Below, piece after piece: positions 1 through 64,000 of a DNA stretch of 64,000 nucleotides. The notes under the pieces were generated by a model. It made no database searches. It was not told the DNA's origin and saw only the letters and a list, made by a program, of their open reading frames with translations. The DNA comes from Burkholderia sp. WP9 (GTDB lineage Bacteria; Pseudomonadota; Gammaproteobacteria; Burkholderiales; Burkholderiaceae), in assembly GCF_900104795.1 (NCBI RefSeq), contig NZ_FNTG01000001.1, forward strand, positions 2,046,001 to 2,110,000, read 5' to 3'. A program made the translations under genes and the position numbers. Position 1 is the first letter of the stretch. Every line of letters starts with the position of its first letter.

Positions 1-154
1 AAACGAACTGACCTTCGAGTTCGTGAAACAGCGTGTCGCCGAGATGCAGCTTGAGCAGACGCTCGAAGTCGGGATCGCTGGTGAAGAAGTTGATGCCCCG
101 GCTGTCGGGAATATTGGACGAGCCATGTGCCGGCTGCGCGTCGTCTTCGCTCAT
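1..154 (-). CDS. N-terminal fragment of a possible acyl-CoA dehydrogenase family protein (truncated by window start)
   Basis: Only the first 51 residues are present; the rest lies beyond base 1. The ATG at 154 has GGAG about 7 bases upstream; an in-frame ATG at 166 is also possible. The fragment starts MSEDDAQPAHGSSNIPDSRG and continues with a segment rich in phenylalanine and leucine. It loosely recalls the N-termini of acyl-CoA dehydrogenase family proteins next to LysR genes in Burkholderiales, but no catalytic motif is in view, so the function is a guess. It is transcribed divergently from the LysR gene at 277, which is the usual layout of a LysR regulator and its target. Confidence 0.55.
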   Translation of the reverse strand, partial: MSEDDAQPAHGSSNIPDSRGINFFTSDPDFERLLKLHLGDTLFHELEGQFV

Positions 155-276
155 GCTTGTCTCCATGCACGATAGTGCTAGTGAAAGGAGCATATGAGCG
201 CCGACGATAATCGTCTAATACAAACTATATCCGGTACGATAGACACAGATTATCGATAAGAAACCGGGAGACAGCC

Positions 277-1203
277 GTGGACCTGAAACAGTTGCGCTAT
301 TTCGTCGCGGTCGCCGAGGAGTTGCATTTCGGCCGCGCAGCCAAGCGACTCTTCATTTCGCAGCCCGCCCTCAGCTTCGACATTCGCAAGTTCGAGGAGC
401 AACTCGGCGTGCAGTTGCTCGCGCGCACCAACAAAACCGTGTCGCTGACCAACGCCGGGCAAGTGCTGCTCGGCGAAGCGCGCCGCCTGTTATTGCAGGC
501 GAGCGAAGCGCAACGCATGACCGTTCGCTCGGCGCATGGCCTCGCCGGCCGCTTGCGCATCGGCTTCGTGAATTCGATGCTGTACCGCGGCATGCCGCAA
601 GCAGTGAAACGCTTCGAGGCCGATTACCCCAGCGTCGAAATCGTCCTGAAGGAGATGAACACCAGCGAGCAGGTGCACGCAATCCAGCGGATGCAGATCG
701 ACATGGGTTGCGCGCACTGGGGCAATTTCCCGTCCGATGTCACTTCCACGCCGATCTTCTCCGAGCCGTTCCTGTGCTGTCTGCCCGCCGCTCATCCGCT
801 CGCGCGCAAACGCAAGGTCGATCTGCGCGCGCTGGCGCAGGAACCGTTCATTCTGTTTCCGCGTACCGTGTCGCCGCACTATCACGACCTGATCATCGCG
901 CAGTGCGTGGGAGCAGGATTCAGTCCGCTGATTCGCCATGAGGCGCGCTTGTGGCAGACCGTCGTGACGATGGTCGGCTTCGGCATGGGCGTTGCGCTGG
1001 TGCCGTACACGTTGCGCCAGGTGCAGGATCCGCGCGTGTGTTTTTTGCCGCTAACGGGCGAGACGCTGTCATCGCAAGTGCTTCTGTTGCGCAGAAGCGG
1101 CGACGCGGAGCCTGTCGCCGAGCGCTTTGTCGAGTATCTCAGCGATGCTGGCGGTGCGCCGGGAGCCACGCGTCACTCGTCCGCTTCGCGGCGTCCTTCG
1201 TAG
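277..1203 (+). CDS. LysR family transcriptional regulator
   Basis: A 308-residue LysR-type DNA-binding regulator. It starts with GTG at 277 behind GGGAG (266-270). Residues about 1-60 hold the winged helix-turn-helix, with the family pattern of FGRAAKRLFISQPALSFDIR followed by LGVQLLAR. The rest is a periplasmic-binding-protein-like effector domain. Length is normal for the family. It is divergent from the truncated gene at 1-154 with about 120 bases between them, so that gene is the likely target. Its 3' end overlaps the convergent SSB-like gene by 31 bases. The effector is unknown. Confidence 0.93.
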   Translation: MDLKQLRYFVAVAEELHFGRAAKRLFISQPALSFDIRKFEEQLGVQLLARTNKTVSLTNAGQVLLGEARRLLLQASEAQRMTVRSAHGLAGRLRIGFVNSMLYRGMPQAVKRFEADYPSVEIVLKEMNTSEQVHAIQRMQIDMGCAHWGNFPSDVTSTPIFSEPFLCCLPAAHPLARKRKVDLRALAQEPFILFPRTVSPHYHDLIIAQCVGAGFSPLIRHEARLWQTVVTMVGFGMGVALVPYTLRQVQDPRVCFLPLTGETLSSQVLLLRRSGDAEPVAERFVEYLSDAGGAPGATRHSSASRRPS

Positions 1204-1490
1204 GCCGTTAGCAGCTTGTGGGCGACCATATCCACCGCGGGTTTGACGAGCCCGTTCTTGTCGGTCCAGACCTTGGGCGTCAAGGTGCCGCTCAGCGCTA
1301 CGCTGTCCGCGTCGCTCAACGCGAGCAGCGCGGTTTGCACGTCGTCGTCAAAGGCAATTACGTTGACGAAAATCGTGTCGCCGTCGTTGGTGGTCGCGCG
1401 CACCTTGCAGGTCACGAAACGCCTGCCGTTCTGCCCCGTGCGGATCTGCGCCTCGCCGTACAACCGCCCGCCCACCAGTCCATCGATCAT
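1173..1490 (-). CDS. Short stand-alone single-stranded DNA-binding (OB-fold) protein
   Basis: A 105-residue protein with the pattern of an SSB/PriB-type OB fold: an N-terminal GGRLYGEAQIRTG strand, FVTCKVRA, a central VNVIAFDD segment and a GTLTPKVWTDKNG strand pair. It lacks the acidic C-terminal DDDIPF tail of housekeeping SSB, so it is probably an accessory single-strand binder rather than the replicative SSB. The ATG at 1490 has a strong AAGGAG ribosome site. It converges on and overlaps the end of the LysR gene at 277-1203. A housekeeping ssb elsewhere in the genome is expected. Confidence 0.85.
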   Translation of the reverse strand: MIDGLVGGRLYGEAQIRTGQNGRRFVTCKVRATTNDGDTIFVNVIAFDDDVQTALLALSDADSVALSGTLTPKVWTDKNGLVKPAVDMVAHKLLTAYEGRREADE

Positions 1491-1629
1491 TGCCCTGCTC
1501 CTTTTGTGCCGTACCGTGCAAAAGCAGAATCGCCCCGCACGGCGCGTATGATCCCACGAGAAGCCGCGCCGCCCGCATAAAAAGCCGCGCGATTGCGTGC
1601 GGCCCGGCGTATGGGCTGACGCCAGACGT

Positions 1630-2529
1630 TCAAGCCGCCGCGCGACGCGGGCTGAAGATGTCGCTCAACCACTGCGCAAACACCCGCACTCGCGACGACA
1701 ACTGACGGTTCTGCGGATACAGCACGGACACCGGCATCGGCGGTGGCGGAAAGTCCGCAAGAATGATTTTCAACTGGCCCGCTTCCAGTTCCGCCGCGAC
1801 CCGGTATTGCGGCACCTGCACGATACCGAGCCCGGCAAGCGCCGAGCCGGTATAGAGTTCGGTGCCGGTCACCGACACCGCCGACGGCAGCACCGTCGCC
1901 ACGATTCGCCCCGCCACGTTGAATTCGAGCGGTACGGCCTTGCCCGTTGCACTCGACACATAATTGACCGCCCGATGCGCGGACAGCGCCGCCGGATCGG
2001 CCGGCTCGCCATAGGCTGCGAGATACGCCGGACTCGCGACGGTGACTTGCGCAAGTTGCGCAACGCGGCGCCCCACCAACGTCGAATCCTGCAGATTGCC
2101 TGCCCGCAGCACGCAATCCACACCCTCGCGCACCAGGTCGACGAACCGGTCATCTTCGCCGATCGTCAATTCGATCTCGGGAAAGCGCGCGAGAAACGCC
2201 GGCAGCGCGGGCACCACGAAGTGCCGCGCCAGCGTGCCCTGCAAATTCGCCCGCAGCAGTCCCTTGGGCGCGAGGTTCGAAAACGAGCCCTCCGCCTCTT
2301 CCATGTCGGCAATCAGCCGCACACAGCGGCGGTAGTGCGCCTCGCCGTCGTGCGTGAGGCGCACCGTACGCGTGGTGCGTTCGAGCAGCCGCGCGCCGAG
2401 CCGCTGCTCCATGCGCTTCATCAGGTTGGTCACGGTGGCGCGCGGAATCTGCAGATCGTCCGCGGCGCGCGTGAAGCTCTGCCGCTCGGCGATCCGCACG
2501 AAAACGCGCATTTCCTCAAAACGATCCAT
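1630..2529 (-). CDS. LysR family transcriptional regulator (AaeR/DsdC-like subgroup)
   Basis: A 299-residue LysR regulator when started at MDRFEEMRVF (2529); the frame stays open to 2562, but no ribosome site is seen there. The winged HTH spans about residues 1-60 with RQSFTRAADDLQIPRATVT followed by LGARLLERTTRTVRLT, the signature of the large LysR subgroup that often controls a divergent oxidoreductase. It is divergent from the SDR gene at 2667 with a 137-base shared upstream region, so the SDR is the probable target. The inducer is unknown. Confidence 0.92.
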   Translation of the reverse strand: MDRFEEMRVFVRIAERQSFTRAADDLQIPRATVTNLMKRMEQRLGARLLERTTRTVRLTHDGEAHYRRCVRLIADMEEAEGSFSNLAPKGLLRANLQGTLARHFVVPALPAFLARFPEIELTIGEDDRFVDLVREGVDCVLRAGNLQDSTLVGRRVAQLAQVTVASPAYLAAYGEPADPAALSAHRAVNYVSSATGKAVPLEFNVAGRIVATVLPSAVSVTGTELYTGSALAGLGIVQVPQYRVAAELEAGQLKIILADFPPPPMPVSVLYPQNRQLSSRVRVFAQWLSDIFSPRRAAA

Positions 2530-2666
2530 GTTCGGTGCCTGGCGGGCGGGCTGCGCGCCCATTGTTAAAGCAAATGGAATGATGATGGCCAGTCTAACCG
2601 GATTATCTATGGGCGAAAAGCGTCCATGATTCAGCTCATCTACTCACCGGACCAAGGGAACGCCTC

Positions 2667-3410
2667 ATGAACAAGCCTGCCCATACTCAAGTCGCCATCG
2701 TGACCGGCGCATCGCGCGGCATCGGCGCGGCGGTCGCGCAACGTCTGGCCAAAGAAGGCTTCGCCGTCGCGGTCAATTACGCGTCCAGCTCGGCCGAAGC
2801 CGACGCACTCGTGGCGGAACTCGCTGCTGCCGGCGCGCAAGCCGTTGCGGTGAAGGCCGACGTATCGAACGCCGACGACGTGCGCCGCCTGTTCGAGATC
2901 ACCGAACAGCAACTAGGCAAGGTGGACGTGCTGGTCAACAACGCCGGCGTGCTCAAGACCATGCCGCTCGCCGACACCAGCGACGCGCTCTACGACCAGA
3001 CCTTCGACATCAACGTGCGCGGCACTTTCAACACCTTGCGGGAAGCCGCCGCCCGCATGAACGATGGCGGACGCATCGTCAATTTTTCGAGCACAGCACT
3101 CGCGTTGAACATGCCTGGCTACGCGATCTACAACGCGACCAAAGCGGCGGTCGAAGCCTTCACGCACGTATTCGCCAAGGAACTGCGCGGCCGCAACATC
3201 ACCGTCAACGCGGTGGCGCCGGGGCCGATCGCGACGTCGCTGTTCCTCGACGGCAAGACTGAAGAGCAGATCCAGACATTCGCGAAGATGCCGCCGCTGC
3301 AACGTCTCGGTCAGCCGGACGATATTGCGTCGGTCGTGGCGTTCCTCGCCGGACCGGATGCGGGCTGGGTGAACGGTCAGATTTTACGAGCGAATGGCGG
3401 CATCGCCTGA
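2667..3410 (+). CDS. SDR family NAD(P)-dependent oxidoreductase
   Basis: A 247-residue classical short-chain dehydrogenase/reductase. The Rossmann cofactor motif TGASRGIG lies at about residues 14-21, NNAG near 90, the catalytic Ser in NFSST near 140, and the YNATK (Tyr-x-x-x-Lys) pair about 153-157. A PGP segment follows the catalytic pair as is usual. The substrate cannot be read from sequence. It is divergent from the LysR gene at 1630-2529 and convergent with the aldo/keto reductase at 3524, so it is probably a LysR-controlled redox enzyme. Confidence 0.93.
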   Translation: MNKPAHTQVAIVTGASRGIGAAVAQRLAKEGFAVAVNYASSSAEADALVAELAAAGAQAVAVKADVSNADDVRRLFEITEQQLGKVDVLVNNAGVLKTMPLADTSDALYDQTFDINVRGTFNTLREAAARMNDGGRIVNFSSTALALNMPGYAIYNATKAAVEAFTHVFAKELRGRNITVNAVAPGPIATSLFLDGKTEEQIQTFAKMPPLQRLGQPDDIASVVAFLAGPDAGWVNGQILRANGGIA

Positions 3411-3523
3411 AGCGTCCGGCCACTGTCACTACCGCGAACTTTTCACCGCTCCGGCCGAACTCGCGAGGCGACGCCGAACCGGAGCGCCCGCCATGCAGGC
3501 CATTTCCGAATGAGCGCGCTGAC

Positions 3524-4549
3524 CTACACCGCCTTCGGATTACGTTCCGCGAATCCTTCCTGATGCCAGTACGGATAAGCAGGACGCACGGCGCTCGCCG
3601 CGTCGAGCCTGGCCACCTGCTCAGGCGTCAGATTCCAGCCTACCGCGCCCAGGTTCTGCCGCAATTGCTCCTCGTTGCGCGCACCGATCAGTACCGTCGA
3701 CACGGTCGGCCGTTGCAGCAGCCAGTTCAACGCAATCTGCGGCACGGTCTTGCCGGTTTCGCCGGCTATCTCGTCGATCGCATCGAGCACGCGGAACAGG
3801 TACTCGTCCGGCACCGGCGGCCCCATATCGGCGGTTTTATGCAAGCGGCTCGAATCGGGCAACGGCTGGCCGCGCTTGATCTTGCCCGTGAGACGCCCCC
3901 AGCCTAGCGGACTCCACACCACCGCGCCCACGCCTTGATCGACGCCGAGCGGCATCAGTTCCCATTCATAATCACGGCCCACCAGCGAGTAGTAGGTCTG
4001 ATTCGCGACGTAGCGCGGATAACCGTAGCGGTCCGCTACGTCCTGCGACTTCATCAGATGCCAGCCGGAGAAATTCGACACGCCGGTATAACGGATCTTG
4101 CCGGCACGCACCAGATCGTCGAGCGTCGAGAGCACTTCGGCGACCGGCGTTCTGGCGTCGAAGCCGTGCAACTGGAACAGGTCGATGTAATCGGTTTGCA
4201 AGCGCTTGAGCGCGGCGTCCACCGCCTGGATCAGATGGAAGCGCGAAGAGCCGACGCTGTTCGGCCCATCGTCGAAACGGAAGGTCGCCTTGGTCGAGAT
4301 GATCGCTTTGTCGCGCTTGCCCTTGAGCGCTTCACCGAGCACCGATTCGGACGCGCCGCTCGAATAGATGTCCGCGGTGTCGAACATGGTGACGCCCGCA
4401 TCGAAGCAGATGTCGAGCAGCCGACGCGCCTCGGCGACGTCGGTCGCGCCCCACGCCTGAAAGAATTCGCCCTTGCCGCCGAATGTGCCCGTGCCGAAAC
4501 TCAGCACCGGCACCTTGAAACCGGATGCACCCAGATGTCTGTATTCCAT
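3524..4549 (-). CDS. Aldo/keto reductase
   Basis: A 341-residue NADPH-dependent aldo/keto reductase with a (beta/alpha)8 barrel. The catalytic tetrad is visible: Asp in FDTADIYSSGASE (with the Tyr four residues on), Lys in AIISTKATF and His in FQLHGFD. The C-terminal cofactor segment STVLIGARNEEQL is present. The start at 4549 has GGAG 8 bases upstream. It resembles the YajO/YghZ-type family that acts on aldehydes and ketones. It is monocistronic, convergent with the SDR. Confidence 0.93.
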   Translation of the reverse strand: MEYRHLGASGFKVPVLSFGTGTFGGKGEFFQAWGATDVAEARRLLDICFDAGVTMFDTADIYSSGASESVLGEALKGKRDKAIISTKATFRFDDGPNSVGSSRFHLIQAVDAALKRLQTDYIDLFQLHGFDARTPVAEVLSTLDDLVRAGKIRYTGVSNFSGWHLMKSQDVADRYGYPRYVANQTYYSLVGRDYEWELMPLGVDQGVGAVVWSPLGWGRLTGKIKRGQPLPDSSRLHKTADMGPPVPDEYLFRVLDAIDEIAGETGKTVPQIALNWLLQRPTVSTVLIGARNEEQLRQNLGAVGWNLTPEQVARLDAASAVRPAYPYWHQEGFAERNPKAV

Positions 4550-4637
4550 TGATGAATCTCCGTGGCTTGACCGTCGATAAACGGACGATCAGTCTACGCG
4601 CGTCCGAGCAAACGCGCCGGGAGCGAGATCGGTATCG

Positions 4638-6371
4638 CTATCGCGAGTGAGCGGCGCCCATAGCCGGTGCGCTCGACGCGGCCAGCGCGTCGCGCGCGGC
4701 CTGCATCACGCTGTCCCAATCGCCCAATGCGGGTTGCCTGAACAGCCTCGCACGCGGATACCACGGCGTATCGGCGCGCTCCAGCATCCAGCGCCAGCAG
4801 GTGTCGAAGCGGTTCAGAATCCAGACCGGCTTGCCGAGCGCGCCGGCCAGATGAGCCGTGGACGTGTCCACGGAAATCACCAGATCGAGGTTTGCGACCA
4901 ATGCCGCCGTGTCGGCGAAATCGCCCAGCTCTTCTGTGTAATCGACGATGCGGCCACTCAACCCGGCGTTATCGAGTTGCTGTGCCGTCGGCCCTTTTTG
5001 CAGGCTGAAGAACCGCACGTCCGGCACATCGAGAATCGGCGCAAATCGCTCGAGCGCGATCGAGCGGCGCGCATCGTTCTTGCGAAGCTCCGCGACATGC
5101 GGCCGGTTTCCGCCTGCCCACACGAGTCCGACTTTCAGGCGGCCGTCGTCTGCCACGTGAATTCGATCGTGCCATTGGCGAGCCGCTTCGGCATCCGCGA
5201 AGAGATAAGGCGTGGCAGACGGAATGCTGTCGATATCTGTTTTGAACGCGAGCGGCAAGCTCAGCAGCGGACAGTGGCAATCGAATGCCGGCAGCGTTTG
5301 GCCGGCTTCGATCAACTGGTCCACGCCGTCGAGCGTGCGCATGATGCGCATCAATTCGGGCGGCACTTCGAGCACGACCTTCGCGCCGAGCTTCGACACC
5401 AGCGCGGCATAACGGCAAAACTGCAGCGTATCGCCGAGGCCCTGCTCCGCGTGCAACAGAATCGTCTTGCCGTCGATCGAAAAGTCCCCGCGCCAAAGGG
5501 GCTGCGCAAAAGTGCGCCGGCTTGCCTTGATCCGGCTGCGCTCCCAACGCCACTCATATTTCTGCCAACCGGATTCGAATTGCCCCATTTGCAGCAGACA
5601 TAACGACGCGTTCCAATGCGTCTCGGCAGCCGCGGGATTCGCGGCCAGTGCGCGTTCGTAACTCGATAGCGCCTGCGCGTGCTGGTTGAGATCGATTTGT
5701 GTGAGACCCAGATTGTTCCAGGCATCGGCGAACGCTGGGGCCAATTCGAGCGCGCGACGGTAGCTTCGTTCGGCTTCCTCCGGCTGGTTCAGATCGCTGA
5801 ACGCATTGCCGCGATTGCTCCACGCATCGGGATAATTCGGCTGCAATGCGAGCGCGTGTTCGCAGCTCGCGAGCGCATCCGCGGGACGGCCCAGATCGCG
5901 CAGCTCGCAGGCGCGGTTGTTCCAGGCCTGCGCGAAATCGGGCATCAGCGCGATCGCCCGATCAAAACTGCCGAGCGCGTCGAGCGGCCGGTTCAGGCCG
6001 GCTTGCGCGGTGCCGCGATTGTTCAGTGCGTCAGGGAATTTTGGCTGCAAGGCCAGTGCGCGATCGGCACTCAGCAGTGCTTCGTCGAAACGCTGCAAGG
6101 CGTTCAACGCATAGGCGAGGTTCGAATGAATCGGCGCCTGCTTTGCGTTGACAGCAAGCGCTTTCCTGAGCAGTTCGACGCCCTCTTGCAGACGGCCCGC
6201 TTGCAGCGCCAGCGCACCCAGCAATTGCAGCGCGTCGAAATGACGGGGTTTGAGTTCGAGAATCTCGCGATAGAGTTCTTCGGCCTCGGCGAATGCGCCG
6301 TTCTGCTGGAGCCCGACGGCTTGCCGAAGCATATGGTCCAACTGTTGTGGCAGATTGGCAGGCTTGCCCAT
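4638..6371 (-). CDS. TPR repeat protein with C-terminal glycosyltransferase-9-like domain
   Basis: A 577-residue protein if started at MGKPANLPQQ (6371); a GTG at 6440 with a distant GGAG would add 23 residues. Residues about 20-300 hold at least seven tetratricopeptide repeats of the ALALQPNYPDAWSNRGNAF type. The last ~250 residues resemble the ADP-heptose:LPS heptosyltransferase fold, with KVGLVWAGG, RRSIALERFAPIL, VRFFSLQKG and the diagnostic DLVISVDTSTAHLAGALGKP segment. Such TPR-GT fusions are usually annotated as glycosyltransferases of unknown acceptor. It is probably cytosolic and may modify glycans or proteins. Confidence 0.87.
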   Translation of the reverse strand: MGKPANLPQQLDHMLRQAVGLQQNGAFAEAEELYREILELKPRHFDALQLLGALALQAGRLQEGVELLRKALAVNAKQAPIHSNLAYALNALQRFDEALLSADRALALQPKFPDALNNRGTAQAGLNRPLDALGSFDRAIALMPDFAQAWNNRACELRDLGRPADALASCEHALALQPNYPDAWSNRGNAFSDLNQPEEAERSYRRALELAPAFADAWNNLGLTQIDLNQHAQALSSYERALAANPAAAETHWNASLCLLQMGQFESGWQKYEWRWERSRIKASRRTFAQPLWRGDFSIDGKTILLHAEQGLGDTLQFCRYAALVSKLGAKVVLEVPPELMRIMRTLDGVDQLIEAGQTLPAFDCHCPLLSLPLAFKTDIDSIPSATPYLFADAEAARQWHDRIHVADDGRLKVGLVWAGGNRPHVAELRKNDARRSIALERFAPILDVPDVRFFSLQKGPTAQQLDNAGLSGRIVDYTEELGDFADTAALVANLDLVISVDTSTAHLAGALGKPVWILNRFDTCWRWMLERADTPWYPRARLFRQPALGDWDSVMQAARDALAASSAPAMGAAHSR

Positions 6372-6556
6372 GCGGAGAGCTTTGATCGAATGCGCGTGAA
6401 AATCGGGGAAGCTTTCGGAGCGCGCGTCGCGCGAGGTCACACGCGCAGCGAACTCCGAAAGAGCGAAGCCGATTATCGCCGAAAACAGCGCATTCGAACT
6501 GTCAAGCGTCGCGTCACGTCACGCCGCGACGTGACGCGTAGCAAAACGTTTGCCGC

Positions 6557-7120
6557 TTACTGCGCGGTAGTCGACAGATGTTTGCGCTTGGCGAGATCCT
6601 GCGCCATTGCATAGTGCTCCTGGATAGTCGGCAGCGCCTTCTTTGCCGCGTCCTTCAACTGTTCGTCGCGGCCCGAAGCGATTTCCGCCTGAAATGCGGA
6701 CAGTGCTTTCTGCTCACCGGCGAGCGCGACCTGTTCGATATAGGCCTTGTCGAACTCGGCGCCACGCAGGTTATTGATGCTCGCGAGCACGGCCGCGTCG
6801 GGATCGTTCTTCGGCACATCGACCCCGCGCGGGCTGGCTGCGCGCAGCGCGTCGGAGATTTTCGCATTGTCGGTGGAGACACGTTCGGCGAACGCCTTGA
6901 CGTCGCGGTCGGTCGAGCGCGAGGTGGCGATGCGTGCGGCGTCGCGCTGCGTTGCGACGGCCTTGGTGCCGTCCGCGATGAACGTCTGATCGGCGGCATG
7001 CAGACGGCCGGCATCCGCTGCGGGTGCTGCGGGCGAGCTTTGCGCATTGGCCGCAGTGGCGACGATGAGCAGACCAGCCATGCAGGCGCTGCTGAGGGTG
7101 GCGAGAGGCAAGCGGATCAT
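6557..7120 (-). CDS. DUF4142 domain-containing periplasmic protein
   Basis: A 187-residue exported protein. The ATG at 7120 is chosen for its perfect AAGGAG ribosome site and because it begins a clean signal peptide (MIRLPLATL... ending near ANAQS). The mature part is helical with the DUF4142 pattern: FIADGTKA, DRDVKAFAERV, a repeated helical hairpin, and EHYAMAQDLAKRKH at the end. The family is ferritin-like in fold, is common in Burkholderiales and has no established activity. It stands alone between a TPR gene and cheV. Confidence 0.85.
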   Translation of the reverse strand: MIRLPLATLSSACMAGLLIVATAANAQSSPAAPAADAGRLHAADQTFIADGTKAVATQRDAARIATSRSTDRDVKAFAERVSTDNAKISDALRAASPRGVDVPKNDPDAAVLASINNLRGAEFDKAYIEQVALAGEQKALSAFQAEIASGRDEQLKDAAKKALPTIQEHYAMAQDLAKRKHLSTTAQ

Positions 7121-7544
7121 ACGTTCTCCTTGAGGTGGAAGCGAAACAACGGCAATGCGTGTGCGCATCGGGGGGCATGCCGGCTGCACAATGACCTTTC
7201 AGCCAGCTTTCCAGTCACTGACGGCGCCACGCTTTTATCGCTGTGCATTCTAGGAGCCATGCTGTGGACCATGTGATACGACGCTGTCGCTTCTGTAACC
7301 GCAGGTAACCTTCATATGAATGTCCTGGCGGTCGTGTATCGCGACCAGCGGGGTCGCGCCCCTTCGTGTTCACGTGGTGGCTCGGCTATAGACTGCGTGT
7401 TAACCAGAGAATGCGAGGAAAACAGCGTGCAAACGCTGAATTTTCCGCGCGCCGCGCCGATAACAGAAAGGTAGGGCGCGCGCCAGGGATCGAACGTAAC
7501 GGTTGTATGGCGCATCACACGCACCGCAACCCTGGAGAGATGCA
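7121..7544. other. Intergenic region holding the cheV promoter
   Basis: This 424-base gap separates the start of the DUF4142 gene from cheV. A sigma-28-like promoter (7437-7463) is the only signal I can support. No gene is convincing here. Confidence 0.6.
7437..7463 (+). promoter_or_regulatory. Sigma-28 (FliA) type promoter for cheV
   Basis: The -35 block TGAATTTT (7437-7444) matches 6 of 8 bases of the FliA consensus TAAAGTTT. An 11-base spacer follows, then a perfect -10 block GCCGATAA (7456-7463). It lies about 80 bases before the cheV start codon. Spacer length and -10 are exactly those of flagellar class III promoters, so cheV is probably co-expressed with flagellar and chemotaxis genes. 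Confidence 0.75.
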
Positions 7545-8525
7545 ATGGCAGTAGAACACCGAGCAAGCGACGAACGCAGCAACCTGACGAGTTCCAACAA
7601 ATTCGAGCTGCTGCTATACCGGCTGGGCTCCGTGCCCGGCAGCGACGCGCACGAGCTCTATGGCATCAACGTCTTCAAGGTGCGCGAAATCTCGACGATG
7701 CCGGCGGTCACGCCGATCGCCGGTTCGTCGCCGTTCGTGATGGGCGCGGTGGACATTCGCGGGCAGATCATCCCCGTTATCGACTTGCCGCGGCTGATGG
7801 GCTGCGAGCCGACGCGCGGTCTGAACATCTTGCTGGTGACGGAATTCGCGCGCTCCACGCAGGCGTTCGCGGTCGAGGAAGTCGACGATATCGTGCGGCT
7901 GGAGTGGAACCAGGTGTTGTCCGCCGAGGGCGCGGCCGGCGGCAATCTTGTCACGAGTATTGCGCGAATCGACGGCAATACGGGTGACTCGCGGCTCGCT
8001 CAGGTAATCGATGTGGAGCAGGTATTGCGTGACGTGTTTCCGTCACAGCATCCGAGTGTCGATCCCGCTTCGGTGGGAGAGGCGTTGGGTATCCGGCGTG
8101 GGGCGAAGATTCTTGCTGCTGATGATTCCGGGTTTGCTCGCAAGCTCATCGAGCAGGCTTTGAGCGCGATTGGGGCTGACTTTGTCATGACCAAGACCGG
8201 GGAAGAAGCGTGGAATACCTTGCAGCAGGTTGCTCGGGAGTCCGCGTCCAATGGAACGCGGGTGAAGGATAGTATTGCGCTGGTTTTGACCGATCTCGAG
8301 ATGCCTGAGATGGACGGGTTCATGCTGACCCGGCAGATCAAGGCGGATGAACGGACTCGGGATATTCCGGTCATTATTCATTCTTCGCTTACCGGGGCGG
8401 CTAACGAGGCGCATGTGAAAAATGCCGGGGCTAATGGGTATGTGGCCAAGTTTGCCGCTGCTGAGTTGGCTAATGCGATTCGGAATGCGCTGGGGGTCGT
8501 GCCTTCGGCTGAAGGTGTTGTTTGA
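7545..8525 (+). CDS. cheV: Chemotaxis protein CheV (CheW-receiver fusion)
   Basis: A 326-residue coupling protein. Residues about 15-165 are a CheW domain (LYGINVFKVREI, FVMGAVDIRGQIIPVIDLP). Residues about 190-320 are a CheY-like receiver with the acidic pair in ILAADDSG, the phospho-accepting Asp in ALVLTDLEMPEMDG, and the Lys in NGYVAKFAAAEL. It links methyl-accepting receptors to CheA and adapts signalling by phosphorylation. The ATG at 7545 has GGAGA at 7534-7538. Codon choice shifts visibly within the receiver half, where GGG, GCT and GTT become frequent. Confidence 0.95.
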   Translation: MAVEHRASDERSNLTSSNKFELLLYRLGSVPGSDAHELYGINVFKVREISTMPAVTPIAGSSPFVMGAVDIRGQIIPVIDLPRLMGCEPTRGLNILLVTEFARSTQAFAVEEVDDIVRLEWNQVLSAEGAAGGNLVTSIARIDGNTGDSRLAQVIDVEQVLRDVFPSQHPSVDPASVGEALGIRRGAKILAADDSGFARKLIEQALSAIGADFVMTKTGEEAWNTLQQVARESASNGTRVKDSIALVLTDLEMPEMDGFMLTRQIKADERTRDIPVIIHSSLTGAANEAHVKNAGANGYVAKFAAAELANAIRNALGVVPSAEGVV

Positions 8526-8863
8526 GTCTTCCTTTCGGTGAGGCGATGCCTGGTAAACCCTCGAACAGCCTGATCTGCAGGCCGCAAGCGCCTTGTATTA
8601 CGGATGGCCTTCTGCTTCTTCGGTAACTCAGGAAAACGAGGCGTTTTTTGGGGCTCCGGTCCACTGCATTTCATAACAGCGTCGGATGACGGGGAAGGTC
8701 GCCATCGGCATGTCCTGTTCGTGGACCGGCAGACTCAAACGATCATGCTAAAGCAAGAGCACTAGCGTTGTGATGAAATTTAACAGGACATTGGCTCACC
8801 GAAGCTGGCAATCCAACCAATGCCGGTAGATGGCTTGCGTGGCAATTGTTATTCTGCGCACTC
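8526..8863. other. Intergenic, nothing identifiable
   Basis: These 338 bases lie between cheV and the convergent LprI-like gene. Short open frames exist on both strands, but none has a ribosome site or a recognisable protein pattern. No hairpin with a clear T-run was found. Confidence 0.5.
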
Positions 8864-9274
8864 TCACCATTTTGACATTTCCAGAAGATCCGTCAGAAAT
8901 TTATTCTGCGCCTTGCGGACGTTGTAAACACATTCGCCATAGAGCGCTGGAAACATGGAACCATCTGAACTTCTCTCCCATCCCGCGCCTGCGTCGCGCT
9001 GCAATTCACAGAATTTCAGTGCATTGTCTTGTGCAGACATGTATGCGTCCAGTAGCTTCGCGTGAGAATTCGCCACTGGTATCTTCGCACGAACATTTTC
9101 ATAAATCTTCTTGTTGTTCCTGGCTAAATCGGCGCTTAGATTGCCATAACATAAGGTGTCTCCGTATCCGCCGCCGAGATGTTTTAGACACTCTTGATCC
9201 GGGTTCGCCATGACCACGTTGCAAAGCCCTGCGAAGACAACGCAAAAAATAATCGCTTTGCTAATGAGAGGCAT
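8864..9274 (-). CDS. LprI/DUF1311-like periplasmic protein, putative immunity protein to the adjacent lysozyme
   Basis: A 136-residue exported protein with an N-terminal signal peptide ending near VVMANP. The mature part has the conserved cysteines and helices of the lysozyme-inhibitor LprI / DUF1311 family: QECLKHLGGGYGD, LCYGNLSADL, KFCELQRDAGAGW and GECVYNVRKAQN. Members inhibit or accompany peptidoglycan hydrolases in the periplasm. Its start overlaps the end of the lysozyme gene by 14 bases, so the two are translated together. By position it is the self-protection partner of the GH24 enzyme. The family match is moderate and the immunity role is inference. Confidence 0.8.
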   Translation of the reverse strand: MPLISKAIIFCVVFAGLCNVVMANPDQECLKHLGGGYGDTLCYGNLSADLARNNKKIYENVRAKIPVANSHAKLLDAYMSAQDNALKFCELQRDAGAGWERSSDGSMFPALYGECVYNVRKAQNKFLTDLLEMSKW

Positions 9275-9839
9275 CGTAGACCCCCGACGCGAAAAGACGT
9301 GCCTCCGAATATCGCCTTTGCGGCAACCCGCGATTGTGTCCCACTCGGTAGGTACAAATGAAGTCAGACATTGCCCGGTAGTGCCCAGTGTTCACTTTCT
9401 GGATTATGCCTGTTGCGCCGTCGCCCGCGCCGCAGTTATAAACGATGCTAACAAGAGCATCATATTCAAATTGAAATAGCGGCACCATTACATCACTATT
9501 CAGTCTTCTTTCCATTCGTTCGACATCCCGCCTCTTAAAGCCCCGCGCCCGCTCCAGTGATATTGACTGTCCAACCTGGATATGGTCTGTGGGTAATATC
9601 CGGTGCCCGCACCCAACCGTTGGAATGCCGGCGTTATCCAGATACGCTTGCAAAATAAAACCCTCCGTGACGTAGTGCCCTTGAAAGTTCACGCCGTTCA
9701 GTAGCCCCGACTCCCACACAGAAATAAAGGAAAGGCCACCACTACTGACAATCCACGGCTTGGCAAATCGGTCCGTGTACACCGTAACAGAGGAATTCGG
9801 ATCGGTGTTGGTTGTTGCGGTTGCAAGTGCATCAGGCAT
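9261..9839 (-). CDS. GH24-type lysozyme (muramidase), probable type VI secretion effector
   Basis: A 192-residue T4-lysozyme-like muramidase without a signal peptide. The catalytic Glu is likely that in SVWESGLL. The active-site loop follows as QAYLDNAGIPTVGCGHR, matching the family pattern Y-L-D-x-x-G-x-x-T-x-G-x-G-H. The later FQFEYDALVSIVYNCGAG helix is also typical. The ATG at 9839 overlaps the stop codon of the upstream PAAR frame (TAATG) behind GGAGGAG. A cytosolic muramidase coupled to a PAAR gene and to a periplasmic inhibitor is the usual arrangement of a T6SS antibacterial effector. Confidence 0.85.
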   Translation of the reverse strand: MPDALATATTNTDPNSSVTVYTDRFAKPWIVSSGGLSFISVWESGLLNGVNFQGHYVTEGFILQAYLDNAGIPTVGCGHRILPTDHIQVGQSISLERARGFKRRDVERMERRLNSDVMVPLFQFEYDALVSIVYNCGAGDGATGIIQKVNTGHYRAMSDFICTYRVGHNRGLPQRRYSEARLFASGVYDASH

Positions 9840-10242
9840 TAGTGCTCCTCCTTGTGGCCGAGGTGGATTTGTATGGATTGCGCGCTATCCGTATGATGGC
9901 GACTAGTTCGGCCCTGCGAATCCTTTACACCGTGGACGCGGTAGCCCGATGGCAAGAACACCGTGTAATACGTCTTCGGTAGCGCGCTACCAGCCGCGTC
10001 GAGTAGCGAAAATTGCTCATCGTAGCGATCGGGCTGCTTGTCGGCTGTCGCCCCGTTCATACCAGGGGGATTCACGCTATGCGTGAATTCTTCGGCCCGG
10101 TCATCGCACCACGACTCGCCGGCGAGGCTCGCAGTAACGTGAGGCGGAGTTGGACATTGGCACAGGACGATATCCCCGTCGAGCGCGGAATCCGGCCGCC
10201 GCTGCTCAACGTGTCGCCGACCACTGCAATGCGTCGTCTCAT
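9839..10242 (-). pseudogene. PAAR-domain type VI spike-tip protein, broken by internal deletion and frameshift
   Basis: From the ATG at 10242 one frame reads MRRRIAVVGDTLSSGGR, the classic N-terminus of PAAR tip proteins, then hits a stop after 56 codons. The next frame reads ALDGDIVLCQCPTPPHV, AGESWCDD and then continues through a C-terminal transthyretin-like segment (YDEQFSLLDAAG...) to 9839. Intact Burkholderia PAAR proteins have roughly 40 further residues between these two parts, so a deletion near 10185-10195 fused them out of frame. The C-terminal 78-residue frame could still start at GTG 10075. No vgrG is adjacent. A sequencing or assembly error is possible but would not explain the missing residues. 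Confidence 0.78.
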
Positions 10243-10264
10243 AGTTTGTCTACGCTTGGCGGAG

Positions 10265-10330
10265 TTAAATCGCGTTGGTGGGCCAATCTTTGAACAGATG
10301 CAATACCTCTTTGTTATCCTTATTTTTCAT
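10265..10330 (-). CDS. Very short putative ORF upstream of the PAAR relic
   Basis: A 21-codon frame (MKNKDNKEVLHLF...) starts at 10330 behind a good GGGAG site and ends 22 bases before the PAAR start. It is highly charged at the start and matches nothing I know. It may be a leader peptide or the stump of a deleted T6SS gene. Confidence 0.25.
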   Translation of the reverse strand: MKNKDNKEVLHLFKDWPTNAI

Positions 10331-10835
10331 GTGCCGTCTCCCGCTTGTGATTAACAAGACCATCAAGACTCGCGGCAATGGAGCGCAGTTCCTATAAGAC
10401 TGGTCCGAAAAAGGAAATGGGCATGCGCGACGCATATCTCAATCTATTTTTTTTGCGCCTCGCTTCCAGGACACCACAGGACAGGCTGCCACGACGTTTC
10501 ATTCAACTCCCCGCCGTAGCCACTGACAGACATTTCGTCTTTTCCTGCGCCTCCGGTAAATCGTCTCTCAATTGAACCAGCGCGGTCTGATGCACGTTAT
10601 GGCTTTAATCGATCAGTTTTGGATCGCGGGCAATTCCATGAGAACAGTATCCCGTTGTACCCTTTCTGGCGTTTCTATGCGAAGCGTCGTTCCAAGCGGC
10701 TTTGCACCGCTAGCTCCATTGCGTATCCCCGCTCAGTCACGGTAGTTGCGCGTGTGGAATCAGCGTTCCCGCAGCTTCACCCCGAAGACAAGGCAGTCAT
10801 TCTTCTGGCCGCGCCGCGCGCACCGCCGCGATCGT
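10331..10835. other. Gene-poor gap beside the T6SS relic
   Basis: About 505 bases with no convincing gene on either strand. Base composition is lower in GC than its neighbours around 10340-10620. Given the truncated PAAR gene, this is where a vgrG or adaptor gene would be expected, but I could not read any vgrG remnant. Confidence 0.45.
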
Positions 10836-11924
10836 TCATTGCACTCCGTGCTCCTTTGAGCGGCTGAGCGTGACCGAAAAAGTCAGCCGGCTCGTTTCAA
10901 TGCCCATGGTGTTCAACATCTTCGGTCTATGAAACGCCGCAAGTTTCGTGCGTTGCTCCAGCGTTCCAATGTCGAGCAACGCCAGCAATTCGGCGACCAC
11001 CGCGTACAGGATGCCGACGTTACCATCCTCGATCTTCACCGCAATACCCAGTGCGCCGCTCGCGCCCGCCCTCTCCGTCTGCGCCGAGGCCCGCACACCT
11101 ATCGCGTAGCTACCGTCCGCACCAACCTTGCCGACCAGGCCGCCATCGAAGGCTTGCATCAACTGCGTGCAGAAGCGGCCCTCGCCCGCGACCAACTCGG
11201 GATAGGTCGTCATCGCGCGGTAGATTCGGGCAAGCGCTTTCGTGCGCGGTGTGGCGGTCGCCTCCTTCGATACCACGTCCTGCGCAGCAGCGAGCTTCGC
11301 AAACAAACGTGCCAGGCGATCGAGCGGAAAGGCCGGTGTCGGGAGATTGCAGCCGTCCGTGGCCCATTGCACTGCATCGTCGGGTAAATCGCATACGTCC
11401 GCGACCGTGTGTTTCACCCGCACCTGCAACGGATGCTCGGGTCGCTCGTAACCCGCTATCGCCGCGCCGATCGACTGCGCACCCGCCAGCATGCCCGCAT
11501 GTTTGCCGGAGCAGTTGCTGCATACACCGCCCGGTTTGAAGTCGCGCTTGAGCCAATCGACGTACACCGCGTCGGATAACGGCGCATGGCCGCCGCAACG
11601 CAAGTCCGCTTCGCTCGCATGCGCCTTGGCCAGCATGTGTCGCGTGCGTTCGATGTGGCGCGGCTCGCTGCTGTGCGAGCCGCACATCAACGCGAGATCG
11701 GCTTCGTCGAAGCCGAACCGTTCCAACGCGCCGGTTTCCAGCACCGCCAGCGCTTGCGCCGGCTTGGCCGCCGAACGCGCCAGCGTCACGCGCGACGGAT
11801 CGCCGAATGACGCCAGCAAGCGCCCATCCGCGTCGACCACCGCGACGTGAGCCAGATGCGTGTTCTCAATCGAATCGCCGCGATAGACAGTCGCCGCAAT
11901 CGGCCCGGTAGTGCGCAAGCTCAT
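10836..11924 (-). CDS. Asparaginase (L-asparaginase II / PF06089 family)
   Basis: A 362-residue enzyme of the thermolabile asparaginase family (PF06089), unrelated in fold to the classical AnsA/AnsB. Family marks are RSAAKPAQALAVLETG, LALMCGSHSSEP, VCSNCSGKHAGML and AGEGRFCTQLM. The family hydrolyses asparagine to aspartate and ammonia. The ATG at 11924 is preferred, because GGAG lies 7 bases before it but only 1 base before the in-frame ATG at 11930. It is convergent with nothing and monocistronic, and the next gene upstream is a LysR transcribed in the same direction. Confidence 0.9.
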   Translation of the reverse strand: MSLRTTGPIAATVYRGDSIENTHLAHVAVVDADGRLLASFGDPSRVTLARSAAKPAQALAVLETGALERFGFDEADLALMCGSHSSEPRHIERTRHMLAKAHASEADLRCGGHAPLSDAVYVDWLKRDFKPGGVCSNCSGKHAGMLAGAQSIGAAIAGYERPEHPLQVRVKHTVADVCDLPDDAVQWATDGCNLPTPAFPLDRLARLFAKLAAAQDVVSKEATATPRTKALARIYRAMTTYPELVAGEGRFCTQLMQAFDGGLVGKVGADGSYAIGVRASAQTERAGASGALGIAVKIEDGNVGILYAVVAELLALLDIGTLEQRTKLAAFHRPKMLNTMGIETSRLTFSVTLSRSKEHGVQ

Positions 11925-12061
11925 GCTCATTCTCCTCGTGATCGGTTTAATCGTTGCGGCAGCATCGAATCGTGGATGACGCGGGCGATTCTACGTTCGC
12001 CTCACTTTCGGACCATCACAGCGTGGCAAGTCCTCGCTATTCAGCACGCGCGCAATGTTTC

Positions 12062-12991
12062 TCATGCAGTATCAAGCGCATCGTGAAGATGCTCGACGAG
12101 ATAGTCGATCAATGCCCTCACCTTCGGCGGCAAAAATCGGTTCGGCGGATACAGCAGCCACACCGAGCCCACATACGCGCGCGCTTCGAGTTTCCATTCC
12201 GGCAAGACCTGTATGAGTTCGCCGCTCGACAGCGACTCCGAGACGGCGAACTCCGGTACGCATGCAATGCCGAAATCCTGCAGCGCAGCTTCAACCCGCG
12301 CGCCGGCATGATTGGCGATGTAGCGCCCTGTCACATCGACACTCTGTGTCTCCGTGCCGCGGCGAAAGCGCCAGCGGTTGTCGTCGGCAGTCTCGCCGAG
12401 GTAGATGCACGCGTGTTTCAGCAGGTCGCGCGGCTGCGCCGGCGTGCCGCGTTCGCTCAAATACGCGGGCGACGCCACCAGCAGCCAGCGCACCGCGCCC
12501 AGTCGGCGACCCGCGAGACCCTGCGGCGGATGTTCGGTCAGACGTATCACCAGATCGACATCGTCGGCTAGCGGGTCGATGTCCTGATCGGCGAAAAGGA
12601 GTTGCAGGTCCACCTCGTCGTAAGCGCGCAGAAAGCCTGGAACGAGCGGGTGGATCACGGACTTTGCGAACTGGGTCGGCGCGCTCAAGCTGACCCTGCC
12701 TTGCGGTTTGCCGGCCAGTTGCCCTGCCGCGTCGACCGCACCGGACGCGGCGCTCACCATGTCGCGGCAGAAGCGCGCCACCTGAGCACCCGATTCCGTG
12801 ACCCGCACCGTGCGCGTGGAGCGCTCGAGCAAGCGGGTCGCCAGCGCGTCTTCGAGCCGCTTGATCTGACGGCTGACCGTGGACGGCGTGCTGCCGAGTT
12901 GCCGCGCCGCCACCGAGAAATTGCCGGCATCGACGACACGCGCGAACACCGCCATATCCGGCAGCAAGGCGAAAAGCTCCGTTGGGGTCAT
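12062..12991 (-). CDS. LysR family transcriptional regulator
   Basis: A 309-residue LysR protein. The HTH is at about residues 12-70 (GNFSVAARQLGSTPSTVSR, then LATRLLERSTRTVRVT). The effector domain follows and length is normal. It is divergent from the EamA exporter at 13117 with a 125-base gap, the usual geometry for control of that transporter. Confidence 0.92.
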   Translation of the reverse strand: MTPTELFALLPDMAVFARVVDAGNFSVAARQLGSTPSTVSRQIKRLEDALATRLLERSTRTVRVTESGAQVARFCRDMVSAASGAVDAAGQLAGKPQGRVSLSAPTQFAKSVIHPLVPGFLRAYDEVDLQLLFADQDIDPLADDVDLVIRLTEHPPQGLAGRRLGAVRWLLVASPAYLSERGTPAQPRDLLKHACIYLGETADDNRWRFRRGTETQSVDVTGRYIANHAGARVEAALQDFGIACVPEFAVSESLSSGELIQVLPEWKLEARAYVGSVWLLYPPNRFLPPKVRALIDYLVEHLHDALDTA

Positions 12992-13116
12992 CGTCGGGAT
13001 CCGTGAGTGGGAGCGGTCTATTAATGCATTCGCGACATAAACGCTGTGCGCGATGACCCGATTATCACGCGTGACGCAAAGTTCGACAATACGGGCTCTT
13101 TAGCTCGAGGTTCGCC

Positions 13117-14028
13117 ATGTCGAAACAGGAACGCCTGCTCATGCTGTCCGATCTGATGCTGCTCGCTGTCGCCGTGGTGTGGGGCACCAGTTACGGCGTG
13201 GTCAAGAGTGCGCTGGAGTTTTATCCGGTGCTGGGTTTGCTGGCGCTGCGCTTCGGCATCACCTTCGTGATCCTGGCGCCGGCCCTGCGCCACCTGCGCG
13301 CTGCGGACGCCCGCACGCTGCGCGGCGTGTTCATTGCCGGCGCGCTGCTGCTGGGCATCTTCCTGTGCGAAACCTTCGGGATCCTGATGACGCGCGCAGC
13401 CAACGCCGCCTTTTTGATCAGCCTATGTGTGGTGCTGACGCCGATAGTCGAATGGTTGCTGCTCAAGCGCCGGCCGAGCCGCGTCGAATGGCTGGCGGTG
13501 GCGCTCTCCCTGCTCGGCGCATGGCTGCTCGCCGGCGACGGCGCACTCAGTTTCAATCCGGGCGATGCGCTGATTCTGTTCGCCGCCCTGCTGCGCGCAT
13601 TGACGGTGTGCGTGACCAAACGCGCGATGCGCGATTCGGCCCTGCCGCCTTTGTCGGTGACCGCGGTTCAGTCGGGTGTGGTGGCGTTCGGCAGCGCCGC
13701 GGCCGCCTGGCTATTCGCGCCGAAACAGTGGCAGCCGATGCCCGCGATTGCGGGGCACGCTGCTTTCTGGGGCTATGTGGGGTATCTGGTGCTCGCGTGC
13801 ACGCTGTTCGCGTTCTTCGCGCAGAACTTCGCGATCAAGCGCAGCAGCCCCACACGCGTTTCGCTGTTGATGGGCAGCGAACCGGCGTTCGGGGCGCTGT
13901 TTGCGTGCCTGTGGTTGGGTGAACGAGTCTCGGTGACCGCCTGGGTTGGCGGCGCCTTGATCGTCGCGGCATCGATTCTGGCGACGGTGCGATGGACCGC
14001 ACTGCGCGTGAGCGCCGCGCGGGCCTGA
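13117..14028 (+). CDS. DMT family transporter (EamA, two domains)
   Basis: A 303-residue inner-membrane protein with ten predicted membrane spans in two EamA repeats. The first has VVWGTSYGVVKSAL and LALRFGITFVIL; the second starts near residue 150 and ends with the GSEPAFGALFACLWLGE element typical of the family's C-terminal repeat. Such carriers export amino acids or other metabolites. It is divergent from a LysR gene that probably regulates it. The substrate is unknown. Confidence 0.92.
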   Translation: MSKQERLLMLSDLMLLAVAVVWGTSYGVVKSALEFYPVLGLLALRFGITFVILAPALRHLRAADARTLRGVFIAGALLLGIFLCETFGILMTRAANAAFLISLCVVLTPIVEWLLLKRRPSRVEWLAVALSLLGAWLLAGDGALSFNPGDALILFAALLRALTVCVTKRAMRDSALPPLSVTAVQSGVVAFGSAAAAWLFAPKQWQPMPAIAGHAAFWGYVGYLVLACTLFAFFAQNFAIKRSSPTRVSLLMGSEPAFGALFACLWLGERVSVTAWVGGALIVAASILATVRWTALRVSAARA

Positions 14029-14062
14029 AACAACGGCCCGCGCCAAAACCCACGTGTGCCGA

Positions 14063-15310
14063 TCAGCGCGATGCAACGCTGCCGCGCTCGCTCACCACTT
14101 CGCCTCGCTGAAACACATACTCGAGGCGTTCGCCCTGCCCGGTCAGCACGCCGATGTCCTTGAGCGGATCGCCGTCGACCACGAGGATGTCGGCAATCGC
14201 GCCCGCCTTGATGACGCCCAGCTTGCCGCTCGGATCGACGATCTCCGCAGCGATCGTCGTGGCAGAACGCAAGGCTTCCAGATTGCCGAGCACGTCGGCG
14301 CGAATGCGCAACTCGTCGCTCTGAAACGTGTGCATTTCGCCGAGCAGGTCCGAACCGAATCCCATCGGCACGCCGGCATTCGCATAGATCTGCAGCGAAT
14401 CGCGCCCAGCTTGCCGCACGGTTTCGATCTTGGCGATCGAGTCGGCCGGCAAACCATAATCGGCGCCGTGTCTGGCCAGTGCATCATACGTAACCAGCGT
14501 CGGCACCACGAACGCGCCGTGTTCGCGCATCAGCTTCGCGGCGGCTTCGTCGACGAGGTTGCCGTGCTCGATGGTGCGCACGCCGCAGCGAATCGCACGC
14601 GAGATCGCGCGGCCCGTGTACGCGTGCGCCATCACGTAGGTATTGGCCGCCTCGGCCTCGGCGACGATCGCGCGAATTTCATCCTCGGAGTACTGCGTGT
14701 TGCCGATCGGATCGGTCGGCGAAGCGACGCCGCCCGAGGCCATGATCTTGATCTGCGTGGCGCCCTTCTGAATCTCTTCACGCGCGGCAAGCCGCACCGC
14801 ATCCACGCCGTCGACCACGCGCGCAATCGCGCCCGCCCGAAAACAGCACGAGCAGGGTTCGAGCATGTCGCCACGCGGACGGAAATCGCCGTGTCCGCCC
14901 GTCTGCGAGAGCGCCTTGCCCGACGGGAAAATACGCGGCCCCGGCACCAGCCCGCTTTCCAGCGCCTGCGTCAAACCCCAGTCCGCGCCGCCCGCATCGC
15001 GCACGCTCGTAAAGCCGCGGCCGAGCATGGCCTTCAGAATCGGCAGCGCGCGAATCGCGGTGAGGATATTCGGCTGCGCCGCGTTCGTGCCGAGGTTCGC
15101 GCGCGAAGCCAATACGTGCACGTGACAATCGATCAGACCGGGCATCACCGTTTTGCCGCGGGCATCGATCACGCGCGCGTTGGGCAGATCGACGGGACGA
15201 TCGGTGACTTCGACGATATGGCCGTTTTCGATCACGACATGCTGATGCTCGATCAACACGCCCTGGACCAGATCGAGTAGGTTGCCGCCGCTGATTACCG
15301 TAATGCTCAT
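14063..15310 (-). CDS. Metal-dependent amidohydrolase (prolidase-like, Sgx9260/imidazolonepropionase-like group)
   Basis: A 415-residue amidohydrolase-superfamily enzyme. It has the metal-binding HxH in LIDCHVHVLA, the Lys in IKIMASGG that can be carbamylated, a second His set in YVMAHAYTG and IEHGNLVDE, and the Asp in MGFGSDLLGE. The N- and C-terminal beta sandwich ends with the AIADILVVDGDPLKDI element. This subgroup includes zinc carboxypeptidases that cleave N-acylated or proline dipeptides. It follows the MFS gene at 15371-16678 by 60 bases on the same strand, suggesting uptake then hydrolysis of one substrate. Confidence 0.9.
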   Translation of the reverse strand: MSITVISGGNLLDLVQGVLIEHQHVVIENGHIVEVTDRPVDLPNARVIDARGKTVMPGLIDCHVHVLASRANLGTNAAQPNILTAIRALPILKAMLGRGFTSVRDAGGADWGLTQALESGLVPGPRIFPSGKALSQTGGHGDFRPRGDMLEPCSCCFRAGAIARVVDGVDAVRLAAREEIQKGATQIKIMASGGVASPTDPIGNTQYSEDEIRAIVAEAEAANTYVMAHAYTGRAISRAIRCGVRTIEHGNLVDEAAAKLMREHGAFVVPTLVTYDALARHGADYGLPADSIAKIETVRQAGRDSLQIYANAGVPMGFGSDLLGEMHTFQSDELRIRADVLGNLEALRSATTIAAEIVDPSGKLGVIKAGAIADILVVDGDPLKDIGVLTGQGERLEYVFQRGEVVSERGSVASR

Positions 15311-15370
15311 TGATATCTTCCTGACTTGATGAGGAAATGCGTCCGGCCAACCTCGGCCGGACCCGCCGCT

Positions 15371-16678
15371 TCAGGTGCCGGCCCGGCGCGGATCGCGCAC
15401 GAAGAACGTACCCACCAGGCTGATGGTCGCGGCGATCATCACGTAGATCGCGGGCGCCATATTGCTGCCGGTCGAAGCAATCAGCCACGTGATGAAGAAC
15501 GGCGCGAAGCCGCCGAAAATCGTCACGGCGAAGTTATAGGCGACGGAGAGGCCCGTCGACAGCACCTTGGTCGGAAACAGCTCGGAGAATGCAGCGAGGA
15601 TCGGGCCGGTGTAGGTCGCGATCAGCACGCCGAACACGCCCTGGAACACCATCAGCGAAGCGAGGCCCGGTGCCCGGTTGATATAGGCGAACATCGGCCA
15701 GGCGAGCAGCAGGATCGAGACAGCGGCGCCCGAGAGAAAACGGCGGCGGCCGAAGCGGTCAGCAAGTTTGCCGACTACCGGCGAGAAGCACATGATCATC
15801 AGGCCGCCGAGCATGCCGGCAAGAAAACCGGTGGATTGCGGCAAGTGCAGTGTACGCACCGAATAGGTCGGCATATAGAACAGCAGCACATAGGTGCAAA
15901 CGGTCCACAGAATCACCATCGAAAAGCTGGCGAACGTCTCGCGCGGAAAGGTACGGAACACTTCGGCAAGCGGCGAATCGTTTTTGGCTTCTTCGGCCAC
16001 CGCGCTGAACGCGGGGGTTTCGTCCATGCGGCTGCGAATGAAATAGCCGACCGGCCCGATCAGAATGCCGATCAGAAACGGCATTCTCCAGCCCCACGAA
16101 TGCAGCGAGTCCGCACTCAGACTCGCCGTCACGAACGTGCCGACGGCGGCGCCCAGCAACACGGCAAAGCCGATGCTCGCCTGGATCCAGCTCGAATAGA
16201 ACGCGCGCTTGTCCTGCGGCGCGTATTCCGTGAGGAACGCGGTCGCGCTGCCCATCTCGCCGCCCGCTGAAAAGCCTTGCAACAAGCGCGCGACCACGAT
16301 CAGCACCGGCGCCCACAAGCCGATCTGGTCATAGGTCGGCGCGAGGCCGATGAGCGCGGTGCCGCCCGCCATCAACAGAATGGTCAGCGAGAGCGCCGCC
16401 TTTCGTCCGACTTTATCCGAGTACACGCCGAGCACGATGCCGCCCACCGGACGCATGAAAAAACCCACGCCGAAGGTGGCCACGGCGAGCAGCAGCGAGG
16501 TCAGCTCATTGCCGGTCGGGAAGAACAGCTTCGCGATGATGACCGCGAAAAAGCTATAGACGGTGAAGTCGAACCACTCGAGCCCATTGCCGAGCACCGT
16601 GGCGATAATGGCGCGGCGCCGTTGCCGCGCGAGCGTATCCACGGAGAGTGGAAGGTTGGATGAAAGCGTTCCTTGCAT
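15371..16678 (-). CDS. MFS transporter, metabolite:H+ symporter (MHS) family
   Basis: A 435-residue twelve-span carrier. The start at 16678 (MQGTLSSNLP) has AAAGGGA just upstream, while longer in-frame starts reach 16720. MHS-family marks are LEWFDFTVYSFFAVIIAKLFFP in the first span region, GVYSDKVGRKAALSL between spans 2 and 3, and GGEMGSATAFLTEYAP after span 4. The family takes up carboxylates and related metabolites with protons (citrate, alpha-ketoglutarate, proline/betaine). It is probably in an operon with the amidohydrolase downstream and regulated by the LysR gene upstream. Confidence 0.92.
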   Translation of the reverse strand: MQGTLSSNLPLSVDTLARQRRRAIIATVLGNGLEWFDFTVYSFFAVIIAKLFFPTGNELTSLLLAVATFGVGFFMRPVGGIVLGVYSDKVGRKAALSLTILLMAGGTALIGLAPTYDQIGLWAPVLIVVARLLQGFSAGGEMGSATAFLTEYAPQDKRAFYSSWIQASIGFAVLLGAAVGTFVTASLSADSLHSWGWRMPFLIGILIGPVGYFIRSRMDETPAFSAVAEEAKNDSPLAEVFRTFPRETFASFSMVILWTVCTYVLLFYMPTYSVRTLHLPQSTGFLAGMLGGLMIMCFSPVVGKLADRFGRRRFLSGAAVSILLLAWPMFAYINRAPGLASLMVFQGVFGVLIATYTGPILAAFSELFPTKVLSTGLSVAYNFAVTIFGGFAPFFITWLIASTGSNMAPAIYVMIAATISLVGTFFVRDPRRAGT

Positions 16679-16809
16679 GGTCCCTTTCCTCATCTGGCTG
16701 CCTGTCGGCGATAGTCGCATCGCGCCACGCCATGATCGAATGGCGCTTTCGCTTGCATAACCCCGATGCTAGAGAGACCTGATTTGTTTTCGAAACGAAA
16801 GATTCGCAT

Positions 16810-16836
16810 GCATGCATGCGTGTAGCGCATGCATGC
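16810..16836. terminator. Perfect 11-bp inverted repeat, possible terminator or operator
   Basis: GCATGCATGCG (16810-16820), a 5-base loop and CGCATGCATGC (16826-16836) form an uninterrupted stem directly after the stop of the LysR gene and 132 bases before the MFS start. There is no clean T-run, so it may end LysR transcription weakly or act as a binding site for the MFS promoter. Alternating purine-pyrimidine makes it unusual. Confidence 0.45.
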
Positions 16837-16841
16837 CTGTT

Positions 16842-17759
16842 TCAGCCCGGCGCCCTGCCCGTCTGTGCTTCGGCCTGTTCGAACACCCAGCGCGTGAAGA
16901 GGCGCGCCGCCTGGTTCTGCGAGCGGTCATTCGGCGACACGACGTAATAGCCGCCACCGTGACTCGCCGACGCCTGCGTGGCGCGCACCAGCAGTCCTTC
17001 GCTCAGGCATGCGTCGATCATGTGCCGCCAGCCAAGTACCACGCCCTCGCCGAGGATCGCCATCTGCACGAGCTGCGGATAATGATTGACGACCACCGCC
17101 TGCGGCGAAGCCGGCATCTGCACATCATTGAGACGGAACCATTCGGACCACGACATCCATTGCCGCTGGCCGTCTTCCTGCATCAACAAGGTTTCGTGCA
17201 CGAGATCGGCGGGTTGCAGCACCCGGCCGGCGAGATATCCCGGCGAACATACCGGGTACACGTCTTCGTCGAACAGGCGGCGCGCGGCGAAATGCGGCTC
17301 GGCGCGCTGGCGGATGTAGTACAGGCCCACATCGAATTCCGCGGGCGATAGCGACGCGAGCCCGTCGCGCACGATCATCCTGACCTTGACGTTCGGGTGT
17401 GCCGCGCGAAACGCGCCGAGCCGCGGCGTGAGCCATAGCACCGCGACGCCGGACGAACACGCAATCGTCAATTCCATATCGCCGTAGCGCTTCATCACAT
17501 CCAGCGTGGCCTCGGAGCAATTGGCAAGCAGCCACTGCACGTGCTTCGCGTAACCTTCACCGGCGATCGTCAGACGTAGCGCGCGGTGCTCACGCACGAA
17601 GAGCGAGCGGCCGAGGAAGTCTTCAAGTTGCGCGATCTGGCGGCTGATCGCGCTCTGCGTCAGATGCAGTTCCGCGGCCGCTTTAGTGAAACTGGCATGC
17701 CGTACGGCCGATTCGAATGCGACCAGGCATTGGAGCGGAGGCAATGGGGCAATGCGCAT
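16842..17759 (-). CDS. LysR family transcriptional regulator (GcvA-like)
   Basis: A 305-residue LysR protein of the GcvA/AmpR-type group, recognised by the N-terminal IAPLPPLQCLVAFESAVRHAS and the HTH AAAELHLTQSAISRQIAQLE. The effector domain is complete. It is co-directional with and upstream of the MFS-amidohydrolase pair, which is its most likely target set. Confidence 0.92.
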   Translation of the reverse strand: MRIAPLPPLQCLVAFESAVRHASFTKAAAELHLTQSAISRQIAQLEDFLGRSLFVREHRALRLTIAGEGYAKHVQWLLANCSEATLDVMKRYGDMELTIACSSGVAVLWLTPRLGAFRAAHPNVKVRMIVRDGLASLSPAEFDVGLYYIRQRAEPHFAARRLFDEDVYPVCSPGYLAGRVLQPADLVHETLLMQEDGQRQWMSWSEWFRLNDVQMPASPQAVVVNHYPQLVQMAILGEGVVLGWRHMIDACLSEGLLVRATQASASHGGGYYVVSPNDRSQNQAARLFTRWVFEQAEAQTGRAPG

Positions 17760-17873
17760 GATGAGAGGAGCCGAGTGACGATGTCATCATCATAGCGGGT
17801 GAAGCCCCGTGCCGAATCATGCGCACGCAGGCGTCGCGCGAGCCGCGGCATATCCTTGCGCCGCCTGCGGCGA

Positions 17874-19136
17874 TCAGTGGCTCGGCGCCAGTTCCTGTTC
17901 ACGCTCCAGCGAGCGGGTGCGCCTGAGTTCCGGGAAAAAGCGCATCCACAGCAGAGCAACCGCGATGGTCGCCACGCCGCCAACCAGGACAGCCGGCTGC
18001 GCGCCCCACCACCCCGCCGTCACACCGGACTCGAATTCGCCCAATTGATTCGACGTCCCGATGAAAAGCGAATTGACCGCGCTGACGCGCCCCAGCATTT
18101 CGTCCGGCGTACGCAGTTGCACGAGCGACAGGCGCACTACCACGCTGATGGTGTCCGACGCGCCCAGCACCATGAGCGCGGCGAGTGACACAAAGAACTG
18201 ATGCGACAGACCGAACACGACCGTGGCCGCGCCAAACGCGATCACGCCGCCGAACATCGCCGCGCCGGGGCGGTTGCGCAGCGGGAAATGCGCGAGCCAG
18301 ATGGTGCCCGCGAGCGCGCCGATGGCCGTACCCGAGCGCAACAGCCCGAGGCCAAGCGGCCCCGTGTGCAGGATATCGCGCGCGAAGACCGGCAGCAGAG
18401 CGGTCGCGCCGCCGAACAGCACGGCAAACAGATCGAGCGACAGCGCGCCGAGAATGACCGGCTCCTTGCGAATGAAGGCAATGCCCGAAAAAACCGAGTC
18501 GAGCGTGACGGGCGCGCGGTTCGCCGGCCTGGCCCGCAGCGGAATGCCCCACACGGCCGTGGCGGCGGCGGCGAACGACAGCGTGCAGGCGAGATAGGCC
18601 GCGCCGGGGCCAATGCCGTAAAGCAGACCGCCCAGCGCCGGACCCGCGATCTGCGCGGTCTGATTCGCGGACGTGGCCCAGGCCGTCGCTTTGGGCAACT
18701 GTCCGCGCGGAACGACGCCCGGCAACAGCGAAGCCACCGCGGGCGACTCGAAGGCGCGCGCCGCGCCGACGCATGCGGCCAGCACATAGATGACCGGCGC
18801 GCTAATCCAGCCGCCGAACGTGCCGACGGCGAACAGCAATGCTGCGACGCTTTCGAGGCTCTGGCAGATGGCCGCGATCCGCCGGCGGTCGTAACGGTCG
18901 GCGACATGGCCGACGACGAGCGTCAGCACGAACATCGGCAGAAATTGCGCGAGGCCGACGAGGCCCAGTGCGAAGGCGCTATGGGTGAGCGCGTAGATGT
19001 GCCAGCCCATCGCCACGGCGAGCATCTGGAAGGACAGCGACGAGAGGATGCGGGTGCACCAGAAACGTTGAAATGCAGGCTGTTTCGGCAAACTAACGGA
19101 TGAGGAACCGGATGGGTCGGCGGGCTCTGGCGGCAT
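17874..19136 (-). CDS. MFS transporter (EntS/MFS_3-like exporter)
   Basis: A 420-residue twelve-span permease if started at MPPEPADPSG (19136). The frame is open to 19223, and neither start has a clear ribosome site. MFS_3 marks are FQRFWCTRILSSLSFQML, the VGHVADRYDRRRIAAI loop and ATAWATSANQTAQIAGPALGGLLYG. This group exports siderophores and drugs, but no siderophore genes are nearby, so the substrate is open. Confidence 0.88.
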   Translation of the reverse strand: MPPEPADPSGSSSVSLPKQPAFQRFWCTRILSSLSFQMLAVAMGWHIYALTHSAFALGLVGLAQFLPMFVLTLVVGHVADRYDRRRIAAICQSLESVAALLFAVGTFGGWISAPVIYVLAACVGAARAFESPAVASLLPGVVPRGQLPKATAWATSANQTAQIAGPALGGLLYGIGPGAAYLACTLSFAAAATAVWGIPLRARPANRAPVTLDSVFSGIAFIRKEPVILGALSLDLFAVLFGGATALLPVFARDILHTGPLGLGLLRSGTAIGALAGTIWLAHFPLRNRPGAAMFGGVIAFGAATVVFGLSHQFFVSLAALMVLGASDTISVVVRLSLVQLRTPDEMLGRVSAVNSLFIGTSNQLGEFESGVTAGWWGAQPAVLVGGVATIAVALLWMRFFPELRRTRSLEREQELAPSH

Positions 19137-19306
19137 GAGTATCTTGGTCTTGATTGGGCTTGCTTGGGCGGCAGCCAGTTTAGAGCAAGATGATCGGTTT
19201 TGCTGTACGGCCCCGCGCGGCAAGTCTTACCGTGGTGACATGACGTGGCCGATCGAGGAGAATCGGCAGCACGGGCAACGCGTTGCGGCGCGACGGCACT
19301 CCGTCT

Positions 19307-20440
19307 TCAGGCAAGCACGGTCGGGCGCGCGCGGGTAAACCGGGATTCCACGAACAGATAAGAGAGACCTCCGAGCGCCGCCGTCATCAGGACGCCGGTC
19401 AGTGCCGCGACCAGATAGGCGAGCCTGGCATCTGTGAAGTTGTTTTGCGCGGCCAGCACGATGGCCGGATAAAAGGGCAAATGCCAGATGTACAGGCTAT
19501 AGCTTGCGCGCCCCATTGCCGCAAGGGGCTTGAATTCCAGCGCACGCACGATCATTGAGCGCTGGGAGGAATGGATGACCCGGTACATCATCAACGCGAG
19601 CGAGACCGCCAGTAGGGTATAGCCAAAAGTCTGAAGCCACGCCAGCGTCTTGAATGGGACGTCTGCAAGCGCCAGGGCAAACCAGATCGATATGAAGATC
19701 ACCGCGCCGAGCACCGCCGCCGCTGCTGACTGCCTGCGGCCAATGCGGGCCGGCACGAGTGCCAGCAGGCAACCTGCCGCGATCGAGTCGATCCGGCAAA
19801 GCGTGAATGTATAGATGCCGTTGTCGGATATCCCGGCGAAATGGCATATCACTCTGAAAGCTATCGCGATCAGCAACAGCGCCACCGCCGGGCGAAAGTA
19901 CGAGCGACAACGGGCGACGAGAATGGGGAAGACAAGGTAGAAGTGCCACTCCACCGCCAGTGTCCAGAAATGCGCCATGGAAAAATGCTGATCGGCAAGC
20001 GCGACCCGGTCACCCAGCAGCGACTGCAGGCTGGCTGTGAATGTCCATAGCAGATACTCGTTTTTCAATACCTTGCTATGCGGATCGAGCAGTAGCGCAA
20101 CAAGCGTGAATATCAGCAGGCTTGCGACGTAGGCCGGCAGCAACCTGATTGCACGGCGCCGAATGAATGTCGAGTATGACGCGACCGAGTCGACCGGCCT
20201 CTTCAATAACGTGGTGGTGATCAGAAAGCCAGAAATCACGAAAAACACGTCGACGCCGATCCAGCCGGTCGACGCAATACGCACGATGGCGGGCCATGCA
20301 CCGTCGAGCCCCGCGAGGCGGCTGGAAAAATAGCTCGTGTAATGAAACAGCACGACCAGCAGCATTGAAATGGCCCGAAGTCCGTCGAGGCCGGCTACGT
20401 AGCGCAAAGAGCTTGCGTCTCGAATGCTGTGTGTTTCCAT
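19307..20440 (-). CDS. Acyltransferase 3 family membrane protein
   Basis: A 377-residue integral membrane acyltransferase with about ten spans. The N-terminal motif LDGLRAISMLLVVLFHYTSY carries the active-site His, and GWIGVDVFFVISGFLIT and the RRAIRLLPAY loop are diagnostic. These enzymes O-acetylate exopolysaccharide, O-antigen or other carbohydrate acceptors. There is no glycan cluster around it, so the acceptor is unknown. Confidence 0.92.
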   Translation of the reverse strand: METHSIRDASSLRYVAGLDGLRAISMLLVVLFHYTSYFSSRLAGLDGAWPAIVRIASTGWIGVDVFFVISGFLITTTLLKRPVDSVASYSTFIRRRAIRLLPAYVASLLIFTLVALLLDPHSKVLKNEYLLWTFTASLQSLLGDRVALADQHFSMAHFWTLAVEWHFYLVFPILVARCRSYFRPAVALLLIAIAFRVICHFAGISDNGIYTFTLCRIDSIAAGCLLALVPARIGRRQSAAAAVLGAVIFISIWFALALADVPFKTLAWLQTFGYTLLAVSLALMMYRVIHSSQRSMIVRALEFKPLAAMGRASYSLYIWHLPFYPAIVLAAQNNFTDARLAYLVAALTGVLMTAALGGLSYLFVESRFTRARPTVLA

Positions 20441-20522
20441 TCGCGCATTCTACAGATTACAGAAATACGCGGGATTGTAATATTCAGAAACGATCGTACG
20501 ATTGTGCGTTGCGCAATATCGC

Positions 20523-23321
20523 TCAGGTCATCGAGCCCGAATCGACGTTTCTCTCATCCCGCCCCCGCGGCCAGACTTCCCTCTGCCCACTGGACCCGAA
20601 GTTCTGCACGAACTGCTCGAAACCCTGGATCGGAAGCGGCTCGCAAAAAAAGAAACCTTGATAGGCATGGCATCCTGCTACGGCAAGAAAGTCTCTCTGC
20701 GCTTCAGTCTCGACGCCCTCGGCGATCACGCCAAGATCGAAGCTGCGCGCCAGCGCCACAATGGTTCTCGCAATGTCGGCGTCATTAGGGTCTTCCAGAA
20801 TATCGCGCACGAAAGAGCGGTCAATTTTCAACTGGTCCAATGGCAATCGTTTCAGGTAAGACAACGACGAGTATCCAATCCCGAAGTCATCCAGCGAGAA
20901 AGTCACGCCGCGGGCCCGCAGGGCGTCCATTTTTTCGATGATGTCCTCGACGTTTTCAACGAGAACACTTTCGGTCAGTTCCAGCTTCAACCTGTCCGCC
21001 CTCGCCCCTTTTCGATTGATGACTGCCAGCACGCTTTCCACGAAGTCCGGTTCGCGAAATTGCCGGGCGCTGACGTTCACTGCGATCGACAGATGCGCCA
21101 TGGACGGCTGCGTTGCCCACAGCGCGAGTTGCGCACAGGCAGACTCCAGTACGGTTCGCCCAATCTCCAGGATGAGGCCCGTCTCCTCCGCCAGCGGAAT
21201 GAACTCGCCCGGCGCTATCAGGCCGCACGCAGGATGCTCCCAACGCACGAGCGCCTCGGCACCCGCTATATAGCCGCCGTCCACGACTTGCGCCTGATAG
21301 TGGAGAACGAAACGGTTCTCCTCGATCGCGTCGCGCAGCCCTACCTCGAGCTCGGCCCGCTTCAGCACGGTGGTCTGCATTGCGGGATCGAAGAAGCACA
21401 TGGCGTTGCGGCCACGCTCCTTGGATTTATACATGGCCAGATCGGCCTGTTTGAACAGTTCGTCGGTGGAGGTCTGCTCGCCGTTGAAGACGGTGACGCC
21501 GATGCTCGCGGTACTGCGGAACTGAACGCCATTGAGCTGATACGTTCTGCCCAGCACGGCGAGAATCTTTTCGCCTACCGCTTCGGTTTCCGCAGTGGCG
21601 GCCGCCTTGTCCAGACTCAGATTGCCGAGCACCACAACGAACTCGTCACCGCCCACCCGCGCGACGGTGTCTCCCTTGTTGACGCTGCTGGACAGCCGAT
21701 ACGCAACATGCCGCAGGAGCAGATCGCCTTTGTCATGTCCGAGCGTATCGTTCAACGTCTTGAAGTGATCGAGATCGATGAACATCAGCGCGCCGCACAC
21801 GTTGTTCTCGCGGCTCGCCAACATCGACTCTCTCAGGCGGTCCAGGAGCAGCGCGCGATTGGGCAGGCGGGTCAGCGTGTCGTAGAAGGCCAGCTCCCGG
21901 ATCTTCTCCTCGGACTTCTTGCGCTCGGTGATATCGCGCCCGCTCGTGCGAAAACCGACGAAGTCTCCTCTCGCATTGCTGATCGGAACCCATGACACTG
22001 AAAGCCAGAGTAGCGAGCCATCCTTGCGCACGCAACGAAACTCGAGATCGTCGCCGCGAAAGCCCTGAAGCCCTTTCTGAAACTCCGGCGCAACGCGCGC
22101 TATGTCGTCCGGATGGATCAGCGTGCGCGCGAAGTTAGGCATGGCCATGCATTCGTCGACTGTGTAGCCTGTGTAATGATCGACGGACGGATTGATCCAG
22201 CGCGGTTTCCCGTCCGGTCCCCACCAGATCTCCAGGTTCACCGTGCAGTCGGCAATCGCACGAAACTTTTCTTCGCTTTCGCGCAGCTCCCGCGTCATGG
22301 CCGAAGCCAGCCGGATAGCGCGCTCCCGCCCTGTCACCATGAGCCACGTCAGAAGGGCCAGCAACAGGCTCAAGCCAATGCCGGCGCCCGCAATCAGCAT
22401 CTCGGCGTTGCTCCCTAGCCGGGAGCGAAATTCGTCGGAGGCGTTCATCGACAGTGTCCAGTCGCGCCCGTCCACGACCAGGTATTCGTTGGCCGAAATC
22501 AGCGCCGGCGCATGCCGGCTGCTCGCTGCCGAGGTGCGATACAGAAGCGCTGCGTCCGATGGCGCTACGCCGTCGTAGACGGCCAGCGAGACGCCGGCCG
22601 GCTGTTCGCCATAGAGGCTCGCCATCACATCGTGCATATGGAACGATGCATAGACCCAACCCGTAATGTGGGCCCGGCGCTGCGCGGCGTTCTCCTGCGT
22701 TTCGCCGGCGGCGTAGATCGGCAGGTACATGATGAACCCCGGCCGCCGGTCCGAATCCATGTCGACCGACAGATGCACCGTTCCCGAAAGCGCCGCCATG
22801 CCGGAGTCGCGCGCCCGCTCCATGGCGGCGCGCCGCACCGGATCGTTCCACGCGTCGAAGCCGGGCGAACTGCGTGCGAGGCCGACATAGGGCTCGCGCT
22901 GAACGACCGGCGCATAGTCCTCGCGCTGCCCCGCGGGCTCGATCGTATAGCCGGCAATGCCTTCCTCGCGCATTCTCGCCACGTGGCTCGCCTTGTGCGC
23001 CGCAGGCACCCATTCGACGACGCCGACGGCATGGACGCCGGAAAAATTCGCGTCCAGATTCAGCGCGCCGACATAGCGCCGGAACCTGTCGCGGTCGATC
23101 ATTCCGTTCGCGGCGAACAGACTCTGCACACCTCGCAACATGAGCTCGTAGGTCGCCATGCGCTGTTCGACGCGGCTAACGGCATCGCCCAGAGTGTAAT
23201 CAAACTGGGTGCGCAGTTCTTTGCTGGTCGCTTGCCGCTCGTGGTTCCATACCATCCACGTGACGCACAGCGACGCGCTCAACACGAGCAGCGGTAACAG
23301 GACGGTGCGCAGCCGGATCAC
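20523..23321 (-). CDS. CHASE-PAS-GGDEF-EAL cyclic-di-GMP enzyme
   Basis: A 932-residue membrane sensor. The order is TM (about 7-26), periplasmic CHASE domain (about 75-290), TM (306-330), PAS (about 350-470), diguanylate cyclase with intact RVGGDEF (GGDEF at 557-561), and phosphodiesterase with intact EAL (689-691) and DDFGIGYSSL. Both catalytic signatures are conserved, so it can in principle make and break c-di-GMP. The GTG start at 23321 overlaps the stop of the solute-binding gene (GTGA), showing translational coupling. It probably senses a ligand in the periplasm, possibly presented by its partner, to tune biofilm and motility. Confidence 0.95.
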   Translation of the reverse strand: MIRLRTVLLPLLVLSASLCVTWMVWNHERQATSKELRTQFDYTLGDAVSRVEQRMATYELMLRGVQSLFAANGMIDRDRFRRYVGALNLDANFSGVHAVGVVEWVPAAHKASHVARMREEGIAGYTIEPAGQREDYAPVVQREPYVGLARSSPGFDAWNDPVRRAAMERARDSGMAALSGTVHLSVDMDSDRRPGFIMYLPIYAAGETQENAAQRRAHITGWVYASFHMHDVMASLYGEQPAGVSLAVYDGVAPSDAALLYRTSAASSRHAPALISANEYLVVDGRDWTLSMNASDEFRSRLGSNAEMLIAGAGIGLSLLLALLTWLMVTGRERAIRLASAMTRELRESEEKFRAIADCTVNLEIWWGPDGKPRWINPSVDHYTGYTVDECMAMPNFARTLIHPDDIARVAPEFQKGLQGFRGDDLEFRCVRKDGSLLWLSVSWVPISNARGDFVGFRTSGRDITERKKSEEKIRELAFYDTLTRLPNRALLLDRLRESMLASRENNVCGALMFIDLDHFKTLNDTLGHDKGDLLLRHVAYRLSSSVNKGDTVARVGGDEFVVVLGNLSLDKAAATAETEAVGEKILAVLGRTYQLNGVQFRSTASIGVTVFNGEQTSTDELFKQADLAMYKSKERGRNAMCFFDPAMQTTVLKRAELEVGLRDAIEENRFVLHYQAQVVDGGYIAGAEALVRWEHPACGLIAPGEFIPLAEETGLILEIGRTVLESACAQLALWATQPSMAHLSIAVNVSARQFREPDFVESVLAVINRKGARADRLKLELTESVLVENVEDIIEKMDALRARGVTFSLDDFGIGYSSLSYLKRLPLDQLKIDRSFVRDILEDPNDADIARTIVALARSFDLGVIAEGVETEAQRDFLAVAGCHAYQGFFFCEPLPIQGFEQFVQNFGSSGQREVWPRGRDERNVDSGSMT

Positions 23322-24112
23322 GGCGTCGCCTTGAAGTTCACCATGGCATCGGCCAGTTCCGGCCTGAAGTACTTCTCAAAGATGCGGCGCACCGTCCCGT
23401 CCGCGCGCATTTCGTCCACCAACGCCCGCCACTTCCTGCGTTCGGCTTCCGGGAGCGATTTCTTCGACATGATCAGTCCGTGCGGCACGGAGGGATCGTT
23501 GAATTCGATGATCGTCGTCACGTCGCGGATCTTCTTCTCTTCCAGCGCGGGATAGTCGAATGGCTCGATAATCATGCCCTGGATATGCCGAAGAATGAGC
23601 GCCTGATAGAGCGGTTCGAGTCCCCCTGCCTGGCTTACCCGGTTTTCCGAAGTCAGTTTGTCGACCAGTTCATTGGCGGAATCGCTGTAGCGAAAACTGC
23701 GAATCACACCGAGTTGGGCGTGATCATCGCGCTGGAACTCCGCGACGTCATGAATACCCGCGTCTTTGCGCACGAGCAGATAATATTTGTTGCTGAAGTA
23801 CCATGCGAACGAAGCATATTGGTTGCGTTCGTCATTCGCGATGCCGGAGAGACTGAAATCGAGCGCGCCCGACTCGATCAGCTTCCAGATACGCGCGCGC
23901 GACATCAGATTGACCTTGATCTGACAGCCGCTACGCCGGATCAACTCATCGGCGAAATCCTTGTCGATACCGCTATCGGTATCGAGCGAATAAAGCAGGC
24001 CGTGGTCGTGCAATCCGAGCGTGAAGGGCCGGGAACAATCCGGCCCCGCGGCAAAAACGTTGCCCACGCAACATGTCGCCAATAACACACCGCCAAGCCA
24101 GTTCCGAATCAC
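23318..24112 (-). CDS. Periplasmic solute-binding protein (SBP_bac_3 type), coupled to the c-di-GMP enzyme
   Basis: A 264-residue exported binding protein. The GTG at 24112 has GGAGG upstream; the signal peptide ends near VFAAG. The mature part shows the amino-acid-binding fold (LLYSLDTDSGIDKDFADEL, GALDFSLSGIANDERN). No ABC permease or ATPase gene is near. Instead the stop codon overlaps the start of the CHASE-GGDEF-EAL gene, which suggests it works as a ligand-delivering sensor subunit rather than for transport. Confidence 0.85.
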   Translation of the reverse strand: MIRNWLGGVLLATCCVGNVFAAGPDCSRPFTLGLHDHGLLYSLDTDSGIDKDFADELIRRSGCQIKVNLMSRARIWKLIESGALDFSLSGIANDERNQYASFAWYFSNKYYLLVRKDAGIHDVAEFQRDDHAQLGVIRSFRYSDSANELVDKLTSENRVSQAGGLEPLYQALILRHIQGMIIEPFDYPALEEKKIRDVTTIIEFNDPSVPHGLIMSKKSLPEAERRKWRALVDEMRADGTVRRIFEKYFRPELADAMVNFKATP

Positions 24113-24438
24113 AGCGCCTCCGTAGCGGAATGTCGCATCATTTAGTTCTTGTCAATCCCCCGGGCCCGACGGTATGTCCTTGCCGCCGTTTCCTCGGGAA
24201 ATCTGGTCTAGTCGCGCATTTTAGGATGCTTCTCAGCGGCAATGGGTCGTCGATGCGCAACGAGCGTTCAATTTTTGCTTTCGCAAAACCTCTGTACGCT
24301 CTAACGGCAACGATTTGTCGTTCTTGAGGACGAGTCGCCGCTTTTTCACGCTCGTGTCCGGCACCGCATTTAGCGAAGCGTCGACAAAATGTGCCCCTTC
24401 GCACGAGGTACAGAGACTTCACGCGAGTGGGTGAACGC

Positions 24439-24522
24439 ATGACCAAACTTCAACGGCAAGGTTGCATGACGCTGCGCCATCTATTGGACCGCATGACGGG
24501 CCGCAAACGCAAAACCCCGTAA
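24439..24522 (+). CDS. Possible 27-residue ORF ending inside the terminator
   Basis: MTKLQRQGCMTLRH... ends with RKRKTP and a TAA that lies inside the hairpin stem. It is basic and has no good ribosome site. It could be a real short peptide, part of an sRNA, or chance. Confidence 0.2.
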   Translation: MTKLQRQGCMTLRHLLDRMTGRKRKTP

Positions 24523-24545
24523 GCACGTGAACTTACGGGGTTTTT
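24511..24545. terminator. Strong bidirectional rho-independent terminator
   Basis: CCCCGTAAG (24515-24523), loop CACGTGAA and CTTACGGGG (24532-24540) form a perfect 9-bp stem with AAAA before and TTTTT after, so it works on both strands. On the minus strand it lies about 165 bases after the antiporter gene that ends at 24705 and would close the decarboxylase-antiporter transcript. Confidence 0.88.
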
Positions 24546-24704
24546 GATTCGGCTTCCTGGCACAGAGAGCGGGTTTCGCCGCCAGACAGGCTATTACCCG
24601 ATCGACGAAAAACAAAATAGCTATTATCTATCAATGATTTATTGACAGCACGCCCCACGCGGGCGTGGGTGCTGCCGGTCGGCGAGCGCAACCCACATCG
24701 TCGC

Positions 24705-26969
24705 TCACTCCGGCAACGCGCTCAACCGGAAGAAGCGCAGCACGTCTTCGTCAGGTTGGCCGAACCAGGCTGTGTACATTGTCCGAAAATCCGCTGATGC
24801 GAATGTCTCGCTGAGTGTGCGATCAACCAGCAGCCGCAAATCGTCGTCTCCCCGCGGCATACCGATGGCGACAGGGAGATAGGTGAACTGGCGAGTGAGG
24901 ACGCTCAACTCCTTCGCCGACGAACTGCTCTTTGCCCGCGCCAACAGGAGCGCCCGCTCTGCAAAGAACACATTGGCTTTGCGGTCGAGCACCTGTTGCA
25001 CGCCCGCGTCGACACCCGCGACCGGCGTGACCGTTGCCGTGATATCGAACGACTGGAGCTTTCCTGCCACCCACCGCTCGGTGGGCGAACCTGCCACTAC
25101 GGCAATGGTTTGTTGTGACAGGACTTGAGCCGGCGAGGCACGCCAGAACGGGCGGTTTGGCGTCTGGTTGCCGCTAAGTATTTCCCTCAGCCCAAGGGAC
25201 GCGTCCGTTCGAAGAATCGCCCCGACGCCGCCGGGATAGACGGGAATCGAGAACGAAATCTCCTTTCTTGCAGTCAGCGTGTCGGCGTCGCCGCACAGCA
25301 AATCGATTCGCCCCTCCTGCACGGCGCGAAAGCGGTCGTTGACCGGCACCGGCACCCACTGCACCGCCAGTGCGGAAAGCCCAAGCGCGCCTTTGACATG
25401 GTCGGCGATCTTCTGGCATAGCGCCACGGCGTAGCCGGACGCATGACCCGCTTCGTCCTGATAGGCGAATGGCTGCGCATCACTCACATAGCCAAGATTG
25501 ATTTGGCCCGACTGTTTGATTCGCGCGAGACTGCCCGCCGACGCATTCGTCACAACCACACCGGCGGCATGCGCCCGATGCGGCGTGAAAGCGGCCGCCA
25601 TCCCGATCGCGATCACCAGCGCGGCTGTCCCCGCCGCCGCCGCGGCAGCCCGCGCAGCTCCGCGCGTGGCAGAGAAGCGCGGCGCGATAAACCCAAAGAT
25701 CACGTAACCGATCGCCATCACCAGCATGCCGCCGAGCACGGCGTCCTTGCCCGCCGCATAAAGCGCGTAGACGGAGTAAAGCATGGCCACGACAGTCACA
25801 ATCGCATTGCGCCGGTATACGGCAGGCTCCGTTCCGGCATTGCGCATCATCACGAACAGCGCCGACAGCGAAACGATATACGGCACCACATTCGTCACCA
25901 CCGCGAGGTTGACGAGCGCCTCGAATTGTTCACTCAGGTTCGGCGAAATCGTGGACAACGCCATGAGCGACTGGACCGCGCCCATGATGATCATGCCGAC
26001 GACCGGTGCGCCCATGCGGTTCGCCTTGCCGAACACGGCTGGGAACATGCGGCTGTCGGCCGCGTCTTTTGCCGTCTGCGCGAGCGTGAACTGCCAGCCC
26101 AACAGGGAGCCCACACACGCCATTGCCGCGAGCGCCATCACGATGTTACCCACCAGCGGGGTGAACATCCGCGCATACGCGAGACCGAACGGACCGGTCG
26201 ACTTCGCCAGATCGGCGTTGGGCACGATGCCCTGGATTACGGCTGTGGACAGGATGTATATGACGGCCGCGCCCAGCGTTCCGAACAGGCTGGCCAACGG
26301 CACGTCGCGCTTCGGATTCTCCACGGCAGACGAGTTCTGTACCGCCGACTCCATGCCGAGGAACGCCCATAACGTGAGCGAAATGCTCGAACCCATGCCC
26401 TCCACGAGCCGCATTCCCTTCGGGTTCCACGAATCCATGAATGTGCCGCCGTGGAACCAGAACCAGCCCCCAATGGAGATGAATCCAACCGGCAGGATGA
26501 CGCCCCACACGGTTACCGAACCGATCTGCCCGGTCAGTTTCGGGCCACCGAAGTTCGCGACGGTGGTAAGCCAAAGCAGGCCGATCACGCCCATGCACGT
26601 GGCGATCGGAGAGGCCGTCAGGCCGGGAAAGAACGCCGCGAGATAGCCCAGCGCCGAACTCGCGACCGCTACGTTAGCGATGGCAACCGACACAAAGTAA
26701 AGGAAGAACACCTGGAAGTAGCCCGACTTGCCGTAGGCGTCCTCCGCGTAGGCAGCCATGCCGCCGGCCCGCTGGTTGAGAATACCCGCCTGTGCGAAGC
26801 CATAGGCAATCGCCATCGAACCCACCGCTGTCACCACCCACGACAGCAACGAAATCGCTCCGACTTTGGCCATGTTGGCCGGCAGCATGATGATGCCTGA
26901 GCCCATCATGTTAACGGTCACGATGAACGTCAACTGCATGACGTTCATTTTCTTTTTCGCTTCAGCCAT
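24705..26969 (-). CDS. PotE-like APC amino acid/polyamine antiporter fused to a periplasmic solute-binding domain
   Basis: A 754-residue fusion. Residues about 10-440 are an APC-superfamily permease of the PotE/CadB/AdiC exchange type (VNMMGSGIIMLPANMAKVG at the start, then GMAAYAEDAYGKSGY). After a further hydrophobic segment near residues 445-470, residues about 485-750 are an SBP_bac_3 domain (GQINLGYVSDAQPFAYQDE, GRIDLLCGDADTLTARKE). The ATG at 26969 has GGAG 8 bases upstream. It sits 31 bases after the decarboxylase gene, so it should import the amino acid and export the amine. The fused receptor domain is not part of ordinary PotE. Confidence 0.92.
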   Translation of the reverse strand: MAEAKKKMNVMQLTFIVTVNMMGSGIIMLPANMAKVGAISLLSWVVTAVGSMAIAYGFAQAGILNQRAGGMAAYAEDAYGKSGYFQVFFLYFVSVAIANVAVASSALGYLAAFFPGLTASPIATCMGVIGLLWLTTVANFGGPKLTGQIGSVTVWGVILPVGFISIGGWFWFHGGTFMDSWNPKGMRLVEGMGSSISLTLWAFLGMESAVQNSSAVENPKRDVPLASLFGTLGAAVIYILSTAVIQGIVPNADLAKSTGPFGLAYARMFTPLVGNIVMALAAMACVGSLLGWQFTLAQTAKDAADSRMFPAVFGKANRMGAPVVGMIIMGAVQSLMALSTISPNLSEQFEALVNLAVVTNVVPYIVSLSALFVMMRNAGTEPAVYRRNAIVTVVAMLYSVYALYAAGKDAVLGGMLVMAIGYVIFGFIAPRFSATRGAARAAAAAAGTAALVIAIGMAAAFTPHRAHAAGVVVTNASAGSLARIKQSGQINLGYVSDAQPFAYQDEAGHASGYAVALCQKIADHVKGALGLSALAVQWVPVPVNDRFRAVQEGRIDLLCGDADTLTARKEISFSIPVYPGGVGAILRTDASLGLREILSGNQTPNRPFWRASPAQVLSQQTIAVVAGSPTERWVAGKLQSFDITATVTPVAGVDAGVQQVLDRKANVFFAERALLLARAKSSSSAKELSVLTRQFTYLPVAIGMPRGDDDLRLLVDRTLSETFASADFRTMYTAWFGQPDEDVLRFFRLSALPE

Positions 26970-27000
26970 GGCACCCACTCCTCAATAGGTTCCGCGCCGA

Positions 27001-29364
27001 CTACTCGCGGACCACATAGGTGTAAAACCGGATCCGTCCGTTTTCTCTTTCCTGGTACACGCCCTGCACCTCATAGTTAAAGCCCGGGAACCGGTTGAAC
27101 GATTCCTGAAATGCGAGGAAGTAATCGAGCATGGGCGCAGCACGTTCATCCCAGCGTTCGCCGGGCACCACGACGCCGATTCCGGGCGGGTAGATCAGCG
27201 CCAGCGTGGCGGAAATGCGGTTCCTCACACTATCGAGCGGTACGTAATCCACTTCATTGGCGACCAGGGCGTCGTAGGCCTCTTCCGCCGACATCGCAAG
27301 CTCCGGGAAACTGGACGCACGAAAGCACAGCTTCTGCAGATTCCTGACGTTCGCTTCGCGGTAGAAGTTGTGCATTTCGTCGCAGACCTGACGGAGCGTA
27401 TAGCCGGCATAGCGCTCGTGGTGCACGGCATACAGACTCGGCAGAACCTCTGCCAGCGACGCATCGCGGTCCCACAAGCTCTTGAATCTGACCAGTCTCG
27501 CAAGCAGCGTATTCAGCTTGCTTTCGTCCTCGGCCGGCGTCATCAGGAAGAGGATGCTGTTGAGATCGCACTTCTCCGGGACCACGCCCTCTTCTCTTAG
27601 ATAGTTTGCAACTACCGTTGCGGGCACACCAAAGTCGAGATACTCGCCGGTCTTCCTATTGATGCCTGGGGTGAGCAGGGTCAGCTTGTTGGGATCGACC
27701 ATCGTGTAGCCTTCGGCATACCCTTCGTAGCCGTGCCAGCTCGCGTCCGGGTTGAACGTCCAGCACTGCTGCTCGCGCTTGATGACATCGGTCGGTACGT
27801 CCTCCCACGCGACGTCCGTCAGATCCGCCGTAAACCGGGAGTCCTTGACGTTCACCACATCGGGCACGAACGGGTCGAAGAACCATTGCTCCAGTGGCGT
27901 ATCGCCCGTCGACGCATAGTGACGCGAGAACTCCCGGAATTTCTTGCGAGTCTCGATACCGAGTTCGATGCACCCGTCCCACAGCACTTCACCCGCCTTA
28001 CCTTCGTGAATCTTCGCGTTGACGTCGATCGATGCAAATAGCGGATAAAACGGAGAGGTGGAAGCGTGAATCAGGAACGATTCATTGAAGCGCTTATGCT
28101 CGATAAAACGCTTCTGACCACGAATGTGCTCGTCACGTTTATGGATCTGGGAGGCTTGCGAAAAACCCGCGCCTTGTTTGTGGACCGATTGCGTGGAGAA
28201 AAGCCCCGGCATGTCCGGCGTCAGACCTTTCAGGCGCATCGGGCTATGATCTTCGAAGAGCGGGTGAAACGCGTTATAGCCGATCCACGCCTCGTCCCAC
28301 AGCACATACTCGCAAAGGTGTCCGATCTTCTCCATGACTTTGCGCACGTTGTAGATCGTGCCGTCATAAGTGGCGAGTTGAATACAGGCAAGGCGGAACG
28401 GGCGCTCCAACTTGCTGCGCTCCGGGTCTTTCACGAGGGGATTCGCACGAATCTGCTCGCGCAGCCAGCTTTCCCCCCAAGCGTCCCAGTCCACCGCACC
28501 GATCATCCCGAATGAATTGCGAGCCGTGGGCAAGAAGATCGGGATGGCACCTGCCTGAACCAGGGCGCCCTGGTGTAGCGATTTGTGGTTGTTGCGATCG
28601 AACAGCACCAGGTCGCCGCGTTTGAGCACGGCACCTGTCACGACCTTGTTCGACGTGCTCGTCCCGTTAAGAACAAAATACGTTTGATCGGCGCCAAATA
28701 TTGCAGCGGCGTGGCGTTCCGCTTCAGCCGCCGCACCTTCATGAATCAACAGATCGCCCAGGTCCACGTCGGCGTTGCACAAGTCGTTGCGAAAAATGCT
28801 CTCGCCGAAATGCTTGAAGAACAGCTGTCCTGCGGGCGACTTTCGATAGAACTGTCCGCCTTGATGCCCCGGGCAATCGAATGCGATATTGGCTTCGGCG
28901 TCGTAGGCCACCAGCCCACCGAAAAAAGGCGGAAGAAGGCTCATCCCGTACTTGACCAGGCTTGCTATCACCTGTTTCGCGTAAAAGCCCGGCGACTGTT
29001 GCCCGAGATAGATATAGCCCGTCACTTCGCCAAGCGCTCCCGTCACTGCAAGGTTGGATATGCGGTGCGAGTCCGCAAGCGCCCAAAGAGGCGTTAGAAA
29101 ACCCTGCGCACGAATCAATAGCGCCATCTTGCGGGCGTGCTCGAGGTTCTCGCCGTCCACCAGTGCGATGTACGCCCCGACCCCCGCATCTTCATGAATG
29201 TCGCGAATGAAGTTGTTCCTGACTTCAATCCGAAACCCCTCCGCCGCGATCAGATCGAGCAAGGCCTTGGTCTGTTCGTTGGTGTGATCGACGATCGCGA
29301 CCACTTTTAACAGCCGATTGAATGGGACCGGAATGACAGGCGCCTTAACGGAGCGAGGAATCAT
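27001..29364 (-). CDS. PLP-dependent arginine/lysine/ornithine decarboxylase
   Basis: A 787-residue group III (bacterial fold) decarboxylase with the N-terminal receiver-like wing, the PLP domain and the C-terminal domain. The PLP-binding lysine is K396 in TQSVHKQGAG; NGTSTSNK (233-240) and LWDEAWIGY (355-363) are also conserved. It converts a basic amino acid to its polyamine, consuming a proton. Whether it prefers arginine, ornithine or lysine cannot be decided by eye. The start at 29364 has GGAG 7 bases upstream. It forms an operon with the antiporter, the typical acid-resistance pair, and a GGAC-N4-GTCC dyad lies at 29535. Confidence 0.93.
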   Translation of the reverse strand: MIPRSVKAPVIPVPFNRLLKVVAIVDHTNEQTKALLDLIAAEGFRIEVRNNFIRDIHEDAGVGAYIALVDGENLEHARKMALLIRAQGFLTPLWALADSHRISNLAVTGALGEVTGYIYLGQQSPGFYAKQVIASLVKYGMSLLPPFFGGLVAYDAEANIAFDCPGHQGGQFYRKSPAGQLFFKHFGESIFRNDLCNADVDLGDLLIHEGAAAEAERHAAAIFGADQTYFVLNGTSTSNKVVTGAVLKRGDLVLFDRNNHKSLHQGALVQAGAIPIFLPTARNSFGMIGAVDWDAWGESWLREQIRANPLVKDPERSKLERPFRLACIQLATYDGTIYNVRKVMEKIGHLCEYVLWDEAWIGYNAFHPLFEDHSPMRLKGLTPDMPGLFSTQSVHKQGAGFSQASQIHKRDEHIRGQKRFIEHKRFNESFLIHASTSPFYPLFASIDVNAKIHEGKAGEVLWDGCIELGIETRKKFREFSRHYASTGDTPLEQWFFDPFVPDVVNVKDSRFTADLTDVAWEDVPTDVIKREQQCWTFNPDASWHGYEGYAEGYTMVDPNKLTLLTPGINRKTGEYLDFGVPATVVANYLREEGVVPEKCDLNSILFLMTPAEDESKLNTLLARLVRFKSLWDRDASLAEVLPSLYAVHHERYAGYTLRQVCDEMHNFYREANVRNLQKLCFRASSFPELAMSAEEAYDALVANEVDYVPLDSVRNRISATLALIYPPGIGVVVPGERWDERAAPMLDYFLAFQESFNRFPGFNYEVQGVYQERENGRIRFYTYVVRE

Positions 29365-29534
29365 CGCCAGTCTCCATAATTATGTGGGCCACGCCAGTGA
29401 CGCCGCTCACCGCAGCAGGATCGAAGCACACGTATCGCATGCTCGTATCCGGCTCCGGAACCTCGAAGCAAACTCACACCGAGGAAGATCTGAGCGTGCC
29501 CTTATGGAAGCACAGGCAGCAGGAACCCGTAATC

Positions 29535-29546
29535 GGACCTTGGTCT
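29535..29546 (-). promoter_or_regulatory. DosR-like box 1, upstream of the decarboxylase operon
   Basis: GGACCTTGGTCT on the plus strand, i.e. AGACCAAGGTCC in the direction of the decarboxylase. It lies about 170 bases before that start codon. The core is GGAC-N4-GTCY. Confidence 0.72.
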
Positions 29547-29742
29547 TACGGGTATGCCGACACTATCGGATAACTATGCATCGAGTGGAATCGCCATTGC
29601 ATGACGAGGTCAAACATCATTCCTGCTGTTCGAAGCGGTCATGGATTTCATTCCGCACAACCGCAATTTCCCGTGTCCAATTCGAAAAGACATGGCGTCT
29701 GGATATTGCGCCGCTCAAGTCGTCAGAAGGCGCGCGCATATA

Positions 29743-29754
29743 GGACCTTAGGCC
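29743..29754. promoter_or_regulatory. DosR-like box 2, upstream of the DUF3300 gene
   Basis: GGACCTTAGGCC, flanked by ATA and GAT. One right-arm base differs from the dyad. It is about 110 bases before the DUF3300 start, but its orientation matches the copies that point to minus-strand genes, so it might also serve the decarboxylase. Confidence 0.6.
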
Positions 29755-29863
29755 GATAGTAATCCGCCGCTTGCGATGGTGTACTGACAAAGCGGGCATC
29801 TCTCGGGACTCTCGCCTGAAAACCAGAATCTGTGCCACCCGTCATATTGGAAAAGGAGCGGCC

Positions 29864-31354
29864 ATGACCCAGTGGAGTGCGCGACTCTTTTATGGGATGT
29901 GCATGGGGTTCCTCGTTGTGCTGACACTTGGTTCCAGCAGTGCGCCTGCCCAGACTCCCAATCCCTCGAGCGATGCCGCCGGACAAGCCCAAGCGCAGCA
30001 GCCGACATTCAAGCCGGAGGAGATCGAGGCGCTAGTCGCACCGATCGCACTCTATCCGGACTCCGTCCTGTCACAGGTATTGATGGCCTCGACCTATCCG
30101 CTGGAGATCGTGCATGCCGCGCGTTGGGTCAAGGCCAATCCGAAGCTCAAGGGTGATGAGGCCGTGAAGGCCGTGCAGGATCAGCCGTGGGACGTCAGTG
30201 TGAAATCGCTCGTTGCGTTTCCGCAAGTGCTCGAACCGATGAACGACAAGCTCGACTGGACACAGAAGCTCGGCGATGCGTTTCTTGCGCAGGAAAAGGA
30301 CGTTCTCGATGCCGTGCAGCGGCTACGTGCGCGAGCGCAGAAATCGGGCAACCTCAAGTCCAATGAGCAACAGAAAGTGATGACGGAACCGGCCCCGGCT
30401 GGCGGGCAAACCACGCAGACCATCGTGCGTATCGAACCGGCAAATCCTGAGGTGATCTACGTGCCGGCCTACAACCCGACAGTCGTGTACGGCACCTGGG
30501 CGGCTCCGGCTTATCCTCCGTATTACTGGCCACCTGCTCCGGCTTACTATCCCGGCGCCGCGCTTGCCACCGGCTTCGCCTGGGGCGTGGGCCTCGCGGC
30601 CGCCGGCGCAATCTTCGGCAACTGCAACTGGGGCGGCGGAGACGTCAATATCAATGTCAACAAGGCCGCCAATATCGATCGCAACTTCGACCGCAGCAAG
30701 GCTCAGAGCGGCAAGTGGCAGCATGATGCGGGCCATCGCCAGGGCGTCGCCTATCGCGACAACGCGTCCCGTGAGAAGTACTCGAAGAACGTCTCGGGCG
30801 CCGACGCACGCGGCGACTTTCGTGGCCGTACCGGTGGCGCGACTGACCGCGCCGCGGGCTCCGACAGAGCTGGCGCCGGCAACCGTGCAGGCGGCGCGAA
30901 CAACGCCGGCGGCGGTAACCGCGGCGGTGGGACAAATAACGCCGGCGCGGGTAATCGCGGCAGCGGAGCGAACAATGCCGGTGCGGGCAACCGTGGCGGA
31001 GGAGCGAATAATGCGGGTGCGGTTAACCGCGGCGGTGGGGCAAATAATGGCGGCGTGGGTGAGCGTGGCGGTGGGGCAAATAATGCCGGCGTCAGCAACC
31101 GCGCCGGCGGGGCGAATGTTGGCGGCTCGACCAATCGTGCGGACGTTTCCGACCGGGCCAGTGCGGGAGGCGGTCGGGCCGCCACCGGCGGCGGAGGCGG
31201 CGGTCGAGACAACGCCTTCCAGGGTGTAGGCGGTGGCGGCGCCTCGCAGCAAGACTTCAACCGGGGGCGCGCAAGTGCGCAGTCTTCGAGCTTTAGTCGA
31301 CAGGGCGGCGGAGCGCGGGCTGGTGGTGGCGGTGGCGGACGTGGCAGGCGCTAA
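29864..31354 (+). CDS. DUF3300 domain-containing exported protein with Gly/Asn-rich repeat tail
   Basis: A 496-residue exported protein. The ATG at 29864 has AAGGAG upstream and starts a signal peptide ending near SSAPAQT. Residues about 45-260 are the DUF3300 domain (IEALVAPIALYPDSVLSQVLMA, VIYVPAYNPTVVYG). A short hydrophobic GWG-rich stretch follows, then a low-complexity tail with about eight 12-residue repeats of the NRGGGANNAGAG type. The function is not established. The next gene, DUF2950, starts 12 bases later; the two families often travel together. Confidence 0.9.
   Translation: MTQWSARLFYGMCMGFLVVLTLGSSSAPAQTPNPSSDAAGQAQAQQPTFKPEEIEALVAPIALYPDSVLSQVLMASTYPLEIVHAARWVKANPKLKGDEAVKAVQDQPWDVSVKSLVAFPQVLEPMNDKLDWTQKLGDAFLAQEKDVLDAVQRLRARAQKSGNLKSNEQQKVMTEPAPAGGQTTQTIVRIEPANPEVIYVPAYNPTVVYGTWAAPAYPPYYWPPAPAYYPGAALATGFAWGVGLAAAGAIFGNCNWGGGDVNINVNKAANIDRNFDRSKAQSGKWQHDAGHRQGVAYRDNASREKYSKNVSGADARGDFRGRTGGATDRAAGSDRAGAGNRAGGANNAGGGNRGGGTNNAGAGNRGSGANNAGAGNRGGGANNAGAVNRGGGANNGGVGERGGGANNAGVSNRAGGANVGGSTNRADVSDRASAGGGRAATGGGGGGRDNAFQGVGGGGASQQDFNRGRASAQSSSFSRQGGGARAGGGGGGRGRR
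30872..31140 (+). repeat. 36-bp tandem repeats encoding 12-residue Gly/Asn units
   Basis: About eight imperfect units within the DUF3300 gene encode variations on GAGNRGGGANNA. Synonymous differences between units (GCG/GGG, AAC/AAT) show they are not recent identical duplications. Copy number may vary between strains. Confidence 0.75.
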
Positions 31355-31366
31355 GGAGACAAAAGC

Positions 31367-32284
31367 ATGAAGTCACCACTACGATTCCTCGCGGCCCGGC
31401 TTGGCGCAATCGGCAGCGCAGTTATCGTTGCGCTGACACTTTGCCTCGCGGCACCTCAGGCGGCATACGCGCAGAAGGACTTCAAATCCGCTGAAGATGC
31501 GATGACTGCATTTGGCGATGCGATTGCCAACGACGACGAAGCCGCCTTGAAGTCGTTGCTTGGCAATGACTTTCGGGAGCTCATTCCTCCTGTGGGCGCC
31601 GAGTTGCGAACCCGCTTCCTGACAGCCTGGAAAACGTCACATGCGATTCAGGCATCGGGCAGCGAACGTGCAGACATCAAGGTAGGCAATGACGGCTGGA
31701 CCCTGCCCATTCCTCTCGTGAAATCGCCGCAGGGCTGGCATTTCGACACGCACGCCGGCGTGGAGGAAATGCGCTTGCGCCGCATTGGACGAAACGAGCT
31801 TGCCGTCATTCAGACCATGCTGGCGATCTACGATGCGCAACGCGAATACGCCAGCACGGACCATGACGGCAGTGGCGTGCTTGTTTACGCCAGGAAACTA
31901 TCGAGTTCGCCCGGCAAGCGCGACGGCCTGTACTGGCCTACTGGCCCCGACGAAAAACCGAGCCCTCTTGGCGAAGCCTTTATCACGGCCGGCACGCGCA
32001 ACCCATCGCAAGCGGGCTACTACGGCTATCACTACAAGCTGCTGACCTCGCAAGGCCCTCACGCCCCGGGCGGAGCGTATGACTATGTCGTGAACGGTAA
32101 GCTTTTCGGCGGTTTTGCCGTGATTGCCTGGCCGGTTCGTTACGGAGAAACCGGTATCAAGAGCTTCATGGTCAGTCACGACGGGCAAGTCTACGAACGA
32201 GACCTTGGACCTGATAGCGCGGCCAAGGCCGCCGCGACCAAGTCGTTCGATCCCGCTCCCGGATGGACCAAGGAGCAACCTTGA
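31367..32284 (+). CDS. DUF2950 domain-containing exported protein
   Basis: A 305-residue protein with a signal peptide ending at AAYAQ. The mature domain fits DUF2950: KSAEDAMTAFGDAIANDD near the start, DGLYWPTGPDEKPSPLGE in the middle and GYYGYHYKLLTSQGPHAPGG. The function is unknown. AAGGAGAC precedes the start. It follows the DUF3300 gene by 12 bases and its stop overlaps the next start (TTGA), so all three are one operon. Confidence 0.9.
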   Translation: MKSPLRFLAARLGAIGSAVIVALTLCLAAPQAAYAQKDFKSAEDAMTAFGDAIANDDEAALKSLLGNDFRELIPPVGAELRTRFLTAWKTSHAIQASGSERADIKVGNDGWTLPIPLVKSPQGWHFDTHAGVEEMRLRRIGRNELAVIQTMLAIYDAQREYASTDHDGSGVLVYARKLSSSPGKRDGLYWPTGPDEKPSPLGEAFITAGTRNPSQAGYYGYHYKLLTSQGPHAPGGAYDYVVNGKLFGGFAVIAWPVRYGETGIKSFMVSHDGQVYERDLGPDSAAKAAATKSFDPAPGWTKEQP

Positions 32285-32625
32285 TACGCATTCTGCTCGC
32301 CGCCGGGTGCTGCGCCCTCATCACCCTGGCGGCCTGCACGTATTACGCAGTACCGGTCGCCGGAACAGTGGTGACGACGCCTGCGAATTACGATCGATCA
32401 TTTGCCGCTGCCGCAGGGGCAATGCGCGACGAGGGACTGGCGCTCACCGTCGAGGATCCGGCCAACGGCATCGTCGTCGGGAGACTCGGCGGAAGCACCG
32501 TCACGACCCGCGTGCAACGGCAGTCCGACGGTAGTGTGCAGGTGCGCTTCGACTCTAGCGATACGCACGATCAGACGCTATTGCCACGCATCTCGCGCAG
32601 CTACGATCGTCGTATGGGACGCTGA
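32281..32625 (+). CDS. Small lipoprotein with TTG start
   Basis: A 114-residue lipoprotein. The TTG at 32281 overlaps the TGA of DUF2950 and has AAGGAG 6 bases upstream, making it the best start; it gives a signal peptide with lipobox LAAC and Cys19. An ATG at 32263 is in frame but would lie inside the ribosome-site context. The mature domain (about 90 residues) has repeated beta-strand patterns and no known motif. It is the third gene of the DUF3300 operon. Confidence 0.78.
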   Translation: MIRILLAAGCCALITLAACTYYAVPVAGTVVTTPANYDRSFAAAAGAMRDEGLALTVEDPANGIVVGRLGGSTVTTRVQRQSDGSVQVRFDSSDTHDQTLLPRISRSYDRRMGR

Positions 32626-32800
32626 CCCGGGGTCGATGCAACGAGATGCGAGAGAGAGCGCCCTACCCCGCGGCTATCGCAGCGTGGCGCGAGGCAGATC
32701 ATGCGTTGTGGCGCTAGGACTGCATCAGTTACGGAGAAGCGCGAAGACTTACCTTCGTTAGAAGCATTACCCGCCCGCGTGACGGGCGAGGAAGTCCGAC

Positions 32801-34294
32801 ATGGCCTGGAACCGTCGATACAGCCTGATCAGCCACGTCAGGTCGTCGCTATGGATCGTACCCATTCTCGCCGTGATGGCCGCGATCGCTCTTAACAGGG
32901 CCATCGACAGAATCGGCCGCTGGATGTCTGAACGCAGCGGCCTCGATCTGCAACACGGATTGCTCGCCGTGAGCATCGAGGAAGCTCACGCAATACTCGA
33001 TCGCATCTTTACGTTAAACCTCTCCTGCCTCGTATTCACATTCGGCTCCCTGCTCGTTGCCATTCAGGTTGCGGGTGGCCAATATACTCCGCGCATCATT
33101 GCGACTACGCTACTGCGCGATAACGTGATCCGGTGGATCGTTGGACTTTTCGTCTTTTCCTTGCTCTGGACCCACCGGACCATGGCAGAACTTGGGCAAC
33201 CCTGGGCGGTCCCTCAGTTGCAAGTATCCATTGCAACGGTCATTGGGCTCGGCTCACTCGTCGCATTCATCGTGCTGATCGACTATTCCGCAAGACTCCT
33301 GCGGCCCGTCAGTCTCGTGGGTCGTGTCGCCGAGCAGGGGTTTGCGGTCATCGAGGTCATCTACCCTCACCCCGCGTCGGAAGAATCGGCTCGCCGGCGC
33401 TTCACTACTGAACTGGCATGGACGTCACGCTCGCGCGCATCCGGGACCAACGGCCGGGCGGAGCCGGGCACGCCGGGGGCGCCCGATCGCATCGTGTATC
33501 ACACCGGCGGATCCGGAGTGGTGCTGGCGGTCAACCTGCGCGGACTTTCTCGCGAGGCGCAGCGAGCCGGCTGCATCATCGAATTCGCCGCGCAAGTCGG
33601 TGATTTTCTCGCCACGGACGAACCGCTCTTCTATTTGACCGGCAGCAGCGATACGATCAGCGACCGCCTGTTGCAAAACCTGGTCGCGCTCGGCTCCGAA
33701 CGCACGATGGAGCAGGATCCCATGTTCTCGTTCCGCATTGAAGTCGATATTGCCTTGAAGGCCCTATCGCCAGCCATCAACGATCCGACCACCGCGGTGC
33801 TCGCCATCGACCAGTTGCATCGGCTGCTTCGCCTGGTCGGGCAACGGTCCCTTGCCAACAGCACACTCAGCGACGACAGTGGACGGCCGCGCGTCATTTT
33901 TCGCACGCCTGACTGGGAAGACTTCGTTCATGTCACCTTTCGGGAAATACGGCATTACGGTGCGGGCAGTCTGCAGATCGAGCGGCGCCTGCGGGCCATG
34001 ATCGTCAACCTGACGAACACGCTGCCTGAGTTCCGCCACCCGGCGTTGCTCCGGGAGCTTGAATTGCTCGACGCCACCATCGTGCGCCATCATCACTTCG
34101 CGGCCGACATTGAACTCGCCCGCGTCGCCGACCCGCAGGGGCTCGGCGGGGCCCTGGATGTGAACGCGCAGAACGGCGGCGCGGGCGAAACGAAATCATC
34201 CACTGCCACGCGAGGAAAAAGAGCATCCTGGCAGGGACATTGGCGAACACATCCGAGTACTTTGCGTTCGTCGCGAAGGCACAGGAAATCCTGA
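32801..34294 (+). CDS. DUF2254 domain-containing membrane protein
   Basis: A 497-residue inner-membrane protein. Four hydrophobic spans lie within the first 165 residues (WIVPILAVMAAIAL, LSCLVFTFGSLLVAIQVAGGQYTPR, IVGLFVFSLLW and VIGLGSLVAFIVLIDY), followed by a large soluble domain. GGQYTPR and FRIEVDIALKALSPAINDPTTA are DUF2254 hallmarks. The function is unknown. It follows the lipoprotein gene by 176 bases on the same strand. Confidence 0.9.
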   Translation: MAWNRRYSLISHVRSSLWIVPILAVMAAIALNRAIDRIGRWMSERSGLDLQHGLLAVSIEEAHAILDRIFTLNLSCLVFTFGSLLVAIQVAGGQYTPRIIATTLLRDNVIRWIVGLFVFSLLWTHRTMAELGQPWAVPQLQVSIATVIGLGSLVAFIVLIDYSARLLRPVSLVGRVAEQGFAVIEVIYPHPASEESARRRFTTELAWTSRSRASGTNGRAEPGTPGAPDRIVYHTGGSGVVLAVNLRGLSREAQRAGCIIEFAAQVGDFLATDEPLFYLTGSSDTISDRLLQNLVALGSERTMEQDPMFSFRIEVDIALKALSPAINDPTTAVLAIDQLHRLLRLVGQRSLANSTLSDDSGRPRVIFRTPDWEDFVHVTFREIRHYGAGSLQIERRLRAMIVNLTNTLPEFRHPALLRELELLDATIVRHHHFAADIELARVADPQGLGGALDVNAQNGGAGETKSSTATRGKRASWQGHWRTHPSTLRSSRRHRKS

Positions 34295-34363
34295 CCGTCA
34301 TGGCGATGATTGCCGCATATTGCGGCTCCAATCGAAACGGTTGCCAGTTCGAGCATCCCTTCC

Positions 34364-36154
<1,791 letters not shown>

Positions 36155-36422
36155 TGGATCGTGGACGCCTGGTGGACAGCACACCGTTCCACCACGGCGA
36201 CCAGGCCTCGGGCGGCGGCTTCTGCTATTCGCCTTGAATCCATCACACGCTCCTGAACTCCAATGCGGAGCAACTACCGCTCTCGCGCATTTCCGCTTGC
36301 CTCTCGATTTTCCACGAGGGCTCGGGAAGCGAGAAACCGCCGCACCCTACGCGCGTGAACGCTTCATCATGAGGTCAGAACCCGACAGCTGTGCTCGGTG
36401 ACCGACGTCTGAAAGATACGCC

Positions 36423-36677
36423 TCACTCCGACCGGTCTTTCATGACCTGCACATTGATTTTCCGATTGTTCCAGAACATGTCGTGAACTCTGGGCTGCAG
36501 GCGACGCAACACCTCCGGACTCGTACCTTCGAAGCTGACCACCACCGCCGGCCGCGAGCCTTCCCCTGGAACGTGGGCGATACTGTCGAAAGGCGGAAAA
36601 CCGTACTTCACAAGAAACGCCTTGATGTCATCTTCGCTGACATGCTCGTCGATATTGCCAATAAATAAATCAGCCAT
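36423..36677 (-). CDS. Small RNA-recognition-motif (RRM) protein
   Basis: An 84-residue single RRM. RNP2 is LFIGNI at residues 4-9 and an RNP1-like strand PAVVVSFEG occurs near 43-51; the beta-alpha-beta order fits. RNP1 lacks the usual aromatic pair (only F49 remains), so RNA binding may be weak. Similar RRM proteins in bacteria are often cold or stress induced. It is between the first and second SulP genes on the same strand. Confidence 0.85.
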   Translation of the reverse strand: MADLFIGNIDEHVSEDDIKAFLVKYGFPPFDSIAHVPGEGSRPAVVVSFEGTSPEVLRRLQPRVHDMFWNNRKINVQVMKDRSE

Positions 36678-36842
36678 AACGCTCTCCTATTCACTGTCCA
36701 TGATGCTTGAGCCGCCGTCAACGTGAAGGGTCTGCCCCGAAAGACGACATGCAAGCGGTATCGCGTTTCACATGTGCAGCCCACGTTCATCGTGCCCACG
36801 AGTTCCTCAACGGGCGCACACTGCGTTTCATTGCGCAGCAGG

Positions 36843-38594
36843 TCATAGCGCTCCTGCCACTTGCGGCGGCGCACTTCGCCCTGTCTTCCATTCGTCGATC
36901 GTGTCGGCAACCGAGATGCCACGTTGGAGGTAGCCCACCAGGTTCTCAACACCCGCCGCGCGCAGAATATCCCGCACCTCCGCATGAGCGGAGACCAGCC
37001 GCAACGTTATTCCGCCCGTCTTCAGCGCTTCATGCAGCTTGGCCAACATGCGCGCACCCGCGAGGTCAACAGCGGGAGAAGTCGACAGATCGCAGATAAC
37101 CAGTTTGAGCGATCCGTCGCCAGTCCGGATCTTGTCCCATACGGCAGCGCGCACATGCTCGACATTGAAGTAGAGCAGCGACGCCTCGACGCGGAATACC
37201 AGTACGCCTGGCGCCGCTTCGTTGTCCGGGTGGCGTTCGGCGTCGGAGTAGATCCGGGTGCCGGGAATCTTGCCCAGAAATGCCACGTGTGGATGTGCGG
37301 CGCGTCTTATAAGCAATAACATTGAAACCAGCACTGCCACGATCACGCCTTTCAGGATGCCTAGCAGAAGCACGGCGGCGAACGCTACCATCGAGACGAA
37401 AAATTCAAACCGGCTTACCCGCCAAACGTGACGCATCTCGTCGATATCGACCAGCCCTTTCACCGCAACCAGTACGATCGCGGCCAGAACCACACTTGGC
37501 AGGTTTTTCAGCATTCCGGTCAGAAACAACAGACACAGCCCGATAGTCACGGAAGCGAAGACCAACGCGAGCGGTGTCTTGGCGCCGGCCTTGTCGTTGA
37601 CCGATGACTGCGACAAACCACCCGCGACCGGATAGGCCTGAAACAGTCCCGCTGCCAGATTGGCCGCGCCGAGTCCGAGTAGCTCCTGGTGTGGATTGAT
37701 CTCGTAACCGTTCGCCTGGGCCAGCGCCCGCGCGGCAGAAACACTTTCGACGTACGACAGCAGCATGCACGCGAACGCTAACGAAATCGCACCGTCCACA
37801 TCGCGGACGCGCAGGCCAGGCCAGCGAAACTCGGGTAGACCTTGCGGCAACGCGCCGACAGTCTTGAAGCCAAGGCCGATCAGCGGTGTCACAGATAACA
37901 CAATGATCGAGATCACCACCACGAACAATGCGACGGGCCGACCGGGCAGGAACTTCTCCCCCAGTAGCAGCACGACGATCGCCGCAACACCAAATCCGAG
38001 CACGGCGAGATTGGTACTGGGAAGTTGACCGGCGAGCGTGACGACGCGATCGAAAAATTGCTCGCCACCGCCCTTCACCCCAAACAACTTTGGTAGCTGA
38101 GTCAAAGCAATAGTCAAGGCGGCGCCCGCCTTGAACCCGAGCAGGATCGTCTCGCTAATGAAATTGACCAGCGAACTCAGCCGCAGAATCCACCCCACGA
38201 AGCACATTGCGGCGACCAGCAGCGCAGTCAGGGCGGCAATGGCGGCGAATCGTGCCGGATCCCCTCCAGCCATCTCCGAGACTGTCACACCGACCAGCAT
38301 CGAAATCGCCGAAGTCGGGCCAATCGCGAGCTGGCGGGAAGACCCGAACAACGCATAGGCGAGTCCCCCAACCAGATAACAATAGATGCCGTACTCTGGT
38401 GGCAATCCAGCGAGCGTGGCATAGGCGAGCGACACGGGAATCGCGTAGGCCGCCAGGGTGGCACCTGCAATGGCATCGTGCGTGAGCCACTTCGGCTGAT
38501 AAGACGATAGCCACGTTAGGGGAGGAAACATGGCCCGCCATCCCGAAGGCACAGCTCGCGTTACATCGCTAACAGGACGAGGATCCTCGGTCAT
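36843..38594 (-). CDS. SulP family inorganic anion transporter with STAS domain (copy 2)
   Basis: A 583-residue carrier starting at MTEDPRPVSD (38594), behind GGAGACGACC; the frame stays open to 38723, but that would run through the regulatory box at 38725. Marks are GATLAAYAIPVSLAYATLAGLPPEYGIYC, the ASNG-like LAQANGYEINPHQELLGLGAANLAAGLFQAYP and a C-terminal STAS domain with VICDLSTSPAVDLAGARML. It is divergent from the SYLF lipoprotein and has a perfect-arm DosR-like box 131 bases upstream. Confidence 0.92.
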   Translation of the reverse strand: MTEDPRPVSDVTRAVPSGWRAMFPPLTWLSSYQPKWLTHDAIAGATLAAYAIPVSLAYATLAGLPPEYGIYCYLVGGLAYALFGSSRQLAIGPTSAISMLVGVTVSEMAGGDPARFAAIAALTALLVAAMCFVGWILRLSSLVNFISETILLGFKAGAALTIALTQLPKLFGVKGGGEQFFDRVVTLAGQLPSTNLAVLGFGVAAIVVLLLGEKFLPGRPVALFVVVISIIVLSVTPLIGLGFKTVGALPQGLPEFRWPGLRVRDVDGAISLAFACMLLSYVESVSAARALAQANGYEINPHQELLGLGAANLAAGLFQAYPVAGGLSQSSVNDKAGAKTPLALVFASVTIGLCLLFLTGMLKNLPSVVLAAIVLVAVKGLVDIDEMRHVWRVSRFEFFVSMVAFAAVLLLGILKGVIVAVLVSMLLLIRRAAHPHVAFLGKIPGTRIYSDAERHPDNEAAPGVLVFRVEASLLYFNVEHVRAAVWDKIRTGDGSLKLVICDLSTSPAVDLAGARMLAKLHEALKTGGITLRLVSAHAEVRDILRAAGVENLVGYLQRGISVADTIDEWKTGRSAPPQVAGAL

Positions 38595-38724
38595 ACGGTC
38601 GTCTCCTCTCCTCAAGGCTGTTCCAGTGTTCTGTCGGCGTAAAGACGACACCTTCGGTCTGCACCGACGTGCACGTCCCCGCACTATTCTGTGAGCGTAA
38701 TGCCCAATCATGAAGAGGGGCATC

Positions 38725-38736
38725 GGACCTTGGTCC
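38725..38736 (-). promoter_or_regulatory. DosR-like box 3, SulP copy 2
   Basis: GGACCTTGGTCC, the copy with perfect 5-bp arms (GGACC-TT-GGTCC). It lies about 131 bases before the SulP start at 38594. Confidence 0.78.
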
Positions 38737-38922
38737 TAGATTCGATTCATCCAGATCCCGCAGGTCAACGGTTCACAGAATCAGCACGACTGAAAAACAC
38801 CGACCACTTCATGAATACGGTTGGCTTTTGCATAAAGAATATCTCCAGCGAGGAAGCCGGGAATTCCAGGCTCAAGCGCGCCGGAAACTTTGAATCTCTG
38901 CACCGGCGTCTGTTCAGCAATA

Positions 38923-38934
38923 AGACCAAAGTCT
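38923..38934 (+). promoter_or_regulatory. DosR-like box 4, SYLF lipoprotein
   Basis: AGACCAAAGTCT, followed by GAT. It lies about 114 bases before the SYLF start and reads in the coding direction of that gene. Confidence 0.72.
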
Positions 38935-39047
38935 GATTCCCCTATTTTTCCGCTGTGACATCATGCATTCAGGAAAGAACTGGAAATCGTCACAACGGGT
39001 AACGCATTTGCTGAGCATTCACCTCGGAACCGAAACGGAGGACGATA

Positions 39048-39635
39048 ATGAACCGAAGGAACTTTGTATTGAATACCGCAGCAGCCACTGCCGCCGCGGG
39101 CCTCGCGTTCGCGGGCTGCACCACCACAGGAGGCAGCGGCAAGAGTCCCGAAACGGACGCGTCGAAGCGTCAGGCGCTCGACGCGAGCGTCGACGGAACG
39201 ATGTCGCGGCTTTACGCAACAGTGGGGGGAGCACGCGAACTCGCATCCAAGGCGCAAGGCATCCTCACTTTCCCGGCAGTCAAGAAAGTGGCCTTTATCG
39301 CGGGTGCCGAGTATGGTGAAGGCGCATTGCGCGTAGGCGGCGCGACGGTCGGCTATTACAGCACGACGGCTGCTTCTTTCGGCTTCCAGGCCGGCGCCGA
39401 ATCAACCGCGGTCATCTTCCTCTTTATGACGAAGGACTCGCTCGCCAAATTCACCAGCTCGGCCGGTTGGTCGGTCGGCGGCGACGTGGCGGTCTCCTTG
39501 CTAAAGGTGGGTGCGAACGGGTCCATCGACACGACATCCGCATCCGCCCAGGTTGTCGCCATAGTCCTGACCAATACCGGCCTGATGGCGGATGCGTCGC
39601 TCGCTGGAACCAAAGTGACCAAGCTCAACCTCTGA
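39048..39635 (+). CDS. SYLF (Ysc84-type) lipid-binding lipoprotein
   Basis: A 195-residue lipoprotein with strong GGAGGACG ribosome site. The signal peptide ends in the lipobox AFAGC with Cys24. The mature domain is the SYLF/Ysc84 fold: AQGILTFPAVKKVAFIAGAEYGEG, GYYSTTAASFGFQAGAEST and GGDVAVSLLKVG. SYLF domains bind phospholipid, and Burkholderia homologues are abundant surface lipoproteins. It is monocistronic behind DosR-like box 4. Confidence 0.92.
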   Translation: MNRRNFVLNTAAATAAAGLAFAGCTTTGGSGKSPETDASKRQALDASVDGTMSRLYATVGGARELASKAQGILTFPAVKKVAFIAGAEYGEGALRVGGATVGYYSTTAASFGFQAGAESTAVIFLFMTKDSLAKFTSSAGWSVGGDVAVSLLKVGANGSIDTTSASAQVVAIVLTNTGLMADASLAGTKVTKLNL

Positions 39636-39780
39636 AACCGAGGTATAGCCAAACCCGCGTCCCGGAGACTGCCTGACCAGCAGTCGTAACCGGACGCCTC
39701 GCAAAACTATCCGCTCAAAGCGGCTCGAAGCGGGTTGCTGCAGTGCCCTCTTTCCATGAGTTCACCGCATAGTCTGACAC

Positions 39781-40179
39781 TCACTGTTTCCGTATCTTCC
39801 ACGGCCCAGCACCTTCTTTGCAAACGACAGGCGTCCAAGTCTGCGTCTGTCCTTTCGCAATGGCGACAAGCGTCGCCGTTCTGCACGTTTTGTCACCGTC
39901 TTTCACCGTATCGCGTGGCGTGACGGTCCCGTGAATCGACACCGAGTTGCCGGTGCCACTGTTGCTCCAGTTCAGCGACTCTCCATCCTTATTGCGCTCC
40001 AGCGCAATTTGCGCCGCGTCGTTGAGCGCCTTTCTGTCTGCGTCCTTCATATAACTAACCGGTGTGTCTTTCAAAAAATTCAAATTGGCGGCGAAGGCGA
40101 CGCCTGTTCCGGCAACGAGGACGACACTCGTCAAACACCGTATGAGGCTGCGCGCGGAAAGCAAGGATTGAGCTGGCAT
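39781..40179 (-). CDS. Exported RT0821/Lpp0805-type surface-antigen-like protein
   Basis: A 132-residue exported protein starting at MPAQSLLSAR (40179), behind AGGTG. The signal peptide ends at VAFAAN. The mature part contains a short ALERNKDGESLNWSNSGTGNSVSI strand pair and a CRTATL/VVCKEG cysteine pair, resembling the C-terminal domain of the RT0821/Lpp0805 surface protein family. The function is unknown. It is 98 bases after the pqiC-like gene on the same strand and could be the last gene of that operon. Confidence 0.75.
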   Translation of the reverse strand: MPAQSLLSARSLIRCLTSVVLVAGTGVAFAANLNFLKDTPVSYMKDADRKALNDAAQIALERNKDGESLNWSNSGTGNSVSIHGTVTPRDTVKDGDKTCRTATLVAIAKGQTQTWTPVVCKEGAGPWKIRKQ

Positions 40180-40276
40180 TGAAGCACCTATAAGGTAGAT
40201 GGATTCTGGAACGGGCGGCACCCGGCGATCGCCTCACATCCACCGACATTGCACCGTGATCGTTAGCAAGTCTGCT

Positions 40277-41089
40277 CTATGGCTGAATCATCGTGCCAAC
40301 TGCCGCCGCAATATCACGACTCACCACAGCAAGCGCCCGGTCATAGGCCGTGGTCATCGCCTCAAAACCTGCGCCGGACACTGGCTCGCGAACAATAGAT
40401 CGGCCTGAACGAACAGGCTGCTTCCCCGGAGCACGGATGGTCCATTGCACGTCCACAATGACGTCCTGGCCGGGTTCCGCGTCGAAACGCATGACATCCA
40501 GCCTCACGTACCATGTGGCCAGCGGATCGGTCGTACCCGCGAACACCGTCACCTGCTGCGAATTCAGCAGCGTACCCAGATCCGCCGCAACGACCCGCGC
40601 GATATTGCCTTTCAGAGGCTGCGCCCATCGCGCGAATTCGTTGATGGCGACTTCGTTGCCGGCCGCCCGGGTCACGATTTGCGGACGGTCCACCAGATCC
40701 GGCACGGTAACCGGCCCTACCGCCAGAGGGATCGCGTGAGGCGTCGCCAATGTCGCGAGAGTCGCATCCGGGCTCAGCGTGTAGAACCTGGCGGGTGACG
40801 ACTTGCATCCCCCCAGCCCCGCGGCGACCAGTCCAACCACGAGGCATGACACGATATAGCGGATCGAATGCGCGGCGCAGCGGTGCAAAACAGCGCTGAA
40901 TGACGCGGCAAACGGCGCCACGCCTGCGCCAGGCGCATTCCCACGCCTTCCTTGAATCTGTCGACGAACTCCCCCGCCGTTTGGTCCCGCGATGAATACG
41001 ACAGCAAGACGGCATCCGCTCATTGGCGTGCCGTTTCCGTGCCGAGCCACGTGCCTTGCGCTCCCGTCACGACGCCGATATCGAGTCAT
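40277..41089 (-). CDS. pqiC: PqiC-like ABC-type transport auxiliary lipoprotein
   Basis: 270 residues from the ATG at 41089, which overlaps the pqiB stop (ATGA) and has GGAGGG 6 bases upstream. The conserved PqiC/ABC_trans_aux domain runs from about residue 98 (FYTLSP) to the end, with VGPVTVPDLVDRPQIV and INEFARWAQPL. The lipobox LGGC is at residue 95, far too deep for a normal signal peptide. Starting at the GTG at 40921 would put it at residue 39. Either translation truly starts downstream or the 5' part carries a frameshift. PqiC anchors the Pqi lipid-transport bridge in the outer membrane. Confidence 0.82.
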   Translation of the reverse strand: MTRYRRRDGSARHVARHGNGTPMSGCRLAVVFIAGPNGGGVRRQIQGRRGNAPGAGVAPFAASFSAVLHRCAAHSIRYIVSCLVVGLVAAGLGGCKSSPARFYTLSPDATLATLATPHAIPLAVGPVTVPDLVDRPQIVTRAAGNEVAINEFARWAQPLKGNIARVVAADLGTLLNSQQVTVFAGTTDPLATWYVRLDVMRFDAEPGQDVIVDVQWTIRAPGKQPVRSGRSIVREPVSGAGFEAMTTAYDRALAVVSRDIAAAVGTMIQP

Positions 41090-42705
41090 GGCTGCCCTCC
41101 GGGCTTTCCGCGAACCAATGCTTCGGGATGCTGCGAAAGATAGTCCGCAAGCGTACGGAGTGCCGCGGAGGTACGGGTCAACTCTCTAAGAGTCTCTTCT
41201 GTCGTCTGCTGCAAGGACGAATCGGGTTGCAGCGCGGTATTCGCCGAATTAAGCACTGTTTGCGCGGAAGCCAATGTGTCGTGAGCGCGTGGAATGACAT
41301 CCGCGTCGAGTTTCGAGAGCATCGAGTTCGTGGTTTGCAGCGTCGTACGGGCGTCGTTTCCGATTGCCTCGAACGGAATGCTATTGAGCTTCGTCAGCAA
41401 GCGCGTAACCGAATCCTGCAGCGATTGCAGCGTGCGCGGCACAGCCGGCAACTCAGGTGGTGACCTGTTCCAGTCGATCTTGGCCTTCGGGGCGTCAGGA
41501 AAATAATCCAGCGCAAGATAGAGTTGACCGGTCAGAGGATTGCCACTCTTTAGCTGGAAGCGAAAGCCATTTTCGACCAGGTAATTGGCGATTCCTTTTG
41601 GATCCTCGCTGATGCGGCCGCCGGCTCGCCCGGTCTGATAGCGCGAGGTAAAGCGCTCGGGATAGATCTGGATCTCAACCGGAATACTGAAGCGGCGGCG
41701 TTCCGGGTCGAATCGCGTATAGATCTGTGTCACTTCGCCGATCACTACGCCGCGAAAATCCACGGGTGCGCCAACCGTCAGACCGCGCACGGAATCCGTG
41801 AAGTTCACTACATACCTATCGACAATACGGTCGTGCTGCTTCATCGCATCGGCGCGAGTCGAATACAGTTCGAATTGCGCATTGGCCACCGCCGCGACCT
41901 CCTCGACCGAATCCGCGGGCGACTCGAATGCCACACCGCCGATGATGATCGAAACGATCGACTGGGTCTCGATCCGCAGACCGTTCGTATCGAATGCCAT
42001 ATCGACTCCACTGGCGTGCCAGAAGCGCGTATCGCTTTTCACGAACCGATCATAAGGGGCATTCACGAATACCTTGAGCGTGACGCCTTTACCATCCGGG
42101 TCCAACTGATAGGAGGCAATCTGTCCAACCTGAAGCCTTCGGAAATAGACCGGCGAGCCGACATCCAGCGAGCCGAGTCCCGTGCTCTTCAACGTGAATT
42201 CGCGCCCGGGAATGTCACTGGCAAATACAGGGGGCACCTCCAGCCCAACAAAGTCATGACGGGCTTTCACGGCATTGCCGACATCCACGTCGATGTAAGA
42301 CCCGGACAAAAGTGTGCCGAGTCCGGACACCGTGCCGCCGGAGATGCGCGGACGCACCACCCAGAAGCGCGTATTGTCGACAAGCATATTCGCCACATCG
42401 CGCACCACTTCGGCTTTCGCGACGACGTGTTTGTGATCCGTTGAGAGCGTCACCGCTTCGACGACCCCGATATCGACGTCTTTGAACTTGAGCTTGGTCT
42501 TACCCGCTTCCAGCCCCTCACCCGTCTTGAAGCTGATGGTTATCTTTTCTCCACGTTCCAGCACGGCCTTCGTGGCGAGCCATCCGCCCACCAGCAGCGC
42601 CACGATAGGCACCAGCCACACTAGCTGCATGCGCCAGCGCGAGCGCGGGACCACGTCGGCCTCAACCAGATCAGGTGTATCGGGTTTTTCGCTAGGCGTG
42701 GTCAT
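41086..42705 (-). CDS. pqiB: PqiB, multi-MCE-domain membrane-bridging protein
   Basis: A 539-residue protein with an N-terminal membrane anchor (MQLVWLVPIVALLVGGWLA at about 26-44) and three MCE/MlaD domains (starting near residues 55, 160 and 300; for example GEGLEAGKTKLKFKDVDIGVV and VRGLTVGAPVDFRGVVIGEV). A C-terminal helical region follows. PqiB hexamers form a needle across the periplasm for phospholipid transport. It overlaps pqiA by 14 bases and pqiC by 4. The whole set follows an RND efflux operon. Confidence 0.92.
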   Translation of the reverse strand: MTTPSEKPDTPDLVEADVVPRSRWRMQLVWLVPIVALLVGGWLATKAVLERGEKITISFKTGEGLEAGKTKLKFKDVDIGVVEAVTLSTDHKHVVAKAEVVRDVANMLVDNTRFWVVRPRISGGTVSGLGTLLSGSYIDVDVGNAVKARHDFVGLEVPPVFASDIPGREFTLKSTGLGSLDVGSPVYFRRLQVGQIASYQLDPDGKGVTLKVFVNAPYDRFVKSDTRFWHASGVDMAFDTNGLRIETQSIVSIIIGGVAFESPADSVEEVAAVANAQFELYSTRADAMKQHDRIVDRYVVNFTDSVRGLTVGAPVDFRGVVIGEVTQIYTRFDPERRRFSIPVEIQIYPERFTSRYQTGRAGGRISEDPKGIANYLVENGFRFQLKSGNPLTGQLYLALDYFPDAPKAKIDWNRSPPELPAVPRTLQSLQDSVTRLLTKLNSIPFEAIGNDARTTLQTTNSMLSKLDADVIPRAHDTLASAQTVLNSANTALQPDSSLQQTTEETLRELTRTSAALRTLADYLSQHPEALVRGKPGGQP

Positions 42706-43972
42706 GATCCCGCTCCACAGCGTCCCAGATCAAACGCGGATCGAAAGACATCGCCGCCAACAGTGTCAGCACCACCACCGCGCCGAACGCAATAGCCGCG
42801 GGACCTGCGTTGATAGTCGCGAGTGCCTTGAATTGGACCAAGGCTACCAGCATCGTGATGACGTATATGTCGAGCATCGACCAGCGTCCGACCAGCTCGA
42901 TTACGCGGTAGATTTGCGTACGCTGTTCAGGCAGCCATTGCGAATGAAGCTGTGTCGAGATCGTCAAATAGGCCAACCCAAGAACTTTGAGCATCGGCAC
43001 AGCAATGCTTGCGATAAAGACGAGAACGGCAAGCGGCCACGACCCCGATACCCAGAGATAGACCACGCCGCTCAGGATCGTGTCTTTCTGTGCGCCGAAC
43101 AGCGAACTCGTGTCCATTACGGGTAGAACGTTCGCCGGGATATAGAGCACGGTGGCGGCGAGGAGATACGCCCACGTGCGCGACAGGCTGGCCGGTTTGC
43201 GCACGTGCAGCGACGCTCCGCAACGCGGGCAATGCCGCGCAACGGAACCCTTCGGCGAGCCCACCAGCAGACCGCAATCGTGACAGAGCGTAAGTCCGCA
43301 TGCTGCCCCTGTCAGCGCACCATTCGCGGGAGTGCGCCGCGGCAGGCGTAAGCTCCTATCGTTGTTTCGTGCAGCGGCAATACGCGACCACACCTCTTGT
43401 GGATCGAATGAGGCCGCGGCGGCCGCCAGTATGATCATGAGCGCGATGAAGGACCACAGCGCCGTACCGGGCACGACCTTCGCGATATGCGCCAGCTTGA
43501 CGAGCGCAACCAGTAGGCCAAGGATCAGCACCTCGGTCATTCCCCACGGGCGAGCCAGTTGAAACAGCCGGAATGCGCCTACCGGACCCCAAGGCTTGCG
43601 CCTGAAATGCAAAGGCAGCAGCAGCCACAGCATCGTCACGGTCTGCACCACCGGCATGAAAATCGTCGTGAGGCCCACCAGCGCCGCAAGCGGCCACATG
43701 CCATCCAGGTACAAGACCCGCACGGATCCGGCTAGCGTCGTTTGAACGAGAGTGCCGCTCACCGACAGACCCACGATCGGAAACACATTGGAGATGACGA
43801 GCAACACCACGGATGCCGTCGTAAACGCCAAAGCATATTCGGGACCGTTGGAGCGGCCTCGACGCAGCTCCGCGTGGCAGCGGTGACAGCGCAACGTGCT
43901 GCCGGGTTGCACCTGGCTTCCACGCTGCAGCAAATCGCAGTCGTGGCAAGCGATGATATCGGCGTCGATCAT
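42692..43972 (-). CDS. pqiA: PqiA, paraquat-inducible membrane protein
   Basis: A 426-residue inner-membrane protein made of two PqiA repeats, each with a zinc-ribbon-like cysteine set (CHDCDLL...CHRCHAEL near the start and CHDCGLLV...CPRCGASL near residue 235) followed by four spans. It works with PqiB and PqiC in envelope lipid homeostasis. The ATG overlaps the stop of the outer-membrane efflux gene (ATGA), so pump and Pqi genes are translated as one transcript. Confidence 0.93.
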   Translation of the reverse strand: MIDADIIACHDCDLLQRGSQVQPGSTLRCHRCHAELRRGRSNGPEYALAFTTASVVLLVISNVFPIVGLSVSGTLVQTTLAGSVRVLYLDGMWPLAALVGLTTIFMPVVQTVTMLWLLLPLHFRRKPWGPVGAFRLFQLARPWGMTEVLILGLLVALVKLAHIAKVVPGTALWSFIALMIILAAAAASFDPQEVWSRIAAARNNDRSLRLPRRTPANGALTGAACGLTLCHDCGLLVGSPKGSVARHCPRCGASLHVRKPASLSRTWAYLLAATVLYIPANVLPVMDTSSLFGAQKDTILSGVVYLWVSGSWPLAVLVFIASIAVPMLKVLGLAYLTISTQLHSQWLPEQRTQIYRVIELVGRWSMLDIYVITMLVALVQFKALATINAGPAAIAFGAVVVLTLLAAMSFDPRLIWDAVERDHDHA

Positions 43973-45498
43973 CGCGGCTCCTGTGCGATTGCCCCATCAG
44001 CCGGCGGGACCTGCTGCGCAACCGGCTCAGTGCTCACGGAGGAGGCCGGAACCGGCGCGGCCGACGGCGCAGGCGCGGGATTCGACATCTTTTCAGCTTC
44101 CAGAACCCAACCGCCCCCGAGGGCTTTGTACAGACTGACGTACGAGGTGAGCACGGCGCCCTGTGTTTGCGTGTAACCCAGCTGTGCGTTAAAGAGACTG
44201 CGTTCGGCGTCGAGCACTTCTATGTAGCTCGTATAACCGCCCTCATAGCGCAAGCGTGCCAGCCGTGCGTAAGTACGCAGCGCTTCCACCTGATTTCCCT
44301 GCGACCCTAGTTGCTCATGCGTTTTCTGCACGGAGATAAGCGCGTCTTCAACCTCCTGAAATGCGACCTGGATCGTTTTTTCGTATGCGAACAGCGCTTC
44401 CTGTTGACGAGCCTCAGCCTGGCGCACCTGTCCTGAGATGTTCCCTGCCGTGAAGATCGGCTGCGTCAATGAACCCGCGAAAGACCACACTCGGGCGGGC
44501 CCGGTGAAGAGGCTCGAAAACTGCGTACTGAGCGAGCCGAATAGCCCCGTCAGCGATATCGAAGGGAAATAGAGCGCGCGCGCGGCGCCGATCAATGCAT
44601 TCTGCGAGACGAGCGTTTGCTCCGCCTGCAAAAGATCCGGACGGCGCTCCAGCAGTTCCGAAGGCAGGCCCGCTGGAATCTGCGGCGTCCCCAACGCCGA
44701 CAGTTCTCGTCCTCGCAGAATCTGGCCGGGATTTCTGCCGATCAACACGGATAGCGCGTTCTCCTGCTGGGCAATTTGCGTTTCGATTTGCGGAATGGTC
44801 GCTTGCGCCGACTCGTATTCCGACTGACTTTGGGCGAGCTCCATTTGCGAAACCTCTCCCCCCTGGAATCGGGCAGTGAATACACGTACCGATTCCGCCC
44901 GGCTGACTGCCGTGTCTTTCGCAATTTCCAATTGCCGATCGAGACTGCGCAAGTTGACATACGACGACGCAACGGAAGCCACCAAAGCGAGGATGATCGC
45001 GCGGTGGCCCTCCTCACTTGCCAGCAGGTTTGCCCGCGCAGCCTCGGTTTGCCGCCGATACTTGCCGAACAGATCGATCTCCCAGGCCACCGACACCGTC
45101 GCGTCGAACTGGTTATAAACGGGACTCACGTTTGCCGGGAACGGTACACCCGCGCTTTGCGACGCACGCTGACGTGATGCGTCGGCACCCGCAGCCACTT
45201 GCGGGAAGAGAGCGGACCGGGTTGTCACGAACTGGCCGCGAAACTCCTCGACCCGCGCGGCCGCTACCCTCACGTCCCGGTTTTCGCTCAGCGCCGTTGC
45301 AATGAGCTGGTTCAGCACCGGATCCAGAAACTGCTCCCACCAGACCGTGTTCGCGACGTCGACCGAACTGCCCTGCGCGAAGCGGAAAGTCGCCGGCACA
45401 TCGACTTTCGGCCGCACATAGTCGGGGCCGAGCAGGCAGCCACTCAAAGGAAGAAGAATGAGCGAGGCCAGGACGCGCATAAGGGCCAGGCGTTCCAT
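43969..45498 (-). CDS. NodT/OprM-type outer-membrane efflux lipoprotein
   Basis: A 509-residue outer-membrane channel of the TolC superfamily. The start at 45498 (MERLALMRV) gives a signal peptide with lipobox LSGC and Cys21. Two OEP domains are visible, with VWWEQFLDPVLNQLI early and GYTSYIEVLDAERSLFNAQL near the end. A Pro/Ala-rich tail closes the protein. It pairs with the RND pump and adaptor immediately upstream (1-base spacing). Confidence 0.93.
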   Translation of the reverse strand: MERLALMRVLASLILLPLSGCLLGPDYVRPKVDVPATFRFAQGSSVDVANTVWWEQFLDPVLNQLIATALSENRDVRVAAARVEEFRGQFVTTRSALFPQVAAGADASRQRASQSAGVPFPANVSPVYNQFDATVSVAWEIDLFGKYRRQTEAARANLLASEEGHRAIILALVASVASSYVNLRSLDRQLEIAKDTAVSRAESVRVFTARFQGGEVSQMELAQSQSEYESAQATIPQIETQIAQQENALSVLIGRNPGQILRGRELSALGTPQIPAGLPSELLERRPDLLQAEQTLVSQNALIGAARALYFPSISLTGLFGSLSTQFSSLFTGPARVWSFAGSLTQPIFTAGNISGQVRQAEARQQEALFAYEKTIQVAFQEVEDALISVQKTHEQLGSQGNQVEALRTYARLARLRYEGGYTSYIEVLDAERSLFNAQLGYTQTQGAVLTSYVSLYKALGGGWVLEAEKMSNPAPAPSAAPVPASSVSTEPVAQQVPPADGAIAQEPR

Positions 45499-45499
45499 G

Positions 45500-48400
45500 T
45501 CAGTCGCCCTCGCGCGGTGCCGACGGCGCCGGGTGCGTCGAGCCAGGACCTGGCGTCGCATCCGGAGGCGTGGCGGGGTTCACGTTGCCGCTCCCCTGGT
45601 CTGGCGTCTGCTTACCGCCGCTTGACCGTGAAGACATCGACTCGAGCAGGTAATAGAACATTGGAATGAAGAACACGGCGAGCACCGTCGCGCCGAGCAT
45701 CCCTCCAATCACCCCCGTACCGATGGAGTGCCGGCTATTCGCCGACGCGCCGCGTGCGATTGCAAGCGGCACGCACCCCAGAATGAACGCCAGCGAGGTC
45801 ATCACGATCGGGCGCAGCCGTTCTTCGGCCGCTGTCATCGTAGCGTCGAGAACCGATGCGCCAGTGCCACGATTCAATACCGCGAACTCGAAGATAAGAA
45901 TGGCGTTCTTGGCGGCCAACGCGACCAGCATCGTCAACCCGATCTGGAAGTACACGTCGTTGGTCAACCCGCGCAACAGAATGGCGAGTAGCGCGCCGAA
46001 GAGAGCGAACGGCACCGCCATCAGCACCCCGATCGGTAACGTCCACTTTTCATACTGTGCCGCGAGGATCAAAAACACCATCACGAGGCCGAATACGAAC
46101 ACGAGGCCGGAGGTGCCGCCGGATTGACGCTCTTCATACGCCTCACCGCTCCACGCGACGTCGAAGCCTTGCGGCATTTGCGAGGCGAGGTCTTCCAGCG
46201 CGGCGATGACCTGGCCCGAGCTAAAACCCGGAGCAGCATTTGCCGTGATCTTGATGGCGGGAAAGTTGTTGAAGCGCGTGACGAGATCCGGGCCGGTCAC
46301 ATATTGATAACTCGCCACCGACTTGATCGGCACCATCGTACCGCTGCGGCTGCGCGCAAATATCTGATCGAGATCCTCAGGCTTAAGGCGGTACGAAGGT
46401 TCCGCCTGCAGAATGACTTGCCAGAGCCGGCTGGACCGGTTGAACTGCGACACGTACAGTGATCCAAACATTGTTTGCATCGCGCTATACACGTCCTCGA
46501 CCGGAACGCCGAGCGTCTCCGACTTGTCACGATCCACTTTCACCAACAATTGCCTCGACGACGCATTGAATGTCGAGGTCACGCCCGTCAGTTCCTGTCG
46601 CTGCTTCGCCTTCTGGACGAACTGGTCCGCCACCTCCGCCAGTTGGGCGACGGTTGCATCCCCTTTACTCTGGATCCACACTTCTGTGCCGCCTGTCGTA
46701 CCCAACCCCGGGATCGACGGCGGGTTGACTGGAATGACGACGCCCTCCTTTACCGTCGAAAATCCACGATAGGCGTCCATCAGGACCGCTTGTGCGTTCT
46801 GCGTCTTTCTGTTCTCCGAGGAATAGCGCTCCTCGAAGCTCTTGAACCCGACAAAAAACGCGCTCGCGTTATTCTTGTTCTGGTTATCCAGCAGACTGTA
46901 ACCATCCACCACTGTAATGCTGCCCACAGCCCCCTGTTTCTTGAAGTAATCCGTCACCTGCTGTGAAACTTCACCGGTGCGATCGAGACTCGCGGAGTCA
47001 GGCATGATGACCGCGCCGAGCAGATAGCCCTGGTCTTCCGGCGGCAAAAATGCCCCAGGGATAGACCTCATCATGACAACAGCCAGCGCGATCATGCCGG
47101 CGAAAAGCACCAGTCCGATCACAAAGCGCTTGATCAGCAGTCTCACCGCTCTCGAATATCCAGCCGTCATTCGCGAGAAAGCGTTGTCGAACCAGCGGAA
47201 AAATCCCTTCTTCTCACCGTGCGAACTCTTCAGCAGCAAAGCGGCAAGCGCTGGCGAAAGCGTCAGCGCCACAATACCGGAGATGACCACCGATATAGCG
47301 ATCGTGATGGCGAACTGTTTGTACATCTGCCCGGTGATGCCACCGAGAAACGCCACCGGCACGAAGACCGCGCACAGCACCAATACAATCGCAATGACCG
47401 GCCCCGCCACTTCGTCCATTGCTTTTTTCGCAGCATCTTTCGGGTTTAGCTTATAGACCGTCATGTTGCGCTCGACGTTTTCGATCACAACAATCGCATC
47501 GTCCACGACAATCCCGATCGCCAGAACCATTCCGAACAGCGTGAGCATATTGATCGAGAAACCCAGCGGCAGCATGAACATGCATGTGCCCACGATCGAG
47601 ACCGGGACCGCCACAATAGGGATCAACGTTGCGCGCAGACTTTGCAGGAAAACAAAGACAACAATCACCACCAATATCAATGCTTCAAAGAAGGTGTGGA
47701 TGACATCTGAGATGGATGCGCGGGTGAATTCCGTCGTGTCCATCGCAATCTCATAGCTCAACCCTTCGGGAAACGACTTCTTCAGCTCCAGAAGCGTCGC
47801 CCGCACCTGCTTCGACACCTCGAGTGCATTCGCGCCCGGCTGCTGATAGACAGCAATGACCGTCGCGGGCTTTCCCTGGAAACGACTGCGAATCGAATAG
47901 TCTTTTTGTCCGAGATCCGCGCGTCCAATGTCCTTGAGCCGAACAATCGCAGCTCCCCCGCTTGCCGCGCGCACAATGATATTTTCGAACTCGGCGGGCT
48001 CCGCGAGGCGGCCGGTCGTAGTGACGGCAAAAGACTGCTCGACAGGCCGCCCGGTGGGTGATTGTCCAATGCTGCCCACCGCGAATTGCTGGTTCTGGTT
48101 CGCCACGACTCGCTGAACGTCAGCCGCGGTAACGCCCAACTGCGCCATCCGATCCGGTTTGAGCCAGATACGCATCGCATAGTCCGGATTACCGAAGATA
48201 CTCGACTGATTCGCGCCCGGAATACGTTTGATGGCATCGAGCACATAGATGTTGGCAAAGTTCGCGATATAGACCGAATCGTAGCGTTCACTCGGCGAAT
48301 AGATCGCAATCACCATCATGAAAGCGGACGACTTCTTCTGTACCTGAATGCCCTGCGCCTGGACCGACTGCGGCAATTGCGGAAGAGCGAGGTTCACGCG

Positions 48401-48742
48401 GTTCTGAACGTCGACCTGAGCAAGCTCCGGGTTGGTGCCGATCTGAAAATAGGCATTGATCGTCAGGTTCCCCGTCGACGAACTGGACGAGTTCATGTAG
48501 ATCATGTTGTCCGCGCCATTCACTTGCTGCTCGATTGGAGCGGCGACATTGTTCGCCACCACTTCGGCGTTGGCCCCCGGATAGGTCGCAGAAATCGTGA
48601 TTTGCGGAGGCGTGATGTCAGGATACTGGGCGACCGGAAGCGCCAGCATCGCCAATGCTCCGCCGAGCGTAATAACGATGGAGATAACCGACGCGAATAT
48701 CGGACGATCGATGCAGAAGTGCGAGACATTCATGTCGTTCAT
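45500..48742 (-). CDS. HAE1-type RND multidrug efflux permease
   Basis: A 1080-residue trimeric inner-membrane pump starting at MNDMNVSHFC (48742); the frame stays open further upstream but that overlaps the adaptor gene. It has FCIDRPIFASVISIVITLGG in TM1, the proton-relay Asp pair in GIVVDDAIVVIENVER, and GVFFP-like signatures in the second repeat. It belongs with AcrB/MexB. Substrates cannot be assigned. It is the middle of an adaptor-pump-channel operon. Confidence 0.94.
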   Translation of the reverse strand: MNDMNVSHFCIDRPIFASVISIVITLGGALAMLALPVAQYPDITPPQITISATYPGANAEVVANNVAAPIEQQVNGADNMIYMNSSSSSTGNLTINAYFQIGTNPELAQVDVQNRVNLALPQLPQSVQAQGIQVQKKSSAFMMVIAIYSPSERYDSVYIANFANIYVLDAIKRIPGANQSSIFGNPDYAMRIWLKPDRMAQLGVTAADVQRVVANQNQQFAVGSIGQSPTGRPVEQSFAVTTTGRLAEPAEFENIIVRAASGGAAIVRLKDIGRADLGQKDYSIRSRFQGKPATVIAVYQQPGANALEVSKQVRATLLELKKSFPEGLSYEIAMDTTEFTRASISDVIHTFFEALILVVIVVFVFLQSLRATLIPIVAVPVSIVGTCMFMLPLGFSINMLTLFGMVLAIGIVVDDAIVVIENVERNMTVYKLNPKDAAKKAMDEVAGPVIAIVLVLCAVFVPVAFLGGITGQMYKQFAITIAISVVISGIVALTLSPALAALLLKSSHGEKKGFFRWFDNAFSRMTAGYSRAVRLLIKRFVIGLVLFAGMIALAVVMMRSIPGAFLPPEDQGYLLGAVIMPDSASLDRTGEVSQQVTDYFKKQGAVGSITVVDGYSLLDNQNKNNASAFFVGFKSFEERYSSENRKTQNAQAVLMDAYRGFSTVKEGVVIPVNPPSIPGLGTTGGTEVWIQSKGDATVAQLAEVADQFVQKAKQRQELTGVTSTFNASSRQLLVKVDRDKSETLGVPVEDVYSAMQTMFGSLYVSQFNRSSRLWQVILQAEPSYRLKPEDLDQIFARSRSGTMVPIKSVASYQYVTGPDLVTRFNNFPAIKITANAAPGFSSGQVIAALEDLASQMPQGFDVAWSGEAYEERQSGGTSGLVFVFGLVMVFLILAAQYEKWTLPIGVLMAVPFALFGALLAILLRGLTNDVYFQIGLTMLVALAAKNAILIFEFAVLNRGTGASVLDATMTAAEERLRPIVMTSLAFILGCVPLAIARGASANSRHSIGTGVIGGMLGATVLAVFFIPMFYYLLESMSSRSSGGKQTPDQGSGNVNPATPPDATPGPGSTHPAPSAPREGD

Positions 48743-48746
48743 CCAT

Positions 48747-50165
48747 TCACTGGGTGGCGCTGCTTGCGGGTCCGCCCGGCCCAGCATTTCGCCCTTCGGC
48801 AACGGGTTCAGCAGCAGGGCTTGCCGCCGAACCAGAAGCCGGCGCCGCTGCACTACCTGCTGCCGGTGCCCCTTTGACGATATTGAGCGGCCTGTCGGCA
48901 ATGACGCGCAACGCGCCGTCAACCACAATGCGTTCGCCGACCTTCAGCCCGTCAGAGACGAACCAGTCGTCACCGTGCCAATCCCCCACCTCGACCACGC
49001 GCTGGTGAGCCTTCGAATCGTTATCGACCACCCACACGAAATGGCTCTTGGCGCCCTGCAATACTGCGCGCTGAGGCACGAGCATCGCATTGGGCCGCGT
49101 CGCGCCGGACACCCGCGCTTTGACAAACTGGCCGGGGCGTAAAGTCCCCTTCGGATTCTCGAATACCGCTCTCACAAGAAAAGTCCCCGTTTCCGTGTTA
49201 AAGGCGGGGTTGGCAAAATCTATGTGGCCTTTCTCGGAGAACAAGCTCCCGTCCGCCAGAATCAGCGTGACGACAAACTCGCTGTTAGGTGGAAACTTCA
49301 ACCGCCCTGCGGCAATTTCGTCCCGATATCGCAACATCTCGTTTTCCGAAATGCTGAAGTTGACCCACATTGGGTCAAGTTGATATACATAGGTCAGAAG
49401 ACCGCTGGACGTCGCTGTCACGTAGCTTCCGTCCTGCTGCCGCGCAAAGCTGGACAGACCTGTCAGCGGGGATTTAATGGTCGTGTACCCCAGATTGAGC
49501 TGGGCCGTCTGAACCTCTCCCTGTGCCGCTATCACCGCTGCGGCGCTTTGCTTTTCATTTCCTATCGCGTCGTCCAGATCCTTCTTGCTCAACGCGTTCT
49601 GTTCCGCAAGCGGGACCACCCGCCCGAGATTCGCTTTCGCGACCTGGTATCGCGCCTGCTGTTGGGCCAGTTGTCCTTTCGCTGTTTGGAGCGCGGCCTC
49701 GAATGGCTTTTGGTCCATGAGGAACATAGTCTGGCCTGCTTTGACAACCTGGCCCTCTACGTACATGCGTTTTTCCAGAAAGCCGTCAACGCGCGCACGG
49801 ATCTCCACTTCGCGTGAACTTTGGGTCTGGGCCGTGAATTCGAAGTCGACCGGAGTATCCTGCTGGGCCACCGACATCACAGTCACTTCGGGCGGGCGTG
49901 CAGCCGGAGTCGCCGCCTGCTTCTTGCAGCCGGGCAATAGCGTGAGTGCCGCAAGGAAAAGCAGCGGCAAGCCGAGGTATGCCAAACTGGGCCGGCGACA
50001 TGCCACGCCACGATCGTCGAGTCGTGACGCCGTCGCATCGATGCCGGTATTACGGATGAAATGCGCTACAGCCCGCATTTCCCTGCTGTTGAAAAACCGG
50101 ACTAGTGCGCCACGGGAGTGGCACAGCTTGCTATACGGGCCAATGAGAAGCGAAGCCGTTTTCAT
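48747..50165 (-). CDS. RND efflux periplasmic adaptor (MFP) lipoprotein
   Basis: 472 residues from the ATG at 50165, which has AGGGA upstream. The membrane-fusion domains are normal: IRARVDGFLEKRMYVEGQVVKAGQ lipoyl half, a helical hairpin, and KSPLTGLSSFARQQDGSYV. The lipobox LPGC is at residue 80, which is deep. A GTG at 50006 would place it at residue 27 but lacks a clear ribosome site, so the true start is uncertain. It couples the pump to the outer channel. The upstream small secreted gene ends only 14 bases away. Confidence 0.9.
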   Translation of the reverse strand: MKTASLLIGPYSKLCHSRGALVRFFNSREMRAVAHFIRNTGIDATASRLDDRGVACRRPSLAYLGLPLLFLAALTLLPGCKKQAATPAARPPEVTVMSVAQQDTPVDFEFTAQTQSSREVEIRARVDGFLEKRMYVEGQVVKAGQTMFLMDQKPFEAALQTAKGQLAQQQARYQVAKANLGRVVPLAEQNALSKKDLDDAIGNEKQSAAAVIAAQGEVQTAQLNLGYTTIKSPLTGLSSFARQQDGSYVTATSSGLLTYVYQLDPMWVNFSISENEMLRYRDEIAAGRLKFPPNSEFVVTLILADGSLFSEKGHIDFANPAFNTETGTFLVRAVFENPKGTLRPGQFVKARVSGATRPNAMLVPQRAVLQGAKSHFVWVVDNDSKAHQRVVEVGDWHGDDWFVSDGLKVGERIVVDGALRVIADRPLNIVKGAPAAGSAAAPASGSAASPAAEPVAEGRNAGPGGPASSATQ

Positions 50166-50179
50166 GGCACTGTCCCTGA

Positions 50180-50572
50180 TCAGGAGGGTGTGCAGTTGCC
50201 AAACAACACGATTGCATCGCTACTATTGGCGAGCATCAATGTCATTGATCCGTCAGTCGAGTCGAGGATCAGGGTCCATGCGTATCCCATCTCGGTGCCC
50301 TCCATGACTACCTGCTCGGGTTCTTTATTGACTACGAGCATAGGCGTGGTGTGAACGGGTCCAATCACCTCTTTCTTTTTAAAGTCCAGAGTTAGAAATC
50401 GGGGAGCGCCAATGTCATCGGGCAAGGAACGCTTGCACTCCAGGCCGGGATCGCACGCATGAGCTTCGACGGTCGCGCAAACCAGCTTCTTGCTGCCATT
50501 GAAATCGTCGGCGTAAACATTGAGCGCACAAAACGCGAACGAGATCGCGACGACCGTAGACTCGAGTTTCAT
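50180..50572 (-). CDS. Small exported protein of unknown function, first gene of the RND-Pqi operon
   Basis: 130 residues with AAGGAG ribosome site and a signal peptide ending at VYADD. The mature part has four cysteines (VCATVEAHACDPGLECKR and the C-terminal GNCTPS), suggesting disulfides in the periplasm. No family is recognised. It is 14 bases before the RND adaptor gene, so it is probably co-transcribed, and DosR-like box 5 lies 133 bases upstream. Confidence 0.8.
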   Translation of the reverse strand: MKLESTVVAISFAFCALNVYADDFNGSKKLVCATVEAHACDPGLECKRSLPDDIGAPRFLTLDFKKKEVIGPVHTTPMLVVNKEPEQVVMEGTEMGYAWTLILDSTDGSMTLMLANSSDAIVLFGNCTPS

Positions 50573-50704
50573 TACGTGTCTCCTTCAATAGCGCCCCTGA
50601 CTGCCGCACGACGTCACTCCCGCGTCCACAGCGGAAGCCAACAGGCATCGCAACGTATGCTTCGACGCAATTCAGTTTGCTTGACGACCCTGCACGAGAC
50701 AATC

Positions 50705-50716
50705 GGACCTTAGTCT
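50705..50716 (-). promoter_or_regulatory. DosR-like box 5, secreted protein-RND-Pqi operon
   Basis: GGACCTTAGTCT on the plus strand, AGACTAAGGTCC towards the gene at 50572. It sits in the 160-base gap after the receiver-only regulator. Confidence 0.72.
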
Positions 50717-50732
50717 CATATACAGCGACGAA

Positions 50733-51131
50733 TCAGCAATCTCCGCTATTGCTCGGGTTGATGCCTAACGCCTGCTCGACGGCTTTGATCAAGGCTGACC
50801 CGTTGAACGGTTTGCGCAGATATGCAGTCGCGCCAGACGCCATGGCTCGTTCCCGCACAGTGATATCGTCATGAGCGGTGATGATGATGACTGGGAGATC
50901 GCGCGGAGCAAGTTGCCGCTGGACCTCTAGCCCATTGATGCCTGGCATCTGGAGGTCCAGAATGACGCAGTCCGGAGAAAACGAAGGAACAGCCGATAGC
51001 GCGTTGAGAAAAGCTTCCCCACTGACAAACGTTTCCGCCCCGATTCCCGCGGAGAGCAACAAACGTTTGATGGAGCGACAGACCGACTCGTCGTCATCCA
51101 CCACAGCGACTATTCGACTGGACTTGACCAT
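50733..51131 (-). CDS. Receiver-only response regulator
   Basis: 132 residues from MVKSSRIVAV (51131). It is a complete receiver: acidic cluster VVDDDES (D12-D14), phospho-accepting D59 in VILDLQMPG, the Thr/Ser position in IIITAHDD and Lys in AYLRKPFNG. There is no output domain. It is downstream of the FixJ-like gene with DosR-like box 6 in between, so it may be both a target of and a phosphate sink for the same kinase. Confidence 0.9.
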   Translation of the reverse strand: MVKSSRIVAVVDDDESVCRSIKRLLLSAGIGAETFVSGEAFLNALSAVPSFSPDCVILDLQMPGINGLEVQRQLAPRDLPVIIITAHDDITVRERAMASGATAYLRKPFNGSALIKAVEQALGINPSNSGDC

Positions 51132-51213
51132 TGTATGGACGCAATCGCGCAAGTGCTCCTGTGAGAAGATCCCAGCAGGTTCATCCTAAAGACAGATGAG
51201 CGATCGTGGTATA

Positions 51214-51225
51214 GGACTTTGGTCC
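51214..51225 (-). promoter_or_regulatory. DosR-like box 6, receiver-only regulator
   Basis: GGACTTTGGTCC, both arms GGAC/GTCC intact, flanked by ATA. It lies about 83 bases before the start at 51131. Confidence 0.78.
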
Positions 51226-51279
51226 ACTAGAAAACTTGCACAAGAAGTAATCAAGTGAAGTGCGCGCCGAAGGAGGCGG

Positions 51280-51915
51280 TCAAGTAGAAGGTGATTGATC
51301 ATCGGCCGCGTGCACACCGGCCTTATCCGCGAGGCGAATGAGTTCGACGATTGATCTCGCCCTCATCTTCTCCATCACACGCCCGCGGTGAATCTTGATT
51401 GTTTTCTCTGCGGCTCCTAAATCACTTGCGACCTGCTTATTCAAACGCCCAGTCAGAACAAGGGCCATGACCTCGCGTTCGCGACGCGTGAGTTGATTGA
51501 CACGCCCCAATAGCTCCGCATGTTCCCGCTCTACTTCAAACTCTTTGCAGGCAGATTGCAGAGCTCGATCGACAGCGGCAATCAGCACCGATTCCCGAAC
51601 CGGTTTAATCAGAAAGTCTAGTGCGCCTGCCTTCATCGCGTCGACACTCGATTCGACATCGCCACGTCCGGTAAGAAATACGATGGGAACGCGTCCATTC
51701 AACCGATGTTGTACGTCGAGCCCCGTCATTCCTGGCATCTGCAGATCGAGTAGAAGGCACGCAGGAGAACTCGAAAGATCCACTCGATCGAAAAATACCT
51801 CGGCACTGTCGAAGGAATGCACACAATAGCCGGCGGCGCGAAGCAGGCGCGAGATCGCGCAACGCACCTGCTCATCGTCGTCGACAAGGAATACTCGACT
51901 GTTAGGCTGACTCAT
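51280..51915 (-). CDS. FixJ-like response regulator (NarL/LuxR-type HTH)
   Basis: 211 residues from MSQPNSRVFL (51915), with GGAG 9 bases upstream; ATG 51921 is an alternative. The receiver has D12-D14, phospho-acceptor D57 in LLLDLQMPG and Lys in FLIKPVRE. The LuxR HTH is LTRREREVMALVLTGRLNKQ followed by the recognition helix AEKTIKIHRGRVMEKM. The two lysines of AEKTIK match those of mycobacterial DosR that contact its GGAC dyad. The gene overlaps the end of the sensor kinase, so it is its cognate regulator. Confidence 0.93.
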   Translation of the reverse strand: MSQPNSRVFLVDDDEQVRCAISRLLRAAGYCVHSFDSAEVFFDRVDLSSSPACLLLDLQMPGMTGLDVQHRLNGRVPIVFLTGRGDVESSVDAMKAGALDFLIKPVRESVLIAAVDRALQSACKEFEVEREHAELLGRVNQLTRREREVMALVLTGRLNKQVASDLGAAEKTIKIHRGRVMEKMRARSIVELIRLADKAGVHAADDQSPST

Positions 51916-53356
51916 GGTCATTTGCTCCAGCAATTCCGCCGTATGTCTGACGCGGCGGGAATGTAATATGGAAGCACGCACCCGGGCCGTCGTTCTTCTC
52001 AGCCCACATGCAGCCACCGTGAGCGTTGACTATCGTGCGGCTGATGGATAAGCCCAAACCCAATCCCTGCGGCTTTGTGGTGTAAAAAGGCAGGAACACC
52101 TTGTCGATGTGATCCGCCGGCAATCCGTTACCGTGGTCTTTCACAGTAATGTGCGCACCGCCGTCAACAGCCCGGTGCACCGCCAATTCGACGAGACGTT
52201 CCGCCGGCGCGCGTCCCTGCACGGCATCGAAACCATTCAGTAGCAGGTTAAGTAGGACTTGCTGCAATTGAACCCGGTCGCCGCGTACCATGGTCAATGC
52301 ATCTTCGACATAAAAGGTCACATGTACGCCGCGAACCATTGCGTCGCTACGCACCAGCGCGGCCACATCCGCGACCACCGTCCCCAGGTCCAACGGCTTC
52401 ATCTCGATGTTGCCATTCCTCACCAGCGTGCGGATTCTCTGGATGACTTCGCTGGCTCGACAGTCATCAGCAACAATATCTTGTAGCGCTTCCCGAAGTT
52501 CTGCGTTTTTGCTTGCGCCCAGGTTCACCAACCTTTGCGCAGCCTCCGCGTTACTGAGGATCGCTGTCAACGGTTGATTCAACTCGTGGGCAAGGGACCC
52601 GGCAAGTTCACCTAGCGACGAAACCCGGGCTAGATGCGCAAGTTCGTTCCGGCTCAGTTCGAGCTCGCTGCAATCACTGCGGTCGGATATAGCGACTATC
52701 TGCGCCTCTTGACTATGCGACTTGACCCGAACGATCCTGATTTCCGCTGGGAAATCCCCGCCCCTGCGGCGACTTGCTACCAGTTGACGTACCAGAACTC
52801 TTTCCGGGCGTTCGCCAGATGTGGACAGATGGTCAACGGCACGGTGCCCTTCGCAATCAACAGCAGGTGGAAAAAGCACCTCAATTGATGCGCCCATCAT
52901 CTCGTCCTGGCTACGCCCAAACAATTCAACGGCGCCGCCATTGGCGAACGTGATGAGATTTTCCGCGTCCACTGTCAGGATGGGAACAGGCACCAACTCG
53001 AGCGCATCTCGCAAAGACATATTTTCATCAAGCATCTGAAGCGCCGGGCGACGCGGCACACGAAACCACGAAAATGGCGAGATGATTTGCTGTGGCGAGC
53101 TTGCCTTCGTGTCCGTCGATCCGGATGCGTATAGGCTCTCTCCTGCTGGGTGCGCAACATGCGCTAAAGCAGACGTCAGGCTGTCTTGCGGCAACAGAAC
53201 GCAGGCCCGATCAGCCGAAAATTGCATCTCCATCGAACAGCCAGTTTCAACGCCAGTGCGACTAGCAGCAGGAAGCCTGCGAGGGGAGTATAGAGCCGTC
53301 AAATTTCCAGCAAGGCGAAGGGCAAACGCCTTCACCTGCCCAATTCGATTCGTCAT
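51902..53356 (-). CDS. FixL-like PAS sensor histidine kinase, likely haem-based oxygen sensor
   Basis: 484 residues from MTNRIGQVKA (53356), behind GGAG with 7-base spacing; the frame is open to 53449. A PAS domain spans about 108-230. H171 in CEGH and R190 in VLVRQ align with the proximal haem histidine (H200) and O2-contacting arginine (R220) of Bradyrhizobium FixL, with one residue gap between them. Dimerisation/phosphorylation follows with H257 in SLAHELNQPL, then an HATPase with NLLLNGFDAV and GLGLGLSISRTIV. It has no membrane span. It phosphorylates the FixJ-like product downstream. Confidence 0.93.
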   Translation of the reverse strand: MTNRIGQVKAFALRLAGNLTALYSPRRLPAASRTGVETGCSMEMQFSADRACVLLPQDSLTSALAHVAHPAGESLYASGSTDTKASSPQQIISPFSWFRVPRRPALQMLDENMSLRDALELVPVPILTVDAENLITFANGGAVELFGRSQDEMMGASIEVLFPPAVDCEGHRAVDHLSTSGERPERVLVRQLVASRRRGGDFPAEIRIVRVKSHSQEAQIVAISDRSDCSELELSRNELAHLARVSSLGELAGSLAHELNQPLTAILSNAEAAQRLVNLGASKNAELREALQDIVADDCRASEVIQRIRTLVRNGNIEMKPLDLGTVVADVAALVRSDAMVRGVHVTFYVEDALTMVRGDRVQLQQVLLNLLLNGFDAVQGRAPAERLVELAVHRAVDGGAHITVKDHGNGLPADHIDKVFLPFYTTKPQGLGLGLSISRTIVNAHGGCMWAEKNDGPGACFHITFPPRQTYGGIAGANDHESA

Positions 53357-53764
53357 CGATGTCTCCGCGCCATGTATAGCTCGTTTTTCGAGTCGTTGCG
53401 ACTGGTCCGCTCGCCTGACATATCTTCCGAATCGCGCGGGCCAATCCATATTGCAACTTAGAACTGCCGACCCTGTGAACTCACTCTAGCGCATTTCCTC
53501 CCTTATTTTTTGACTTATATCATCGGTTTTCGGTCAACCTTACTGTTGTTTTATTTTTTTACCTAACTAAGTCTACCTCGCAGCCATCGTTATTTAATTA
53601 AGAAAAACTAACATAAATATAATTTAGCGAATTGAAGCTAGAATTTTTGAATAGGGATTTACACCACTTTCCCATTTTATTTGGAAAAAAGTGCGGCTAC
53701 GAGTTTAGCTTCTTGCCGCCACATGGCGCTTAAGAGCGAGATCAAAAGCGCACCTGCCTAATTA
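53357..53764. other. AT-rich intergenic region between the sensor kinase and ppk2
   Basis: 408 bases, of which 53500-53700 are strikingly A+T rich (long A and T tracts) against a GC-rich background. It carries the kinase promoter region and the FNR-like site at 53510. No gene is seen. Confidence 0.65.
53510..53523. promoter_or_regulatory. FNR/ANR-like site upstream of the sensor kinase
   Basis: TTGACTTATATCAT matches TTGA-N6-TCAA with one mismatch in the last base. It is about 155 bases before the kinase start at 53356. Confidence 0.4.
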
Positions 53765-54586
53765 TTAGAAAACCTCGGGCACGTATCGAAACGGGTATGC
53801 AGGATCGACATAGCCCTTTGGTTTCTGGCGCGCCGGCAGCGCAATCCGCTTGCGCGGCAATTCTTTGTATGGAACCGAATTCAGGAGATGGCTAATGATA
53901 TTCAGACGGGCGCGCTTCTTGTGATCAGAAGGCACCACGAACCAGGGTGAGCCTTCGGTGTCCGTTGCTGCAAACATCTCGTCGCGCGCCCGAGAGTAGT
54001 CATACCAGCGGCTGTATGACTCGAGATCCATTGAAGAGAGCTTCCATATTTTTCGTTCGTCATTGATGCGCGATTCCAGCCTGCGAGTCTGCTCTTTTTC
54101 ACTCACTTCCAGCCAATACTTCAAAAGAATAATGCCTGAACCCACGATCGCTTTTTCCACCAGCGGAATTGCTTTCAGGAACGCTTGCGCCTGTTCCTCC
54201 GTGCAAAACTTCATCACGCGCTCTACTCCCGCACGGTTATACCAACTCCGATCAAAGAGTACGATTTCACCCGCCGCGGGCAAATAGGGAAGATATCGCT
54301 GCACGTACATCTGGGTCTTCTCGCGATCAGTGGGTGCCGGCAACGCAACGACACGGAAGATCCGTGGGCTGACGCGTTCCGTAATGGCTTTGATCGCGCC
54401 CCCTTTGCCCGCACCGTCTCTCCCTTCAAATACGACGCAAATCTTCGCCCCGGTCGCGACAGCCCACTCCTGAAGCTTCACCAGTTCAACGTGCAATCGA
54501 GCGAGCTCTTTCATGTAAGTCTTGTTGTCGATCTGTCCCAACCTGGCAGCATCCGCGCTTTCCCTTCTCTCAAGCGTTTTAGACAT
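53765..54586 (-). CDS. ppk2: Polyphosphate kinase 2
   Basis: 273 residues with GGGGGAG ribosome site. PPK2 marks are the Walker A loop FEGRDGAGKGGAIK (about 53-66), the Walker-B-like FDRSWYNRAGVERVM, and the lid region LEVSEKEQTRRLESR. The enzyme moves phosphate between polyphosphate and nucleotides, often making ATP/GTP from polyP during starvation or energy loss. It is monocistronic behind DosR-like box 7. Confidence 0.94.
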   Translation of the reverse strand: MSKTLERRESADAARLGQIDNKTYMKELARLHVELVKLQEWAVATGAKICVVFEGRDGAGKGGAIKAITERVSPRIFRVVALPAPTDREKTQMYVQRYLPYLPAAGEIVLFDRSWYNRAGVERVMKFCTEEQAQAFLKAIPLVEKAIVGSGIILLKYWLEVSEKEQTRRLESRINDERKIWKLSSMDLESYSRWYDYSRARDEMFAATDTEGSPWFVVPSDHKKRARLNIISHLLNSVPYKELPRKRIALPARQKPKGYVDPAYPFRYVPEVF

Positions 54587-54658
54587 TGCTCCCCCTTTGA
54601 AACGCGCAAAATTAATGGCATCACCTCACTATCGTCCGCATATCACGGTGCGGCAATA

Positions 54659-54670
54659 GGACTTTCGGCC
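54659..54670 (-). promoter_or_regulatory. DosR-like box 7, ppk2
   Basis: GGACTTTCGGCC, flanked by ATA. It lies about 78 bases before the ppk2 start. The variant GGACTTTCGGCC is also a form seen among DosR sites. Confidence 0.68.
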
Positions 54671-54849
54671 CATTCACGTCTGCATGGCGACGTCGCACAT
54701 CCAATGCCTCCATTTCGGCCCACGCAAGTCTACGTTCTGCGAAAAGCTCACCTTAGATCCGTGCTTAATTTCGTCGGGAAGATTGACCAGCCTCAACAAC
54801 TTCACCCAACTGTGGACTACGGTTGAAAGAGGACAACGGTAGAAGATCA

Positions 54850-55500
54850 ATGAAGAATATGAAGGTCAGACGGCTTCTGGACCCGATAGATCGAACCTCT
54901 GAAATATTGTTCGGCATTATCATGGCCGTTACTATCGTCGGCACAGTCTCGCTCGCCTCGCCTGAAGGCCAGCAGGCGCGTGCCGCGACAAGGGCTGCGC
55001 TAGGCTGCAATCTCGCATGGGGTCTGGTCGACGCAGTCATGTACCTGCTCAGGATCGTAACCGAACGAACCCACAATCGAGTGGTCGCGTCGCAGATCGC
55101 TTTAGCCGACTCTGAAACGGGGTTCAACCTGGTCAGAGATTCTCTACCCGGTTATGTTGCCGCGATCAGCGGACCAGAGGAAATTGCCGGCATGCGGCAC
55201 CGCCTGCTTGCTTTGGATCTTACCCGGCACCCCCTTCTTCGCACGGAGGACTTCGCGGCGGCAGCTGGGATTTTTCTACTTGTCGTTATCGCGACCTTTC
55301 CTGTCGCGCTTCCTTTTCTCGTCACGCAAAATATTCACGTTGCCTTGACTTCATCCCGTTGTGTTGCCGTGGCGATGCTATTTGCGGTGGGCGCGACACT
55401 GGGACGGTATGCCGGCGTTGGAAGACCCGCTTTCACAGGCGCATTGATGGCGATACTCGGGGTCGTACTCATTATGATCGTCATGGCGCTTGGCGGATGA
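54850..55500 (+). CDS. VIT1/CCC1-like small membrane protein
   Basis: 216 residues from MKNMKVRRLL (54850); the longer frame from a TTG at 54823 is unlikely. Four to five spans with the signature LDPIDRTSEILFGIIMAVT at the start and GCNLAWGLVDAVMYLL, as in a bacterial family distantly like VIT/CCC1 iron-manganese transporters. The middle has a soluble acidic/basic segment. The substrate is unproven. It is divergent from ppk2. Confidence 0.78.
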   Translation: MKNMKVRRLLDPIDRTSEILFGIIMAVTIVGTVSLASPEGQQARAATRAALGCNLAWGLVDAVMYLLRIVTERTHNRVVASQIALADSETGFNLVRDSLPGYVAAISGPEEIAGMRHRLLALDLTRHPLLRTEDFAAAAGIFLLVVIATFPVALPFLVTQNIHVALTSSRCVAVAMLFAVGATLGRYAGVGRPAFTGALMAILGVVLIMIVMALGG

Positions 55501-55678
55501 CCAGGCGACTGCCGACTACGTTCCACAACGGCCCCGGTCTATCGCGAGATGTGTGCGCATGCTGAACCGTTGCCCCGATCTTCACCACGAACCGCCCGGC
55601 GACGAGCTTGCCGCTTGGGCGATGACGGACACGAATGGCTCAATGAGATCGAGGCTGGAACGAAGCGAGCGATATCCG

Positions 55679-56161
55679 TCAGAAGGCGATGCCGCCTGTG
55701 ATCATGAGCCCACTGGTCCAGATAAACTGTGTCTCAATCCTCACGGGCCCCAGCTTATATCCGATGGCCGGGATGATACCAGGAGCGAATCCCCCGACAT
55801 TGAGCGGCAACTTGTCTTTGTATTGCCCCGTGTAACCGTGAACGACACCACCCACCAACTTCGCATAAAACCCGGTGTCGGCAATGTTCCAGAGATATCC
55901 GCCATAAACCGTCTGTGAGAACTGTCCAAATGAATTTAGAAATACCCCGCCTCCGATCAACCACCCGTCGTTTCGTCGCCACTCTGCGGCGACCAAAGGC
56001 GAGTATGGTATGTGATCTGGGTCATAGTGGTAGTGTATGTTGTACAGATTGGTTTGCAGTGTGATTTCATCTCCGCATGCAAAACCCGCTGCAACAGTCT
56101 GAGTGACGAAAACGAGAGCGATTGCACAAAGTTCCCGATTTAGTCGACGGTCACCACTCAC
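55679..56161 (-). CDS. Small putative outer-membrane beta-barrel protein
   Basis: 160 residues from the GTG at 56161, which has GGAGGGG upstream; the frame is open to 56233 without a ribosome site. The signal peptide ends near AAGFA. The mature part alternates aromatic and polar residues (LYNIHYHYDPDH, VAAEWRRNDGWLIGGGVFLN, VYGGYLWNIADTGFYAKLVGGVV) and ends in a phenylalanine (GGIAF), as many outer-membrane barrels do. The size would suit an 8-strand barrel like PagP or OmpW, but I do not recognise a family. DosR-like box 8 lies about 213 bases upstream. Confidence 0.75.
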   Translation of the reverse strand: MSGDRRLNRELCAIALVFVTQTVAAGFACGDEITLQTNLYNIHYHYDPDHIPYSPLVAAEWRRNDGWLIGGGVFLNSFGQFSQTVYGGYLWNIADTGFYAKLVGGVVHGYTGQYKDKLPLNVGGFAPGIIPAIGYKLGPVRIETQFIWTSGLMITGGIAF

Positions 56162-56373
56162 GTCGCCCCTCCAGTGGACACCGGCCCAAACGATGAAGGC
56201 CGCGCCTTGCAACACACATTGCCAGGAGTACATCAGCCTCCGCAGCGCTGGACGCGGAAATTCTGCCCTAAATGCCCGGCGGCGGAAAACGACCGCCGAC
56301 GATAATTAGTACCGGTGTACCTGCTCGTTGCGCGTCAATTTCACGCTACATCACAGGCGAAATATTGGATATA

Positions 56374-56385
56374 GGACTTTGGTCT
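56374..56385 (-). promoter_or_regulatory. DosR-like box 8, putative outer-membrane protein
   Basis: GGACTTTGGTCT, preceded by ATATA. It lies between the unknown gene ending at 56513 and the barrel gene starting at 56161. Confidence 0.74.
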
Positions 56386-56512
56386 CCCGTGTGATCTCTG
56401 CCATTGGGCATGAGGCGCGTACACGACTGAAAGTATTCACGGCATCCTTTAGATGAGAAACGCCGCCCGGTCCGCCGATGCAATTCACAACGAGCGTGAC
56501 CAGCGGTTTCCA

Positions 56513-57526
56513 CTAAAGTGCCCTGATTGCAGGGTCAATATGCAATCCAGCCGGCAGTAACTCGTGACGAGAATACCGAACTACTGCAAAAGCACGCTGC
56601 TCCGGTTTGATGCCGGGAATTCGAGCGAAGTTGAATTCAATATCGTGGCTACCCCGCGAGCCCGCTGGTTGGACCACGTTCATCAGATCGATGCGCAGCC
56701 GTTTCTTCGTCAGGTAAATATGTGTAGAAGACTCTGACAGCACTTCGCAGACACGTTCAAATTCGAGTTCGATGACTTCGGTAGGCGCCTTGAGTGCCGC
56801 GAGTTTGCCGGCATTGTCTTCTATCGCCGCGTGCAGGCGGGCCAACTCCTCCGTGCTGGACTCGTCGCCGCCCCCAGTCACAGAGCGCATACCCGCGCCT
56901 TGCGTCTGAAACAGAGCGAAGCGCTCCTCGATAAGTTCGTGTCCACGAGACAGCAGATCGCGGCGGTCAGCCGCGAGCTTCGCCAATCCTTCCAAGGCCA
57001 GTTGATCGACAAGACGGTTTCCAATTTCCTGATGCAGTTCGCTCTCCGTGGCGGCGCATATTCGGACCCGATAGTCGCCGAAGCAGATCGTGGTTTGCGC
57101 AACGTCACGACGAATTGTGTCGCCCTCCATCGCAACGCCGAGCACATGGCGTTCAGTCATGGCCATCCCGAGTACAGCATAGGCTTCCTCTGATTCAGGA
57201 TGCAGGTCGAAATATTCACGCAACGCCTCTGAGCGGCCGAATGCCGTGGTCAAGTCTTCGGGCGTTGCAAAGAAAGCGCGCAGATGGGGATCGGACGACC
57301 ACGTGTTGATACTTGCCTGACGCGCTGCCGGCAACGAAGCGAGCATAGCCGCTTCGAAACGAAGATAAGCAGCGACGGCGGGCGCAAGGCGTGTACGGTA
57401 ACGCTTTGCCATGCGCAAGCGGGGGATCATCGTGAGAATACGCTCGATCGTTGCGTCGATCCGCTCTTCTTGCTCAGGCGTTCCGCGTGGTTCGTCGCGA
57501 TGCCATAGCCTGCTGAGTATGCTCAT
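56513..57526 (-). CDS. Conserved protein of unknown function (337 residues)
   Basis: Started at MSILSRLWHR (57526) because AGGAGG lies just upstream; the frame is open to 57667. It is a soluble, mostly helical protein with an acidic middle (GGGDESSTEELARLHAAIEDN) and a C-terminal beta-rich part (THIYLTKKRLRIDLMNVVQP, IEFNFARIPGIKPEQ). There is no signal peptide or membrane span and I do not recognise the family. An FNR-like site lies about 200 bases upstream. Confidence 0.82.
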   Translation of the reverse strand: MSILSRLWHRDEPRGTPEQEERIDATIERILTMIPRLRMAKRYRTRLAPAVAAYLRFEAAMLASLPAARQASINTWSSDPHLRAFFATPEDLTTAFGRSEALREYFDLHPESEEAYAVLGMAMTERHVLGVAMEGDTIRRDVAQTTICFGDYRVRICAATESELHQEIGNRLVDQLALEGLAKLAADRRDLLSRGHELIEERFALFQTQGAGMRSVTGGGDESSTEELARLHAAIEDNAGKLAALKAPTEVIELEFERVCEVLSESSTHIYLTKKRLRIDLMNVVQPAGSRGSHDIEFNFARIPGIKPEQRAFAVVRYSRHELLPAGLHIDPAIRAL

Positions 57527-57880
57527 TGCCGAGCCTCCTGAAAAAAGCTCTCGCTCACGCTGAGGGATATTCTGCGGACTGGCAGTTTTGACCACGTAGA
57601 CCAGTTGCAGCGGTGCGATGCAGGCGGATTCCTGATTACCGGTGAAATTATGCTTTCCACTGTGCAATCCAGAACGCCTGCCTTCACCACCGTTATCATC
57701 GGCAGGTCACGACCCCACGTAATGATCCAGATCAAGCCCGGCAACAGCTGCTTTAATGGGCGCAAAAGCGGCAGGTGAATCGAATGCCACATGAGACGCA
57801 CCGTCAAGGTATTGTCGTGGCGCGAGAACCTCTCGCTTCATCCCAATCCAACCGTGACCTCACGCCCCCTATTGCGCCCT
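57527..57880. other. Intergenic region with an FNR-like site
   Basis: 354 bases between two minus-strand genes. The FNR-like site at 57722 is the only signal. No gene is seen. Confidence 0.5.
57722..57735 (-). promoter_or_regulatory. FNR/ANR-type box
   Basis: On the minus strand TTGATCTGGATCAT, a one-mismatch form of TTGAT-N4-ATCAA. It is about 200 bases before the start at 57526, oriented to that gene. ANR/FNR proteins are anaerobic activators. Confidence 0.6.
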
Positions 57881-59302
57881 CTAGCCTTCGACTATTGCCT
57901 CGATCCGTCCTTCACGGATCGCATGAACGAATTGCCGGTAGTCGCGCCGGTTCTGTGAGCTATATTCCGCAGCGAACTCGGTGATCGCATCGTCAAACGT
58001 CTGGCCCGAACCCATATACCCGGCGATCATTGCGGCGTCGCCCGAGCGCGCGTGAGCACGCGCAAGCGCGTGCGAGCACATGCGCGCGTATTGCCGGAGC
58101 ATGCCGGCGTCCAGCCCCTCGATCATGACGGACATTTTCATGTCGCGAAGCTGACGGACATAAAAGTCACGCCCATTCTGACCGCGGCTCCACCCGAGAA
58201 ACACGTCGCTGGCCGCCTGCATGATGCGATGACCGGCAATGACCCGCTGCCCATGGTTGGGATGCAGGCTTTTCCCTGCATAGGGTTCGAGCACGGACAT
58301 TTTGGCTTCCTTGACTTGCAGGAACAGCGGATCGTTGTCCGACGCCATGAACAGCCCCACTCCGCAGATCGTGCCGACGCTGCCCACGCCGACCACCTTG
58401 AGCGCCAGATCAACGAAGTGGAACCTGTCGAACAGTATGCGCACATGTTCGGCGAGGCTCTCGCGATACGAGGCAATGGCCTCCGCATAGCCCGACTGAA
58501 GCCCGGGGGCGACGTCCTCAGAGGGATGAAAGATGAGCGGCGGCTCGTCCTTGATGCGGGGATGCCCGTCTGCTTCCGTGACCAACTTCGGATAGAGATG
58601 GTCAGGCACGGTCTTGCGACGCTCCATTTCGATGCGCTGCGCGATGCGCTTGCGCGCCGCCTCGACAATGGCGGGATCGCCCGTCCGATCCTGGTACTTT
58701 TGCAGATCGATGCGGTCGTACCAGACGTCGAGCGCGCGCATGGATGCGAAGTCGTGCATGCGTTCGCGATACTCGCGCACGAGATCCGTGCTGATGCGCG
58801 TCGTGTCGCTGTAGGGCAACTCCAGATGCTGCGCCGCGATCACGACACTGGCTGCGAGCCGCTTCAAATCCCACTCGAAGGGAGCGGGCAAGGTCTCGTC
58901 CAGATCGTTGATATCGAAAATGATATTGCGCTCAGGCGTTGCGAATCCGCCGAAGTTCATCAGGTGTGCGTCGCCACACGCCTGCACGCGTAACCCGCTG
59001 GTTGCCGTCGTGGCCAGGTCCGCAGCCATCAAGGCCGCGGCGCCGCGATAGAACGCGAATGGAGACGCAGACATACGACCGAACCGGATCGGCACCAGGC
59101 TAGGCAGGCGCCCCTCATTGGATTCGTTGAGAAGCTCAAGGATATCCCGCCGACCATCTGGCTGCTTCCAGCCTCCCTGTGACGTCCGCGGCACCGAATC
59201 GCGCATGAGTCGACCTTCCGCCGCCCTCTCATCAGGTGTGCGGTACTGAACGTCTTTAGCATTCGATCTGCTTGCCGCCTTGCGTGAAACAGCCTTGTCC
59301 AT
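57881..59302 (-). CDS. DUF2252 family protein
   Basis: 473 residues. DUF2252 is a kinase-like-fold family seen in many bacteria. Marks are the GDAHLMNFGGFATPERNIIFDINDLDET segment with its conserved His/Asn/Asp, and the later KVVGVGSVGTICGVGLFMA. The function is not established. AGGGGATA precedes the ATG at 59302. It follows the SulP copy 3 gene by 127 bases on the same strand. Confidence 0.92.
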   Translation of the reverse strand: MDKAVSRKAASRSNAKDVQYRTPDERAAEGRLMRDSVPRTSQGGWKQPDGRRDILELLNESNEGRLPSLVPIRFGRMSASPFAFYRGAAALMAADLATTATSGLRVQACGDAHLMNFGGFATPERNIIFDINDLDETLPAPFEWDLKRLAASVVIAAQHLELPYSDTTRISTDLVREYRERMHDFASMRALDVWYDRIDLQKYQDRTGDPAIVEAARKRIAQRIEMERRKTVPDHLYPKLVTEADGHPRIKDEPPLIFHPSEDVAPGLQSGYAEAIASYRESLAEHVRILFDRFHFVDLALKVVGVGSVGTICGVGLFMASDNDPLFLQVKEAKMSVLEPYAGKSLHPNHGQRVIAGHRIMQAASDVFLGWSRGQNGRDFYVRQLRDMKMSVMIEGLDAGMLRQYARMCSHALARAHARSGDAAMIAGYMGSGQTFDDAITEFAAEYSSQNRRDYRQFVHAIREGRIEAIVEG

Positions 59303-59429
59303 GATATCCCCTGCCTGATTTGCTCTTGCCTCGTTATTCCCGTGTCATCGGTCGGTCCCTCTGACACAACCTTTACGCCGCCATTTGTCTTTCGCCCTTC
59401 ACTCCGTAACTTCAACGATCCTGGATGGC

Positions 59430-61163
59430 TCAGTGCACGATGCCCCGTGGCGCGTCCGGCGCAGCCTGCTTACCGTCCCGCGCGCACCAGGCGGCAAGCG
59501 CCTGCTCGAGGTTGAGAAACATCCGCTCGCGTCCCAGCGTCTTGCCGAGCGGCGCGTTCTGCACTACGGCAAAAACCTCGGGACTGAGGCCGACGAGCCA
59601 TATGGATACTCCGTTTTCTCGGTAATGCTTCTCTGCTTCAGTCAGCATCTTCAGCGCCGTGTACTCCAGATCGAATACCGACCTCATATCCAGTGCGATC
59701 ACCTGAGGATGCGCGCGCTCGACGAGCGGGGTGATCTTGTGACCAATGTTCGAAGCGTTGACGAAGAAGATGCGTCCCTCGGGCCGCAGAAGCAGGAGTC
59801 CCGGGAAATGTTCATCGTCGGGGTGCTGCTCGGATATCGGGCGGAATACGTTGGTGCCGCGCTTGCGACGCAACTCATACACAGGCGGATCAGACACCTG
59901 ATAGGCGAGCGCCGCGAGCGATACGAGAATGGCGATCAGAATACCGTTCAACGTACCCAGCAAGACGACGCCTGCGAGCGCCACGAGCGCCCAGATGAAC
60001 TCGGTCCGCCTGACTGCCAGAATGGCGCGGAAATCCGCCGGCTTGAGCAAGCCGATCGAATAGACGATCACCACGGCCGCGAGCGTCGCATGCGGCATGA
60101 GGCCGATCAGCGGCGCAAGCAGCAGCATCGTGCCCAGGGTGACGGCAGCCGTGACCAGTTCAGCCAGTTGCGTGCGCGCACCCACGAGGCGATTGACCGC
60201 CGTCTGGGTGGTCCCGCCGCCCGCAGGCATCGAACCCACCAGTGCGCCTGCGGCATTACCGAGGCCTGTCGCCAACAATTCCCGATTTGGCAGCGGCGCG
60301 GGCTCTCCGCTCTGCACAAACGCTCGCCCTGAAGCAATGGTTTCGGTAAAGCTCATCAGTGCAATGCCCGCGGCAGCAGGCCACAGTTGCTCGATCAGCG
60401 AGAAGTCCGGAATCACGAGCGACGGCAGCCCGGTCGGAATGTGGCCGACGACGCCAACCCCGTATTTCTGCAGTCCAAGCAGGCCAACACCGGCGATCCC
60501 GCACGCTACCGCAATGAGCGGCGCCGGTGACTTCGGATAGAGATGCTCGAGTGCGACGAGGATCGCAATCGTCACGACGCCGACAATGACGGTCGCCACC
60601 GATGCGTGAGGAAGCCCTGCGAAGAGCGCATACACGTTGTGAAAGAACGAACCCTTCACGACGTGAAGGCCAATTAGTTTAGGCAATTGATCGAGCACAA
60701 TGACGATTGCGATGCCGCCCTTGAAACCCGTTAGCACCGGCTCGGAAATAAAGTTCGCGACGAACCCGAGCCGGAGCAGCCCCGCGAGAACAAGGACGAT
60801 ACCGACAAGCAGCGTGAGCGTAGCGGTTGCAATGGCCAGTTGCGCCACCCCGCCGCCTGGCGCCACCTGACCGAGCGCGGTAGCGGTCAGAATGGCCAGC
60901 GTTGCGCTCGTACTAACGCTGAGTGGCCTCGACGTGCCCAACAGAGCGTAGATCAGCATGGGCACAAGTGCCGTATAGAGTCCGATCTGCACAGGAAGGC
61001 CCGCAACCGTCGCATACGCCATCGCCTTCGGCAATACAACAGCCGATGCCGTGACACCCGCAATGACGTCCGGTTTGATCCAGGACTTCTGATAGCCGTG
61101 TACCCATTCGAGCACGGGCAGATGGAAACCGGAACCGTGGTGCGGCAAGGACCGATTGCGCAT
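59430..61163 (-). CDS. SulP family anion transporter with STAS domain (copy 3)
   Basis: 577 residues. Marks are AGVTASAVVLPKAMAYATVAGLPVQIGLYTA, GNAAGALVGSMPAGGGTTQTAVNRLVGA and a C-terminal STAS domain with VIALDMRSVFDLEYTALKML. GGGAG precedes the start. The copy differs clearly from the two at 34-38 kb, so it is not a recent duplicate. DosR-like box 9 is 170 bases upstream, but its orientation fits the plus-strand gene at 61659. Confidence 0.92.
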   Translation of the reverse strand: MRNRSLPHHGSGFHLPVLEWVHGYQKSWIKPDVIAGVTASAVVLPKAMAYATVAGLPVQIGLYTALVPMLIYALLGTSRPLSVSTSATLAILTATALGQVAPGGGVAQLAIATATLTLLVGIVLVLAGLLRLGFVANFISEPVLTGFKGGIAIVIVLDQLPKLIGLHVVKGSFFHNVYALFAGLPHASVATVIVGVVTIAILVALEHLYPKSPAPLIAVACGIAGVGLLGLQKYGVGVVGHIPTGLPSLVIPDFSLIEQLWPAAAGIALMSFTETIASGRAFVQSGEPAPLPNRELLATGLGNAAGALVGSMPAGGGTTQTAVNRLVGARTQLAELVTAAVTLGTMLLLAPLIGLMPHATLAAVVIVYSIGLLKPADFRAILAVRRTEFIWALVALAGVVLLGTLNGILIAILVSLAALAYQVSDPPVYELRRKRGTNVFRPISEQHPDDEHFPGLLLLRPEGRIFFVNASNIGHKITPLVERAHPQVIALDMRSVFDLEYTALKMLTEAEKHYRENGVSIWLVGLSPEVFAVVQNAPLGKTLGRERMFLNLEQALAAWCARDGKQAAPDAPRGIVH

Positions 61164-61658
61164 AAAGGTGCTCCCTCAGGGCGCGAAGCATTAACGGCAG
61201 GCACAGACGTCGCCCGCTGTTTCTATAGCGGATAGCCGATAGGGAATTCCCTTCTCCGCTTCTCCACAACGCGGGACCCGAGCGGCCAGCCTCGATCTTC
61301 AAGCCTACCGCTTACGCGGTGCGATTCGCATCGGACCAAGGTCTTAGAAGGTCGGGTATGCGCCGTCTCCAGGCCTCTACAACGCCGCTACGATGTGGCT
61401 ACGCGGCTATGCCGCGATCCGCGCGCAGCAGTCGCCGCACCTGCAGATCCGCTCCGTTGAATACGACCATGGTCTGATTGCGCATGAGGGGCGTGAAAAG
61501 CAATGATGAACGCGATCCGGCCACCTCTGCGCTGGAGCGAAACTGCACGCGTCATCTGACACGCCGGACCAGACATGGTCGCCACCGTCCCATCTCCGAT
61601 ATGGCGCAGAGACGTGAGCACCCGTTTGTATCGGCGAAGGCTCGAGTAAGGAGTTGCC
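61164..61658. other. Divergent intergenic region with DosR-like box 9
   Basis: 495 bases between SulP copy 3 (minus) and the glycine-zipper gene (plus). Apart from the dyad at 61333 I see no gene or hairpin I can support. Confidence 0.5.
61333..61344 (+). promoter_or_regulatory. DosR-like box 9
   Basis: GGACCAAGGTCT, preceded by ATC and followed by TAG. It reads in the coding sense for the plus-strand glycine-zipper gene 315 bases away. SulP copy 3 is nearer (170 bases) on the other side. Confidence 0.7.
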
Positions 61659-62132
61659 GTGAATAACTTAACGAAGTGCTGTATTTGCGCTGCGTTGGCC
61701 GGCGCGGTGTCATTCGAAGGCGTGGTGGAGGCGAAGCCCATCGCGTATCCGTCGAAGGGACAAAGCCAGCAAATGCAGCAGCAGGACGACGCCGCGTGTT
61801 ACTCGTGGGCGAAGAGCAATACGGGTGTGGACCCGGCTGCCGTCGCCAATGCCCCCCCTCCGCCTTCGGGTCCCGCGGTGGGCGGTGGCGAGCGCGTTCA
61901 AGGTGCGGCGCGTGGCGCAGCCGGCGGCGCAGTCGTCGGCGCGATAGCGGGCGATGCGGGCAAAGGCGCGGCGATCGGCGCGACGGCAGGCACGATGGTC
62001 GGAGGCTCGCGAGCACGCCAGAACCGGCGGGCTGCCGGGGCTGCCGCCCAGTCACAGACTCAAGGCGCGATGGATACGTTCAATCGTGCCTGGGGCGCGT
62101 GTATGGAAGGCCGTGGGTACACCATCAAGTGA
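61659..62132 (+). CDS. Glycine-zipper periplasmic protein
   Basis: 157 residues starting at GTG with GTAAGGAG upstream. A signal peptide ends near VVEAKP. Residues about 85-120 form a glycine-zipper hairpin (ARGAAGGAVVGAIAGDAG, IGATAGTMVGG), the pattern of YMGG-type and outer-membrane-associated proteins. A conserved Cys pair (AACYSW, WGACMEGRGY) frames it. The function is unknown; such proteins insert in or stiffen the envelope. Confidence 0.82.
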   Translation: MNNLTKCCICAALAGAVSFEGVVEAKPIAYPSKGQSQQMQQQDDAACYSWAKSNTGVDPAAVANAPPPPSGPAVGGGERVQGAARGAAGGAVVGAIAGDAGKGAAIGATAGTMVGGSRARQNRRAAGAAAQSQTQGAMDTFNRAWGACMEGRGYTIK

Positions 62133-62224
62133 GCAATTCCCACCGGTGAAGCCAAATATGTCCTGATAACGGCATCCCACTACCGCGCCCGCAAAAAAAA
62201 GACCGGGTGTCCAAGGAGAGCATC

Positions 62225-62812
62225 ATGAACAGCAAGAAACTCATCATCGTAGCGACGCTCGCGGCCCTGGCACAGGCGGGATTCGCGCAAACAGAACCCA
62301 AAGTGGGCGTGACAAGTGCGCCCGGCAAGGTCTCCGTCACTGGGACGATCAAAACAACGTCGACGGTGGTCGGCATAGAGCCGGAAACCCGCACGGTCTG
62401 GTTAAAGGATGCGAAAGGCAAAGTCGTGCAACTCGTAGTGGGCGAGGAAGCGCATAATTTCGGCCAACTCAAGCTCGGCGACAGTGTTACAGCGGAATAC
62501 TCTCAGGCATTAACCGTCACGCTGAAGAAAGGCAGTGCGCCACTCTCCGCCAATGAGAGTCAGAACATTACGCGCGCACCACTCGGTGCGAAGCCTGGTG
62601 GAACGGCAAGTCGCGAGGTGACGGTCATGGCGAACGTCACTGGCGTCAATCATCAAACTGGCGCGGTAACCCTGCGAGGACCGCAAGGCAATTCACTGGA
62701 CCTGATCGTGCAGGACCCCGAGCAGCTCAAATTGATCAAGAAAGGCGATCAGGTGCAAGTGGTGTACAACGAGGCCGTTGCCATTTCTGTGGAGCCCGCA
62801 GTGGTCAAGTGA
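62225..62812 (+). CDS. Exported two-repeat protein of unknown function
   Basis: 195 residues from MNSKKLIIVA (62225), behind AAGGAG. The signal peptide ends at AGFAQT. The mature part has two similar beta-rich halves, each with a TVVGIEPETRTVWLKDAKGKVVQL or VTGVNHQTGAVTLRGPQGNSLDL core, so it looks like an internal duplication of an about 75-residue domain. No family is recognised. It is 92 bases after the glycine-zipper gene on the same strand, probably in one transcript. Confidence 0.8.
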   Translation: MNSKKLIIVATLAALAQAGFAQTEPKVGVTSAPGKVSVTGTIKTTSTVVGIEPETRTVWLKDAKGKVVQLVVGEEAHNFGQLKLGDSVTAEYSQALTVTLKKGSAPLSANESQNITRAPLGAKPGGTASREVTVMANVTGVNHQTGAVTLRGPQGNSLDLIVQDPEQLKLIKKGDQVQVVYNEAVAISVEPAVVK

Positions 62813-63290
62813 TTGTCGGGATTCGGCCGCGACCCCGGCACCCCACGGTTGACCACGACCCGCGGCCCTTCCCCTCCCTCCCCGCCCACCACGCGGTGCT
62901 CCCGTACTCGTGGAAGCTGCGCTACTCGAAAGCAAGCATGGTGGATTCTTCCGCGGCCTTGTTGCGGTCCACGTCGCGCGCGCCAGAAGAAAGCGGCATG
63001 GCGATTTTATCGTCCGGTATCTGGCTATCAACGGGCGTCGGACCAAAGTCTTATTGTGTGCGTTGCCTTTCACGCTCACATTGGTCGAAACGCAATCGTA
63101 CCCAGATCAGGCTTGCCTGATTCGATGACGACACGTGAACGATGCGTACCCATTCGCATGGCGCTTTCTCCGCCACCCCCTCTATTGTCCCGCCCAGCAT
63201 GTTGCCGAGTGGCATGTCGGCCGTGCTTGTCGCCGGGTTGATGGTTGGCGTTGCGATAAGGATTCCTCACCCTCGAACATGGGGAGACAC
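62813..63290. other. Intergenic region upstream of arcA with DosR-like box 10
   Basis: 478 bases holding the dyad at 63040. An open frame of 142 codons crosses it but overlaps the dyad and has no ribosome site or known pattern. Confidence 0.5.
63040..63051 (+). promoter_or_regulatory. DosR-like box 10, arginine deiminase
   Basis: GGACCAAAGTCT followed by TAT, in the coding sense of arcA and about 240 bases before its start. Confidence 0.7.
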
Positions 63291-63293
63291 ATG

Positions 63294-64000
63294 ATGACCA
63301 AGGAAAAGACCGCATTCGGCGTTCACTCCGAAGTAGGCAGGTTGCGTAAAGTGATGGTTTGCTCTCCTGGGCTCGCGCATCAGCGACTCACACCCAGCAA
63401 CTGCGACGAACTACTTTTCGACGACGTCATGTGGGTCAGCCAGGCCAAACGCGACCACTTCGACTTTGTCACGAAGATGCGCGAGCGCGGCGTCGATGTC
63501 GTCGAGATGCACAACATGTTGACAGAGACGGTGCACAACCCGGAAGCACTGAGCTGGATACTCGACCGCAAGATTCGCACGGACACGGTGGGCGTCAGCC
63601 TCGCACAGGAAGTGCGTCATTGGATCGAGGGGCTCGAACCGCGCCACATCGCGGAGTTCCTGATAGGCGGCGTGGTGGCCGAGGACGTGCCTGACACCGA
63701 GCACAGTGGCATTCTGAAGATGTACAGGCAATATCTGGGCTATTCGAGCTTCGTTCTGCCGCCTCTGCCGAACACTCTCTTCACGCGCGATACGACATGC
63801 TGGATCTACGGCGGCGTTTCGCTCAATCCCATGCATTGGCCTGCCCGTCGCCAGGAGACGCTGCTCACTTCCGCCATCTACAAGTTCCATCCTGACTTCG
63901 CCTCAGGAGACTTCCAGATATGGTATGGCGATCCCGACAAGGATCACGGGTCGGCCACGCTTGAAGGTGGCGACGTCATGCCGATCGGGAACCGTGCGGT
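63294..64000 (+). CDS. arcA: Arginine deiminase, 5' part (truncated by window end)
   Basis: The first 235 residues of an about 410-residue enzyme. GGGGAG (63281-63286) precedes two adjacent ATGs; 63294 has the better spacing, 63291 is possible. Deiminase marks are [18 protein letters not shown], the [14 protein letters not shown] substrate segment, [10 protein letters not shown] and the LEGGDV loop at the end. It converts arginine to citrulline and ammonia, the first step of anaerobic ATP generation through the arginine deiminase pathway. arcB and arcC would be expected just beyond the window. Confidence 0.95.

Follow-up and report, generated by a model that had tools for sequence, protein, structure and literature searches.

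The window, 64,000 nucleotides of a 9.02-Mb Paraburkholderia genome, raises the question whether a short dyad recurring in front of many of its genes marks one regulon, and which protein would run it. The initial annotation had described ten copies of GGAC-N4-GTCC; a related dyad was present at all ten coordinates, but it was exact at only two of them (38725 and 51214), with one base departing from the core in seven copies and two bases in the copy at 38923. The literal GGAC-N4-GTCC was dropped as the unit, as it was enriched neither in the window (2 matches vs. 1.08 expected; at least 2 in 29 of 100 shuffles) nor in the genome (71 matches, fewer than the 139 of the reversed control). The consensus of the dyad is ATM-RGACYWWRGTCY, which is degenerate and looser than the literal form. 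A symmetric 18-bp matrix was trained on the ten sites plus one at 73721 (11 sites; leave-one-out scores 15.8 to 25.7 bits) and gave 11 matches of at least 15 bits in the window vs. 0 in 30 first-order simulated windows. Exact ATMGGACYWWRGTCY was matched 7 times in the genome, each time within C1:2075532-2119732 (44 kb), a span that surrounds the genes of a FixJ-type response regulator and a FixL-like kinase; at up to one mismatch, 17 forward and 6 reverse matches were counted genome-wide vs. 10 and 4 in the reversed control. The degenerate motif is highly significant and the sites are real.

No report of an ATM-RGACYWWRGTCY box in Burkholderiaceae was met in the literature searched, that is, among the full-text motif matches listed and in the available parts of the DosR, FixJ and low-oxygen Burkholderia literature and of papers on Paraburkholderia phosphoketolase or start sites. 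Judged by title and abstract, PMC10521638 (EL222) was the sole paper bearing on the motif among the full-text matches listed, and the main text of PMC4603805 (start-site profiling) holds no occurrence of 'palindrom' or 'GGAC'.

The boxes were assigned to genes by position, and a −10-like element, YANNNT, was scored relative to the dyad centre. Box GGACCTTGGTCT (29535..29546, − strand) lies 176 bp upstream of an ornithine decarboxylase gene (27001..29364, −) and box GGACCTTAGGCC (29743..29754, +) upstream of DUF3300 and DUF2950 genes (29864..32284, +), both with YANNNT absent at +30 to +32. Box GGACCTTGGTCC (38725..38736, −) belongs to a SulP transporter gene (36843..38531, −), with TACGCT at +31 and a predicted start at ~38687, and box AGACCAAAGTCT (38923..38934, +) to a gene for a BPSL1445-family SYLF lipoprotein (39048..39635, +), with CATCAT at +30. 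A row of genes for a small ORF, RND adaptor, RND pump, NodT channel, PqiA, PqiB and a PqiC-like protein (40277..50572, −), a putative operon, is headed by box GGACCTTAGTCT (50705..50716, −; CAAACT at +31, predicted start ~50667), and a receiver-only gene (50733..51131, −) by box GGACTTTGGTCC (51214..51225, −; TAGGAT at +31, predicted start ~51176). Box GGACTTTCGGCC (54659..54670, −) is situated 78 bp upstream of the polyphosphate kinase 2 gene ppk2 (PPK2; 53765..54586, −) and has GATAGT at +31, which was not scored as YANNNT; box GGACTTTGGTCT (56374..56385, −; TAGCGT at +31) was assigned no gene. Box GGACCAAGGTCT (61333..61344, −; TAGGCT at +31) serves a SulP transporter gene with STAS domain (59430..61163, −), and box CGACCATGGTCT (61464..61475, +; YANNNT absent at +30 to +32) lies upstream of a gene for a glycine-zipper envelope protein (61695..62132, +). 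Box GGACCAAAGTCT (63040..63051, +; CACATT at +31, predicted start ~63089) precedes the arginine deiminase gene (63135..64000, +), which runs on into the locus L029 and is followed by genes for ornithine carbamoyltransferase, an amino acid kinase, judged by position a carbamate kinase, and an AI-2E transporter. The sites at 61464 and, past the window end in L029, at 73721 had been overlooked in the initial annotation; one more clear site was found elsewhere in the genome at C1:802972.

The placement of the copies, described earlier as intergenic and missing from the first 29 kb, was confirmed: 0/12 sites fell inside predicted genes, and no matrix match of at least 9 bits occurred before 29535 or in the 20 kb left of the window. 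With a cruder longest-ORF caller, 11/12 sites were intergenic, 73721 then lying within the N-terminal extension of an ORF. Matches are not equally frequent inside genes either, as only 2 of 125 sites (at least 18 bits, 47 loci) were found inside predicted genes, at a coding share of 83.6% of the DNA in the same loci. FNR/Anr and sigma-54 promoters were dropped as alternatives on the near-absence of their patterns in the window (TTGAY-N4-RTCAA 0 matches, its loose form 1 place at 54783; sigma-54 pattern 0 matches).

The proposed box-binding activator is the FixJ-type response regulator (51280..51921, −; receiver and GerE HTH domains, helix AAEKTIKIHRGRV), whose gene is overlapped by that of the FixL-like histidine kinase (PAS-HisKA-HATPase; longest ORF 51902..53449, −, gene prediction favouring a later start at 53035). 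With PF00072 and PF00196 both above cut-off the regulator falls in the FixJ/NarL (GerE) class, and against NCBIfam PRK09390 (FixJ) it scored about 182 bits (181.9–182.1), below the curated cut-off of 255. Across 144 same-genus genomes, the window's own included, 409 box matches were counted vs. 23 in the reversed control, and the site count followed regulator similarity (Spearman 0.75, p = 3e-27, p-values being optimistic because related loci are not independent). Genomes with at least two sites numbered 27/27, 7/7, 17/21, 7/17, 0/17 and 1/55 from the best to the worst E-value bin.

A locus search, of which the best 80 of 491 loci were kept, was run with six probe peptides including AEKTIKIH, so that the sample favours that helix; within it, a site of at least 15 bits was present at 55/58 loci with an EKT[IV]K helix vs. 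1/22 others. The sole boxed exception (L055) has a regulator that is 72% identical and a gene apparently split between frames, and the three EKT[IV]K loci lacking a site of at least 15 bits are all of the VEKT type. Among 20 weaker same-genus regulators, those with EATIK (L134–L136) and EQTIK (L150) have local sites of 16–21 bits, and the first lysine is thus not strictly required; four EKT types (L138, L141, L143, L146) had no site in the 2.6 kb fetched around each, and the genome of L141 gave 0 exact motif matches. Within the genus, P. graminis C4D1M has both boxes and a relative of the regulator. A similar predicted pairing of regulator and box occurs in distantly related bacteria, including other phyla. 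Genes of the distant phyla were called as longest ORFs and those of Burkholderiaceae by a later, improved prediction; 6/10 distant-phylum Pfam look-ups gave no match because the caller took shadow ORFs in high-GC DNA.

The reading as one regulon, proposed in the initial annotation, is supported by the clustering of the motif at the regulator and by a site number that tracks the regulator across genomes, and the regulon is most likely run by the FixJ-like protein of the cluster. Another protein with an EL222/DosR-like helix could bind the box instead, the FixJ-like pair being a mere neighbour, since the genome holds 124 FixJ-model matches, many of them receiver domains only; we regard this as improbable, as the sites track this very regulator and its helix over the 144 genomes and the best 80 of 491 loci, other phyla included.

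The receiver-only gene belongs to the same pattern. Among 60 loci having that gene, 29 carry a box (at least 12 bits, within 260 bp) before it, 25 of these with the −10-like element at +31; sorted by regulator helix, the boxed gene was found at 29/43 EKT-type loci (L055 counted as EKT), the other 14 having no box before it, vs. 0/17 others. Its product may act as feedback or phosphate sink.

The fixed distance between box and −10-like element bears on the direction of control. YANNNT stood exactly at +31 from the dyad centre in 40/59 non-redundant sites (mean at the other offsets 0.97, maximum 6) and 12 times among 26 sites of distant groups, scanned in both directions (mean at the other offsets 0.75, maximum 3); Verrucomicrobia, Rokubacteria and Nannocystis each have some sites with the element at this offset. 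It was absent at +30 to +32 in 4/12 sites in or beside the window and in the sites of L084 and of a Desulfobacteraceae locus (L088). A box replacing the −35 element at fixed −10 spacing is the usual geometry of class-II activators. That the box is instead the operator of a repressor would fit its overlap with the predicted −35 region and the engineering of EL222 as a repressor, but it too is improbable, given that the −10-like element fixed at +31 and the box in the −35 place amount to class-II activator geometry.

Among solved structures, the best whole-protein matches of the regulator were 1yio ('response regulatory protein'), the closest in the PDB, and FixJ; 1yio, which we take to be StyR, has the helix AEVTVKVHR vs. 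AEKTIKIHR in the window regulator. StyR binds a different box and has a role in styrene catabolism. For the HTH segment, EL222 from Erythrobacter litoralis, a LOV-HTH protein, was closest among solved chains, and its binding consensus RGNCYWWRGNCY was fitted by 10/12 sites (misfits 54659 and 61464), making the box one of EL222 type; EL222 itself differs in being a one-component sensor of blue light that has a LOV domain but neither receiver domain nor histidine kinase. The FixLJ systems of rhizobia and Burkholderia dolosa share the domain layout of kinase and regulator, and the PAS domain of the kinase matches FixL, whereas the FixJ score below cut-off, another recognition helix and the haem place set the cluster apart. 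The window kinase has a histidine near the expected haem place; FixL-type haem oxygen sensing is unsupported, because such a histidine was found in 9/44 aligned kinases (10/44 within two columns).

The box had been equated with the mycobacterial DosR/DevR box, which holds for the half-sites and spacing of TTSGGGACTWWAGTCCCSAA but not for the flanks, which differ, or for the core GGACTWWAGTCC, equalled by 0/12 sites. Base contacts of DosR are made by Lys179, Lys182 and Asn183; if the end of the DevR-chain alignment is ungapped, K205 and K208 would fall on the first two and an isoleucine on the third. With DosR/DevR-DosS/DosT the cluster also shares a persistence-type gene set, although it holds no match to a universal stress protein (USP); DosS and DosT are described in passages of PMC4082495 as haem sensors. 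Descent from DosR finds no support in the solved structures, among which 1yio and FixJ came closest over the whole protein and EL222 over the HTH. The suggested kinship with lxa of Burkholderia cenocepacia, likewise a large cluster of metabolism, stress and transport genes, found no support: lxa, linked to anoxic persistence in passages of PMC6127331 and PMC9104464, comprises six USPs and an alpha-crystallin (PMC6127331), while 0/19 USP matches of the genome lie in C1:2046001-2130000 and the USP-rich, lxa-like locus (C1:0.962-1.004 Mb) is free of box matches even when one mismatch is allowed. A true DosR regulon or lxa locus with haem-based oxygen sensing, to which the half-sites, the spacing and the resemblance of the targets to an anoxic-survival set would point, is therefore very unlikely in view of the structural matches, the haem place, the USPs and the DosR core. 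Chance, or a dispersed repeat with no regulatory role, would agree with the unenriched literal GGAC-N4-GTCC, but is already refuted by the degenerate motif being clustered, promoter-placed, conserved and fixed in its −10 spacing.

The sites, the −10-like spacing and the co-occurrence with regulator type and recognition helix come from computation, and we consider it probable that the FixJ-type regulator (51280..51921) uses the dyad as its operator, binding there as a dimer in the −35 place and activating a compact regulon of energy and ion balance. The partner kinase would phosphorylate the regulator, which would then bind the box as a dimer, its centre ~42.5 bases upstream of the predicted start, stand in for the −35 element and activate the arginine deiminase genes, DUF3141-Pta-AckA, PPK2, ornithine decarboxylase, the SulP carriers and the RND-Pqi envelope gene row. 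These targets would sustain ATP and ion balance under limited respiration, and the receiver-only protein, itself a target, probably dampens the signal. Arginine deiminase, DUF3141-Pta-AckA, PPK2 and ornithine decarboxylase, joined in a relative by phosphoketolase, point to a supply of ATP that does not need respiration; going by this gene content, the boxed genes may be induced at low oxygen, and oxygen or energy limitation is our best guess for the stimulus in this soil bacterium.

On a wider scale, it could go either way whether, in Proteobacteria, Verrucomicrobia, Rokubacteria and Myxococcota, FixJ-type regulators with the EKT helix make up an ancient and widely distributed equivalent of DosR that governs survival on respiratory failure, with regulator and box (RGACYWWRGTCY at −42.5, many with a box-driven receiver-only brake) kept constant and sensor domains and targets changed. 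For Paraburkholderia, a large energy-stress gene set now has a probable regulator, together with an operator and predicted start sites, and a vague hypoxia cluster becomes a testable two-component regulon. With a single matrix, comparable candidate regulons are found in several phyla, the EL222/DosR type of DNA recognition is linked to a FixJ-type regulator, and the suggested relation of helix to box could aid the annotation of other response regulators.

We predict that the boxed cluster is a conserved two-component regulon of FixJ/NarL type, in which the operator resembles those of DosR and EL222 and the promoters have class-II geometry. As a prediction, the single regulon proposed in the initial annotation is supported: matrix sites are specific to the cluster within the window, and the number of motif matches tracks the regulator across 144 genomes. 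Of the ten GGAC-N4-GTCC copies originally described, all are related dyads and just two carry the exact sequence. The literal string is not enriched, either in the window (2 found vs 1.08 expected) or genome-wide (71 vs 139 for the reversed control). The actual motif, ATM-RGACYWWRGTCY flanked similarly on the opposite side, extends further and tolerates more variation, and exact ATMGGACYWWRGTCY has 7 matches in 9.02 Mb, every one within C1:2075532-2119732. A symmetric 18-bp matrix, built on 11 sites (the original ten and 73721), gave 11 sites of at least 15 bits in the window vs 0 in 30 simulated windows. Nothing of at least 9 bits was detected before 29535, in agreement with the reported lack of copies in the first 29 kb, nor in the 20 kb left of the window. 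Two additional cluster sites were located at 61464 and at 73721, the latter in locus L029, 9.7 kb beyond the window end. The intergenic placement also holds, with 0/12 sites inside genes of the preferred prediction and 1/12 (73721) inside an ORF of an alternative longest-ORF prediction.

The cluster encodes metabolic functions (ornithine decarboxylase, PPK2, an arginine deiminase row), envelope and transport proteins (three SulP carriers, a SYLF lipoprotein, an RND-NodT-PqiABC row, a glycine-zipper protein), DUF3300, DUF2950, DUF2254 and DUF2252, and signalling proteins, namely a receiver-only protein, the FixJ-type regulator (51280..51921, minus strand) and a FixL-like kinase (51902..53449, minus strand). 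Past the window end follows a row, presumably an operon, of DUF3141, Pta, AckA and a short-chain dehydrogenase. The three SulP carriers lie at 34364-38723 and 59430-61163, two of them directly behind boxes. Since the matrix scan found no site of at least 9 bits between the kinase gene and ppk2, the kinase-regulator pair itself is unboxed, unlike the receiver-only gene of the cluster.

The regulator, the probable box-binding protein, consists of a receiver and a GerE domain, and its best whole-protein matches among solved structures are FixJ and 1yio, which we take to be StyR. For the HTH segment the nearest solved match is EL222. The EL222 consensus, RGNCYWWRGNCY in PMC10521638 and PMC4428443, is fitted by 10/12 sites. 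The earlier equation with the DosR/DevR box stands for half-sites and spacing, which are the same as in the consensus of PMC2275270, and fails for the DosR core, which 0/12 sites equal. According to PMC4082495, the base-contacting residues of DosR are Lys179, Lys182 and Asn183; regulator residues 41-219 match DevR chain 3-193, and K205, K208 and I209 fall on DevR 179, 182 and 183, provided that the last part of the alignment is ungapped. The best FixJ-model match in the genome (C1:547198-547806; 230.8 bits, still under the cut-off) is a candidate for an ordinary FixLJ pair.

Across 144 same-genus genomes, the window's own included, 409 motif matches were obtained vs 23 for the reversed control. 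The genus is Paraburkholderia, since two of these genomes share their listed site coordinates with the genomes of the named P. graminis and P. ginsengisoli loci. When genomes were binned by the E-value of their best regulator match, those with at least two sites numbered, from best to worst bin, 27/27, 7/7, 17/21, 7/17, 0/17 and 1/55; these counts, like the locus counts that follow, are not independent trials, because the loci are related, and the exact pattern undercounts, because several zero-score genomes (e.g. loci L135, L136, L142, L145, L152) hold a local matrix site. Among the matches listed, the best 80 of 491 confirmed loci were analysed: the regulator helix reads EKT[IV]K in 58, with a site of at least 15 bits in 55/58. 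The other 22 include one locus with sites, L055, whose regulator is 72% identical and apparently split between frames; the remaining 21, mostly SEITVK, have no site of at least 15 bits. The weaker same-genus regulators (n=20) nevertheless speak against a simple helix-to-box rule, as EATIK and EQTIK types (L134-L136, L150) have a nearby 16-21-bit site, whereas four EKT types (L138, L141, L143, L146) have none within 2.6 kb. In the Paraburkholderia regulators L134-L136, EATIKIHR replaces EKTIKIHR and nearby sites, e.g. ATTAGACCATGGTTCTAT, carry YANNNT at +31 from the dyad centre; helix and box possibly co-vary here.

In 47 Burkholderiaceae loci, 2/125 sites of at least 18 bits lie inside predicted genes (coding fraction 0.836), and 106/123 intergenic sites lie at most 300 bp from the downstream start (median 138). 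Unambiguous sites (86) were oriented and reduced to 59 below 75% identity; YANNNT, a -10-like element, stands at exactly +31 in 40/59 (other offsets: mean 0.97, maximum 6), and the proximal flank is mostly GTCCKAT. Distant groups (26 sites of at least 17 bits, ten loci) score 12 at +31 with both directions counted (others: mean 0.75, maximum 3), the matches coming from Verrucomicrobia, Syntrophobacteraceae, Methylococcales, Nannocystis and Rokubacteria; YANNNT is absent at +31 from the sites of Desulfobacteraceae (L088) and of L084. In and beside the window, 8/12 sites have the element at +31 or +30. With the -10 taken at about -12, the dyad centre falls near -42.5 of the predicted starts. Class-II activators usually bind at about -42.5, and this geometry, with the proximal half of the box replacing the -35, is predicted relative to those starts.

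The suggested kinship with lxa was not upheld, as 0 of 19 USP matches in the genome lie in C1:2046001-2130000. Nine fall in six open frames at C1:962377-1003903, beside another FixJ-type regulator, and this likely lxa-like locus has no box match with up to one mismatch allowed. The boxed cluster and the lxa-like one are thus distinct loci.

A box at 1504 of locus L012 (C1:802972; 21.2 bits, TAGGCT at +31) precedes a second receiver-only gene 1.29 Mb away in the same genome, likely a distant regulon member. Receiver-only genes occur in 60 loci and are preceded by a box in 29/60, i.e. 29/43 with EKT-type regulators vs 0/17 with others; unboxed examples are nine L064-type Paraburkholderia loci, L053, L084, L086, L091 and L115.

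The PAS domain of the window kinase resembles that of FixL, but the column of its candidate haem histidine is His in 9/44 aligned kinases, and kinases near boxes in Rokubacteria and Verrucomicrobia carry MASE1 or GAF domains. It is therefore the regulator-box pair that is conserved, rather than the input; oxygen sensing by the kinase is no more than a possibility. In P. graminis, boxes adjoin phosphoketolase, in one row followed by glycogen phosphorylase, debranching enzyme and 2-hydroxyacid dehydrogenase, as well as DUF3141, a CitMHS transporter row, an aspartate-alanine-exchanger-type transporter and PPK2. Another row there resembles the RND-Pqi row by gene sizes alone; in B. catarinensis, PqiA was confirmed in such a row. 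One Rokubacteria contig has boxes near genes for ATP synthase A, MscS, a PPDK-type enzyme and a receiver-only protein. With more than 12 boxes of at least 17 bits in the 78 kb read (L121-L124), one of them at the ATP synthase A gene, it may hold a second large boxed regulon. Through the deiminase pathway, Pta-AckA, PPK2 and the decarboxylase, the boxed genes of the present cluster would provide ATP or keep ions balanced when respiration is absent, and from these targets we infer that the signal is energy or respiratory limitation.
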